Shown one piece after another: positions 1 through 64,000 of a stretch of DNA of 64,000 nt. Source of the stretch: Cephalotus follicularis (taxonomy: Eukaryota > Streptophyta > Magnoliopsida > Oxalidales > Cephalotaceae); NCBI GenBank assembly GCA_001972305.1, contig BDDD01002878.1, positions 63,468 through 127,467 of the forward strand, read 5' to 3'. The notes beneath the pieces are model-generated. The model did no database searches. It was not told where the DNA came from and saw only the letters and a program-made list of their open reading frames with translations. The translations under genes were made by a program, and so were the position numbers. Numbering within the stretch: the first letter of the stretch is position 1; every line of letters starts with the position of its first letter.

Positions 1-1220
1 AACCTATCGGTGCTATCATGGGATTCTCTCGATGTTTCCACATGTTTGGCATTGACTATTCATCGTCTTGAATTGTGGTTCGTTCAAATAACCTCTCACT
101 TTGTATACGTACATGCGCTTGAGCGGTATTTTGGTTGCGTGGCTTGGCTGACTCCAAGGTGATTCATCGATCAATCAACACGCATGCCTCTTTAGTTTTA
201 TCTTCGTACATCCTTACTATTGGTGGATTGCGTTTGAGATCTTGTGCTACATACCTATGAAACGGAATTCCATTGTCCCTCAGAAGATTTTTGCCCGATC
301 CCTTTTTAGGTGTTGGCTGACTATGTTGTAGTTCTTGTGCTCCAAGTATACGTTGTTCTTTCGACATTCTTGAGGGTTACTAGACTTTTCTCATACAGTT
401 GGATACAGAATATGAAATGAGCGTGGGACTTCGTTCCTTATTCAATGTCCAAGCATTTGTCACTCGACACGTATGATGTTCATGTGCCTAACGTGCCTGT
501 TGGCTTGATGGTGGTTCATGTGGTTTTTGACATCATGTGGGAGCATGTCGCGATGGATTTCATTATATGACCGACACGAACACCACTAAGGTACGATGTG
601 ATATAAGTCATACTGAAATGACTTGCCTAAATGGCTCACATCTATCGATTCAGCGTCTATGATCTAGACCACTTTGAGGAGCGACCATACAAGCACTAAT
701 GCACGGGATTCCATCAGAACTCCGCAGTTAAGCGTGCTTGGGGGAGAATAGTTCTACGAATGGCTTGTCTTATGAATTTCACAGACACAGGCTAGTAGCA
801 TGACACCTCCATGAAACGTGTATGGTTGGCAACACTAGATACTATCATGTTGGGATATTATTGGCGAGAGTAATATATGAGAGCCTATCGATAGCTTAAA
901 AAAATAGGTTGAAGAGTATGCATATAGATGTAGCGTGAACATGAAGTTTCAGCTAGATTAAAAAGTGTTCCTACGAGCATCACGGTACAAGAGTGATTGA
1001 GTTAGGAAGCCGCGAAAGGCTCATTTACAACGACATTGGACGGTTTGAAACCACTCTATCAGTACGTTAGTCTACCAATTCATGATAGCTTTTCCACGTA
1101 TCCGTGTTGAAGAAATACTTTTGGGAGAGTATGGACGAAATAAGCAGAGAGTACTCAGTTTTTTTTATGCTACGCGATGTGAGTAAATTTTGAGGACAAA
1201 ATTTCTTAAGGGGGGGAGAT
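1..1220 (+). pseudogene. Degenerate 3' end of Ty3-gypsy pol with polypurine tract
   Basis: No long reading frame survives. The last 40 bases read as a decayed 'FEDK-S-GG' tail, the usual C-terminus of plant gypsy polyproteins, followed by a purine run (about 1208-1219) that would prime plus-strand DNA synthesis. The LTR starts immediately after it at 1221. The upstream 1.1 kb would then be integrase and C-terminal pol sequence, but I cannot match it residue by residue. The assignment rests on the tail, the polypurine tract and the LTR start. The 5' part of this element lies outside the window. Confidence 0.55.
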
Positions 1221-1320
1221 TGTGACACCCCGTGCACATTTACGAGGCTGATTTGCATAAGACGTCAGCATATTATTATTGGTTGATATTATTGTTATTG
1301 TTAAAAAAAAGGCATCGGGT

Positions 1321-1393
1321 GCGTCTAGAAAGCGCTAGACGCGCTAGGCAAAATAAATTAAAGGAAACAGAGGACTCGGGCGCTACGCGCCCG
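1321..1393. repeat. Two consecutive perfect hairpins in LTR1
   Basis: GCGTCTAG and CTAGACGC form an 8-bp stem with a 6-nt loop at 1321-1342. CGGGCGC and GCGCCCG form a 7-bp GC stem with a TAC loop at 1377-1393. They lie 100-170 bp into the LTR. Their role is unknown; a transcript-end or start-proximal structure is possible. Confidence 0.6.
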
Positions 1394-1956
1394 TGAGAGA
1401 AAGGAAAGAGACAAGACAGAGAGATGAAGCGAGAGAGATGCAGAGAACGGGAAAGAGACGCCGAGCGAGGCGCCGGAAGCCGGGAAAGACGGCGACGACG
1501 TGACCTCCACTGCAATGTATCCTTCTTCTACCTCTTTCTTCTCCTTTCTTCCCCATTTTGTTTCCTCGGGCCACTACCGTTGCCCCTCCGTCGCCAATTT
1601 CATCGCGGTTAGGGCTGGTCTTGGTCTAGAAGATTAGCTCTTCTCTTTTTGATGGTGGCTGAGGCGTTATTCTACCGGAATCGGACGGATTTAGGCGGTT
1701 GAGTCAACTGAACGAGTTGACTTGCTGTCACCTCTGTTGCCACTTTTGACGCCGATTCCCGGTGAGTCTCGGTCAACAATGAGCAGCCTAAAGGTTGTGG
1801 AAGCCAGTGGTGGCGTGACCAGAGCAATGGCATCTCGACCGGAGATCCGGGGAGGCGAAGCCGCCGATTCTCGATGGGTTACGGGCGGTGATGCGTAGTA
1901 CAGGCCTCGTGGACACCTTTTTGTGAAGTGACCATAATTGTTGGATGACCGACGAG

Positions 1957-1973
1957 TTGACTCAGTGAGTCAA
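1957..1973. promoter_or_regulatory. TGACTCA/TGAGTCA palindrome (bZIP-type site) in LTR1
   Basis: TTGACTCAGTGAGTCAA is a perfect inverted repeat around one central base. TGAGTCA is the classical GCN4/AP-1-like core bound by plant bZIP factors. Near-identical copies lie in both G4 LTRs (around 45618 and 52090), so the block is conserved between families. Binding is an inference from the motif. Confidence 0.4.
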
Positions 1974-3225
1974 ACTCACTGCCGGCGGTGGCTGCCCGTT
2001 CCCGGGCGAGTCACAGTGAGATTCGATCAAAATGTGTTGATTAACAGTTTAGGGGGGTTGGTTTTAGTGTCAAAGGAACCCCAGCAGGTTGACCGGAATC
2101 TGGCCAGAGTTTCGATGGCGACATCGTTTTACTTTCTATGTGTAGGCTGTAACGATATGTGTTGTTTATGAAGAGTAAAGGATGATAGAGTTTCTAAACG
2201 ACAACGAGAACCCGATAGCTGATTCAAATCCTTAAGGGGTTAATCCGTGGTGGTAATTGGCATTGATAAAGTGAGTAGAACATCTCCTTCCTTACTTCAT
2301 CTTATTGGTTCTCGATATTTCTTGATGATGGATATTGCCTCTATTGTGATTTTTAAATGCCATAGCTTGTCGATTCATATGACTTGTTGATATCCTATAT
2401 TATCGATTCTTAAGCTTGTTGATAGCCCTTGTGGTTGGTTTCCATCATTGTTTATTCGGAATCCTTTATTGGGCATTCTTGATTGAACCCTATATTGACA
2501 TGAGACAGTTGTGATCGTATATTTCATCCAGTCTTTTGCTGTTGTATCCACATGGCTCTTGTGGACATATATGTTTTTGTCGCTGTCGTATATTGGTTTG
2601 GCTCCTACGGAGATGTATTTTTTTTGTTGCTATTGCTATTATATTCTTTCCATCTCTGTGTCGTTATAATTGAACTTTATTGTTGGTACCATTGAGTAAT
2701 TCGAATATTGTACTGGAAATTGTTGCTATGTGGCTGTGTGCCTTTGTACATTTTTGTTGTGAATGGGACGTTCCTTTTCTCTATTCATTAGATAAGAGTC
2801 TTGTTGTTTGCATATGTGCCCTGTGTTCTTGTGATATGTGATATTGGTCGAGATTGTATTCCGTTTCTCTTTTGTTGTTATATTCATTGGATTGTGATAT
2901 GATTTTCGAGCAGTTGTATGCTCGATGTTCTGGGTGACTTGATCACCTTCTCACACTTGTGACATTGTGACTTGTTATATTGTTAAACTATGTTATATTC
3001 GGATACTGGGTACCGAGAATTCTAATATGTATTACTGGTCAATGGTGAGGGTACATTCGACGATCAACTCTCCTTAGTATGCCCATTGGTCTATGATAGG
3101 GTGCTATGAGGGAACTGCCCCCGGGTTCCATACCTGGATCTGCGACATACTATTGTCTATGATGGTATGCTTAGTGTGAGTGCAGCAGACGCTCCGTCCC
3201 TCATCCATTTGACCGTATTGGCTAT

Positions 3226-3465
3226 GTGATTCTGACGGGGGCAGATCCGTGAAATAACGACAACCCCTCAGTCGATGCTCTGCTAAGTGATTCCGACGTG
3301 GGCAAATCCGTGAAATATCGACGTCCCCTCGGTCGAGGTTATGATGCATGATTTCCGACGAAGGCAGATCCATGAAATATCAACGTCCCCTCGGTCGAGG
3401 TTCTGTTATGTGATTCCGACGAGGGCAGATCCGTGAAATAACGACGTCCCCTCGGTTGAGGTATG
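3226..3465 (+). repeat. Four-copy ~62-bp tandem repeat in LTR1
   Basis: Units start near 3226, 3287, 3347 and 3410. Each reads gtgattccgacg-ggcagatccgtgaaat followed by an acgtcccctcggtcgagg block. Copies differ at a few positions. No coding potential is apparent. Confidence 0.8.
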
Positions 3466-4902
3466 TATGTTATGTTTACCATAGGCTCTCTGCACCTGTG
3501 TATCAAGGATGGTGATCACATCCTATAGCGTATTGGCCTATATTATTGCTGCGGGGGTTGTATTTTGACGCCATGTGATTTGACGGTGATATGATATGAT
3601 GCACTGTGATTTGGTGGCTGAGCAGATTGTATTGCCATGTGATTTGAAGGCAGATATGAGGCAGTGATATGATTGGTACTAGCATCCTCCTATATTTTAT
3701 GACTCTGTGGGCACATACTTTGATTTATTATCCATGATTATGGCTTTGATTCTTGATATTCCTGTATACTGATATTATTGTGATTCTATCGTATTTGTAG
3801 AGTATTGACTTGATCATTGAGATTGTCCCATGGATTCTTATGTTATTGTATCGTTGAGTATTGATATGTTCTTGATATCCATGTGGATTGTGCTATCTTT
3901 TGTGGATCTTGTTCAAATTCTTGACTCATGTTTATAGTTATGGAGCCCACTGCTGAGTACCGAGTTTCCTTTCATGGATTTGATTATATTTGTGGATTCC
4001 GTTATGAGATCTTGATATCATTTGTGAATCTTGATATCGTTAATGGATCTTGATGTCCTTCATGAATATTGATGTTCACTTTTATAGATCTTGTTTACCT
4101 TTGTGGTTCTTGTTATGTTTGTGGATTTCCTACTCATTGGTGAGTCTTGTTATATTCTTGTTATGGAGCCACTTGTTGATAGTGATTTAAGTCCATGTAG
4201 ATCTTATTGAACCTTTCTTTTGTTTATGATTTACATTCTCTTGTTTATTGCACATATTCTTGACTTTATGATCCTCTATTTCCTTCAGCACATCAAATTC
4301 TTTGATGGATGTACATGAGATGTTTTGTTTCTACTCACTTAGTCATTTGGACTAACCACCACCCGGTGTTTCTATTTCAGATGATGGCAAGGAGTTGTTA
4401 GATCTGTTCAGTGGATGATGGACCACGAGGGCAGGGCATGCTACCAGGGTTTCAACACATGCATAGCATAACTACATCAGCATTTAAATTATGCATTTAC
4501 TTATATTTTTTAAATAAATATTTTCTCTTATGGTTTTGTTTTAAAAAGGGCAGAGCCCTATAGATTTACTTTTCTGCTTTGCTGATATGGTTGAGGCTGA
4601 GCCCAACCCATACATGTTATTGTTTCAAATTGTGGTTTTCTAAGGGCTGAGCCCATTTAAAATCAATTGATTCCTCCTTCGGGAGTGTGGATATAAACTG
4701 TGTTTTTCTTTACTGGGGGCATAGTCCGATAAATGGATACTACATGCCTGATTTTCGCAAAAAATTAAGAGTTAGAAAAATTTTCAAGGTTATAAGAAAA
4801 CTTCAAGTTTTTTTCATATTTAACTATATGGTTTTAAGAAGTCTTCAAATGGGAAGTTGTCATGTGGAATGTCATATCCGTTCTCGGTAGGATATCGGTT
4901 GT

Positions 4903-5078
4903 TGTTAGGAATAGGTGTGCCAGATTCTCTCACTACCATCTATGTTACGACACTAGGGCAAATACGGGGTGCACGTAGGGAACGTGTGCAGTGAACAGGA
5001 CCCGCTTAGGAGACACTATTGGGAGAGTCGCTATTCTTGTGTCAGTAGTAACTCCTACTTGTTGCGGTTGTGTATAAG
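4903..5078 (+). mobile_element. Copia-2 5' LTR, left piece
   Basis: Starts TGTTAGGAATAGG, matching the LTR start TGTTAGGTTATGGG at 21818 and TGTTAGATTGGGG at 26464. The block around 4985-5060 aligns with 22230-22300. It breaks at ATAAG (5074-5078), where copia-1 was inserted, and resumes at 14296. Confidence 0.65.
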
Positions 5079-6432
5079 CATTGGAAACGCACACAAAACA
5101 TGTACATTATAGGAGGAGGGGTGTGCTCTATATATAGTTGCCGCTAGACAATTATATTAGAACACAAACACTTTTGCTTCTAGGAGAAGTCTCCTATTCC
5201 TTCTAGAATTCTAATTTACTTTAATCTCATTAAGGATAATTAATCTCATTAACTATAATTAGAAAAATATTATCCTAATTTTTCTCTCATAACCGTGTTG
5301 GAAATATCAGCTCGTATTATGTGCGACCCTATGGGTTCACTATTACATTGGCCTAGGATTAAATCATGACACTCACAATTATTCAATTAAACATTTATTA
5401 TCACATAAAAAATATTCTCTTGGACATATTGACTTAAAACTGTTTTAATTCTTTTCTTCCAAAATTAATTTATCAATTTAATCTCGGGCATCCCACTGGT
5501 TGACATCGACATCTAGCAATGCATAACGACACCCATGTAATATGAATAATTTGCAAACAATTATTTACAGGTACATGCACGTATAGTCACTCCATTGACA
5601 ATGCTCTGCTTAAATATAGGATACGGATTATGTCAGACCCCAATAATTTAATCTTCAGCCTCGTGACTATCTTTCATTAGCCTAAATAATATTAGAGGTG
5701 CCCCTCGAATATTGAACCAATGATATCACACTCTTGACATCGTGGTTAGCCTGGTTAGTCGCTTAATCGCTAACGAAAATCATCTTGAGCATAATCTTAT
5801 TTTACTAGAGGCATTGGATTCATTGTTGCCAGTTCACATGCCTCCGTACATAAGCCTACCATGTCCAACTAATGCCTGTATACACTTCATAGAATATGTA
5901 TTTAAGCATCATCAAAACACAGCATCTTATGCACAAGACATCCAGTGACGGCTCATGTCCAAGGACCATATGCATTGCTGTAAAACTAAAATTGTGTCTA
6001 ACATGTAACTAAAACTCCATACAAATATTCTATCAATAGTCACCTTCAGTGAACTCGGGAAACGATCACCCACGTAGTTGTCATAGCATCATCCATGAGA
6101 GTGAGTGTGAGATCAGTCTGCCTCTGCTTACCGATCTGACAGTATGTGCTGGTCTATTTGGATTGATCATGCCCTGAGTGTCGATCCTATGACCAGGAAG
6201 ATTCGAAATAAAGTATACCGATATTTCAATTCTCACATCACAATCTCATCATGAACTTGGTTCTCTAACTTTATTCCAGGACATTCATTTACAATTTAAT
6301 TAAGCATGTATTAATGAAAAGAACTCATAACAATTGATAAAACATAAATATCTTTATTGAATTTATAAATCGTTTATACAAGATATAGTAAATACAAGCT
6401 CAACACTGGCTCGCAACACTTTATCTCTAACA
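5079..6432 (-). mobile_element. Copia-1 3' LTR
   Basis: Aligns along most of its length with 12975-14295. On the minus strand it begins TGTTAGAG at 6432, straight after the polypurine tract (TAGTGGGAGAT on the minus strand, 6433-6443). The far end is near 5079, next to ATAAG, where the terminal CA/TG appears mutated. Confidence 0.8.
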
Positions 6433-6447
6433 ATCTCCCACTAAGTG

Positions 6448-7509
6448 CTAAAGCCAGTTGCCATAGAGTCTTACACCCATTCCATCAAGGTGTTTATCAA
6501 TGACTATCTTTGATAGTGCCTTAGTAAGCGGGTCTGCAATGTTGTCTTCACTTGGAACTCTTTCCACTTTAATATCTCCATGATCAATGATCTCACATAT
6601 AAGATGAAAAAGCCTAAGAATGTGTTTAGACTTTGAGTGCGATCTAGGCTCCTTGGACCGTGTTGTCGCTCCATTGTTGTCACAGTATAAAGATACCAAA
6701 TCATCAATGTCAGGAACTAGACCCAAATCTTCGATGGACTTCTTCATCCATACTCCTTCCTTGGCAGCTTCCGATGCCGCAATGTATTCAGCTTCTGTCA
6801 CTGAATCCGCAGTGGTAGGTTGCTTGGAACTCTTCCAGCTCATTGCTCCACAATTCAAGGTGAACACAAACCCCAATGTTGATTTTGAATCATCCACATG
6901 TGTCTGAAAATTAGAGTAAGTAAAACCCTCAATTTTCAAACCCTTTCCTCCATACATTAAGAATAAATCCTTAGTCCTGTTAAGGTACTTGAGGATATCT
7001 TTGATTGCCTTCCAGTATTGCTCACTAGGATCTGACTGATATCATCTTGTAACACTAACAACATATGCGATATCTGGTATATTGCAAGGCATAGCATACA
7101 TGACGCTTCCAATTGTTGAAGAATATGGAATGAGCATCATCCTCTGTCTTTCTTCAGCTGTCTTGCGAGACATCTGCTTAGAAAGTGAAATCCCATGACA
7201 TAGAGGCAGGTAACCTCTCTTGGAATTTTCCATGCTAAACCGCTTAAGCACTCTGTCAATATACAAAGACTGGGATAACCCTATCATCCTTTTTGATCTA
7301 TCTCTATAGACCTTTATTCCCAGGATATAGGAAGCTTCTCCCAAGTCTTTAATGGAGAAAACTCTGGATAACCAAGCCTTTACGTTTGACAACATGATCA
7401 CATCATTTCCTATAAGGAGTATGTCATCAACATACAAGACTAGAAAAGTCATTGAGCTCCCACTAGGCTTTTTATACACACATGGTTCATCTCGATTCTT
7501 AATGAAATC
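6448..7509 (-). pseudogene. Copia-1 pol, 3' part: RT C-terminal half and RNase H
   Basis: The minus strand encodes the RT catalytic segment LYVDDILLIG (around 7400), the usual downstream DLGEA-YILGI motif, and a copia RNase H with SWKSSKQ, EAEYIAASEAAKE and a terminal ADPLTKAL (near 6530). The gene ends at 6448, a few bases before the polypurine tract. A stop near 7041 separates RT from RNase H. The RNase H D-A/S motif reads GFTYSNFQ, so an expected catalytic aspartate is replaced by tyrosine. The frame resumes upstream at 8214, across a solo LTR. It is homologous to functional copia pol but inactive here. Confidence 0.9.
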
Positions 7510-8213
7510 TGTAACGCCCAGGATTTTTCTTTAAAGTGTATTATCGTATTTCCAATGTAATTTATGCTTTGAATTAATGAGAGTTATGGCTTTTCCTATT
7601 TTGAAATGCTAAGTCTTGAGCAAAAGTTAAAGTGTTGGTGTGTTGAAAACAGGCGGGTAGCCGACTGCAATAGGGGGGCAGTCGACTGGACCCTAAGCAA
7701 AGGAACCAGTCAGCTGCTGTGAGGAACAGCCGGCTGAAAACTGTCGGCAGAGACAGCCGACTGCCGAGACAAGGCAGTCGACTGCCATGAGATGTGTCAG
7801 TTAAAAACGTGTTGGCAGTCTCATTTGGCAGAGAGAAAGGGAGAGGAGACAAAAATTGATGGGTTTGTTGGCTTGAGAAGAAAGAGGCACGAAAATGCCC
7901 ATAAATACACACATCTCTCCCTTCGTTCCTCCAACATTGCATTAAGAAAGAGAAATGGAGAGTTTGTGAGAGATAGGAAGTTATCCTAATGCTCCATACT
8001 TGATGATGGATTAATGATGTTAAATGTTGGAATCATGTGGTATGGGACGCATGATTCGGTTTGTTTATTCAGCTTGTTATTAAGTGCTTCCGCAAAATGT
8101 TAATGGAATCGAAGATTTAATTTTATGGTATTTTGTATAAGTTGGATAATGTTATGCTGATTGCCTTTAGCGCTTTAATGTTGTCTTAATGGGAAACGGG
8201 GTGTGACAAAATC
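7505..8213 (+). mobile_element. Solo gypsy LTR (7510-8208) with TSD AAATC
   Basis: The LTR starts TGTAACGCCC and ends GGGGTGTGACA, with AAATC on both sides (7505-7509, 8209-8213). It interrupts the copia-1 RT frame, which rejoins precisely when the LTR and one AAATC are disregarded. The last 200 bp match 39990-40178, so the two LTRs are one family. It contains the CAGTCGACTG cluster at 7657-7790. A single LTR without internal sequence implies LTR-LTR recombination after insertion. Confidence 0.92.
7657..7790. repeat. GTCGAC-core palindrome cluster, CAGTCGACTG type (solo LTR 7510)
   Basis: Contains two perfect CAGTCGACTG decamers plus variants (CAGCCGACTG, TAGCCGACTG, CAGCCGGCTG, CAGTCAGCTG), separated by about 12-30 bp of unrelated sequence. 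It lies about 150-280 bp from the LTR start. Confidence 0.85.
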
Positions 8214-10304
8214 AAACTCTTTGATTGTCTCATCCAATCAGATGTTCTAACTTCTAAAAGTTTGCTTTAGTCCATAAATGGACTTCTGAAGCTTGCACAG
8301 TTTCTGGTCCTTACCAATGGGTATGAAACCCTCAGGTTGAGTCATATATATGCCTTCATCAATGTTTCCATGGAGAAAAGTAGTCTTCACATCCATTTGT
8401 CATATCTCATAATCAAAATGTGCAGCTATAGCAAGTAAAATCCGAATGGATTTAGGCATGGCAACAGGAGAGAAAGTTTCCTCATAATCAATCCCTTCCC
8501 GTTTGTTGTAAACTTTTGCTATGAGCCTAGCTTTGAAGGTCTTCACCTTTCCATCATCCCCAAGTTTCCTTTTGAAAATCGATTTGCAACCTAAGGGTTT
8601 AACCCCTTTGGGTGCATCCACTAGATCCCAAACTTTATTGGAGTACATGGATTCCATTTCAGAATTCATGGCTTTGAGCCATTTATCCGAGTTCATATCA
8701 CGGATGGCTTCTTTGTTGCTTACCGGATCATAATTCATGAAATTTACCTCCAGGGTACCTTCAATGAGAAAACGTCCATAGTATCTCTCAGCTTCCCTGG
8801 GTATTCGGGCAGTTCTGCGCAGAGGTTGTGTATCTATGGTAGATGGCATTTCAGGAACATCAATTTGAACAGGATTGGATAGGTCCTCAACTTGTGGTTT
8901 TATAGATCGTTCATCTAGCTCTATCATACTACCACTACTGTCTTCCAACAGGAAGTCCTTCTCAAGAAAAGTAGCATGCCTGGCTACAAACCCTTTGTTG
9001 TCAGGTGGGTAATAGAAATAATATCCTCTTCTTTCTTTAGGATATCTCACAAGTTTACATTTTATGGACATAGATTCCAATTTATCTGCTGATGCCTGCT
9101 TAACATATGCAGGACAGCCCCATATCCTTAGATAACTAAGATTGGGTTTCTTCCCGTTCCATAGCTCATATGGGGTTTTGGGAGCAGATTTTGTTGGAGT
9201 CCTGTTTAATAAGAGAACAACAGTCTCCAAAGCTGAACCCCAGAAAGACAGTGGAAATCCAACATCACTCATCATGCTACGTACCATGTCAAGCAATGTA
9301 CGATTTCTCCTTTCAGACGCACCATTATGCTATGGTGTTCCAGGAGGGGTTCACTGAGAAATAACTCCATTATATCTGAGATAAGTTAAAAACTCGATGG
9401 AGAGATACTCCCCACCTCGATTTCATCAAAGAGTCTTCACACTTTTACCAGTCTGTTTCTCTACCTCTTGTCTGAATTCTTTGAACTTTTCAAAGGATTC
9501 ATATTTGTGTCGCATAAGGTACAAATAACCGCAACAAGAATGATCATCCGTAAAGGTTATGAAGTAGGAATATCTACCTCTGACATCAACTGTCATCGGT
9601 CCACATACATCAGTATGCACTAGACCCAGTAGTTCTTTGGTCCTTTCCCCTTTCCCTGTGAAGGGATATTTTGCCATTTTACCTTTAAGACAGGGTTCAC
9701 AAGTTGGAAGTGGTTGATATGTTGAAAAATCAAAGTATCCATCTGAGATCAACCTGCGGATTCTTTTCTCACTTATATGACCAAGTCTGTAGTGCCATAC
9801 ATAGGGTTGATTAACTTGATCTCTCTTTCTTTTATTGTCTTTTTGCATATTGAAAACAGTCTCATGTTTACTCAATATATATAATCCATCATCAAGGAAA
9901 CATTTTGCATAAATCATATTATTAAATAAAATATAACAACACTTGTCTTTAAAAATTATATGAAAATCTTCAGCATCTAATGCTGGAATAGAAATAATAT
10001 TACGCAAAATGTGAGGCGAATAAACACAATATTTGAGTTCTAAACTCTGGCCCAAAGGCAACAAAATATAAACTCATATTATAGCTATGGCTTCAATAAC
10101 AGAACCATCCGCAAGCCGTAGATCTCCCTCACCCTTCTCAAGGTTTCTTCTATCCATGAGGGCCTATAAATTAGAACATATATTAGTACCACATCCACTG
10201 TCTAAAATCCAAGAAGATGAATCAAAAATATACATACTCACCTCTATATAAGACAAATAGGGTATACCTTTGCCAATTGATGTAAGGAATGTCACACAGT
10301 TCCT
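8214..10304 (-). pseudogene. Copia-1 pol, 5' part: protease, integrase, RT N-terminal half
   Basis: In minus-strand order: a protease remnant with WILDSGCGTN (about 10185-10220); a GAG-pre-integrase zinc site (HYRLGH, then CEPC); an integrase core with HTDVCGP and FTDDHS; a damaged DRGGEY region (9300-9425); and the integrase-RT linker with LRIWGCPAYVKQ. The RT start follows (WLKAMNSEMESMYSNKVWDLV near 8640, then FDYEI). A stop sits between FDYEI and QMDVKT near 8400, where functional relatives have tryptophan. Other stops fall near 10160 and 9425. Gag lies upstream in the same orientation. Confidence 0.9.
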
Positions 10305-11216
10305 TTTTTAATGTCCTGACTTTCCACAGTGGAAGCACGGTCCCTTAGCATGAGCTTCTGAGATAGACTCATCAGCAGGTGCAACTCTTGCGATAGTGTC
10401 CGGCGCAGCAACAGCTTGCTGGTTTGTCTGGTTATGTGGTCTGGCTTTCCCTTGTTTGAATGATGCCAGCCATGGTGGTATCATCCCATTTTTAGTCTTC
10501 CCCTTCTCAAGGTTGGACTTTCCCTTCCTCTTTGGCCTAAGGGACTGCCCAACCATCATAACTGGGGCCTTGCCCTTATTCATGTTCACTTCGGCTTCCC
10601 TCAGCATGTTTAGAAGGTCAGGCAGAGTAGCTAATATCATATTCATGTTAAAATTGGTGATGAAACCAGAGAAGGAAGGTGGAAGTGAATAAAGGATCCA
10701 ATCTATGCTTAATTCAGCATCCTGAATGATGCCAATAGCAGCAAGACGTTCAATCGTATTGATCATCTTAAGCACTTGATCATTAACAGAAGATCCTTCA
10801 ACCATTTTAGTGCCATACAGCTCAGCAGTGAGCTGAAACTGAGCATTCCTACTATTTTCTCAATATAACTCGCAGAGATGTAGCAGGACTTCTCTAGAGT
10901 CTCGCATCGATTCATGCTGGCCTTGTAGGGCATTGATCATCGATGCCATGAGGTAGCTTCTGACTTGCTTTTCATCGGCCGTCCATTTCCTATAAATGGC
11001 ATGATCTTCGGTTAAGGCATCTTCAGGAGGCAGTGTTGGCATAGGGGCCTCTAGGACATAATCTATGTCCTCAAAATTCAAAACTATTTTGAAATTCAGT
11101 AGCCAGTCCACATAATTTGGACATGTCAGCTGATTCTTCTCAAGAATTACAGCGAGTGGGTTTGTCATTGCGATGTCTGTACATATAAAATAAAGACAAT
11201 AATCAGATAAATTCAA
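10305..11216 (-). pseudogene. Copia-1 gag, two internal stops
   Basis: Starts near 11216 (the more family-like start is the internal MTNPLAVILEKN, about 48 bases downstream). It encodes a copia gag of the UBN2-like class: an N-terminal NYVDWLLNFKIVL segment, a central helical region with SLPPSF, a basic linker and the zinc knuckle CFHCGKSGH. A TGA near 10860 splits the protein after LHLCELY. A TAA replaces the residue after the knuckle histidine, although K-R-N-C continues the CCHC pattern. Gag would form the particle and bind RNA; this copy cannot make the full protein. Confidence 0.88.
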
Positions 11217-11399
11217 TTTAAATGTTTACAAACATAAAGCGTTGGTCTTTAATCTTTTAGGTGTTTTCCTCTCAGGCTCCCACTGTTTTACGCGAATCCC
11301 ATAACCCTCAAATATTATGGGAGACGAGAAATAACAATCCAAGTCTCGTGGATATTATTTTAGAGTGGGGATCGGTGTCCTACTACATATTTAGTATAA

Positions 11400-11700
11400 C
11401 CTTGACGGGGGCCAAAACACTATATTGAATCTTGCAGTTAGGCAAACTCTTGCCAACCATACAATAACATGATTCCTGATCATCGCTTTTGCCCCTAGTG
11501 CACATATGACCTTGACGGGGGCCAAAACGCCATATGTATTCTAGTCAAGTTTAACCTACCATTAAACACATGATGAATCAATGAATGTAAATCTTGACGG
11601 GGGCTAAAATATTCACATTCACAATTCATATGCATGTACATCTCATGCTCAACTTATATAGATGTTCCCAGAAAAGGTAAGCGTTGACGGGGGTGAAAAC
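11400..11700 (-). repeat. Four dispersed copies of TTTTGGCCCCCGTCAAG in the copia-1 leader
   Basis: Copies lie at about 11400-11418, 11510-11528, 11592-11609 and 11682-11700 (plus-strand form CTTGACGGGGGCCAAAA). Each is flanked by short AT-rich arms that are partly inverted, for example GAATGTAAAT and ATTCACATTC around the third. The GC-rich motif is more conserved than the arms and spacers, which looks like a set of hairpins with a conserved loop. Confidence 0.8.
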
Positions 11701-12444
11701 ACTCACAATTTCCAAGAGCATCTATATTAGTTGCAATGGCAGAGGCAACGACTGATCACTCTCTTGTGCCCATTTCGCTTTAACTTGATATCATGGTATA
11801 ATTGAGGAATGATAATATAACTCTTATTATTATTATTAGACGTCCCGTTATTAATCAAATTTTTGGTAGATGGCATATTATGGAGAGGGCGTTGGAACGT
11901 CTAGAGCATAATTTAGACATGCATCACATATATACTACAAACTAATGGCAAGTTATGGACTTTTCTACTGTAACTTGTTTGACTCTCAAACAAGCTATTG
12001 GTCTCATTCCTAGGTATGTTATTACAATCATACATTCGCTCCCATACATGCATGGGTCTTGTAATATCTTTGTTCTTCTCAATCTTGCTTCCGCTACGAC
12101 TCTCGCTCTTCAATTACATATATCAACTATAAACTACAGAGACCTTGAAATGAATCAAGGGGAGTTACAAGGAGGTGAGAAAGAATTCTAGATACAAATT
12201 AAGAGAGAGAAGAGAGACATGCAAGTCTAAAAAAATTATTACAACCCAAAAATTATGAAAAATAAAAATATACATTAAACATTTGAATAAAATAAGACAA
12301 AACTAGGTCAAGTCCATAGCCATGCCATCATGCATATTCAATCTCATTGAATTAACTAATAATCTTGATAAATATGCTTCTATACACATAGACACTTAAT
12401 TTGGTTATTTAGAAAAACTCTTTTATCATACTTTCTCGCCAAAC

Positions 12445-12608
12445 CATCGACTCTTTAAGACCAAGCGTCAACGTTCATGCGTTAAGCATCGACGCTTAGC
12501 ATAGTTTATCCACGCTTAACTACGTAAGCGTCGACGCTTTTCTCAAAAGCGTCGGTGCTGAACGACGTAGGCGTCGACACTTTTCTCAAAAGCTTCAACG
12601 CTTATGCG
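12445..12608. repeat. GTCGAC-core palindrome cluster, AAGCGTCGACGCTT type (copia-1 leader)
   Basis: At least seven units, including aagcgtcgacgctttt, gcatcgacgctta, gcgtcggtgct, gcgtcgacactttt and gcttcaacgctta. Spacers such as ttctcaaa recur. It lies about 150-310 nt downstream of the primer site on the copia-1 sense strand. Confidence 0.85.
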
Positions 12609-12751
12609 TATTCTTGCATTTGTTCAACAGTGGTATCGCGTAACTGTCAAAAATTCTGCAATGCATCACATGCTTTGTCTCATGAATTTAACCCAAACAA
12701 TTCAAACATATCATTAACAACATGTTTATAACTATACATATGCATCAAATC

Positions 12752-12766
12752 TGCTATGATACCAAT
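12752..12766 (-). other. Copia-1 primer binding site
   Basis: The minus strand reads ATTGGTATCATAGC, one mismatch from the TGGTATCAGAGC sequence complementary to initiator-Met tRNA that primes most plant copia elements. It lies directly inside the 5' LTR. Confidence 0.8.
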
Positions 12767-14295
12767 TGGTTGGAACCTTATGGCGATTTAAATAATAATA
12801 TATATATTGTGTTATCATCTCATTAATATCTAGCCATATGATTCATACGCAGGATCTTTTGAGCATACATACACAGTTAGATATATATATATATATTATA
12901 TATATATATAGTATATATATATATATATATATATATAAGGAGGAGCAGGCNNNNNNNNNNNNNNNNNNNNNNNNNTATAGTTACTGCTAGACAATCATAT
13001 TAGAACACAAACTTTTTTTCTTCTAAAAGAAGTCTCCTATTCCTTCTAGGAGAAATCTTCTTTTCCTTATAGAATTCTAATTTACCTTAATCTCATTAAG
13101 GATAATTAATCTCATTAATTATAATTAAAAAATTATTATCCTAAATTTTCTCTCATAACCGTGTTGGAAATATCAGCCCGTATTATGTGTGACCCTATGG
13201 GTTAACTATTATGCTGGCCGTAGGATTAAATCATGACACTCGCGATTATCCAATTACATATTTATTATCACATAAAAAATATTCTCTTCGACATATCGAA
13301 TTAAAACTCTTTTAATTCTTTTCTTCCAAGATTAATTTATCAATTTAATCTTGGGTATCCACTGGTCGACATCAACATATAGCAATGCATAACGACCCCA
13401 AGGTAATATGAATAATTTGTGAACCACTATTTACAGGTACATGCACGTATAGTCCCTCCATTGACAATGCTCTTCTTAAATATAGGGTACGGATTATGTC
13501 GGACCCCAATAATTTAATCTTCAGCCCTGACTATCTTTCATTAGCCTAAATAGTATTAGAGGTGCCCCTCTAATATTCAACCAATGATATCACACTCTTA
13601 ACATCGTGGCTAGCCTGGCCAGGCACTTAATCACTAACGAAAATCATCCTGAGCATAATCTTCTTTTACTAGAAGCAATGGATTCATTGTAGCCAATTCA
13701 CATGCCTCCATACATAAGCGTACCATGTCCAACTAATGCCTGTATACACTTCATAGAATATGTATTTAAGCATCATCAAAACACAGCACCTTATGCACAA
13801 GACATCCACTGACGGCTCATGCCCAAGGACCACATGCACTGCTGTAAAACTAGAATTCTATCAGACATGTAAGTAAAACTTCATACAGATATTCTATCAA
13901 CAGTCATCTTTAGTGAACTCGGGAAACGAGCACCCACGTAGTTGTCATAGCATCATCCATGCGAGTGAGTGTGAGATCAGTCACCCTCTGCTTACCGATC
14001 TGACAGTACGTGCTGGTCTATCCAGATGATCATGCCCTGAGTGTCTATCTTATGACTAGGAAGATTCGAAATAAAGTATACTGAGATTCCAATTCTCACA
14101 TCATGATCTCATCATGAACTTGATTCTCTAACTTTATTCCAGGACACTCATTTACAATTTAATTAAGCATGTATTAATGAAAAGAACTCTTAGCCATTGA
14201 TAAAACATAAACATCATTATTGAATTTATAAATCGTTTATACAATATATAGTAAATACAAACTCAACACTGGCTCACAGCAATTTATCTCTAACA
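12767..14295 (-). mobile_element. Copia-1 5' LTR, with assembly gap
   Basis: Matches the 3' LTR at 5079-6432. The minus-strand start is TGTTAGAG at 14295 and the end is near TTCCAACCA at 12767. A (TA)n tract (about 12878-12938) is followed by 25 unresolved bases (12951-12975). Length and content across the gap are therefore uncertain. Confidence 0.8.
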
Positions 14296-16032
14296 ATAAG
14301 TGCTAGTCACTAAACGAGTTCATGAAACTTGTATGATCCTTAGACCTGAGCGGCTGCTCTATATTGTATGAAGACGGTTATGCTTTGATCTCCACGTTGC
14401 CCAGTTCTTATGCGGGGATGGCAATCGAGTGGTCTTTGGGTATGATCAAATCAATACGAATATAAGTGAGTGCGCAATATGGGATTGTCACACATGAAAA
14501 AAGGTGATCGGCACTGTTATGGTTTGATTGTACTTCGGACTTATGAAATCCTTGGCCAAGGTTGAGGTGGACTGGAAATTGGATTTTCGGAGAGCCTACC
14601 AAAGGTCATAGTAATGATCAGATATTTTAGCCATTGAGGTATCATCTAGGGTTGATAAGTATGCTTACCTTATACCTCAGTCGAGCCAAGTATGACGAGG
14701 GATTATAGTACACGTGAACCGACGACTCAAAAAGTCTCGCGTTATGGCCGTGTGTAATAAATTATGAGAAAATTAATTGGATTAATTTTTCATCTGGATA
14801 ATATTGGATATTAGTACGAAAACATTTTAAATAGGTCTGGGACTATTTAGAATGCCTTAACCGAACCCTAGGGGTATTTTGGTAATTTATGAACACCACC
14901 GATTTTAACCAAGATTTTAAAGGGTCCATATCCGATAATGATATCTTCATAAATATTTTGGACATATTTAATCTTTGTGACAATAATAAAATCAAATATT
15001 TGTTAGATGGATTTTACGAACTCTGTTATCATTAAATGGTGACACATAGCACTGGTTCGCTTAATCTTATCTAATTAATCTTCCAACGGATATGTGGCAT
15101 CACTAAAATGAGTAGGACTCATTTAAGTGGTTGGTGGATGTTTTCTTGGACCAGTGAACATGTGACATGCAAAGAATGAGTTGGACTCATTCTTTATCAC
15201 ATGTAAGGCCAGCCCACTAAAAGAGAAAGTGGAACACGTTTTATGTGACAATTTCTTACTAGTTGAAAATGTAAGAAGCAGCCACAATGTCACAAAACGT
15301 GGGCACATTCTTGCTCCAACTACCAGCTATTTTTCTATAAAGAGAAAAATAAGATCAGTAAAAAGAGGAAGCACGTTGGATGATGCCAATAGTTTTCTTA
15401 GAGAAAACGACATAAAAGAAAAGTTGAGAGAGATAGTGAAAAATGCAATGATTGCATCTCACAGAGAACAAAAAGGCTTAGAGCTCATTTTCTCTTTTGA
15501 ATCCCTTCATTGATTTTTCTCACCAAGTTTGGAGCTAACCTAGGATGGATTGTAATTGACAGCCTTAGTCAATTTCATTGCTCCCTTTCTGAGCATAGTT
15601 AGATTACTTGACAGAGGGACTGTTTTCTTAAAGAATAAACTGCAACAATGGGATGTTTTGTTGGAGAGAAGGCCACTGATTTTCTTGGTGCTTTGAGCAG
15701 CAGTATTTAGCAACTTGGAAGAGATACAAGCTTAGAGAAAACAAAGGGAGACTTCCCAAGCGTGTAGTGGCAAAGAAGAAGGAGTCATCGATTTCAGTAT
15801 GTTCTCATCTGCTTCTCTGTGTTGTTGTTTCATCACATAAGCTTGTATATGTGATGACTATTTAATTATGATGTGATGCGGGTGTTCCTTAGACATGGAA
15901 TTGATAGAATTGGACCTGTGTTGTATATGGTGTTGAGAGGTTTTAATTTCGCTGCTAAAACAAAAAAAAATTAATTGCACCTCTAAACACCCTTGGTCTG
16001 ATTCCTACACCGGGGATGAATTTACATTCACA
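14296..16032 (+). mobile_element. Copia-2 5' LTR, right piece
   Basis: Continues the LTR that starts at 4903; ATAAG at 14296-14300 is the duplicated target of copia-1. The stretch 14324-14650 aligns with the copia LTR at 22350-22640, and in inverted form 14400-14960 matches 24560-24060. The LTR ends near CATTCACA at 16032, just before a primer site. Open frames here (for example 15181-15513) have no recognisable homology and look like chance. Confidence 0.7.
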
Positions 16033-18247
16033 ATAGCGGTATCAGAGATTACCACATCAGTCATAATAGAATTAAGATACCTAGGATGATGACTAATTAT
16101 GAATTTAATGTAGAGGCAGTGTTTTTGTCATTAAACTCAATCCTATAGTGCCATAATGTAATTTTGTTATTTTGAATGGTTTTGAGTGAAATTGGATGGA
16201 ATTCAAAACTATTTGTACTGTTGTCCTGTTTGAATTAACATTGGATGTTAATTTGAACATGTAGAGGATTGCTTTTACAATTAGTTCCCAAAAGATAAAA
16301 TGCAATATGGTGTTCATTTGACTAGTTTCGTGGACACCTGAAATTGAGTGTGCATAACTTGGATTGTGCTGATTTTTCTGTACTTTATATGTGCAGGGCA
16401 GTGTCTATTAGTTTGAGACAGTGGAAGCATTAGTGCAATCATTGTCTTGCTTCATGATACTCTTGCATATAATTCTTGGAAAATGCCTTTGGTTTCTATT
16501 TGATGGATAATGGTTGAAGAATGAGAGAATTGCATAGGCCATTTTTTTTGGGCATGTGTTTAGAACTTGCATAGTGCAGTTTGAGATTGCCAAATGTTTG
16601 CAAAGTGCAGATATGTGGAATACCTTAAGTCCTACAATTGGGAAAACTACATATTTTGGCATGGCGCCAATCTGCAGCAGTCTAACCGTCGACAATCTTA
16701 TTGAAAGCGTCGACGGTTGGACTAAGCACTGAGCTTAAGCGCTGACAAGACCGTTGAGCACCAACGGTTTTATATAAACTGTTGACGCTTAAAGCTCTAA
16801 AGCATCAATGGATAGCCAAAAGGGCGAACGGTTGTACAAAGCGTTGACGGTTTGAAATAAACTGTCGAGGCTTAGTGTGTCACCAGCAACGCTTTAGACA
16901 AACTGTCGACGCTTAGACGAGAAATTACGTTGTTGCTAAAAGTTTGGAATTTTTGGGCAAAGGCACTTGGTGGATAATTGATCATTGCTTGATTTAATGG
17001 AAGTTAAACCCATAAACAACCTCTGATATTAAATTTTGTAATTGGTTATTATGAGAGGCATTTGTGTATTGTTTTGAAGTTATATTAGATATACTTTAAT
17101 ACTCTTATGCACAATAGATGGCCAATAAGGACAACAACTAGTTTTTGGTTTTCTTTTGTGGATGATTTTGTTTGTTATTTATTAATGGTCTGTAATAAGG
17201 TGCTTGCATGCACCATTTAAATTCTCTCTTCTATCCTATTTATAATAGGATCTCTTCTCATCTTTTATATGCATTCTCTCCTTTAATGATTTGTTTGTAA
17301 TTTTCATTCGGAATGTAATTTACATTTGTAAAAGAGGACCTTACGAGGATAGATGGAGTAGAGGAGAAGAGAAATACAAGTCCATTAAAGGCCATGGATG
17401 CATGGTGCTATACATAATAGATAGATTTAATCGTTGCACCTAGGATGACCGAGTAATGACTTTGGTCTCAAGTCATTACTTATAGTGAGGTCCTTAGCAA
17501 TTCCATTTATTTATTTTAGAAATAAATCAAATGTGCATAAGATGGATAGTCCAAATACACGTCATGCATGCATAGCCGTAATTAATTGGAATTGGGTAAT
17601 GAAAACAATGAATTAATTAAGGGCTTTGTAATTAAAAAGTGAGACCTCAAAATCCCCATAACTCAATAATAAGTCGAAACGTAGGAACCCATGAAATGGT
17701 TCCTCGTGACCTTCCACAATCTTCGTTGAGTAGTGTACCTGGGTTATTAGTTTGTCATGCCTTAGCTGAGGCTGGTAACTATGGGATGCTATGTCAACGT
17801 CGATGTAGGACATCACAAAGGGTGGCTATGTTTTAGCACTTGGACACGCCTACGTATGGGTGTTAAAACTAGTGCATTCAAATGAAGTTTGTGGGTTTCT
17901 TGACTTATCTTGATTCTAATGGTTTGTTATGCCCTAGATAAGGCCATATTGAATCGAGATGATGAATTTTATGGTTGGATCTTCCATTAGATGCAAATTG
18001 GCAAGATAGCCTACCCATTGGCCATATTATGGTTGGACACGCCTACGTGTGGCCATAATATGATTGCGATGGATTCTAATCCCCATTAGGAAGTTGGACT
18101 TCTTGAGTTCCATATGGGGGTAAAGAATACGATTAGAATAGTAGGAGGAACCATAAGCACTAAAGACCAAGTGTTATGGTTGTCATATATTAAAATTGGA
18201 ATAGATGCTGACTCAACTTTACATTTCCTTATCTAGACTGCTATAAA
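16033..18247 (+). other. Copia-2 primer site and non-coding leader
   Basis: GCGGTATCAGAGATT (core 16038-16047) fits an initiator-Met primer site. The following 2.2 kb has no coding homology. A GTCGAC-core cluster lies at 16684-16920. The repeated phrase ggacacgcctacgt(g/a)tgg occurs at about 17842 and 18034. Nothing else is identifiable. Confidence 0.65.
16684..16920. repeat. GTCGAC-core palindrome cluster (copia-2 leader)
   Basis: About ten units, including accgtcgac, aagcgtcgacggttgg, actgttgacgctta, aagcgttgacggttt, aactgtcgaggctta and aactgtcgacgctta. Several units pair GTCGAC with ACGGTT instead of ACGCTT, a subfamily variant. Confidence 0.85.
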
Positions 18248-19070
18248 ATGGCTTTACAATTTGCTATATCACGCATACCAGAGAGCAACAAATTAATAGG
18301 CCCAAACTTCATCGATTGGCAGTGTAACCTCATGTTCATCCTAACGGCCAATAAAATGGCGTATGTGATGAAACGGGGGCCTCCATCACTAGGTGATGAT
18401 CCTATGCCTGATGAATGCAATCCTCTAGACAAGTGGCTGGAGGACGATGAGCAAGCTCGATCTTTAGCCCTTCTAGGGATGGCACCGGAGCTGCAATGCC
18501 AGTACGTAAAGATGGAGACCTTATCTGCTAAACTACTCCATCTACAGGAGATGTATGGGGCTAAGTTTAGGACTCGGAGGTTTAATCTCTTGCGCAGGCT
18601 TTTCAAGGCGCAGATGCCTGAGGGAGCTTCGGTCCATGATCATGGACTGGAGATAATAGACATGATTGAGCAACTTGCTCAATTAAGGTTTTTCATGGAT
18701 CACAATATTTATATAGATCTTATCTTAACGTCTCTCCCTCAATCGTTCTCACAGTTCGTGGTGTATTTTCACATGATCCAGATAGAAGAACTCTTACTAA
18801 GTTAGTTTCTATGTTGAGGAGGACATAGGCTAATTTTGAATCTATGAAGTAAAAATTCCCCACCCAGGAGGGCAAGCTTGGCGGTAGTGGGAGCACTACC
18901 AAGAATCGTATGAAGCAACTGGCATCTAAGAGTGACTATTTTTAGTGTGCCATGATTGGACACTGGAAGAAGGATTATTGGGTTACTTGTGCTACAGTCT
19001 CTACTGATACTTTGAATGCTGTGAGTACATCAAGAATGTTCATGATTGAACTAAATCTAACTTTGAATAG
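18248..19070 (+). pseudogene. Copia-2 gag, frameshifted
   Basis: ATG at 18248 opens 185 codons of copia gag: a GPNFIDWQCNLMFIL N-terminal segment, an acidic PLDKWLEDDEQAR stretch, helices with KLLHLQEMYGAKF, and TSLPQSFSQFVVYFHM. A frameshift near 18770 ends this frame; the continuation (LVSMLRR, then a basic region) follows in another frame. The zinc knuckle is decayed to CAMIGHWKKDYW near 18950. The protein is related to but clearly diverged from copia-1 gag, so these are two families. Confidence 0.85.
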
Positions 19071-21817
19071 TAGTTCTTCATGGGTATTGGATACTGGATA
19101 TGGAACTAACCTATGCAATTCGTTGCATGGGTTAATAAAGGTTAGACAGCTTGGAGCTGGAGACTTGGATCTGTGACTTGGGGATGGATCTAGCATCATC
19201 ACTGAAGCCGTAGGGATTTTTGACATTACTTTTAGTAATGGTTTTGTATTCACTCCTTATCTATGCTATTTCGTGCCAAACATTGTGAGAAATATTATAA
19301 GTGTTTCATACTTATGTAATTTCAGCTTAGAGCTCAGATTCCAAGACATTCATTGTTTTGAATATTCTGACAATATTTGTGTCGGTAATGGTTTTATCGA
19401 CAATAGATTATTTGTTTTGAATACTGCACAATCTAAAATCATGTCCATTGAGCAAAGTAATAAGAAAAGACATAGACAAACTGAGTTGAATGAAACCTAT
19501 ACTTGGCACTATAGACTTGGACATCTTAATGATGCCAGGCTTACACAGTTGGTTAAGGATAATCTTTTGGATATCCAGGAGTTCGAGTACTATCCAAAGT
19601 GTGAATGTTGCTTATTGGGAAAAATGACAAAATATCCCTTCTTCGGGAAGGAGAAAGGGCAAAGGACTTACTGGGGTTAGTCCAGACTGAGGTATGTGGT
19701 CTTTTATCGGTCAGTGCACGAGGGGGTTATATATACTTAATAACCCTTACCAAAGATTTATCTAGGTTTGGTTATGTGTATCTGATGAAACACAAGTCAA
19801 AATCCTTTGACAAATTTAAGGAGTTCAGACTTGAACTAGAAAAGCAGATTGGTTTGCTGATTAAAATACTTCTGTCGGACCGAGGTGGCGAGTACCTGTC
19901 AGCTGAATTCCTAGGTTATCTTAGAGATAACAGAATTTTTTCTTAGTGGACCCCTCCTGGAACACCAAAACATTATGGTGTGTCCGAAAGGAGGTATCGG
20001 ACCTTGTTGGACATGGTTCAATCTATGATGTCTTTTACTGGCCTTCTCACATTTCTCTAGGGATATGCCCAAGATACAGCTGCATATATCTTGAATCGGA
20101 TTCCTTCAAAATTCGTGCCTCCATACGAGGTATAGTCAGGGAGGAAACCTAGCTTGAGCCACTATAAGGTTTGGGGCTGTCCGACTTATGTCAAGAGGCT
20201 TGACACGGATAAGCTGGAAGGGTGGTCGGGCCATTGCAGGTTTGTCGGGTATCGTAAAGAAACCAAAGGATACTACTTCTACCATCATTGCCAACAAAGG
20301 ATATTTGTTTTGCGAAATGCAGTGTTCCTAGAGAAGGAATACCTTCTTGAAGGAAATAGTGGGAGTCAGGTGGAACTCAAGGAGTTTCCACTGGTAGAGA
20401 CCATGCAAGAAATGGAGGAGTTGGGGGTTGGACCTTCAACAGACACAATTGAGATTAGATCTCAAGCTGAGAATGGATCTCAGTTAGGCAAAGCTCTTTT
20501 GAGGAGATCGGGCCAGATTTCATTAGCACTTGAGAGGTATGGTTTCCTCGTTGATGGTACTGATGAAGTCAATGTCGTTGAGGACGATGAGCCTACCAAC
20601 TATCAGGAGGCAGTGCAAGACACTGAATCTGAGGCATGGCTAGGAGCCATGAAATCTGAAATGGATTCCATGTACTCCAACGAGGTTTGGAATTTGGTTG
20701 AAGCACCCAAAGGCATGGTGCCTATTTGCTGCAAATGGATCTTCAAAAGGAAGATGAACGCAGATGAAAAATCGAGACATATAAGTCTCGATTAGTGGTG
20801 AAAGGGTATAGACAACAACATGGTGTCAACTATACTGAGATATTCTCATATGTCACCATGCTCAAATCCATTCGGATTTTGATTGTGATTTCCACTCACT
20901 TTGATTATGAGATATGGAAAATGGATGTCAAGACGACATTTATAAATGGGCGTCTTGAAGAGGACATTTATATGTCCCAACCCGAGGGGTTTACATCCCC
21001 TGAGCATCCGCACATGGTATGAAAGCTTGAATGGACCATTTATGGACTGAAGTAAGCATCTAATAGCTGGATCATGGGTTCTAGTGAAGCGGTTAAATCT
21101 TTTGACTTCTGTAACAACTCCAATTAGCCATTTGTCTACCGAAGTTGAAATTGGACCTAACAATGATTCTGGGTTCTCTACAGGGAATTACATCATACTA
21201 ATTATAAATATCGTAAGTGTGTGATTTTTTTGTATGGAATGCTAAGAATTTCTCCATCATGGATTTGGGAGAAGCCACCTATATGTACTGGGTATGGAGA
21301 TCTTCAAGGAATATCTAATAGGTTGTTTTGGTATTTCCAATGCTAGTACATCAACGTAGTGCTGAATTTATTCAACATGGAGAATTTTGTATTGGAGTAT
21401 AGAATTCAATTCTCCATTAAAGGCGTTCTTAGAGAAACCTAATGAGAGAATATGTATGGACTTGATCTATTAAGCGAGGCTAAATGATTGGTCAAGAATA
21501 CCATGTTGTGTGCTAGGCCTGATTTCATGCTTATGACAAGCATCTATCAGTCCCATTCCAGTTTGAATTGTGGAATATAATCAAGAGAATCTTGAAGTAC
21601 CTTAGAGGCATAAAGGATGTCTTCTTGGACTAAGATGGAGTAAATTGGTTGAAATTGGAGGGCTATATAGACTCCAGTTTTGATAGTGATCATGATGATC
21701 ACAAATCAGTCTCTGGGTATAATGTTTGTGTTGGATGGTGGAGCTGTGAGCTGGCACAACTCTAAACATGAGACAATAGCGAATTCCTCTATAGAAGCCA
21801 AATACATAGCAACCTCG
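19071..21817 (+). pseudogene. Copia-2 pol: protease, integrase, RT, truncated RNase H
   Basis: Protease WVLDTGYGTN is near 19085. The pre-integrase zinc site is HYRLGH then CECC (19510-19610). A frameshift near 19640 leads into the integrase core with QTEVCG, LTKDLSRF and LSDRGGEY. RT follows with WLGAMKSEMDSMYSNEVWNLVEAPKG, a second frameshift near 20780, and FDYEIWKMDVKTTF. The RT catalytic YVDD region (21150-21300) is too decayed to read. RNase H begins with GYIDSSFDSDHDDHKS but stops about halfway, where an LTR starts at 21818. Non-functional. Confidence 0.88.
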
Positions 21818-22988
21818 TGTTAGGTTATGGGTGTCCCTGTATGCCACAATATGGCTCGTTTGTATATAAACACTATTAATTAATACAATTCTGAATTCCT
21901 TTATATTTTATGTGCATATTTGTTTAATGGCAAGGCTATGTGGATCATCCCAACTAACCAAAATGAACAGACTAATTATACGTAATTAACTGTATGCCAA
22001 AATAGCATCCTTTCACGTTCAAAGGGTTAGATCTCTTGCCGAGAGAGCTATGAGAATGAGATCCTTATTCCCTGTGACAAATGTTCCAAGTCATAGGTTC
22101 AATTTCTTAGGGGCCATTGATGAACCGTGAAGACTTATCACGTTATGCTTGCTCCTGGGTTAGCAGTGGAGGTTGGTTATCTTGTAGCCAATTGGGTTTA
22201 TCCCTAAAGCTAAATGTGAGGTGTATGCTAGAGAGCAGGACACTGAACAGACCCACCAATAGGAAACCTATTTGGATAGTCAATACCCAATGTCAATAAG
22301 ATTCCTATGGTCTCGGTAGTGTATAGTCTATGGTGACTAGTAGTCCTATAGCCTGCATTGTCTCATTTGACCTGAGCAGCTGGCATGCATTGTGTGGTAA
22401 CTACTTGACTTTGATTTCCTCCTTCCCCAGCACTAGCCAGGTGCTGGCAAAAGGGTTGTCTTTGGGTCTTGTGGGAGCTGCATTGAGATGTATGGGCGAG
22501 TGCGCAATAGGGGATCGTCACACATGGGCTGAGGGTGAACGACTCTATTTGTCTATGTACGTTGCAGACTTAAAAGTCCTGATCAGGCATAGGTGGACTG
22601 GGAACAAGAGGTTCCTATGGGAAGTCTATCGATAGTCTCAGTGCGATCATAGATTCATAGCTATCACAACAATACTAGGGGTCTTATTTAGTGAAAGGAC
22701 AACATCAGGGAAGATGTTGCTTTGCTAGTGAGTATTTCATTTAATGGATTTAGGTCCATTCAATGCCACAATGAAATATTCCATGCAAAGGCTTATTTGG
22801 AAATATAAGAGATTGTAGTATTCTTTGTCTTAGGCATTGATACCTTGGTTGTGCATCGACGCCAATGTCTAGTTGGGCTGCTAAGCATTGACGTGAAGGG
22901 ATTGCATTGACACTGGAAAAACTAGTAGCTTTACACGTCAACGCCAAGAGGGAATCATGTCGACGTCTAAACTAGAATGCGATGGAAT
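21818..22988 (+). mobile_element. Copia LTR, start intact (copia-2 3' LTR or a separate insertion)
   Basis: Starts TGTTAGGTTATGGGTGTCCC, like the LTR at 26464 (TGTTAGATTGGGGTGTCCC), and follows it for about 1 kb, including the stretch matching 27620-27730. It joins the broken RNase H directly with no polypurine tract. The right end is unclear; homology fades after the GTCGAC cluster near 22985, where an inverted LTR fragment begins. Confidence 0.65.
22850..22972. repeat. GTCGAC-core palindrome cluster (copia LTR 21818)
   Basis: Five or six units: gcatcgacgcc, gcattgacgtg, gcattgacac, acgtcaacgcc, tgtcgacgtct. Most carry TG or CA in place of the central CG. Confidence 0.7.
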
Positions 22989-24561
22989 CGGCTTACCAAA
23001 ATCCTATGCCATAAATGGACTAAGGTATGTAGGGTGTAGAAGAAAAACTTAAACATACAAACATGGCAGCGGAAGAACACCAGACAAAAGAAAAATAGTC
23101 CATTATGGCATGACCACAAGCCACATGGATCACCACATCAACACTTTAATTGAAAAGATGTCACCATTGCATTCAATGGTGACATGCCAGCAAAGCAATA
23201 AGAGAGGGAGGCAAAGGGATGTACCAAAAGGGTGTTGGCTCCTCCTTTCATTGCCGGTTCAAGCTTGAGAAGACTCCCTCAAATGCTTCCAAAGTCCCTG
23301 GTCCAACAACTACTCCCAACCAGCAAGAACACAATAAAATCAGGCTGTGTTTTTCACTCTCTCTTCTTCACAATGCTCACAAAGGGTGCATTGGTGTTGA
23401 CACGGATTGTCAATGTCAATCCACCCTAGATAAGCTAAAATGCTTGATGTATAATCACAAAAGTAATGCCAAGAGAACCAGAAAATGCACTCCCATTTTG
23501 CCCAGCAAAAAGCCCTTGACCAAAAAAATGCTCTCCTAGAATGCCTTATGCTAGCCCCATTTCTCTCTCTCTCTTGCTCAACCTCACCTCCACTACTTGA
23601 TCATGTTCCTCCCTCTAAGGGATCATGGAACCATGATCTGATAACATGATTCCCATCATGCTAAGTGGGGAGAAAACTATTGGTAGTGGGAGTTAGTGGG
23701 AGAGAGAAAACATGTGCACGATATTGTCCACCCAGGGTACCCATGTCGCGCACAAAGCGTCGACGCCTTCCAATAAGCGTCGGCGCCTACCAATAAGCGT
23801 CGACGCTTATATGTAATAACACTATATGTTTCAAGTGTTAAGCGTCGACGCTTTCCCAGAAGGCATCAACGCTTTGTCTAATGATACGCGTTGATGCTTT
23901 CCAAAAGGTGTCGACGCTTAGACAAGCTGGTTAGGCAAAAAGAGTCTAACTCATATAATCCCTTTGAATATTGATTAAGTAAGATCAAACAAATATGTTA
24001 CCATAAAATGTAGGATCCTCTTAACAGATATTTGACACCAAGACTTAATATGACCAACATATTAAAGAACTAATCATTATTGGGCAGGGACCCTTCAAAA
24101 TCTTGGTTAAAATCGGAGGTGTTCATAAACTACCGAAATACCCCTAGGGTTCGATTTAGCCACTCTAAATGGTCCCAGACCAATTTATATGCTCTCGGAA
24201 TAATATCTAATATTATCCATATGGAAAATTAATCTAATTGATTTTTCCATAATCTATTACATACCTCTTTAACCCTAGATTTTCTAAGTCGTCGGTACAC
24301 GTGTACTATAATCCTTTGTCATGCTTGGCCCCGATTGAGGTCTAGGGTAAGGATATGTGTCAACCCTAGATAATACCTCAATGGATAAAATATCTGATCA
24401 TTACTAGGACCTTTGGTAAACTCTCCAAAAATCTAATTTCTTGTCTACCTCAACCTTGGCCTAGGATTTCATAAGTCCAAAGTATAATCATATAATAATA
24501 GAGCCGATCACCTTCGCTCAGGTGTAACAATCCCATATTCCATACTCACTTATATTCGTAC
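22989..24561 (-). mobile_element. Inverted copia LTR fragment
   Basis: Reverse-complement homology to the copia-2 5' LTR: 24060-24560 matches 14960-14400, and 23400-23450 resembles 15535-15565. It contains a GTCGAC-core cluster at 23754-23922. Neither LTR end is identifiable. Open frames in 23219-23539 are shadows without homology. Confidence 0.6.
23754..23922. repeat. GTCGAC-core palindrome cluster with near-tandem 20-bp period
   Basis: The first units are almost tandem: aagcgtcgacgccttccaat, aagcgtcggcgcctaccaat, aagcgtcgacgcttat. Four more diverged units follow (aagcgtcgacgctttccc, ggcatcaacgcttt, cgcgttgatgctttcc, ggtgtcgacgctta). This is the clearest view of a repeat unit with decamer plus spacer. 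Confidence 0.88.
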
Positions 24562-25831
24562 CGACTGGGGAAGCTTGGCAGTCGACTAATCACAAAGGCC
24601 AGCTGACTACACAAAACAGACTGCAGGCAGTCGACTGGTTCATAGATTCAGTCGACTACACAACCCAAGACAGTCGACTGTGTTCATATGGCAGTCGACT
24701 GTTCATCCAATCCAGCCGACTGTCCACAAGAACAACCGACTGTTCTGGACGACAGAACAGTAGGAAACTAGACAATTTCATGCAGAAAATGGTTCCAATA
24801 AGTACAACACTAAACCAGAGACACATGGACATAATTATACGACCATATATGACATTTAGATGTCATAGAAACACAGAATTGACATAGGAATATCTGGACA
24901 GTGGCTTAACTTTCAAGAGGAAGCAAGAAGACATGCATACATATATGTCCAGATTACTGTCTATTATAATATGCAGACTTTACAACTAAATTATGACATG
25001 TCTAAGGTGTATAAAATGTGTTGACAGTCTTACCAATACCATGACAGAACATATTAACATAGGAATTAAAACCAATGGACAATAAGCACATAAAACTGAA
25101 ATTATGACATTGAAGCAAATCCATCAGTAGGGAACGAATTTAACTAACCTGTAAGGTATTAAGAACACAGAAACAACAAGAATACACAATTTCACTGGTC
25201 AAACAACTGTACAGAAGAAGGACAAGAAAACAAAACAAGGAGTACATACATGCTTAACAAACTAGAAGAATTCAACCCAAAAGAACAACCAAAGGATTGA
25301 GATTACCTCTTCAGACTTAAGGAAACGATTACACAGCAGATTACACAGACTCCTCAAAGCAGAATAGGAAGTGGCAGGCAGTGGAACATGGATGACATAC
25401 ACACAAGAATAAAGCTCTTTTAAACATGATAGAAAGAGAAATTTGAGGGATGAATAAGGAAGAAAGGAGACAAGAATCGGTTGAATATGGAAGAGAGAGC
25501 TTCGGGAGAGGAGGGAAAGAAAAGGAAAGAAGAGAAGAAAGAAGAAAGAAAAGGAAAAAACAAGAAAAGAAAGAAATAATTTAAAATAAATAAATTAAAA
25601 TGGATTAAAAGTATTTTAAAATAAAAAGGAATAAAGTTTGATTAATGAATTAAAAACCCAAACCCAACATAGCATAACATATCCAAATATTTAGGCTGGT
25701 ATTAAACATACCAAATCACATAGGCCCAAAACATAGGGCAACTGGACATTTAAAATCAACAAAATTAAAAGTCCAAAAACAAATACGTAAAAAGTCCGTA
25801 AAACACATTTACGAACGAGCAGGGTATTACA
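24562..25831 (-). mobile_element. Truncated gypsy LTR, minus orientation
   Basis: The minus strand starts TGTAATACCCTGCTCGTTCG at 25831, matching the starts at 34888 and 55760. The expected LTR end (GGGGTGTTACA) is missing on the left, so it is truncated near 24562. It includes a purine-only-like tract (25499-25577), matching the pyrimidine tract of the related plus-strand LTRs, and a CAGTCGACTG cluster at its inner end. Confidence 0.75.
24579..24742. repeat. GTCGAC-core palindrome cluster, CAGTCGACTG type
   Basis: Five GTCGAC cores in cagtcgact(g/a) context plus cagccgactg, caaccgactg and ccagctgact variants, spaced 17-30 bp. Spacers are unrelated to those at 7657-7790 although the decamer is the same. 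Confidence 0.88.
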
Positions 25832-25836
25832 GGGAC

Positions 25837-26463
25837 ATTGTCAAGAGTATAAGGTACCTAAGAGAGACTCTGGAAACTTTCTTGACATATGGAGAAGATT
25901 GTGAATTGAAACTGAATAGTTAGAACAACTCTAGTTTCAACTATGATCTAGATGATCACAGATCCATTTCAGGATATCTGTTGGTCCTAAATGGAAGTAC
26001 TGTGTGAGTTGGAGGAGTTTGAAGCAGTAGAAGACTGAAGACTCCATCAGAGAATGAAAGTATATTGCAACCTGTGATACCGATAATGGTAGTTGGTTTG
26101 GATACGGAAGCTCATTTCTGAACTTTATATAGATTCCATACGTCAGTTGTCCAGTTGTGGTGACTGTGGCGTCGATGGGGGCCGTTGCACAAGGTATGGA
26201 ACCGAGACTCATCACCGCCCAAACATATACATCGCTGGTATCATTTGATCATGGAGATCATAGATGAATGTAACGTCTCAAAAGAGATGTTATTGAGGAA
26301 ATAAAAGAGACATCACAAAGTATATGTCACATAGACAGAGTCGCACAATGGAAGCAAACTTAGCAGACCCATAGACCAAAGCCATGAACAGTACTCAACA
26401 GGCAAGAAAGTGCAATATGCCTAGGCTATAGGTCTTCGTGGCTGGTAGGGCCAAGTGGGAGAT
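25837..26463 (+). pseudogene. Copia-3 RT/RNase H 3' remnant and polypurine tract
   Basis: A decayed reading gives an IVK-I-YL-like RT end, DDHRSISGYLLVLNG (RNase H) near 25945, and the terminal LIMEIIDECNVSKE-like segment near 26250. Many stops and shifts are present. AGTGGGAGAT at 26454-26463 is the polypurine tract, directly followed by the LTR. The region is related to copia-2 by sequence but is a separate insertion. Confidence 0.75.
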
Positions 26464-28921
26464 TGTTAGATTGGGGTGTCCCTGCAAGCCACGAGAAGGA
26501 TGCAGCCATATGTATTTACAAATGATACACTCTTGAATCATTCATTCTTAGTTCCATTCATGTTCAATTGTGCACATTCAGTAACAATTGGCATCCGCTA
26601 TATGCATCATCCCAAACCATCGACACGGATCAGTTCATCACCAAGTCAACTGAATACACATATAGTGACCTATCACCCTAGGGGTTTGATCTCATGCCTA
26701 GGAGGTTATAAGAATGAGATCCCTACTCCCTTCTGACAAAAGTTCCAAGACATAGGTTCACTTTCTTAGGGCAATTGATGAACTGCAAATTCTTGTCGTG
26801 TTATGCTTGCTTTGAGTGATAGTAGAGGATGGATTAACTCATTGCCATTTGGGTTTACCCTAAAGCTAGTGTGGTGTACGTGCCATGAGGCATGACACTA
26901 AACTGACCCAACATAGGAACCCTATTTACAGAGTCAACACCTTTGTCAATAGGATTCCTATTGTCTCGGTAGTGCATAGTCAAAGGACTAGTTGATCATA
27001 CATGATTGGCGTTGTATCCTTAGACCTAAGCAGCTAGCATGCATTGTGTAGTAACTTCTTGGATTTGATTTCCGCCTTCCCTGGCACTAGCCACGTGTTG
27101 GAAAAAGGGTTGTCTTTGGGCCATGCATTGTCATGTATGGACGAGTGCGCAAAATGGGATCATCACACCCGTGTTGATGGGTTATAGGCTCTAAAACATC
27201 TATGACCATTGAAGACTTAAAGTCTCGGCCGACCACTTGGGAGGATGGGAACGAGAGGTTTCATGGGATGTCTCCTAATAGTCTCAATGCATTCATAGAA
27301 TTATAGTTATCGCAGTTTTATCTCGGGTTGACGTTACTCCAAACCCTAGACTGCGGTCGGAGTTGAAGATGATGAGGGATATATGACACATACACCAACG
27401 ACAGTGATAAAGCACTGGGGAACTGGCTAAAAATTGATAGAAATTGTGTACATGGATCCAGGGGTGATTCGGAGATCACACCGGGGTTATGTGATAATCA
27501 AGGACTATCAGGACGGTCGTACCAGAATCATGGGATTTTTAGGAAAATTATCATTGTTCAGGAATTTCACCAGGCTTCTGGGTCCTGCCTGATTTTGGAA
27601 CAGGTTGATATGTCGGTAGACATGTCATTTAGTGAAACGATGGTGTCTAAGAGAGATGTTACTTTGCTAGTGAATATTTCATTTGCTGAACATATAGTTC
27701 AAGCATTACCATAATGAAATGTTCCGAGCAAAGGGTTGTTTATTTCCACTAGCAAGTGCATTTGGGTATTTGTTTGGGGAGAGAGCTTAAGGACTTAGAG
27801 TTTATTGGGCATAGGATTCACCATCCAATATGGGCCAAAATTGGGCCTTAAAATTCCTATGAAGAGACTGGCCGAAAGAGTGCACACAATGGCCCATGTG
27901 TAAATAAACTAGCCCACCATAGTTGACTAGTTCAACTTTGTGTTTAACACTTCATTTGGCCGATTTTTTTTTGGGCTTCTTTTGTCCCGTTTCTTGGCCA
28001 TCCTTGAGGTTCAAAATGAAGAGAAAAAACATGTTAAATGAATGAGCTTGGATGGCAAGCAAAAGGAGTTGAAAAGTCTAAAGGATATTTAACACATGTC
28101 TTAAGATTTTTTTAACACACATGACTCTGTCATTCTTTTCTATTCCAACCCGTGGGATTCTCTTTCTTTCTCTCTTCCTTATCTTGCTGTGTTCTTCTCT
28201 TATTTTAGAGAAAAACTAAAGAGCTTTCTGCTCTTGAAAAGACGAGAACAAATCAACCTCATTTTATCCTCCAATCTCACAATAGGTGGATATAGTTTGA
28301 ACCATGCATCATATCTTTCCTTATGGTGAGTTTTAGTTTACAAATTAAACACTTTAGCCTCCGTCCTTCATATATCTTTGAGGTAGCAAGCTCTTGAAGA
28401 AAATTGGAGAAGATGGAACCTTGAAACAAAGTATAGAGGGAGCACATGAAGAAGGGAGTGGAAGACCTAGGTGATGGTTTGTAATCCTTCCTATTTTAGG
28501 GTTTGATTTTGTGTGTTTTGGGGCATGAGCATTTCGGGTTTTGGGTAAGGGTTTATAACCCTAGCGAAACCCTAATGTTTCTTTGAGGAAAACCTAGAAA
28601 ATCCTAAGGGTTTTTGTTGCTAGGGTTTGGGTTTTAGGAGGTTGTGGTGCTAGGGTTTGGTGTGTAACCCTAGTCCATGTAATTGATGAATATGTTGGGT
28701 TAGTGAATTCCCATTGCTCCAACTCGTGCCCTGGATGCTTGTAATGTTTAATTGGTTCATTTGAAAGCTACATTAGAGATCCTTGGACCTAATGGAACAA
28801 TTAAGGGCATAGGTTTTTAGGAAATCTCATTTCTTGGAGACTTTATAAATGAAAAATTTTAAAATATCACCTTGAACCCTAATGTGCATAAATGTTCTCT
28901 TCCGCATAGAGCCTTTCCAAC
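26464..28921 (+). mobile_element. Copia-3 3' LTR
   Basis: Starts TGTTAGATTGGGG right after a polypurine tract. It shares its first kilobase with 21818-22800 and its later half (telo-box-rich 28490-28680) with the reverse complement of 44160-44560. The end is placed at CCAACA (28921) by analogy with other copia LTR ends; this boundary is tentative. About 2.46 kb. Confidence 0.65.
28490..28680. promoter_or_regulatory. Telo-box cluster in copia-3 LTR
   Basis: About seven copies of AGGGTTT/AAACCCTA-type motifs in 190 bp, on both strands. Telo-boxes in plants are known binding sites for telomere-repeat-binding proteins and occur near the transcription start of growth-related genes. Their role in the LTR is inferred. 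Confidence 0.5.
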
Positions 28922-29380
28922 AGGAAGATCCCTGAACGGAATGTTAAAGGCCGAAAACCAAACTACCGAAAGAGAAAGACAACATAAGATGTATATGCCA
29001 AGGCCCGCTTAAAGAAGGAAAGGCCCAAAGGCTAAGCCCCAATAAGAATACCCACCAGCCTCAAGCACCTAGCCTCTACATTTGAGAAGGCCCAAAACTG
29101 AAGGCCTAAACGAACAACCCAAAGGGAATGAAGTTAGAATTGAACCTTATGTGCTGCTCGAAGAGGATAGTGTCATCTTCATCCCCGACAGAGGTCTATC
29201 AGGACGCCACTTCCTAGAGACAGCCTCAAAACGAAGATAATGGATAACTCACACGGAGAACCACAACCTCAGAACCAAACCAATACCTTTGCATCGAACA
29301 CCTTCTAACAAAAAGACTAGATACAAAAGATACATCCGGTACACCCCTTGGTTAAACAAGAACCAATGGCAACCAAGACC
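28922..29380 (+). pseudogene. Possible 5' part of a gypsy gag region (host of the middle block)
   Basis: No firm domain. It is placed here because AGACC at 29376-29380 recurs at 41496-41500, beyond which a recognisable gypsy gag continues. A weakly coding-like, proline/glutamine-rich reading (for example PQPQNQTN) is visible near 29270. Treat as unassigned if the TSD reading is wrong. Confidence 0.3.
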
Positions 29381-29986
29381 TGCTATAGTAGTCTCATGCG
29401 CAAATAGATCCTAGAGAGATTATCACCGAAGGGACAACAATAGATCACAAAGAAATCCTAGTGCTAAGACTCACGAAACGACGACTTAACTCTTATTTCT
29501 AAGAAAGAAAACAAGTACATTTAAGGCATTCAAAGGAAATGAAAAACTCATTAAAGCAAAACGCAGCTAAGAGCATAATGGCATATGATAGCAAATTGTC
29601 GTACCCATGGGCACGTAGCACATAATATCAAAAGAAAACCTAGAGAGAAGGGAGAGCTTCTCTCACTAAGGGCCCTAACACAATCTTATGTTCACTTTGA
29701 AGTATTAACAAAAAACAAAAGATCAAGAGAAGGAGAAGGAGAAGAAGAAGATAGTAACACTTACTCTTAAAGTTCTTTAACTCCTAATCTTTTCAATAAA
29801 CTATCAGCTTCAAGGCACTTTGATGGGTGGCAAAGCTATGCCACCTCAAAGAGGATCCACACCAATAGAGAATAAGATAGTAACACTTACTCTTAAACTT
29901 CTTTAACTCCTAATCTTTTCAATAAAACATCAACTTCAAGGCACTTTGATGGGTGGCAAAGCTTTGCCACCTTAAAGAGGATTTAC
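29381..29986 (-). mobile_element. Coding-free element, far part of the left LTR (tentative)
   Basis: Placed in the LTR only through the AGACC flank and its continuity with 32076. It contains two tandem copies of a ~128-bp unit (29747-29985). No open frame has homology. Confidence 0.4.
29747..29985. repeat. Tandem ~128-bp duplication with a 20-bp palindrome
   Basis: The segment gatagtaacacttactctta ... ggcaaagctatgccacc...aaagagga occurs twice, at about 29750-29872 and 29877-29985. The second copy holds the perfect palindrome GGTGGCAAAGCTTTGCCACC (29952-29971); the first copy has one central change. Confidence 0.85.
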
Positions 29987-32075
29987 TGTCAGGACCCATT
30001 TACGCTAACTCTATGGGACACGTGTCCTGCCGGGGATGGCGCTGCTTTGGCCAACAACCCACTCAAACTGAAACTGCCCGACGAGCTATCTTAAAACTCT
30101 CCAGGAACCTATAGCTAAAAAAGCTCATGGAGAAGGCCTGGGCTAAACGCGCAACAAGCATAAACCTAAAACCTCGGAAGAGAGCATGGACGTTCAACTC
30201 ACACGCTCACTTACCAACCTGTGGACAAAGATGCCCGGGGAGAGCGCCATGTGCACCGCACCTGCTCACTTAAACACCAGCAAACAAAACATGCCCGGGG
30301 AGAGGTGCACGCATGCCCCACGTGCCCCCTTAAACACCCCTGGGGACACACACAATGTCCCCCGGCACCCCTGCTCATCACAACAACACTAGCATCAAAA
30401 CACACAACATAACTCACACCTGGGGGAAAACCAACATAAGCGCCTGAAGAGAAACCCACACAAGCCTCACAAGATCACTTAACTCCACACTTGAGACCAA
30501 GCATACATATATTATCCCACGGTGAACAACCTCCTCTGCACGTCCCTAAGGATCACATAACAAAACAGACATCAAACACACCATTTAACTTAAAACATAA
30601 GGCACTTAACTTATAACTCGTCACGGGACTTACTCTAACATGGCACCCCTGACCACTCTCTCCAGGGACACCTTCCCTGCTCCCTTGCCAAGGCCCAACA
30701 TCATCATCACACTGGGGACACCCTGCCTCCCTGGGGTAAAGCTCTTTAAACATAACCCGTGCTCCCAAGCATAAACATACCCGAGGAGAACAACTAAGCT
30801 AGAACTGGCTTTTCTTTGCTGTACTTGCTTTGCTGTTTACATAAATATACTTGCAAACTTATAGTGGCCTGAGCTGAGCTGGTCTAGGCTGAAGCCTGCC
30901 GGTTACATAATATATTTGCCAACTTATAGTGGCCTGAGCTGAGCTGGGCAGTTCACCTGTCGAGAATCCCATGGTTCTCATATGGACTTGCTATTTCTTT
31001 GCTTTGCTTGCTTGCTGCTTAGCACTTGAGATATATTGGGCTGGGGACTAAAAGTCCGAGGACAAGGTCCTCCTCTAGAAAACCTACTGAAAGGCTCTAT
31101 ATACTACTATATCTAATAACTTAGCTCAACTGTACTCACCGCTATACATTGTCCTAACAACAATGCAAGGTGATCCAGGTATGGAACCCGGGGACAGACT
31201 CACTCAACCTCTCATACTGTTATGATAGGCTAAGGAGGAAGGAGCTTGTACATGTGTGTTCGGCTGCACTCACCCTGTACACTGTCCTAGCCACAATGTA
31301 AGGAGATCCAGGTAGGACTCGGGGCCAAACTTGCTCAACAACCCATCATAGACAATAGGTACGCTAAGGAGGGGGGTGAACACGTGCACGTTACCTCATC
31401 CGTGGATGAAACGATATAAGGGATACATAACATCTTGCTCTAGGATCTGGGAACACTCCAGTCAAAAAGAATGGTTGACATAAGACATTAGGGAAAACAA
31501 CTTCCCATCATAACTCACTCACTCAAACTGAAGCTAAGGGGAAGGATTCTCAAAGAACATAAGATGAACAATAAAATGCTTTAAAAGAAAGGATGTCCCA
31601 CTCACAATTCTTGCTACTTCCTTGGACGTTAACGTCCCTTCTTCTCTGCTACTCTCTTCCTCTACCTTGTCTGCTTCTTTCCTTTACCGTGTCTGCTTCT
31701 TCCACTACTGTGCTCGGAAAGCTTCAACTGCTACTAGTCCAGGTGCAAGAACGATGAAGAAGAAGAAAAAAACTAGACTCTCTCTCTGTAAAACTCTCTA
31801 ACCTGCAGAAGCTAGAAGAAAGGAATGACCATATCTTAAGATATCTCACACTAATCCCAACTTAAGCCATCTTTTGTCTTGGAAGTTGGAATCTTCCTCA
31901 AGAAGCTTTGCATAAAAGTCCTTCAACTTCCATAATTCTCACTTAAACCTTGGCTTAACATATCCTTCTCTTATCCATTATTACACATAAGCTCAAAAGA
32001 CAAAATCATCATATCATATAACCGGAAAAAAAAAGAACTCTTAAATCCCCAAAAGGTACGGGGTATTACATTTAC
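29982..32075 (-). mobile_element. Solo gypsy-type LTR (29987-32070) with TSD TTTAC
   Basis: TTTAC is found at 29982-29986 and 32071-32075. The minus strand starts TGTAATACCCCGTACC and ends GGTCCTGACA. It is GC-richer than neighbouring LTRs and contains its own repeats: two copies around 30235-30350, two of a ~70-bp unit (30830-30955) and two of a ~130-bp unit (31131-31390). It has no GTCGAC cluster. Short open frames here show no homology. Confidence 0.88.
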
Positions 32076-33428
32076 ACCAAGAGAGAAGCAAGAGAGTGCG
32101 TAGGGAGAGAACTACAATTTTGTCCAAAAGAGAAAGAAGAACCAAGGAAGAGATGCTAGTCCCTAAATGCCTTAGTCTATTTTCTCCTTTAAGTGAAATG
32201 AACTCTTAAAATCTTAACTAGCGTAACACTTAGTATATACACTATGTTAGGACCGAGGCTTACTACCTTTGACTTGACTTGGTCACAGGTAGACAAGTGA
32301 CATAAAATGGCCATGTTATTAATCCCATTAATCTTATAAAGCCTATCTCATAAGCTTGATTTAATTACACTAATCACATTAGAATAATTAATCCTCTCTC
32401 TTCGTTTCTCTTGAATTCTCACACTTGTATTGTGTGTGACTCTATGGGTTCATAATTACGCTGACCTTAGGATTAATCGTAACACTTAACGATTCTCTGA
32501 TTAGTCATTTCTAATCGCCTTAAAAACTTCTAATTGAGATAAAAGAATTAAACCCTTTTTTTAATTCTTTGTTACGTGTGATTAATAATCAATTAATCTC
32601 GGTTATCCTACTAATCAATATCAATATCTAGCAATGCGTATTGAGCCCTAGGTACAATGAATATAATCTTGAACCTATAACTCTAGTTACAGGTACGTAT
32701 AATCCCTCCACCGATAATGTTTGAATTAAACCCAGGGCAAGGAACATGTCAGGCCTTAATAGTATATTCATTAAAATGATATCATAGGTAATTAGAAACC
32801 ACAATCAAATTAGAAACTCTTTCTAATTAATTAATCTATGATATTGGAATCAACATTCCAATACATTTTCATCGTGGCCAAGAAATCTTAAAGTTAATAA
32901 CCCTCAGGATAAACTTCATTTACTGGGAGTGGTAGATTCCGTATTGCTCACTCACATATCTCCATGCATAATCTACCATGCCCAACTAATACTCATCGTA
33001 GTTAGAAGATGTACTTAAGTATTATGAAAGCATGATATCTTATACAGAAAACCTCTAGTGGTCGCTCAGGTCTAGGACCCCTCACACTGCTGTAATACAA
33101 AAAGTCTGTCTGACATGTAAGTAAAACTCCATACAGGACTTCTTACTACGAACCACTTCAGTGAACTCATAATATAATGAGCACACATGTGTATTCCATA
33201 TAGTCACTACATGATGACTTGTGAGAATAGTCAACCTCTTTAACGAGCTGGCATACAACGTGCTAGTCTATCCGGCTTACATATGTCCATGTATGTAATC
33301 CTATGACTAGGAAGGTTCTATAATAAAGCTTATCGATGTGCTAAGTCTCACAGCATGATCTCATTATGATCTTAGCCATAATACTTTATTCTATAGATAT
33401 TCATAGATTATATATATATATATATGAA
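32076..33428 (-). mobile_element. Coding-free element, left (3') LTR, main part
   Basis: From about 32215 it aligns with the right LTR (40200-41389), including the conserved blocks around gtgtgtgactctatgggttc (32435) and catgatctcattatgatctt (33350). The alignment continues up to ATGAA at 33424-33428, is interrupted by the 688-bp gene fragment, and resumes at 34117. Confidence 0.75.
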
Positions 33429-33991
33429 TTGTCTGGATCAGCCTTAGTTAACAAAGGGAAAATGACCCTCTCCTCCATCTGGGCATGTTCCAACATCACC
33501 TCCAACAACACTGAGTAAAACTCCTCAAACTTCCTCACCTCCATCCGAGGACTCCCCACAGCCGGATCCACCGACCACAGACCTCCACGTGTCGACAGAT
33601 CCTCAGTCCACCTCACAAAGCACCCCAAATGAACGACAATGCTACTGTGCTGCAACCAAGCCACTCTTACGACCAACGGCGTGGTCTCCTCCAACGATTC
33701 ATTGCTGTCCTTGAACCTCGGTTCTGGGAACCTAGACTCGATCAAGCGGAGCATGGCCTCCCGTCCGCCCGAAACGGTCTCCGTCCCGATGGAGACGGCG
33801 GGCCTCTCGTACCCCGGCAGGATTCGGTAGCTCGCGTACTTGTATTCGAGAGCGAACCGGATGTAGGTCGTGAGGAGGCAACCCTCCGGTCCTGAGCGTA
33901 GGTCGACGACGATGGAGTTCCTGATGTTGTCGTAAGGAGCTATCCCAGCTGTCGATCTCCTATTCTTGGAGCCACGCAAACAGTTTCCCAT
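33429..33991 (-). pseudogene. 5' coding fragment of a hemerythrin-like (HHE) plant protein
   Basis: ATG at 33991 opens an uninterrupted frame. About 183 codons are gene-derived; the last residues before the stop at 33401 (YIYIYNL) come from LTR (TA)n sequence. It starts MGNCLRGSKN, has a thioredoxin/GST-N-like first part (YIRFALEYK ... ILPGYERPAVSIGTETVSGG), then SVDPAVGSPRMEVRKFEEFY and the hemerythrin-type LEHAQMEERVIFPLL. Plant HHE proteins of this kind bind di-iron or related cations through His/Glu residues in four helices; here the first His/Glu helices are present and the remainder is missing. GC content is visibly higher than in the LTR on both sides. No stops or shifts occur, so capture is recent, selected or lucky. 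Family assignment is by motif recall, not search. Confidence 0.65.
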
Positions 33992-34039
33992 CGTTCATTC
34001 GATTGATTAAAGCTGCAGAGATACATATATATGGCAACG

Positions 34040-34086
34040 TGTTTATAAGGAGGAGTGTAGAGCAAGAAAGCAAAAGAGAATTATTG
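34040..34086 (-). promoter_or_regulatory. Core promoter carried with the gene fragment
   Basis: The minus strand has CTTATAAACACG (TATA-like, about 34040-34050), preceded by a pyrimidine-rich patch (ttctcttttgctttcttgc, about 34060-34082), about 55 bp upstream of the ATG. Spacing suits a plant TATA promoter with a very short leader. Activity is unknown. Confidence 0.45.
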
Positions 34087-34116
34087 TTTGTTTTGAGGGT
34101 AAAGCTTGTAAACTAA

Positions 34117-34227
34117 ATGAATAGGTTTAATTGATTAATATAAAGAACATCCTTTATAAAACTATAATGTTTATTACAAACTATTGTTATTACAAGATAA
34201 CCTGGCTTACAGGACTTATCCCTAACA
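34117..34227 (-). mobile_element. Coding-free element, start of left (3') LTR
   Basis: Aligns with 41385-41495 (attgattaatataaagaa... and ...acaagataac(c/t)tggctt). The minus-strand LTR start TGTTAGGGATAAG is at 34227. Confidence 0.75.
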
Positions 34228-34887
34228 AGATTTTCCGTCCTTTTATTAGTCTGGTTGACTGATAGATGGTATAATATGGATATACCATTAGATATTCTAT
34301 CATGGCACATTTATACTAAGCATGCATCTCATACATGTTATCATAACGGTAAAATCATGGAATTATAAACTAATAGTCTTATCCTAGGTAGTTTATTATA
34401 ATTGTTCTAATATCTCATACAAGCCATGGGTGTGATAAATATTACAATTTAAATTCTTCTATCTTCTCCATCGGTCTTTTGCTGTGGTGCTCGCCAAGAA
34501 AACAAACAACTTCTACTTATAACATAAAAAGAAACGTGATTTCAAATCAAGAGAATTTACAAGGGAAATAAAGAAAGTTACACCGATTACATATTATGAG
34601 AGAAAATGCATGAAAGCCTTAATCAAAAGAATATTACAACACCCATCATTAAAGCAATAAAACTACCATTCAACACTTGCATATATAAAACCATTCATCT
34701 AGCCTAAAGTCTATGATCTACCATCAAGCAAAAGCAATTCAATCTCATTTAATTTAATGTATAAGTATAAATGTATAAGTATAAATGAGCAATTATAGCA
34801 TCACATGCAAAAATTTGGAAAATATTCTTCAGGTCATTTTACTGACCTTATGGACTTCGGAAAAATTTAATAATTAGAAAGAGTTGT
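34228..34887 (-). other. Internal non-coding region of the coding-free copia element
   Basis: No coding homology. The stretch around 34340-34450 (cctaggtagtttattataattg ... catgggtgtgataa) resembles the copia-1 leader near 12010-12080. A 15-bp direct repeat (gtataagtataaat) is at 34760-34790. Confidence 0.5.
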
Positions 34888-35380
34888 TGTAATACCCTGT
34901 TCGTTCGTAAATGTATTTTTACGGGTTCGTAAATATATATTTTACGAATTTTATCTGTGTTTTCGGGCTTTTAATTTTGTTTAATTTTAAAAGTTCGGTT
35001 GACCGACGATTTGGGTTTATGTGAATTGTTCGGTATGATATCGGTCAGATATTTGGGTATGTTATGCTATGTTGGGTTTTATAAATTCTTATTTTAATCC
35101 AAAACATATTTTATTAAAACAAATTATTATTCTTTTATTTTAATATTCCTAAATTCCTTTTTCATTATTAATTCTTTTTCTTTTCTTTTTCCTATTTTAC
35201 CATTTTCTTCAACTTTCACTTTTGGATTTTGGATAAGTTTCAGTTATGATCAGTTTTTATATGTTATGCTTTAAACCATCACGTTTTTAATAAAGATGAA
35301 CCTTTTAACATGATATGATCTGTTTAGTTTTGGTATTATGCACTGTGGCGACTCCCACAGATCGGGGGTGTTACAGTCGT
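34883..35380 (+). mobile_element. Short solo gypsy LTR (34888-35375), TSD GTTGT/GTCGT
   Basis: Starts TGTAATACCCTGTTCGTTCG and ends GATCGGGGGTGTTACA. Flanks are GTTGT (34883-34887) and GTCGT (35376-35380), one transition apart. It is 488 bp and the same family as the G5 5' LTR (55760-56342). Its short form lacks the GTCGAC cluster and mid-region of longer relatives. Confidence 0.85.
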
Positions 35381-35413
35381 ATTTATTATGTCCACAACAT
35401 CTGAGGAACATAA

Positions 35414-35763
35414 TAAAATTTTGGGTTAAATCCATTTTTTTCCCATGAATTTTATACGTTGTGTCTCGTTGGCCCCCAAACTTTTTTTCATGTCAAAGTT
35501 GCCCCCAAACTCTTCTCCATTCATCACCGTTGCCTTACATCAAATATACCATCCAAAATCACCGTTAAATGACACGTGACAGGCAATTGGTGAGGGCCTC
35601 GTGTCACTTAACGGTGATTTTGGAAGAAAAATTTGATGGAAGGCAACAGTGATTAACGGAGAAGAGTTTTGGGGCAACTTTGAGAAGAAAAAAAGTTCGG
35701 GGGCCAACGAGACAGAATGTGTAAAGTTCAGGGGGGCAAAAATGGACTTATCCCTAAAATTTT
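35414..35763. mobile_element. Foldback MITE, MULE type, 9-bp TSD TAAAATTTT
   Basis: The element spans 35423-35754 (332 bp) between TAAAATTTT at 35414-35422 and 35755-35763. Ends are GGGTTAAATCCATTTTT and, inverted, GGGATAAGTCCATTTTT. The two halves are inverted repeats through most of their length (for example ctcgttggcccccaaact against gttcgggggccaacgag). Nine-base TSDs are characteristic of Mutator-like elements. No transposase is encoded. Confidence 0.9.
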
Positions 35764-36131
35764 ACTTTGTTTAAAGAAAGATACTATTCACTTTAGCTCA
35801 GGAATTACTAATCATTATATTAATAATCATCCATCAAATAATTAGGATTAGTAAATAGGGTTAGGGTTATAGATAATTAGGGTTTAACAAAATCTCTAGC
35901 AAGTGCCATGTGTCATCCATGCACACATATTCCGGAACCTTAATCCAACCGTTCATCGCATGATTCATCTTTAACCCTAAAAGTCAAGATCAAATCTTAG
36001 TCATCTATCTCATGGATTGATCTAAGGAAATCTTGAATCCTGACTGCATTTTATGAGATGTGATCTATACTTTAACTAAGTCAAGATAAACTTACACTAA
36101 TGCTTTTGATGACTTATATGGCCGACCAAGA
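35764..36131. other. Internal region between MITE and next LTR, no gene seen
   Basis: AT-rich, with a few telo-box-like AGGGTTT words near 35860-35890. Presumed interior of the coding-free copia element; nothing else recognised. Confidence 0.4.
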
Positions 36132-36242
36132 TGTAATACCCTGATTTGTTGCCTATATGCTTGTAGTCATATGATATGTGTTATGTAATTTTGTTTTGGA
36201 CCATTTGAAATTTGTTTCTGAATATTCGTTTTGTATTCTGGG

Positions 36243-36380
36243 CGTTAAGCGTCGACGCCTTTGTCCTAATCGTTGACACTTTAGTGTTATGGTTTTGACG
36301 TCAATGCCTTGCGTTCACATCGACGCCTTTTGCATGAACAGGCTTAAGCGCTGACGCTTTTGTATAACCATCGACGCTTT
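36243..36380. repeat. GTCGAC-core palindrome cluster (LTR 36132, first)
   Basis: Six or seven units: aagcgtcgacgcctttg, atcgttgacacttt, ttgacgtcaatgcc, acatcgacgcctttt, aagcgctgacgctttt, accatcgacgcttt. It starts about 110 bp into the LTR. Confidence 0.85.
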
Positions 36381-36957
36381 AGTCCTCTTCCTTATTTGTT
36401 CCAGATGGTGGTTTTGTTTTTGAAAGGAAAGATTTTTGCCTTATCTGTTTATCCATTTTTCCATATGAGTTTAGACACGTTCTGCACGTAAGGAAAGCCA
36501 TAATTTTACACATTTTTGCCTTTAAACCACGGATTCACCTCTTTAAAGACAAAATCACTGCACTTTTCAAAAACCATAAGAATATCTGTATCAACCGAAG
36601 CAGCCATTTTCTTGCACTGTTCTTCAACATTCTGGTGTTATATGGAGGTATTTTCTGAACCAAAGTTTTAGTTTTCATTTTGTAGTTTTGTTATCAATCA
36701 TTTGTTTGTATTAAAAGCATGGTAGAATCTGTTTTAATCATGATTTTGGAAGCCTGTTTTAAAGAATATTAATGTTGTTTTCTAATCTGATTATTCCTAT
36801 ATTTATATGTTTAAAATGCTATACTGATATTTTGTAATAGAGAAAACATGTTTTAGAACTTGTACACACTACTGTTTCATGATTCATGTTAAGAAAAATT
36901 GGGTTTTTATCATTATTTCAGCTGATTTTTGCAATTGTTTTTCATGTTTTTGACCTA

Positions 36958-37185
36958 AAGCATCGACGCCTATGTGTATAAAACTTGTTTTTAACGCCAT
37001 GCATGTGTTTAAGCATCGACTGTTTCGTTTTTACCGTCGACGCTTATGTCGTGAATGGTTATATGTTTTGTCAACGCTTTGTACAGCGCTTTGGTCCATG
37101 ACGTGTCGAAATCGTCAAAGCCTTCCGTTAAGCGTCGACTCTTATGTCATGCACGTTAACGCTTTTGTCCAAAACGTATACGCTT
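36958..37185. repeat. GTCGAC-core palindrome cluster (LTR 36132, second)
   Basis: Ten or so units such as gcatcgacgcctat, accgtcgacgcttatg, tgtcaacgcttt, aagcgtcgactctta and acgttaacgctttt. It lies downstream of the putative splice donor at 36648, unlike the first cluster. Confidence 0.82.
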
Positions 37186-38501
37186 TCTTCTGGCAGTTTG
37201 TAATTGTGTGTCTTTTGTTCTGTAATTCGTTTTTGGTTGGTATGGTAGGATTCCCAAAGCATCTGTTGTGACGTATAGGGTGATTCTGTACGTGTCGTTG
37301 ATTCGTTTTGTGATAGTTAGAGTTTGAACAGCTAAGGTACGGATTGTTCCTTCCTTGTTATCTCCTTCGGTTTTACTGAGATAAATTCGGTTTTGTTTTT
37401 ATGATGAAAGTACGGATTTCTTGTCCTTACTCTTTGGATTTTATTGGAATAAATTCAGTTTTATTACGTTGAATATTTCTGATTGTATTAATTATGTTTT
37501 GATGAATAATTGCATATTTTATTATAGAAATAAACAAGTATGATTTTCAATTAAGAAAGTATAATGATATTCTATAATGATGATTTTGGATATGTTCAGA
37601 AAATTCTCAAAAAATGTTTATGCTTTGAATTGTTTTAGATAAAACAATATTTTCTGAATAATGACATACAGATATATATCCACCTATGGGGGAACCATAG
37701 GCATGTCGTAGGCCTGACACGTGGACTTGACACTATCCCTAGCAGTGAGATTAGTATATGGTGTCTCTCTTTGATTTGATATCCTATGAATAGCATTTGG
37801 ATCCCACTTTGGATATATGCGTATGGGTCGACTCTAGGAATATTGTTAACGGATTTGGATTTTGGGGATTGATTGTATAGTGTCATACACGTCATTCCGT
37901 CGGAGCATGTGGGCATTGCAAACCCCTTGCATTTATTTATATATTTATATGTTCATCAGATATCTGTTATGAAATTATGAATCGGATAAAACTTGGAAAT
38001 TTATGAACTTCGGAAAAGTATGAATTTACAAAATTTTGAAATTTATGACTGTTTTATTAAAATATTCTGTATATTTTAACCATGTTTGCATGAATCGATG
38101 ATTTTCAGGTTCGAATGTTTTTCCTATATTATAAATTATCGTTTACTGCTTTATGTTATTATTCGTACTGAGATTTGCTCAGCCGAGATTTTGTTTTCCA
38201 TGCGGCAGGTTTTCAGGAGCATCGTGAGAATGTGTGATGAGAGGTGTCCACCCTATGCCTGAGGATCGTCTAGGAGTATGGTCCTATAAGGTTTCTGTTG
38301 TTTTGTGGTCATGATTAGGCCAGTTTTATAAACAATATTTTGGCTTCGGATTATGTTGTGACTTTCAGACTATGATTTTCAGACTTTGATTTTGTTATCA
38401 GATTATGTTTTAGACCACCGCGTTTTGAATAAAGTTAAGTTTTATATTTGACCTGTTTTATTATCTGTCCTGTGAGCGCTTCCACCTTTGGGGGTGTTAT
38501 A

Positions 38502-38699
38502 AAAAACTTCCCCAATAGTCAACAACTTTAACTATACTCACACTCCATCAATTCTCACATCAATGCAACTCTTGTCACCAAAATTGAAATGATAAAAGTA
38601 AGTAAGGTTATATGACTTATTACTCTCACTAATTACGAAGTATTAACATCAAACTATATGTTATAATTCAATGTTATCAATGTCGTTAATGTCACATGT
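38502..38699. other. Short interior segment, no gene seen
   Basis: AT-rich sequence between two LTRs, presumed interior of the coding-free copia element. No motif or reading frame of note. Confidence 0.35.
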
Positions 38700-40178
38700 C
38701 TTTATCCTTAGTAAACCGTCCCATGAACAAGAGACAAACTCCATTAATGGTCGTTTGAAGCTACTAGGCCCAAAATTTTCGAGAGCGCCAGCCGACTGTT
38801 CAGTAGGAACATCTGACTGCTCAATGGAACCAGCCGACTGTGCTTGGGAGCCAGTCGACTGTCCATGTTTTCTTCTAGAAAATGCCTATAGAGGCTTGAG
38901 TAGCCGACTGCTGGAAGGCAGCAGCCGACTGTAGAGTGAAAACAGCTGACTGCCAACAAGGGGCAGCCGACTGGCGACTGTAAGTAGAAAACAGCCGATT
39001 GTCAAGGACTGTTTTGCATTGTGAGGATATGTGTGCATCGTGAAATGTTATGAACTGAAATGTGAATTGTGATTACTGATTGTAAAACTGTTTTATCATT
39101 TTTGGAAGTGCATACATGATTATTATAAATCATTATTTTGTATGAAAATGTATGTTGTAAGCAAAATATATATTTTCGGAAGATTGTGAAAATGGATTCC
39201 AAAACATTGTGAACTGAGATTTGTAACATCGTGAACTAAGAACTGCGACATCGTGAAAATGGGTTTTTTTTCAAGTATTTTTATTTTATAAATTACTAGG
39301 AAAACTGATTTGAGTACCGAGATGATTGTGATTGTGATTTTGACTCTGACTTTGAGATGATTGTGATTTTGACTATGATAATGATTGTGATTGTGGCCGT
39401 ACTAGTTTCGTGGTGGAGATGCCAACGATGACTAGTGGTCGGGTTGACTCAGGGGCCAGGAGATGGCTGGGTAACTCACTGTACCGTGACCTGCTTCATG
39501 CCATCCAGAGTCGGGGCCGATGACAGGAGTACGATGTTGGGGCCAGGAGTTGGCGACGCTCTTCGTACCCATCGTGAACTGTTTGGATCCTTTGGACATC
39601 ATTGTGAACCGTGAAAATGTGGCTTTTTAACATCATGAACTATGATATTGTGGCTTTTGGCATATGTATATATATATATATGCATCGAGATATAGTATAT
39701 ACTGCATCATGGTGCATTCATTTCATGGCTTTGTTTATCTTTGACCGTAACTTACACTTATGACTTAGCCGAGTGAGGACAAAGGCTAACCCCCTACTGT
39801 TGCAGATTGATGCAGCATTCTGGATATCGCTGGCATGGTCGTATCGAAAGAAAGAGGGAGTTTTATTTATTTGAATAAATGTCAAACAATGTATTGAGAC
39901 ATGTTTTACTTTGGATTACTGTATTGATATTTTTATTGGTGTTGACCGACTTTTGATCACGCTCCGTTTTTGGGATTTTTAACAATGACTTATTGATGCT
40001 AATTGTAGGAATCATGTGGTATGGGACGCATGGTTCTGTTTACTTCCAGCTTCTTGTTAAAGGCTTCTGTAAGATATTCTTGGTATTTAAAGTTTTAAAT
40101 TTTACCATATTTGCATAAGCTGAATATTTATGTTGAATTGCCATGACTTTTAAGTTGTCAATGAAACGGGGTATGACA
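38700..40178 (+). mobile_element. Gypsy LTR fragment, 5' end missing
   Basis: Ends GAAACGGGGTATGACA at 40178. The last 190 bp align with solo LTR 8010-8208. No TGTAACGCC start is present, so the left limit is approximate. It contains a CAGCCGACTG cluster, a (tgattgtgattt)n-like simple repeat near 39325-39395, and ctaaccccctactgttgcag (near 39787-39805), which matches 63761-63781. Confidence 0.7.
38789..39001. repeat. GTCGAC-core palindrome cluster, CAGCCGACTG type
   Basis: Five GCCGACTG units, one CAGTCGACTG, and variants catctgactg, cagctgactg and cagccgattg. The dominant core here is GCCGAC, one step from GTCGAC. Confidence 0.82.
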
Positions 40179-41495
40179 TACAAGCTTTAGGGAAATGAAG
40201 ACATAGCCTTGTTAGCTTCTAACTCTTAGTTTATATAATAAGTTAAGAGAAGACTCTTACTACCTTTAACTAGACCAAGTGAAAGGTAGACAAGTTATAT
40301 TTAAATGTAACATGTAATCAATCACATTAATTACTTTAGCTTATCTCATAAGCATAGTTTAATTATACTAATCACATTAGCATAATTAATTATCTCTCTC
40401 ATACTCTTGCAATCTCACACTTGTATTTTGTGTGACTCTATATGCTCATAATTACGGTGTCCGTAGGGTTAATCATAACACTTATGATTCCCCAATTAGT
40501 CAATTTTAATCGCATTAAAAAATTCTAATCATAAGAAGAAATTAAACCCTAACTTTAATTCTTCATTAAATGAGATTGATAATCTATTGATCTCAATCAT
40601 CCTCTAATCAACGTCGACATTTCACACCCTTAGGTAATATGAATTAACATTGATCCTCGAACTACAGTTACGTGCATGTATAATCCCTCTATTGACAATG
40701 CTCGAATTAAACCTAGGGCATGACACATGGCAGGCCCTAATAAATTATTCATTAAAATGATATCATAGGTAATTAGCTATCACGATCAAATTAGAAACTG
40801 TTTCTAATTAACTGATCTTTGATATTAAAACCAACATTCCAATACCTTTTCATACTGGCTAGGAAATCTTACAACTAACAACCCTAAGCATAATCTCCAT
40901 TTACTAGGAGTGGTAGATTCAATATTGGTCATTCACATATCCCCATGCATAATTTTCCAAGCATAATCAATACCTGTATACTTCTCGTGGTTAGCTAACG
41001 TACTTAAGTATTATCCAAACATGATATCTTACACACAAGATACCATGTGGTGGCACAAGGTCTAAGGACCACTCACTATTGCAATACATGAATCTTGTCT
41101 GACATGTATCCATACATGAATTCTTTGTGCGAGCCACTTTAGTGAACTCTAATTGTTATGAGCATCCACGCGTATGCCATATAGTCACTACATGAAGACT
41201 TGAGAGAACAGTCAACACCTTCAATGAGCTGGCATACAATGTGGTAGTCTATCTGGAATACATATGTCCATGTATGTAATCCTACTATCGATGTGCTAAG
41301 TCTCACAACATGATCTCGTCATGGTCTTAGTCATTATACTTTATTCTATGGACATCCATTTAATATATATACAAACATATATAAATGAACAATCAACATT
41401 GATTAATATAAAGAATATCCTTTATTTAACTATAATGCTTATTACAAACTATTGTTATTACAAGATAACTTGGCTTGCAGGATTTATCCCTTACA
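40179..41495 (-). mobile_element. Coding-free element, right (5') LTR; empty site for the gene fragment
   Basis: Aligns with 32215-33428 plus 34117-34227 without the 688-bp insert. ATGAA at 41385-41389 is the single-copy counterpart of the duplicated junction. The minus-strand start is TGTAAGGGATAAA at 41495. The left end is cut off by the gypsy LTR fragment ending at 40178. Confidence 0.75.
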
Positions 41496-42188
41496 AGACC
41501 TTATAAAACTGATGACCAAAGGACAAGACTCGTACAATGCCAGAGAAGTTGATGTAATCAAGAAGTGAAAAACTGCATTGTAGAGGTTGTTGTTACGAAG
41601 CAAAGAGGACAAGCATAAACTCCACATAGAAGAACTACTCCGATATAGCACTAACCCTTCACCGAGGGGATAACCGAGGAACCCATGCGAAAGGGATTTA
41701 AGCTCCTTCAGTTTGAAAGGAATGACGGAGGAGGCGATCCAAGAGACCACTTGGTCAGTTTTGAGGACTTTATGATCATCCACATCATGAGGGATGATAT
41801 AAAATGTTAGTTGTTGTCGGGATCTCTCAAAGGGCCGACTAGATCATGGTTTGGAACTATTCCACTGAATTCCATCTCATCATTCAATGAGTTAAGTAGG
41901 CAAGTCATTACCTACTTCATCAGTAGTATGAGGCAAAGAAAGACCACCATAAATCTATTCGACGTCAAACAAAAGAGAAGAATCCCTCTAAGATTATGTC
42001 AAGAGATTATGATCAAAAGCTGACGAGGTCCAACATCTTGATCAATCAGTGGCAACAACTTTTATGAAGGGATTAAAACCAAGAAGGTTCCATGAATCCT
42101 TGGTGAAAAGGGAGGCAAAAACCCTATCCAACTTCTTGGCTAGGGCTGAGGAATACATCAATTTGGAAGACACCATTTCATCCAGACT

Positions 42189-43961
42189 AAATGTGTAACG
42201 CCCCCGATCCGAGTTCACTTTATGCTCAAAGTGAACTACAAGGATTCGGTGCGTTACGTGGGGCTGAAGCCTTTGATCCTTTAACAATCTTACTAATTAC
42301 TAATATTTTCCCAATTTCTCATAATCTCAAATATAATTTGCAACATTTAATGCTAAACTTTAAAATGTCATACTCTCTTAGAAACATCGTAAACCATAAC
42401 GATCATAGTCAATGTATTTATAAAATATCATCATGATACATTAAACAGTAGAAAACATTAACTTATTACATCAAAAGCAGTTTATGCAAAACATTAATGT
42501 ATAACATAATTTCCTTTCCAAAACTTCTTTTACAAACTTCCTTTGAAGCTCGAAATCTCTTCGTTCATCCATTCCCTGGAAAATTTTATTTAAAACAAAA
42601 CATTGAAAGGAATGAGCTTAAATAGCCCAGTAAGGGTTTCAAAATAAACATTTCATAACAATCACTCTTTTATGTTCATATCTCATGAAACAGAACATTT
42701 CATTTCTTTTTCTGATCATATCTCATGAATCAAAACATTTCATAAATAACTGAGGGGTAGTATAAACTTAAATAACCCAATTGAAACCTTTTACTTCACT
42801 GGGGCATTATGCACTCCCCGATTACTATCCTTACATCACATGCATGTCTGTGAACACTCTCATTTAATCCTTCTCGGATTAATCCCCATTGGATCGCAAT
42901 CCAAGAGTTGTTCATCTCAGTTTATTATCTTTTCATAAAATCATTTCTTAATACTTTGAGTGATTAGCTCAAGATATTCATAAAAATAGATTCATACAAC
43001 ATTTATAAAACTGAATTTACATAGAGCAATATAAAAAACAATAAAACTATAGTAGACATTTCAATACTTTCATAATGATAAAATCATAATTTTCACTAAG
43101 AAATAACAACAGAATATGAGCAGTAATTTTAAACATATAATTTCATTGGTAGAAATTCGAAATACATAAAACATAACAATCTGTTGCATAATTTTCCATA
43201 AATAACAGAGAATACTTTAAAAAATGAGTAAGCATAAAATACTTTGGCAAAAATGGTAGAATAAAATGCTTTAGAAAAATAAGTAAGAATCATTACTTTG
43301 CTTTAATCTCCTTCTCTCCTTTTCTACACCGAAGTAATTTCAATAGAATTCTCCTTCTCTTCTCTCATCTACTTTCTTCTCTTTTCTCTCTTCACTCTTT
43401 TCTCTTCACTCCTCTCTTCAGCTCAGTAATTTTTTTTAGCAGAAGTTACCTCCGTATTTATAGGAGAGTAACTTAGTCTGTAAGTTTTACGCCACCGACG
43501 TTCTGCCGCCGCCCATGTGCTTCTCTTTCTCCATATTAACGACACTTGTCATTTTTTTATCTTAAAATAATAACAATCAGTTAAAATATCTCAATTCTTT
43601 CATCCGATTGATGACATCTATCCATTATTATTATCATTAACTCACAAAACGACAAAAAAAGATAAGTGTCGGCGCTTTAACCTCAAGGCGCTGCTGCTTT
43701 CCCACTAAGCGTCACCGGTTGAACACATAAGCGTCGCCGCTTTCCCACTACACTATAAAAAACCATCAACGCTTAAGCTAATAAGTTTGGTGTGTTTTGG
43801 GGTACGAAATCAGACGACGCTTTGTGTACACTGAAGACTAACCGTCGACGCTTTAAATGCTATAAAAGGCAAAACATACACACAACACACCATACGACAC
43901 TTAGAACAACCATATTTCCATAAACAATAACTTCAACAAAATTTTAGGTCATTACAAAATG
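42189..43961 (-). mobile_element. Solo gypsy LTR (42194-43956) with TSD AAATG
   Basis: AAATG at 42189-42193 and 43957-43961. The minus strand starts TGTAATGACCTAAAATT and ends CGGGGGCGTTACA. It is the same family as the plus-strand LTR starting at 59278 (TGTAATGACCCGAATTT): 42830-42910 matches the inverse of 60810-60945. It has a GTCGAC-core cluster about 100-290 bp from its start and a pyrimidine-rich stretch (43310-43430). Confidence 0.92.
43665..43855. repeat. GTCGAC-core palindrome cluster (LTR 42194)
   Basis: Units include aagtgtcggcgcttt, aaggcgctgctgctttccc, aagcgtcaccggtt, aagcgtcgccgctttccc, accatcaacgctta, gacgacgctttg and accgtcgacgcttt. The ctttccc spacer recurs here and at 23841-23900, in a different family. 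Confidence 0.8.
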
Positions 43962-44138
43962 ATAACGCAAGAGCATTGAAACAATGGGATGAGAGATAGA
44001 GGGATAGGTCGAGATAGTGGTGATTACAATGACGAAGGGAGAGGTAGAGACTATGGTGGGGCCCGAGATGATAGAAGAGTTTAAATTGACCGGCAAGCTA
44101 AACCATTCTAAGCTAAGAATCTAGGGTGAGACCAAAGA

Positions 44139-44643
44139 TGTTGAAAACTTTTAGAGGTGTTATGGTGACATTAGGTCGTAGGTGCTAAAATGGTCCAACT
44201 TTGATTTTTCAATCAAATAAATCCAAGAAAGGGAACATCCTAAATACATCTATGTTCAAAATCAACCACAACATGCCTAGGATCACTAATTGCCAATCCA
44301 ATTGAACCAAACACAAATTCTTGCCATAAAGGCCACGGGTTCAAGCATATACATCTTCGGGTCTAACAAAAAAATGCAACTACGGTTCGGCAAGTAAACC
44401 GTAGCATACCCGTGGCTTCCAAAGTAAGAAAACCTTAGGATTTTGGCCATGGTGTCTCCAAGATGTCAACACACAAAGTGCTAGGGTTTCCATCATGAAA
44501 CCATAGCTTGGAAGAAAATAAATGAAAAAGAAGAAAAGAGAAAAGGAAGGAAGAAAAGATTATTACCACAAGTGTTGGCTCCTTCCTTCAAGCGCTCTCT
44601 CTACACTTCTAGGTTCTTTTCTTCTTGTACTCCAAGCACCAAA
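44139..44643 (-). mobile_element. Minus-strand copia LTR, piece 1 (LTR end)
   Basis: The reverse complement resembles the telo-box-rich later half of the copia-3 LTR. A plausible LTR terminus is TGTTGAAAAC at 44139. It is interrupted by G4 at 44644 (TSD CCAAA) and continues at 54201. Confidence 0.6.
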
Positions 44644-45029
44644 TGTAAGGCCCCAAATTTTATAAATAATTGTTTTAATATTGGCACAGTGTATGACCGT
44701 ATTGAGCCGCTGGAGCCCGAATCGATAAAAAGCATCGCGTATTGGAGCCGCAAATTATAAGGCCCAAAATGATTAATAAAGCCCATTTTTAATGCGCGAC
44801 AATAAGTCCCTATGTTCGCATTTTTATTACGATTATTTTGGTACCTGTTCGGATAATTAATATTGCCATTTTTGGATTAAACGGGACCCATGCCATAGTA
44901 TTTTGGCTGGTAAATACCAAGAAAGGAAGCAGAAATTGAACAAAAGACAAAGAAATGACACACGGGCGCATAAGGCGCTCGTGCAAAGAAAGAAGAAGAC
45001 AGACATGAGGGAGACATCGGGAGCACGCT

Positions 45030-45061
<32 letters not shown>

Positions 45062-46192
45062 GGAGAGAGTCTGGGAGAGAGATCGGGAGAGTGCGCCGGA
45101 CCAGGAAAGCATGGCGGTCAACCCAGGCGTGCCATCTGTCGGGGTTCCCCTCTTTTCTCTTCTTTTTTTTCTCCTTTGTTGTCACTGTGCATGCCATCTG
45201 TCGGCGTTTCCTGGTGCCGTTAACGTCGTGGATAGAGGGGTTTTCATCTAGAAGGCCCGCTCTATCCATTTTGACCACCGGTGAGGCGTGGTTTGGCCAG
45301 AATCGGCCGGGAGGTGTCAACTGAGTCGACTTGGCGAGTCGACTCACGGCTGCCTAAGACCACGCAATGTGCACCAAGTCTCAATGAGTTAAGGGCTTAG
45401 ACGTGTTTGTCTGGTGGTTGTGATGCGTTTTATGGTGTTGGCCGGAGCAGTGGTTGACTTGCGAGTCAGCTCAGTGAGTTGAACTCACTGGCCAGCCGTG
45501 ACAGCGCGTTTCACGTTGAGTCACGGCGAGTTACGGCCACCAATGGACTGGGTGAGGGATTTTAAGGTCGGTTAAGGCGTTTTGGAGTGTTGACCGGAAC
45601 TGTTCAAGTCTGACGAGTTGACTCAGTGAGTCGAACTCACTGGCCGGCCGTGACAGCGCGTTTCACGGTGAGTTACAGAGAGCCTCTGATGGTTTTGAAC
45701 ATATCGTCCAATGTGGAACCTGTTTTATGGCTTTCGCCGGAGCTGAATGAGTTGACCGGAAACTGGTCGAAGCTCTGATGGTGGCTGTTTTTGGTTTTCA
45801 TGCGTAGAGTGTAACGGAAATGTGTTGTGCATGCAAGATAAAGAAAACGATCAAGGATAAACGAAATGATCAAGGATAGGGGATTTTCGAGCTTTACGAG
45901 CTCAGTTGCTATGAGGTAGGTTATACTATTGCTTGCATTACATTCATGTATTCTAAATGATTATTTGGATTGATATGTGTACGAATTGTACTTGTATAGA
46001 TGCATGATTGTATATATATATATAATTGCATATGGCATATGATATAAGGGTTCGACGTTGAATTAAGAGGATATGAGTTCTTGCCTTCTCTTAATTCATG
46101 GGCTATGGGATGAATCTTAAAAGCTTTGAACAGTTTTGGGACATAGTTCCAATGATTTACGAACTCTTTCACAAACTACATTTTCTATCAAA

Positions 46193-46402
46193 ACCGTCGA
46201 TGCTTTATGCTTTCAAAACTAAACCTATCGACACTTTTATGTGTTAAACTTATAGTCGACGCTTTTATGTGTTAAACTTACAGTCGACGCCTTTATGAGT
46301 TAAACCAAACAGTCAACGCCTTATGCTTTAAAACAAACCGTTGACGTTTTATACTTGTGCTTTTTAAAACTGTTAACGCCCGGGGCTAAGCATCGACGCT
46401 CA
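46193..46402. repeat. GTCGAC-core palindrome cluster, present only in the G4 5' LTR
   Basis: Eight units with a ~30-bp period and recurring spacers (ttttatgtgttaaactta): accgtcgatgc, ctatcgacac, tagtcgacgc, cagtcgacgc, cagtcaacgc, ccgttgacgt, ctgttaacgc, gcatcgacgc. The equivalent place in the 3' LTR (52677 onward) carries unrelated sequence. Confidence 0.88.
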
Positions 46403-46599
46403 GTGCCCAATTCAGCCCAAACACACTGTTTTACATGGTTTTCGATCCAAAATGGTTTTATCTTCAACCGGATTACATAGAAAGCCTCCCTAAGGCTTTG
46501 TAACCTATGGAAATCCTTATGTATCACTTTTGATTTCTAAATCGATGTTCAAGTGAAGTTTTAAGGAAATTACTCAATAAAAGAGTTTTACGCAAATGG

Positions 46600-46725
46600 G
46601 TTTTTACGGCTTTACCACTATACTATGGGTTCTGACCGTTTTTACGGCTTTACCACTCTATGGGTTCTGACCGTTTTTACGGCTTTACCACTATATTATG
46701 GGCTCTGACCATTTTTACGGCTTAG
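46600..46725 (+). repeat. ~40-bp tandem repeat in G4 5' LTR
   Basis: Unit gttctgaccgtttttacggc followed by tttaccactatactatgg, three to four copies; the 3' LTR has about five (52939-53110). Copy-number change between LTRs is expected from slippage. Confidence 0.85.
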
Positions 46726-47812
46726 CCATGATGTGATCAGCGTTATCTCTTGCCCACTCGGCTACGACCTCAAAAGGGTAGGTAGTCGGTGGTAGTGCTA
46801 TCTCGGACCGGAGGTGCAGAGTAGTACTCAGACCTATGGACTGGTTGTCCCTATGATTGATATTGATTGTTATATGGATTGTCTGTAGGCCTATGGCCTT
46901 TTATGTGATTAGGACCAACCCAGTATACCACTGCTTAGGGACAGTTGGTATATTGACGCCGACCGCAATTGTCATTTATGCACACGACATGCCATACATA
47001 TATATTATACTATTGCACGCATATCACCATTATGCTGATGCACTACATGACATACATTGATATACTGTTGCACACATACACTATTATACTGTTTCATGCA
47101 TAGCATAGTATACCTACACGATATTATGTCGCTGACCCATTTCCCCTGTGTGCGGAATGGGTCAGGCTCAGGCACAGGTGATAGATTGCAACGAGGTAAG
47201 CTGAGAATGATAGGTTTTCTATAAAAGCTTCTGTTAGCCAATTGTATATGGTTTGTTTATATGAGTTGTAAAAAGGGCCTCGAGTTATAAATGAACTGTA
47301 TTGATATGTTAGACTTGTTATGTATAAGAGACAGATCTAAAGATGTATTAGAGATGTTTTATTTAGCTATCGACCTGCCGACATGTGGCAGTGCTTATGA
47401 TATGTGTATTGATGTATTAAACAGGGACAAGCCCATCATTTGAGGGATTAGAATGATACGATACTGGTTTAGTTGTGATTATTGAGGGTTGAGCCCGTAT
47501 ATATACATAAACTGCTGATTCCTCCTTCGGGAGTGTTGAGATATAAATTGAGTTTGTCTTTACAGGGAGTTTAGCTCTATAAACAAATACTTCATGCCGA
47601 AATTTCGGGTGATTTTAAGAGTTATTTTTTATTTTATTTGATTATTCCGCTGATGTTATTTAATGATTCTTCCTCTTATATGACTTTGATTTAAAGTTTT
47701 AAATTTATAGCACTTTTTGGAGTATGAATTATATGACTAAATAGACTAAAGGGAATGAATATCACACGTCGGATCGTGGGGGTTTACCCTTGCAGTTCGG
47801 GGCGTGATAGCT

Positions 47813-47824
47813 TGGTATCAGAGC
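47813..47824 (+). other. G4 primer binding site
   Basis: TGGTATCAGAGC is a perfect initiator-Met primer complement, four bases inside the 5' LTR end. Confidence 0.92.
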
Positions 47825-50800
47825 CGGTCCTATGATGGATACGCCAGGATAGGATCCTTGGCTATGGGAATTGAGAATGATTGATGGAAATAAAGTGCTA
47901 TTTGGAGTTACTTGGAATAGCGGAATGATAAGTGTTACATGGAGTTTTATGGAATTATGGGTATGAGAAGTCGATAGCTGAATCTTTGTCTCTTATACAA
48001 GTAGATATGGAACGGAAAAGGAAAGGAACTACCATACCACATTTAGACTAATCCCACGGTCGAGAATTATCGAGAACATACAATTTGACCTAGTCTCACA
48101 GTTTTATGGTATGGGCTGGTTCTACAGTTATGGATCGTATCGTTACGGATCGTAGTGGTCCAGATTGTGATGGTATAGTTGGAAGACAGTCCGTGTGTTT
48201 AGTTACCCCTCCTAAGGATATATGATGGATTGGTTAGTAGCATATTGTACCCATGAGAATGGATACGAGAAGGTTAAAACCTTCAATATATCAAGATAGT
48301 CTCAATTCCAGTTTATTGGGACTTTGGATCATCAGCCAGTTCAGATGATTTCAGCCCTTCATGCTAATAGAATTATGGGACAAGGTTACAGTAGATATCT
48401 GGCATATGTGACCGATAACAGGAGACTGGTACCGAGGTTTGAGGATGTTCTGGTTGTTTGTGAATACCTGGACGTCATTCCGGGTGAGTTAACATCCTGA
48501 CGTCTAAAGATGGGTCCAGAGTATCTGATTGATTGTTTCTAAGGGGTTTGGCAGGAATTCTCCTTTGTTTGTAGACCCCTCTGTCAATCAACATGTCGAT
48601 GCATTGGTTCATAGCGTCGACATCTATGAGTGACGAATTGACACCCTAGAGGTGAGCAGTTGACGCGATGACCATTCTTTCGCGTTTCTGTACATTAACC
48701 AATGTCACACGTTGACGCCTACAGTGATGATGTCGATGCCTAAAGGATGTTGTTGATGCCCAAATGTCATGTTTTATATGAAGTTTCTTGTTTTTCTTGG
48801 GTTCTATCCTTAAAGGATTCCCTAGTCAGGCTAGCATCTAAGGCTACCGAGTAGGTCATTTCTGAGGCCGCCAAGTAGTCTAGACTTGCTAGGGAGGCCG
48901 ACTTTGAAAAGGCAACCCCTCTGAAACCTCATGAGATATACCAATGGTGTGACAGTGATGGCCATGACATGTGAAGCGAACAAGTCACCGACTGAGATGA
49001 CCGTGGTAGATCTGTGTGGCACCAAGAGGAAGGGTCGACGAGCCCTGACTACAGGACGTATATTGTACAGTTTATGGTATATGGTTATGGCATTGCAAAG
49101 ATACGGTTATGGACCCAGATTCGCTCAGTTCATGTATTGCCTTGTGACTTATATGTCATGCTAATGTGAAACCAGAACCCTTATGGAATGTTATGTAAGT
49201 TAACACCCCAATGGGAGAATCTATTCATCCTGAAAAAGTGTGTGAGTCGTGCGCTATAAAGATAGCCGACCCTATATGACGACAAACCTCCTAGTGTTGA
49301 CGATGGATGAGTTAGAAGTGATTACTGAGGTGCATCCATTTGGATATGTGTTATCATCGACAATCTCCAAGTCACGACATGGACCTTATGGGTGGATCGT
49401 AGTGTCGTAAAATGGGATGATCAATTCGCTACTACCTTCACGAACTTTATGGAAGGGGTGTGTAATCCATATCTTGACCGTATCATCTAGTCTCATTCGA
49501 TGATGTGTTAGTGCATTCCAAGATTGCGAAATGCCATGGGAAGTGGTTGTACTAAACACGGCAGGTCTTGCGAGATTGCCAGTGCTATGCCAATTCAGCA
49601 AGTATGGAGTTTTGTTATTGGAGGTAGTTTCCTTGTTAACGTTGACCAGTAATAGTTCGTCTGTGGACCTAACAAGTATAGAAAGGGTGAAGGATTAGGA
49701 ATGGTCGATAAACGTGACAATAGTCCAAGGTTTCTTAGGCTTACGGGTTACTATCGGCACTTTGTCAAGGAAAATTTTGCGAATTACCACACCTTTGACT
49801 CGATTGACGCAGAAAAACGGGATGTAAAAGATGACAGTGGTAAAGGGAGCTTCCAGGAGTTAAAACATCGTCTAATATATGCGCCGATCATGGTTTTACC
49901 TTAGAGGAATGATGGTTTCGTGGTATACAGTGATGCCTCAGGGAATGACGCGAATTGTGTTTTGAGGTTGTTTGGGGAATGAGCCCTATGTCTTAAGGAA
50001 AGTTGGAGACTCATGAGTGAGTTATTCCACTCACGACCTAGAATTTGCAGCGTTAGTCGTGCGCTATGCCAATGGAGACCCTGTCTACGCGGTACAAAGT
50101 AGCGGTGTTCACAGATCACAAGGGTCCGCACATCCTTTCTCTTAGAAGTATCTAAATATGAAACAAAGAAAGTGGATGGAGCTGCTCAATGGTTACACCT
50201 GTGAGATTCAATGTCAACCAGGCAATGCTAATATGCTTACAGACGTCTTAAGTCGCCGATTAGCTTGCTTGACGATCTCCTAAGTTCAAGCACGACCATG
50301 GTTGATGGATAGAATTGAGTGGCTCAAGGGATGGATGGTGAATTGATTAAGGATACATTACATGATCAAGGCGAATTCAAACCCGAATTCTCGATTCGTA
50401 GTGATGAGTTGATAAAATCCCAAGGCAGAGTTTGTGCCCTTTACAACGAAAAGCCAACTGTGGAGCTATAGTTCCAAGCTTATCGCTCCAGTTTCTCAGT
50501 ACATCCTGCGTTTAGCAAGGTGTATCAAGATCTGTAATTCAATTTGGTGGAAAGACATGACGAAAGAGTGAGCACAATATCCTATAGGCTTGCCTTGCCA
50601 CTCAGCCTACGGGATCGGAACCTACCATATAAGGTAGTATATATGCCCTAGATCAGGGTGGCATCACAGAAGCGTGATGGATGGAGATAACCGTTGGAAT
50701 GGACTTCTGCCGTTAGCAGAATTCACACGGGAAGATCATGTGTTTCACAAGGTGTTCATACCTCAATACTTAGAATGTATTATCCAGATCCTACTCACGT

Positions 50801-51103
50801 GCTACAATATGAGCCGTTAGAGTTAAGGACAGATACAAGCTTGAGAAGAACTCATATATATGTATATAAATATATGTTCAGAGATGATTTTCGAATGATA
50901 TGGACGCCGAAGGACGATGAAACGGGTTATACGATCGTGGACCACATGGTTAAAGGATGAGGACGTTACATGGGTGAAGTATGATGATAATGCTTTGAGC
51001 TTGAGAAAGTTGTATGAGACGCGTGAAAGAAACGCGGACATCCTACCCTCACATGTTTTAACCTAGGAAATCTCGGGATGAGATATTTCTAAGGAGGGGA
51101 GGA
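47825..51103 (+). pseudogene. G4 interior: decayed gypsy pol
   Basis: Recognisable islands, in order: end of protease/start of RT (YLAYVTDNRRLVPRFEDVLV then EYLDVIPGELTS, about 48390-48500); the RT FxDDxLVHSK segment near 49490-49530; RT end PRFLRLTGYYRHFVKE (49723) and FQELKHRLIYAPIMVLP (49850-49900); RNase H VVYSDASGND (49920), HDLEFAALVVRYA and MKQRKWMELLNGYTCEI with a final LTDVLSRR (about 50160-50270); and the integrase C-terminal tail YYPDPTHVLQYEPLEL (near 50785). The integrase core is absent. A GTCGAC-core cluster lies at 48593-48762. The polypurine tract AAGGAGGGGAGGA is at 51091-51103. Confidence 0.85.
48593..48762. repeat. GTCGAC-core palindrome cluster inside G4 interior
   Basis: About seven units: tgtcgatgc, agcgtcgacatct, gaattgacac, cagttgacgcg, acgttgacgcct, tgtcgatgcc, tgttgatgcc. 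It sits between a protease/RT-start remnant and further RT remnants, so it lies in what should be coding DNA. Confidence 0.7.
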
Positions 51104-54100
51104 TGTAAGGCCCCAAATTTTATAAATAATTCTTTTAATATTGGCACAGTGTATGACCGTATTGAGCCGATGGAGCCCGAATCGATAAAAAGAATCGCGT
51201 ATTAGAGCCGCAAATTATAAGGCCCAAAATGATTAATAAAGCCCATTTTTAATGCGCGACAATAAGTCCCTATGTTCGCATTTTTATTGCGATTATTTTG
51301 GTACCCGTTCGGATAATTAATATTGACGTTTTCGATTAAACGGGACCCATGCCTTAGTGTTTTGGCTAGTAAATACCAAGAATGGAAGCAAAAATTGAAG
51401 AAAAGACAAAGAAATGATACACAAGCGCATAAGGCGCCCGTGCAAAGAAAGAAGAAGATAGACACGAGGGAGACATCGAGAGCGCACCAGAGAGAGGGAG
51501 AGAGAGATTGGGAGAGAGACCGGCACAGAGATCAGGAGAGAGCGCCGGAGCAAGCTACCGGACTGGGAGAGAATGGCAGTCAACCCAGGCGCACCACCGA
51601 CCGGTAACCTCTTCCCCCTTCCCCTCTTTTCTCTTCTTTTTCTTTTCCTTTGTTGTCACTGTGCTTGCCATCTGCCGGCGTTTCCCGGTGCCGTTAACGT
51701 CGCGGATGGATGGGGTTTTCATCTAGAAGGCCCGCTCTATCCATTTTGACCACCGGTGAGGCGTAGTTTGGCCAGAATCGGCCGGGATGTGTCAACTGAG
51801 TCGGCTTGGCGAGTCGACTCACGAATGCCTAAGACCACGCAATGTGCACCGAGTCTCGGCGAGGTAAGGGCTTAGACATGTTTGTCTAGTGGTTGTGATG
51901 CGTTTTATGGTGTTGGTCAGAGCTGTGGTTGACCGGCGAGTCAGCTCAGTGAGTTGAACTCACTGGCCAGCCGTGACAGCGTGTTTCACGCAGAGTCACG
52001 GCGAGTTACGGCCACCAATGGACTGGGTGAAAGATTTTAAGGTCGGTTAAGGCATTTTTGAGTGTTGACCGGAACTGTTGAAGTCCAGCGAGTTAACTCA
52101 GTGAGTCGAACTCACTGGCCGACCGTGACAGCGCGTTTCACGGTGAGTCACGGTGAGCCTCCGATGGTTTTGAACATATTGTCCAATGTGGAACCTGTTT
52201 TATGGGTTTCGCCGGAGCTGAATGAGTTGGCCAGAAACTGGTCGAAGCTCCGATGGCGGCTATTTTTGGTTTCCGTGCGTAGAGTGTAACAGAATTGTGT
52301 TGTGCATGCAGGATAAAGGAAAAGATCAAGGATAAACAAAACGATCAAGGTTAGGGGATTTCGGAGATTTACGAGCTCAGTTGCTACGAGGTAGGTTATA
52401 CTATTGCTTGCATTACATTCATGCATTCTAAATGATTATTTGGATTGATATGTGTACGAATTGTACTTGTATAGATGCATGATTGTATTTATATATAATT
52501 GCATATGGCATATGATATAAGGGTTCGACGTTGAATTAAGTGGAGATGAGTTCTTGCCTTCTCTTAATTGACGGGTTATGGGATGAATCTTAAAAGCTTT
52601 GAACAGTTTTGGGACATAGTTCCAATGATTTACGAACTCTTTCACAAACTACATTTTCTATCAAAACCGTCGACAAATGGCCATTGGATATGAAAAATGA
52701 CTTATGATTACGAAATGATCTTTATATGATTTTACGGATGTGGATCCTATGAGATCCTTTATGAAATGGTCCCTATCCTTTAAACAAATATATGTCATGG
52801 GTTACGAGTATTACAATGTACGACTATGATATATACTATTGTTTGGGACCTATGAGATAACCCATCCATAACCTACGTTTCCGTCGCGAGGATTATGGGT
52901 GTTCGATCACATCATCATTGGAGGTTACCGGCGCCTATGGATTCTGACCGTTTTTACGGCTTTACCACTATACTATAGGTTCTGACCGTTTTTACAGCTT
53001 TACCACTCTATGGGTTCTTACCGTTTTTACGGCTTTACCACTCTATGGGTTCTGACAGTTTTTACGGCTTTACCACTATATTATGGGCTCTGACCATTTT
53101 TATGGCTTATCCATGATGTGATCAGCGTTATCTCTTGCCCACTTGGCTACGACCTCAAAAGGGTAGGTAGTCGGTGGTAGTGCTATCTTGGGCCGGAGGT
53201 GCAGAGTAGTACTCAGACCTATGGACTAGTGGTCCCTATGATTGATATTGATTGTTATATGGATTATCTGCAGGCCTATGGCCTTTTATGTGATTAGGAC
53301 CAGCCCAGTATACCACTGCTTAGGGACAATTGGTATATTGACGCCATCCGCAATTGTCATTTACGTACACGAAATGCCATAAATATATATTATAATGTTG
53401 CACGCATATAACCATTATGCTGATTCACTACATGACATACATTGATATACTGTTGCACACATACACTATTATACTGTTTCATGCATAGCATAGTATACCT
53501 ACACGACATTATGTCGCCGACCCATTTCCCCTGTGTGCGGAATGGGTCAGGCTCAGGCACAGGTGATGGATTGCAACGAGGTAAGCTGAGAATGACAGGT
53601 TTTCTATAACAGCTTCTGTTAGCTAATTGTATATGGTTTGTTTATCTGAGTTGTAAAAAGGGCATCGAGTTATAAATGAACTGTACTGATATGTTAGACT
53701 TGTTATGTATAAGAGATAGATCTAAAGATGCATTAGATATGTTTTATTTCAGCTATCGACCTGCCGACATGTGGCAGTGCTTATGATATGTGTATTGATG
53801 TATTAAACAGGGACAAGCCCATCATTTGAGGCATTAGAAAGATACGATACTGGTTTAGTTATGATTGCTGAGGACTGAGCCCGTATATATACATAAACTG
53901 CTGATTCCTCCTTCGGGAGTGTTGAGATATAAATTGAGTTTTTCTTTACAGGGAGTTTAGCTCTATAAACGAATACTTCATGCCGAAATTTCGGGAGATT
54001 TTAAGAGTTAGTTTTTATTTGATTTGATTATTCCGCTGATGTTATTTAATGATTCTTCCACTTATATGACTTTCATTTAAAGTTTTATATTTATATCACT

Positions 54101-54195
54101 TTTTGGAGTATGAATTATATGACTAAATAGACTAAAGGGAATGAATATCAAGCGTCAGATCGTGGGGGTTTACCCTTGCGGTTCGGGGCACGACA
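51104..54195 (+). mobile_element. G4 3' LTR
   Basis: Starts TGTAAGGCCCC after the polypurine tract and ends CGGGGCACGACA. It aligns with 44644-47809 except 52678-52938, which replaces the GTCGAC cluster and adjoining sequence (46202-46600). Confidence 0.92.
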
Positions 54196-54200
54196 CCAAA

Positions 54201-55759
54201 GTTATTTCTCCAAGCTTCTTCAAGGCTTGGGTTCAATGATGGCGGAAAGTAATAAGCTCCCAAACACTAAAAAATAAACAAGAAATAACTTCACATACCA
54301 CGCAAGGTTCAACAAAGATAAGGGTGTTCTCCATGGAACCTCTATTGTGTAGAGAGTTCTTGATCAAGACAAGTGTAGGTGTACTACAAGGTATAGCACA
54401 CCTCTACCTATAATGATCAATGGAGGGCTGAAGAGGAGATGAGTGTATGTACTTTCTTCTTGAAGCTCTAAGCTTCACAACAATGGCTTCCCAGGGAGAA
54501 ACTAGAAGAAAGGAAGAAGAGAGATGTGAGAGCAACGGCCTTGAGAAGAAAAAGAGAGAGAGAACCCGTGTTTGTGTATGGAAAAGTGAGAGTCTAATTC
54601 TTCTATCTCTCTCCCATATAGCCAGCCTTCCCTAGAAAATAATGACATAGCCCCATACTTTGTCATACACAACCCTTACCCATGTAAGTCTTGCCCATGC
54701 CTTCCTTACAGAAGGCCATACATGGTATGGACATTGATTGTACAAAACTCAAGTGTTCAAATGCCACTAATAGAAAAAATGGGGGCGACTTTGAGGGAAT
54801 TGTGGGCGGCCTTGGTTTGCTAAATGCATACACTTTTTAGCCCTAATGTGCACCATGCACATTTGCATGTTTTGGCCCAATGTGTCCAACACATTCCTTA
54901 CCCAATGCTCTCTTGTACAAGTCCATATAATTACTTGTGATACACTCAACCTTTGACTATAGTAAATTGATTATTATGTAGCTAACTGCTCACCATCATA
55001 CGGTGACAAAAGCCAAGCAAATCAAGGTGCTCATGCAAAATAACATCTCTAAGATGCTTTCTTCCCATCAAGTGACACATGCCCAACATATGTCAACAAA
55101 TCCAATAATTAGGCGGGTTCATAAAGTTCAGTTTGAAATCCAGTACGATGGATAAATTTTTGGAAGATCCCAGGGTTCTGGTACAACCATTCTAAGAGTC
55201 CTAGACTTTTCTAATTGTCCCGGAATGATATCAAATGACATTCCAGATACTTGGAATTAATTCCAAACTCCTTTCCACGTTAATTGATCGATAGTCGGTT
55301 AAACCGATACTTTCTCCTATCATCAGCATATGTGCACTGTTTCCCTCGTCATCCTTGGTCCTCCGACCGCGGCCCAGGGCATGGATAACTGTAAACCCTA
55401 GATAAAGCTGTGATGACTATAGATCTGGTAACACATTACGACTATCGGCGGACCTCCCTGGAAACCTAGTCTCCAATACATAGGCACCTGGGCAGGATTT
55501 TCCAGTGTGCAATGGACCCAGATAGTATAGAGCCTATCACTCTCACTACGAATGTGAGGATTCCTTGTTGCGCACTCGCTCACACTCAAACGTAGATCCC
55601 ATCAGGCCCAAAGACAACCCGTTTGCTAGCTCCACACGCTGGGTAAGGCAGAAATTAAAGCCAGGATGTCACTACACAATGTCAAGCAGCCGCTCAGGTC
55701 TAAGGAATAGCTTAGGTCACGTATGTCTGACTACTCACCGGGTGACTATACAACACCGG
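54201..55759 (-). mobile_element. Minus-strand copia LTR, piece 2
   Basis: Continues 44139-44643. The stretch 55380-55740 is the inverse of the conserved copia LTR block (compare 22350-22660 and 27000-27320). It is broken at ACCGG (55755-55759) by G5. Open frames here are shadows. Confidence 0.65.
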
Positions 55760-56342
55760 TGTAAAACCCTGCTCGTTCGTAAATATAATTTACGGATTTT
55801 ATGTTTGTGTTCGGGCTTTTTATTTGTGTTTAAATTTAAAAGTCTGGTTGCCCTGTGTTTTGGGCTTATATAATTTGGGCTGACTGATACCAGTCCAATT
55901 ATGGGTACGTAATACTATGTTGGGATTCATTTAATTTTATCAAAATTTATTTTACTAAAACAATTTATTTTTACTTTACAAATCCTTTTTAATCCATTAT
56001 TTTAATTAATTCTTTATTTTCCTTTTTATTTCACTTTTTCCTTTTTCTTTTCCTTTTCCTTATTCTTTTTCTTCCTATTTTCTCTTATTTCCTTCAGTGA
56101 TCCTTATGTTTTGTTTAGTGGTCAGAAACATGGATTATTATGTTTTATGTTTTTAAATTGGAACTGGTTTATGCTTTAAGTTTCCGTAACTGCTTAATAT
56201 GTTAAATGGTTAAGTTTTAATGTTTTGATAAGACTACCACATTTTTGGCTGTTATTGGCTAATAAAGTAAACTTATGATTTGTTAAGTTAAGTTATGTAT
56301 GATATGACCCTGTGACGACTCCCGCCGTCAGGGGGTGTTACA
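55760..56342 (+). mobile_element. G5 5' LTR (short form)
   Basis: Starts TGTAAAACCCTGCTCGTTCG and ends CGTCAGGGGGTGTTACA. Same family as 34888-35375. It has a pyrimidine-rich run (about 56030-56097) but lacks the long middle seen at 57590-58440. Confidence 0.88.
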
Positions 56343-56360
56343 GATTATGGTATCAGAGAA
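56343..56360 (+). other. G5 primer binding site
   Basis: GATTATGGTATCAGAGAATT: core TGGTATCAGAG (56348-56358), complementary to initiator-Met tRNA, directly after the LTR. Confidence 0.88.
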
Positions 56361-56512
56361 TTAGGTTTTGTTTCCTTAGAAGACCTAACTAGGTTTGACC
56401 TGTGAGACTGGGTAGACACTCGGTTAGGCTGCTTCGTTATGGTCTTATGATATGTTTTCTGTTTCCTGTTATTGTTCCTTGTGATATTTATGTTTTGGAT
56501 GCCTTTTCGTAG

Positions 56513-57590
56513 ATGGCACGTACAAGGAACGCTGTTTGAAGAACTGCACCCGCTGAGGCTCAGGAAGTTAGAAATGAGCCTACCATGGAGGAGCTCGTAC
56601 GTCAGGTTGTCGCTCAGGAGATACGATGCGCGTTGAATGAGCAGAATCTGAATCAGGGCTGTAGGGAGCCGGTTATTGCTAATGATGCTCCAGCTGATGT
56701 TCAGTTGGGAAGAGATGCTGGCGACAGGATTGATACGCCCAGTTATGTTTGGCTTGAACGGTTCCAGAAGCAGAGACCGCAGTCTTTCAGCTCAGCCATG
56801 ATTCCTGTTGAGGCCGAGCACTGGATTGCTCATTTGGATAAGATCTTTGATTTGCTGGGATGCAGTGATGAACAGAAGATCAAGCTAGCTGTGTATAAGC
56901 TTGAGGGTGATGCTCAGAAATGGTGGAAAGCTGTGGATTTGGCTAAGGGTGGAAACTATGCAGAGAATTTGACCTGGTCAGAGTTCTGTGAAGTCTTTTA
57001 TCAGCAGTATTTTTCCACTTCTGATAAGGAGGCTTACGCCAGAGAGTTTATCAATACCTGACAGAGGGATGGTGAGTCGGTGACTGAATTTCTGACTCGT
57101 TTCACTAGGCTTGTTGGTTTTACTGGTTCTGCAGCAGGGACTGCACTGGAGCAGGCAGAAAAGTTCAAATGGAAGTTACATTATCAGCTCCGGGGTAAAT
57201 TGTTCAACACCAGGTTTGCTGATGTATCTGAAGTGGCTAATGCGCTAAGAACATTGAGCTGGAAAGGTTAGATTTCTAGGCTGCTCGACAGGAGTTTGAC
57301 AGAAAGAGAAACAGGGGTGATTCTAAGGGGCAAGGTTCTGGACAGAATAAGAATAGGAATGGCAAGCGTGGCAAGAGAAATGATAGCCGGGGACAGCAAC
57401 AGCCCGGTAATGACCAGAGGCAGACACAGGGAGCTGCAGATGTTCAGATTGCCAAATGTGATGTGTGTGGTAGACAGCATCCGGTGGGAGTGTGCTACAA
57501 GGCTATCGGAGCCTGTTTTGTGTGTGGACAGAAAGGGCATTTCGTGAAGGCTTCAAAGGAGAAATTGTTTTTGATCGCCTATTCGTAAGT
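56513..57590 (+). pseudogene. G5 gag with zinc knuckle, lightly damaged
   Basis: The natural start is MARTRNAV at 56513; the next codon is a TGA (56537-56539), and the same frame reopens to MEELVRQVVAQEI. A Retrotrans_gag core follows: FQKQRPQSFSSA, EAEHWIAHLDKIFDLLGCSDEQK, YKLEGDAQKWWKAV, WSEFCEVFYQQYF. A TGA at 57059-57061 follows FINT, then VTEFLTRFTRLVGF. A frameshift near 57250 moves into the frame with a basic K/R/N/Q linker and CDVCGRQHPVGVC plus CFVCGQKGHFVKA. Three lesions in otherwise well-kept sequence make this the best-preserved gag here. Confidence 0.9.
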
Positions 57591-59039
57591 ACTGTGTAAG
57601 CACATAAGGTACGACTTTTCTGTTCCTTGGCTATCTGACATTCGAACTAAAACTATTTTGCTAAGCATCTTCGTTTATGAAAACAACGATGTTTCATGAT
57701 TTTGATACGTTTCAAATTTAAAGTTGGTTTGACATTTTAATTGATTCCGACCTTATTGATACGATATGTTATGATATGATATGTTATAATACCGTTGTGA
57801 GCGGTTTTCAAATATGTTGTGTCAAAACATATTTTATGTGATTTTAAATTGATTTTGATAAATCAATAATTTTTAATTACTGAGTATTGTACCCACCTAT
57901 GGGGCGTACCATAGGCACATCGTGGGCCTGGCACGGGGACGTGACACTTCCGTAGCGGTGTGATTAGACTACGACATCTCTGAGTGTATGAACAAATCCC
58001 ATGAGGTGGATTTGTGGATCCGCTATGTATGATAGAGGCTTATGAATCGATTCTAGTTTATGTGATCAAAGGTGAATTCAGATATATGTTCCGATGTGTG
58101 ATCGAATATGTGTATGTGAGAATTGACTTGTGTAGTGCCGTACACTTCAATTCTAGTGGGCATGTGGAATTAGCGCCTCCCTTGCCAAAATTTACGATAT
58201 GTGACATGAATATGGCTCAGTATGTTTTATGAACTATGATTTATAACGTTTTGAAATGTTCCGAAATTGTTTGGAAAATATGCCATTGTCATTGAATATG
58301 ATCAGACTGTTTTATCTGTTAAAGATTTCTGTTACGTTATTATTGAATTATTAATGCTTTTAAATTACAGTTTACTGTTTTATTTCCCTTATCCGTACTG
58401 AGGTTTGCTAAGCCGCATTTTTGTTTCCATGCGGCAGGTTTTCAGGAGCAGCGGGGGAAAGTGTGATTGAGTGATGAACACCCTATGTGTTGGATCCTTA
58501 GGAGAGTGATCCTTATGTTATGTCTAGTGGTCAGAAACATGGTCTATTATGTCTTATGTTTTTAAAATTGGAACTGAATTATGTTTTGGGTTTTCCGCAA
58601 CTACTTAATATGTTAAATTGTTAAGTTTTAATGTTTTGATAAGACTGCCACGTTTTTTGGCTGTTTTGGCTGTCATTGGCTAATAAATTAATCTTATGAT
58701 TTGTTATGTTATGTATGATATGACCCTGTGACGACTCCCGCCGTCCGGGGGTGTTACAGTGATGACCACCCTATGTGTTGGATCCTTAGGAGAGTGATCC
58801 TTATGATATGTTTAGTGGTCAGAAACATGGATTATTATGTTTTATGTTTTTAAATTGGAACTGGTTTATGCTTTAAGTTTCCGTAACTGCTTAATATGTT
58901 AAATGGTTAAGTTTTAATGTTTTGATAAGACTGCCACGTTTTTGGCTGTTATTGGCTAATAAAGTAAACTTATGATTTGTTAAGTTATGTTATGTATGAT
59001 ATGACCCTATGACGACTCCCGCCGACCGGGGGTGTTACA
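57591..59039 (+). mobile_element. G5 3' side: partial long-form LTR with duplicated tail
   Basis: 57893-58450 matches LTR 37678-38220. The tail 58471-58758 (ending GTGTTACA) is repeated as 58759-59039, a direct duplication of about 285 bp. No TGTAA LTR start is found, so the 3' LTR is not simply the partner of the 5' LTR. Confidence 0.8.
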
Positions 59040-59044
59040 ACCGG

Positions 59045-59277
59045 CATAGATAGGAATCGGCTATTGACACAGGTTGGACTATCCAAATAGGATTCCTATG
59101 GTGGGTCAGTTTAGTGAACATACCCTAAGTATGCACAACGCATTAGCGCTAGGCTATAGCCATATGGTAATGAGATACTCCATCCTCCACTATTGGGATG
59201 CGAGCATAATGACGGCAAGTCTATCTGGTTCTACTGTTTCCCTAAGACAGGGAACCTACGACTTGGAACATTTGTCA
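59045..59277 (-). mobile_element. Minus-strand copia LTR, piece 3
   Basis: The inverse matches 22070-22290 (for example tgacaaatgttccaagtc). About 255 bp of LTR start should follow but is displaced by the LTR at 59278. Confidence 0.7.
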
Positions 59278-59380
59278 TGTAATGACCCGAATTTCCATTA
59301 AAGATATTAATTATGGAAAGATGATTGCTATTGTGTAATTGGCAAATATTTTAAGGGACCCATAGTATGACCCTACGCTA

Positions 59381-59470
59381 AGGGGGTTCGGGGGTTCTGC
59401 TCCCCGGTGAGCGGACGAAGGGTCCCGCTGCCCGAACAGCGGGCAGGGGCTCGGGGGCAGCGCCCCCGGA
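59381..59470. repeat. GC-rich palindromic block
   Basis: Strongly GC-rich island in AT-rich DNA with several self-complementary words: cccgctgcccg with cgggcag, and gggggcagcgccccc. Similar GGGGGCAGCGCCCCC blocks are, to my knowledge, widespread in plant gypsy LTRs. Confidence 0.75.
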
Positions 59471-59516
59471 AGAAAATTTAAATTGGTTATTGCTTTGGAG
59501 AGAAATTCTGGCTTAA

Positions 59517-59740
59517 GCGACGACGGTTCTAGGTAAAGAGTCGACGCTTTGGAGGCGACCGACGACGCTCCAAATGTAAGCTTCGACGCTTTGAGATCAA
59601 GTATTGAGGTTGACTTGTAGGAGACTTAAAGCGGAGACGCTTTGTAGGAAAGCATCAGTGCTTTGGTAGGGATAGAATTTGGAGAACTCAGGATAAGCCC
59701 GTGACCGGCGATGCTTAGGGATAAAGAGTCGACGCTTTGC
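59517..59740. repeat. GTCGAC-core palindrome cluster (LTR 59278)
   Basis: Units: gcgacgacggtt, gagtcgacgctttgg, ccgacgacgctcc, gcttcgacgctttg, gcggagacgctttg, gcatcagtgctttgg, ccggcgatgctta, gagtcgacgctttg. It starts about 240 bp into the LTR, in the same place as in relative 42194-43956. Confidence 0.85.
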
Positions 59741-60474
59741 CCAGTGTCAGGTGTAGAATTCTAGCTTTTTGTCCCGTTTCGGAGGATTTAACTGGATTGA
59801 GGGACACATGTTAAGCAAAGGAAGGAAGACTTATGATATTTTGATGGAAAAGGGCAGGTGGCATCAGCGGAATTGGTTTAATTTAATCACATGGGCAACT
59901 AGGAGGCAAGCTCACATGGGTGAGGTCGTGGATGACACCATGCAAGCTTGGCCTCCAAGTTTCTCTCCCTCTTTATATATGTGTGCATTCTCAGCTGAAA
60001 AAATGGTTGGTTTCTGCTGAGTTTAGAGAGGATGATGCTTGGGAAAGAAGAGAAGGAGATCAAGTGAGGTAAGGAAATTCTATACCCATTTTATCAAAGT
60101 TATTCCTCTGTTTTACTTCAAAATTATGCAGCAAATAGTTTAATTCATATCTTGCTCGTTTCTGGATGAAATTTCAAATGGTTGAATGTTATGCAAACCT
60201 TAAGATGTCTGCTTTAACTGTTATGCTTTATGCATCTCGAAATTCTATCAAATTCTTGATGAAAATCCATGTTTTCTTCTACTGCTCAGGTCCTATTTTC
60301 AAAAGGAAAATGCAACTTTAAAAAATCATTGCAGCTTTGTTTCTCAATGGAATTTTATGATTTTTATCTCTATGAATTCTTTGAGATGTCTACTTTAATG
60401 TTTATGTTTTAGGTTTTCTATGAAAGTGTTTATTTCTACATGAAATGCAAGATTTAGAAAGGTTATGCAAAACT

Positions 60475-60785
60475 GTTTTATGAAGGTTTTGAGTTAAATT
60501 ACTCAAAGGGATGAAAATGCTTTATGGATTGTGAAAGGAAATGAAATGAAGGTTTCTATATGGAAAACAAAATTCGGAAATGTTTTACAATGATGTTTTA
60601 TGAATGCTTTGATCTGATCACTCAAGGTATTAAGAAAGATTTATGAAATGGTTTTATGAATGCATTTGAGTTAATTACTCAAATAGAGAGAAATGTTTTA
60701 TGAATGCATTTGAGTTAATTACTCAAATGAAGAGAGATGTGTTATGAATGCTTTGAGCTGGTCACTCAAAGTTGTAAGAAATGTT
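60475..60785. repeat. Five-copy repeat with TTTGAGT/ACTCAAA hairpin
   Basis: Unit: ttttatgaatgc followed by tttgagttaattactcaaa and agagagaaatg. The 7-bp arms TTTGAGT and ACTCAAA pair perfectly in the cleanest copies (near 60667 and 60709). A single counterpart is in the other family member near 42955. Confidence 0.8.
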
Positions 60786-61158
60786 TTATGAAATGACATG
60801 AACAACTACTGGATTGCGATCTAGTGAGGATTAATCTCGTAAAGATTAATGAATGAACCACCCTTGGATTGCGATCCGAGGGGAAAGAATCCGAGATGGA
60901 TTAATGTTAATGGAGCATAAAGTGCTCGCGGACATGCATGTGATGTAATGATAGTTGTAACGCCTGAGATTTTTGCACAAGTTATATTTCAATCTTATTG
61001 AAACATTATTATTGAATTGATGGGAATGGCATGATCCTTGACTTAGATGTTGCTTTCCAAAATTTAAAAGGTTAGATTTTGGAAGAGGGAATGATTGGAA
61101 TGATAAAGAAATTCGAAAGGGTGCAATTAGAGGCAAAACGGTGCAGTTTTGGACTAAA

Positions 61159-61312
61159 CGCATCGACGTATTTGTAAAGACGTCGACGCCTATGGGAACA
61201 TGGGGCACACATAAATGCATATGCATGCATGTCGATGCAGACGAAGGCATCGACTCCCTTGTACGAAAGAGGAAAAGACATCGACGTCTAAGGAAAGACG
61301 TCGACGCCTTTA
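61159..61312. repeat. GTCGAC-core palindrome cluster, GACGTCGACGTC type
   Basis: Units: gcatcgacgta, gacgtcgacgcctatgg, gtcgatgc, ggcatcgactccctt, gacatcgacgtctaagg, gacgtcgacgccttt. The flanks here favour GACGTC rather than AAGCG. Confidence 0.85.
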
Positions 61313-62066
61313 AAAAGAATTTCAGTCACGTTATGAACTGACAGAATAACGTACAAGGGAGGGGAAATCCAAGGCCTTTGCAGGCACCAGATGCAATGTG
61401 TTGTGCATGCTGGAATGTCACCAGGCATGCAACAGGACGTGTCCTCAACCTTGTGCATGCAAAAGGGGCACACATCTTCACCTGCAATTGCAGAAAACAG
61501 AGAGGAAAAGACCAAAAAGAAAGAAGAAAACGGGGAGAGAAGGAATGGGGAAATGGAACCTGCAAATGCATGCAACGGGAATGGTGATGAGGGGAGAGAG
61601 TTCACTAGCATAAATGCTCTCTCTTCCCTGCTTGTCTGGTTAAACACCTGAGTGTTAAGGAGAACAGTGAGGAGAGATAAACACTTCCTCCATTACTGGA
61701 CCAGTGGAGCTTTGGGAAACTTAGAGCTGGAGGCTGGCAGCAACGGGACAACCTTGGAGCTGCTGTGATCAACCCTTGGAACTAAAAGAGGTGGACTTAC
61801 AAGGTTTCTAACATGAAACCAGAGGTAGGGGAAGTATATGTGCACTTTTGAGTTCAAAGCTAATGCCCTGCCATGAATGAAATGCATGAATTGCATGCTT
61901 GTTTTGGAGTTGATTAGGATGTTGGTTTGATAAATGAACACCTGGTTGAGTAGACTATGCATGCATGTTGAATTCTGTATGAATCCCATGTTAGACTGCG
62001 TGTATAATTGGATTTTATGTTCCTGTTTTGGTGTTGTATGGAAGAGACAGTGTTCTGGGCTCTTAA

Positions 62067-62132
62067 AACATCGACTCTTTTGTAGTAAACATCGACGTCT
62101 TTATGTGATGAGGCAATAGACGTCGATGTCTA
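62067..62132. repeat. GTCGAC-core palindrome cluster, small
   Basis: Three units: acatcgactctttt, acatcgacgtcttt, gacgtcgatgtct. Confidence 0.75.
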
Positions 62133-62332
62133 TTTCAAACATTTGCAGAACGCAATGTTGCCTTATGGACTTTTTGGATTTCTTGTGGGTTGATGATCTG
62201 GTCATATACGTGGATAATCTATTGTGCATGTTACACTGTGAGCAATACATCTGGAAGTTTGCATGCATGGATGGAAGATGTTTCTTCCTTGGAAATGGAG
62301 ATTGGACGAATTGATGCCTGCTGGTATCACTT

Positions 62333-62602
62333 AAACATCGACGTCTATGGAAGGCATGGACGTCTTTTGTTGCTATGCATTGGGTTTTGCACATAACGCG
62401 AGGACGTGTTGAGGTTCCTACCTTAAAAGTCGATACGTTGTGATGAACATCGACGCTTAAGGAATTTGGCTTGAAGGCATCGATGTCTATGGGAAAACGT
62501 CGACGCAATTCGTACTGTTGTAAGCACTGACCTTGAAGGTAGACCTCGACGCTTTTGGGGCAATGGACATCGACGCGTTGGGGGAAAGACATCAACGTCT
62601 TT
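62333..62602. repeat. GTCGAC-core palindrome cluster, extended
   Basis: About nine units, such as acatcgacgtctatgg, gcatggacgtctttt, acatcgacgctta, gcatcgatgtctatgg, acgtcgacgc, acctcgacgctttt, acatcgacgcg and acatcaacgtcttt. The word atcgacgtctatgg recurs. Confidence 0.82.
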
Positions 62603-63182
62603 CCTCCTGGTTTGTACGGTTTGACCCAATTTGGAATCGTTGGCTCCGGAACGACTCTAGAGATGACTCTAGGCTTGCTTGAGCATATGTCTGCATTACA
62701 TACCACTGTGAACTGAATATTGTGATGTCGCATGATTTCTTAAATGATTTATGATTTGAGAAATGTGTATATGATGTTGTGCGGAAAAATATATTTTCCA
62801 AAAAGGACCGTGAAAAATGATTTCAAATGATTGGAACTATGTATACGAAATAAATACTGCACAAAAGGACTAGTTATACATTTTGAATAAATGTAATGTT
62901 GTCAAGTATTCTATACAAAATAATTTACTTGAAATGGATTTGTGACGAAAATGTATACTCTTCAAAAGGATTGCGAAACGGTTTTACAAAAGTAAATTTA
63001 TGTTATATGGACATGAGTATTTTCGGAGGATCGGAATACATTTTAATGTTTTGTTTTCAAGTATTTTATGATACACTAAAACTACTTGAAAAGGATTGAA
63101 AATGGACCCTTGTATTTTGGGCAAAATATATAATGTTTCAAGAATTCATACTTATAAATTACTTGAAAAGGACTGTGAAATT

Positions 63183-63500
63183 ACTAAACTCTGTTGGGTG
63201 AGTGGCTGAAACGGTAAACTGTGTTTAAATGGACTGATGCCCATTTGGGATGTTTGTTTGCAAGTATTCTTTTGATAATTACTTGTGATGTCTTGTTTGG
63301 GGTTACTAAGCTCTGTTGGGAAAGTAGCCAGGAATCCCACTACTGAGCTCTGTTGGGAAAGTAGTTGGAAGTTCCGTATACGGTAGCCACTAAGCTCTAT
63401 TGAGTAAGTAGCTAGGGGTTTTCCACGCAATGGTTACTGAGCTCTGTTGAGCAGGTAGCTAGGGACTCCCTTTTGATTACCAAGCACTGCTGTGTAAGTA
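63183..63500 (+). repeat. Six-copy degenerate tandem repeat near LTR end
   Basis: The unit is centred on actaagctctgttgggaaag followed by tagc, near 63185, 63304, 63341, 63390, 63434 and 63479, with 37-120 bp spacing. It also occurs upstream of the ctaacccccta acceptor-like motif. Confidence 0.8.
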
Positions 63501-64000
63501 ACCGGTTGTTGAGCCTGGGTGTCAGCAACTTTGATCTGGCTTGATGGGTCCTTAGTGACCTGATCGTTGTATCTGGCCCCTTTGGGGATAGTCTCGTGTT
63601 TGTGCTATTGTGACCCTCGGGTGATACCTGCTTGCGGATGTATATATGTGTTCATGTATATCCTATGTTATTCACGTACTGCATCATGAATGCATTCATT
63701 TCATGTCATTCATTACTTGACCCCAAAATGTATTTTATGCTTAGCCGAGTGAGGACAAAGGCTAACCCCCTACTATTTCAGATTGACAGAGATAATCAGA
63801 CAAGTGCGATTAAAGCTATTTCGGGAGCTGCCATATGAAGGTTGTTTAAGCTGTTTTTGTATTATGATAATCCTACTCATGTTGGAGAGGATGATGTTTT
63901 GTACTTGTTCAATTTGGATATTGTATTTGGGGTTTTGGAACAATGCTTTGGTAATTGATTTATATATGTGAAATTCTCTATGGGAGATGTTTATGGTTTA

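Follow-up and report, generated by a model that had tools for sequence, protein, structure and literature searches.

Arrays of GTCGAC-core palindromes spaced by about two DNA turns in copia and gypsy LTR retrotransposons of one plant genome: candidate protein-binding arrays

Copia and gypsy retrotransposons of one genome carry arrays of short palindromes with a GTCGAC core: these palindromes are enriched, stand at preferred distances, resemble one another while their spacers do not, and are found in LTRs of both superfamilies as well as in the leaders of copia elements. The arrays are probably cis-regulatory protein-binding arrays that were recruited in parallel by unrelated LTR retrotransposon lineages; protein binding, action from the same face of the helix, an enhancer role and a parallel origin are what we infer from these observations.

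Palindrome arrays in the window and in the genome

The window, i.e. the whole 64-kb stretch analysed here, contains 40 copies of GTCGAC, as compared to a mean of 5.23 and a maximum of 12 in 100 dinucleotide shuffles, and this hexamer has the top second-order Markov score among all window hexamers with at least 8 occurrences. RYCGAC-type sites number 124 versus 42.1 in 200 local shuffles (maximum 58), and they form 9 clusters (at least 4 sites, gaps of at most 120 bp) where the shuffles yield a mean of 0.02 and a maximum of 1. Two palindromes make up the clusters, (AA)GCGTCGACGC(TT) and CAGTCGACTG; hereinafter, GCGTCGACGC is called the GCG type and CAGYCGACTG, which includes CAGTCGACTG, the CAG type. 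In the 1.58-Gb source genome, AAGCGTCGACGCTT is found in 18,108 places, compared to 15 for the reversed-word control, and CAGTCGACTG in 197,377 places, compared to 939. Thus, the clustering reported in the initial annotation is real and larger than claimed there. Its count of about sixteen clusters is close to ours: 12 clusters have at least 3 sites with no more than 2 mismatches to GCGTCGACGC or CAGTCGACTG, and two looser groups (about 16.69-16.91k and 22.85-22.97k) bring the hand-made list to 14 arrays (Table 1). Extrapolation from the 19 clusters that 80 kb of genome pieces contain suggests about 370,000 arrays genome-wide; half of this number may be nearer, because 24 exact CAG words are present in these pieces versus about 10 predicted from the genome average.

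Table 1. Palindrome arrays and the elements around them in the 64-kb window
Feature	Position	Strand	Remarks
Copia A	5133..14297	-	LTR parts 5133-6434 and 12976-14297, 89.7% identical as aligned
Solo LTR, gypsy-type ends (TGTAACGCCC...GGGGTGTGACA)	7510..8208	+	AAATC on both sides; nested in copia A
CAG-type array, 6 sites	7658..7785	+	Within solo LTR, 148 bp past LTR 5' end
GCG-type array, 6 sites	12465..12602	-	Copia A leader, between PBS-like site (12754, 1 mismatch) and gag
Loose GCG-type group	16686..16913	.	
Loose GCG-type group	22853..22967	.	
GCG-type array, 7 sites	23757..23918	.	
CAG-type array, 7 sites	24579..24743	.	Spacings 49, 21, 22, 21, 21, 20
GCG-type array, 4 sites	36249..36378	.	
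GCG-type array, 3 sites	36960..37142	.	
CAG-type array, 9 sites	38789..39002	+	Upstream of LTR-type 3' end at 40178
GCG-type array, 3 sites	43666..43852	+	Last site 8 bp upstream of TATA-like box CTATAAAAG (43860)
GCG-type array, 4 sites, 28-bp repeats	46194..46400	+	In LTR-like copy 44643-47803
GCG-type array, 6 sites	59517..59736	.	
Variant array ACGTCGACGC / GCATCGACGT, 4 sites	61160..61308	.	
Variant array ACGTCGACGC / ACATCGACGC	62337..62577	.	4 sites with at most 2 mismatches, in 62447-62577

Spacing of the sites and conservation of the spacers

The distances had been given as 20-50 bp; they are indeed regular, but not loose, peaking at 20-22 bp. In the window, 26 of 51 neighbour distances fall in this range (null mean 3.1, maximum 10, 2000 trials), and GCGTCGACGC and CAGTCGACTG lead all 1024 palindromic decamers in such neighbours, with 13 each. 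The same preference is seen in 65 of the 106 neighbours within 130 bp in genome pieces, a small sample of 16, and in 36 of 63 cases among exact sites within 130 bp in the first 100 places listed genome-wide. The spacings outside this peak follow no clear 10.5-bp phase; distances of 28 and about 50 bp recur.

The further claim that the palindrome is kept while most spacers differ proved right. Spacer identity in the window is 0.37 within arrays (38 pairs) and 0.325 between arrays (287 pairs); for genomic CAG arrays, the palindromes reach 0.86 versus 0.35 for the spacers within arrays (44 pairs), and 0.84 versus 0.28 between them (946 pairs). From unit to unit, the spacers are not as alike as the motif, which is not how a minisatellite would look, the exception being the 28-bp repeats at 46.2k. 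The GCG-type spacers show some likeness within arrays (0.59 versus 0.43, only 10 pairs), which, together with these 28-bp tandem copies, indicates that local duplication contributes. When the solo LTR of the window is compared to three genome copies, 33-36 of 40 palindrome letters are in common, as against 31-37 of the 75 letters in the spacers and, for the upstream LTR, 92-101 of 158-161 letters. Among the close LTRs in pieces L179, L167 and L165, conservation of the palindromes (0.86-0.88, in columns selected for a match in two rows or more) does not clearly exceed that of the spacers (0.74-0.89).

Variation of the sites and a candidate factor

In 242,731 bp (pieces L154-L179 plus the window), the commonest variant of the CAG type, CAGCCGACTG, occurs 33 times versus 40 for CAGTCGACTG (21 versus 24 in the random pieces alone); the next commonest change occurs 15 times, the CpG-deaminated form 4 times, and CAGCCGGCTG once. 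In 8 of the 9 groups that have at least two CAGCCGACTG sites, all of these point in one direction, a polarity that could also stem from local duplication. The two types differ in their tolerance of the Y letter: the CAG type admits GCCGAC, the GCG type does not (2 changed sites versus 42). A RYCGAC is kept on a strand by 58 of 99 sites in the 14 array windows (up to 3 mismatches), these sites having been chosen for likeness to the GTCGAC word. ATCGAC can also arise by CpG deamination.

Both GTCGAC (CRTDREHVCBF2) and RYCGAC (CBFHV) are listed, in the excerpts of two papers used here, as plant cis-elements of AP2/ERF (CBF) proteins (PMC9138379, PMC4886440). Since, in addition, the commonest CAG-type change is to GCCGAC, an AP2/ERF protein of the DREB/CBF class would be our best guess at the factor, a doubtful one as judged from sequence; given the intolerance of the GCG type, this reading fits only the CAG type.

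The elements that carry the arrays

The carriers examined comprise a copia element with LTR and leader arrays, the leader of a second one, and two 3' LTRs of gypsy type. The first element, in piece L162 (Pfam RVT_2, rve and Retrotran_gag_2), bears arrays in each of its two LTR copies as well as in the leader; the second leader is that of copia A, which has gag, gag-pre-integrase, SH3 and RT pieces between its LTRs, the second LTR being cut by an N gap at 12951-12975. Leader arrays sit downstream of the PBS. In the two gypsy LTRs, those of L179 and L167, the array lies 151 or 175 bp past the LTR start; RT_RNaseH domains precede the LTR in L179, and SH3_Tf2-1 together with a below-cut-off rve in L167. 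The solo LTR of the window aligns with these LTR starts, and its end is matched by the LTR-type 3' end at 40178 (74% over 206 columns). The case that had been assigned to an internal region, at 7.66-7.79k in copia coding sequence, lies in this nested, AAATC-flanked solo LTR. None of the 20 fetched copia RT loci has a cluster within 1.5 kb, and a strict TATA pattern was found in the searched span of only 4 of the 14 window arrays. The LTR-like copy at 51103-54189 lacks the array that its partner carries at 46194..46400, with divergence beginning right after CCGTCGA.

The earlier statement that Ty1-copia and Ty3-gypsy elements have the same kind of module is right insofar as both superfamilies have this kind of array; the module is not literally the same, since among the carriers with protein evidence the copia arrays are of the GCG type and the gypsy arrays of the CAG type. 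Given also that the spacers are nearly unrelated between arrays, the core and the spacing are shared but the module was not copied, and the lateral spread proposed initially finds no support, no transferred sequence being seen.

Possible function and alternative explanations

Among the roles suggested in the initial annotation, a protein-binding array fits best. The binding site would be a palindrome of 10-14 bp that recurs about every 21 bp, or two turns of DNA, in rows located in the transcribed leader or in the U3 (upstream) portion of the LTR. Adjacent sites would then lie on one face of the helix, which would allow the bound proteins to cooperate as an enhancer or, perhaps, a boundary, driving transcription of the element or holding off its silencing. 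Unrelated lineages could have evolved such arrays in parallel if the GTCGAC core is recognised by a single host factor or by a small factor family; after insertion, the sites would decay, in part by CpG deamination.

Alternatively, the arrays could be anti-silencing targets, i.e. clusters bound by a transposon-encoded VANC-like protein that removes methylation, with other families having gained the motif to use the protein in trans. VANC targets are, in the excerpts of the pertinent papers, clustered short motifs in one orientation within non-coding TE regions, where high density is important (PMC5735166, PMC10398659), and the GTCGAC arrays, too, are dense, mostly one-way and, where known, mostly outside coding sequence. 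However, VANC motifs are described there as family-specific, whereas the GTCGAC core is common to copia and gypsy, and its spacers are hardly tandem copies, which makes this scenario unlikely. Host silencing itself might nucleate on the palindromes as methylation/RdDM targets: the GCG palindrome comprises three CpGs, the CAG type combines CG with CHG, and in 73 GCG sites deamination-type transitions account for 59 of 81 changes of CpG letters, as compared to 72 transitions among 143 changes at other letters. Yet deamination marks methylation in general rather than a target role, and neither the retention of the sites by the elements nor the 21-bp spacing would be explained; we consider this very improbable.

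A role in RNA or single-strand structure, with the palindromes pairing as hairpins, or between genomes for dimerisation and packaging, or yielding double-stranded RNA for siRNA, appears quite unlikely. Retroviral dimer signals are located in the leader region, a position with which the leader arrays coincide, and seven of eight arrays fold better than shuffles (z -2.35 to -7.67), whereas the array in L171 does no better than chance (z -0.98); good folding is, however, expected from any repeated palindrome. Complementarity of neighbours hardly exceeds that of random pairs (mismatches 4.84 versus 5.05, sd 0.16, for GCG; 5.30 versus 5.27, sd 0.23, for CAG). Moreover, the orientation of four CAG LTRs is known, and in their sense RNA the common variant takes the form GCCGAC (at every such site of three LTRs and at 2 of 3 in L165). 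This turns a U-A pair into C-A, whereas the change compatible with a G-U pair is less frequent there. We assign a similarly low probability to a functionless minisatellite, a palindromic seed tandemly duplicated at 21 bp and carried along by the elements. The regular period, the 28-bp tandem copies, the gain or loss of an array between the paired LTR-like copies, the slight within-array excess of spacer likeness, the even conservation among the three close LTRs and a 21-bp repeat with a similar unit in the bacterial contig L048 all speak for it. But a neutral repeat would decay evenly, the CpG-rich palindromes fastest, whereas the palindromes are alike and the spacers unlike, also against the more distant solo LTR of the window; besides, one and the same core and period would have to recur in independent lineages whose spacers are unrelated.

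If the protein-binding reading is correct, unrelated retrotransposon families of one host evolved the same cis-code with the same geometry, a single protein and a single synthetic array would suffice to test what controls the retrotransposon load of a plant, a feature described as Sirevirus-specific is widened to gypsy elements, and very many sites provide a natural experiment on binding-site spacing and decay in silenced DNA. A bolder version, which we regard as possible but short of an even chance, is that a common regulatory grammar has arisen by convergence in the copia and gypsy elements of this genome: a palindrome with a GTCGAC core would recur at every second helical turn, and its flank letters, GCG or CAG, would tell the superfamilies apart; the arrays would then be the main genomic binding landscape of one family of trans-factors, tying the whole retrotransposon load to that factor, possibly as a sink.

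Comparison with known systems

Enhancer repeats that use host stress factors are present in the U3 of plant LTRs, as in the Tnt1 boxes and the heat elements of ONSEN; such repeats are few in copy number, belong to one family each and are not known to have a common word genome-wide. An animal LTR-element leader array likewise consists of short protein sites with variable spacers, but the site is a 12-bp zinc-finger one, the spacers are AT-rich and a single element family is involved.

The initial view that no named element or system has this form was too strong, given the catalogued cis-elements and the palindromic boxes of Sirevirus LTRs. The CRT/DRE sites (CRTDREHVCBF2, CBFHV) have the identical core, and the CAG type alternates between GTCGAC and GCCGAC, both RYCGAC; they are, however, listed in the excerpts as 6-bp sites of gene promoters (PMC9138379, PMC4886440), as opposed to densely arrayed palindromes of 10-14 bp, and the GCG type departs from RYCGAC in refusing GCCGAC. 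The VANC targets of VANDAL in Arabidopsis are likewise short motifs that lie densely and in one orientation in non-coding TE sequence; they differ, as far as the excerpts go, in the motif (YAGTATTAY for VANC21), the tandem-repeat context, the restriction to one family, which the GTCGAC arrays do not share, and the known, element-encoded binder (PMC5735166, PMC10398659).

Among known systems, the RM boxes in the LTRs of Sirevirus (copia) elements come closest; they are palindromic repeated motifs in many copies, described as Sirevirus-specific (Bousios et al. 2010, PMC2829016). In the excerpted text, many Sirevirus families own their RM word, that of Vitis, CGGTCGACCG, having a GTCGAC core, and stress-factor sites are suggested for these boxes as well (PMC2829016). 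Both sets are high-copy palindromes clustered in the LTR, those of the GTCGAC arrays being 10-14 bp long, and they have in common the upstream LTR half and the diverged flanks (PMC2829016). RM boxes lie upstream of the TATA box (PMC2829016); among the GTCGAC arrays, this position is clear for the one that ends 8 bp before the TATA-like box at 43860. In the same source, the RM boxes have a CGG-CCG signature (except Tnd-1) and extra copies before the envelope gene; the GTCGAC arrays lack this signature, their cores being GCGTCGACGC and CAGYCGACTG, with CAGCCGGCTG in 1 of 87 rows of the window site table. No spacing like the 21-bp register that dominates the GTCGAC arrays is given for RM boxes in that text (PMC2829016). 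Similar palindrome boxes are known in one retrotransposon group, though not in a form shared across unrelated elements: the GTCGAC arrays, in copia elements that may or may not be Sireviruses (those of L162 and copia A), occupy leaders as well, and they also occur in gypsy LTRs.

Enrichment of the palindromes in the window and in the genome

The arrays are built of two palindromic words, the GCG type, AAGCGTCGACGCTT (14 letters with its AA/TT flanks; decamer GCGTCGACGC), and the CAG type, CAGTCGACTG (CAGYCGACTG with variants). The palindrome clusters reported in the initial annotation are real and exceed chance: GTCGAC occurs 40 times in the 64-kb window compared with a mean of 5.23 in shuffles, and there are 9 RYCGAC-type clusters of at least four sites compared with 0.02 by chance. 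GTCGAC has the top Markov score among the window hexamers and, among the decamers seen at least 8 times, GCGTCGACGC ranks first and CAGTCGACTG fourth. When sites with at most two mismatches to one of the decamers are counted, and those closer than 6-7 bp are merged into one, the window holds 12 clusters of three or more.

In the assembly of 1,577,397,061 bp, where the window spans positions 63468-127467 of its contig, AAGCGTCGACGCTT was found at 18,108 places versus 15 for the reversed word, and CAGTCGACTG at 197,377 versus 939. Sixteen random pieces (the first 5 kb each, drawn from 100 random 10-kb places) contained 152 sites, where control word pairs, two in number, gave 37 and 38; 11 of the 16 held clusters, 19 in all. 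The CAG word was found in these pieces 24 times versus ~10 predicted from the genome count, and AAGCGTCGACGCTT 0 times versus ~1. Loci L154-L163, fetched from the same genome, were picked around AAGCGTCGACGCTT matches and are thus not random. The whole analysis covers one genome, these 16 pieces and a few classified elements.

Carrier elements

Features in the window and in fetched loci (window positions unless a locus is named)
Feature	Location	Strand	Observation
copia A	5133-14297	-	GCG array in leader, 3' of a PBS-like site
Solo LTR	7510-8208		Flanked by AAATC, inside copia A; CAG array
Array	43.8k		Ends 8 bp upstream of CTATAAAAG
LTR-like copies, 3.1 kb	44643-47803 and 51103-54189		Related, 86% identical; GCG array in one only
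copia element	L162		RVT_2, rve, gag; GCG arrays in leader and both LTR copies (93.8% identity)
gypsy element	L179		RT_RNaseH and RT_RNaseH_2, then LTR start TGTAACGCCC with CAG array
gypsy element	L167		SH3_Tf2-1 and rve match below cut-off, then LTR start TGTAACGCCC with CAG array
PF20167 frames (putative plant transposon protein)	L154 199-1383; L156 319-1047, 8815-9999	+	Beside or overlapping arrays
Satellite-like stretch	L160 1945-4253		Self-matches at ~185-190 bp multiples (76-79% identity); near two array-bearing 980-bp repeats
Tandem repeat	L048 1101-1332		Prevotellaceae bin contig; 21-bp repeat; GGCGTCGACG unit resembles those of the arrays, spacers conserved
Hemerythrin-like plant gene fragment	33404-33994	-	Between 32189-33463 and 34114-34230
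5S rRNA-like match	677-769	+	43.2 bits vs gathering score 38

The earlier claim that copia and gypsy elements share the same kind of module holds in part: arrays are present in both, as L162, L179 and L167 demonstrate, but the proven cases use different flanks and their spacers are nearly unrelated. Since the proven copia arrays are of the GCG type and the proven gypsy arrays of the CAG type, word type and superfamily are confounded in these cases; window stretches whose ends look gypsy-like (42194 and 44644) also contain GCG arrays, a hint that the two may be mixed further. The homologues of the L162 polyprotein (120 listed of 3691) are for the most part plant copia polyproteins and point to no particular copia lineage, and one of the L162 array sites falls at the edge of the aligned LTR copy. 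In the LTRs of L179 and L167, the CAG arrays begin 151 or 175 bp from the start; these LTRs can be aligned with L165 and with the solo LTR of the window. The two 3.1-kb copies differ by wholesale replacement of ~0.3-0.4 kb where one has the array, and diverge directly after CCGTCGA; the break falls at the palindrome.

None of 20 copia RT loci (fetched of 150 scored) had three or more clustered sites in its 1.5-kb flanks, which speaks against arrays near RT; these flanks mostly miss the LTR, so that LTRs stay outside this test. The PF20167 frames are possibly a third type of carrier; at the cut-off of 45 bits, the L156 pieces score 45.5 and 79.8, and those of L154 fall below. The hemerythrin-like fragment has the appearance of an inserted or captured piece; the stretches on its two sides both match the copia-type LTR at 40186-41498. 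Its own entry aside, its relatives are 41-55% identical over most of its length, with values of 72-76% confined to short stretches, and indicate a flowering plant, probably a eudicot.

Spacing of the sites and conservation of the palindromes

A feature new relative to the original observation is a spacing of 20-22 bp, seen in 26 of the 51 neighbouring pairs in the window clusters; 2000 trials of random placement within these clusters yielded 3.1 such pairs on average and never more than 10. When all 1024 palindromic decamers were scanned, the two GTCGAC words had the most neighbours at this distance (13 each), ahead of a word that nearly matches one of the two (10) and of AT-rich words (at most 6). 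Among neighbours no more than 130 bp apart, the same spacing applies to 65 of 106 in the genome pieces and to 36 of 63 for exact CAGTCGACTG (first 100 listed places). Helical phasing beyond this 21-bp peak is weak. Specifically, in the 14 array windows, hand-set from the site table, that served here and for the neighbour-compensation, column-identity and CpG-change analyses, the best period of the GCG type over all spacings is 10.5 bp (up to three mismatches), and upon removal of the peak its power drops to 3.16 (n=33), and to 0.00 (n=22) when no more than two mismatches are allowed. For spacings left outside the peak in the genome loci, the power is 2.68 for the GCG type and 7.33 for the CAG type, the latter shifted in phase and better fitted by 11 bp; a 7-bp period of the CAG type results from spacings of 21, 28 and 49.

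The units were also said to keep the palindrome while the spacers differ, and this is borne out: spacer identity in the window is 0.37 within arrays and 0.325 between them. Within the palindrome, column identity is high, with dips at the T/C position of the CAG type and at some positions of the GCG type; it drops towards background beyond ten letters in the CAG type and about fourteen in the GCG type. In the genome, with the window excluded, palindromes and spacers of CAG arrays have identities of 0.86 and 0.35 within arrays (44 pairs) and of 0.84 and 0.28 between arrays (946 pairs); the respective values for GCG arrays, where the spacer figures include the AA and TT flanks, are 0.77 and 0.59 (10 pairs) and 0.75 and 0.43 (243 pairs). 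The choice of units by likeness to the word favours the palindrome in all these conservation figures, although not the 21-bp register. Compared with three relatives, the window solo LTR agrees in 33-36 of 40 letters of the palindromes, 31-37 of 75 letters of the spacers and 92-101 of 158-161 letters of the LTR upstream. Among the three closer LTR relatives themselves, identity is 0.86-0.88 for palindromes and 0.74-0.89 for spacers, which is no clear difference; palindrome columns were taken as those in which two or more rows agree. Were CpG-rich words decaying neutrally, the opposite trend would be expected, with palindromes less alike than spacers. At CpG letters, deamination-type transitions make up 59 of the 81 changes in 73 GCG sites, versus 72 transitions among 143 changes elsewhere, an excess that we read as a mark of methylation.

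Site variants and the putative binding factor

In 242,731 bp, CAGTCGACTG was found 40 times and its GCCGAC-core variant, CAGCCGACTG, 33 times, compared with 15 for the next neighbour word and 4 for the CpG-deaminated word (24 and 21 for the first two in the 16 pieces alone). The variant has a common direction in 8 of 9 groups that hold at least two of them, and the double variant of the CAG word was found once versus ~7 if the halves were independent, by simple arithmetic from the counts. Thus, the site is palindromic but directionally read, or copied. In one cis-element table, GTCGAC is listed as CRTDREHVCBF2 and RYCGAC, which includes GYCGAC, as the CBFHV element; in another, RYCGAC is assigned to AP2/ERF. 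Given that the GCG type has 2 GCCGAC-type variants versus 42, the AP2/ERF naming is a lead rather than a result.

Possible function of the arrays and alternatives

From the words, their spacing, the likeness of the palindromes and the place of the arrays, we infer protein binding and a transcriptional role, the arrays most likely serving a host DNA-binding factor as enhancers or boundaries. Neighbouring sites would then lie on the same face of the helix, 21 bp being two turns of B-DNA, and different elements may have recruited such arrays in parallel. The alternative raised initially, lateral spread of one module, would account for arrays in two superfamilies; the nearly unrelated spacers and the different flanks of the proven copia and gypsy arrays led us to abandon it as the main idea. 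A role of RNA structure could be envisaged from the folding of 8 arrays, of which 7 have z of -2.35 or below and one -0.98, but any repeated palindrome would tend to fold well, and no clear compensation between neighbouring sites was seen in the 14 array windows. Binding of a host factor to the DNA remains our preferred reading.

Comparison with known systems

A search for relatives via the spurious ORF across the 7.6k array yielded 23 candidates, all with E above 1. Pattern scans of prokaryotes and viruses matched 60, 89 and 0 stretches; among the 149 matched loci, ranked by site density, none has a GC content below 0.45, and of five loci inspected, L048 and L141 are exact tandem repeats. With its conserved spacers, the L048 repeat is a useful contrast to the plant arrays.

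Our literature search, which covered few subscription journals, found, judging by the titles listed, no publication on arrays of GTCGAC or CAGTCGACTG. The palindromes of maize Sirevirus LTRs were reportedly the subject of a 2016 study. The nearest kind of system is the RM boxes, the palindromic repeated motifs of Sirevirus LTRs (PMC2829016), which are palindromic, present in many copies, located in the LTR upstream of the TATA box and accompanied by flanking divergence; the Vitis word is CGGTCGACCG. The RM boxes are called Sirevirus-specific there, so the gypsy arrays fall outside that definition. Functional parallels are the targets of VANC and the Su(Hw) array of the Drosophila gypsy element.
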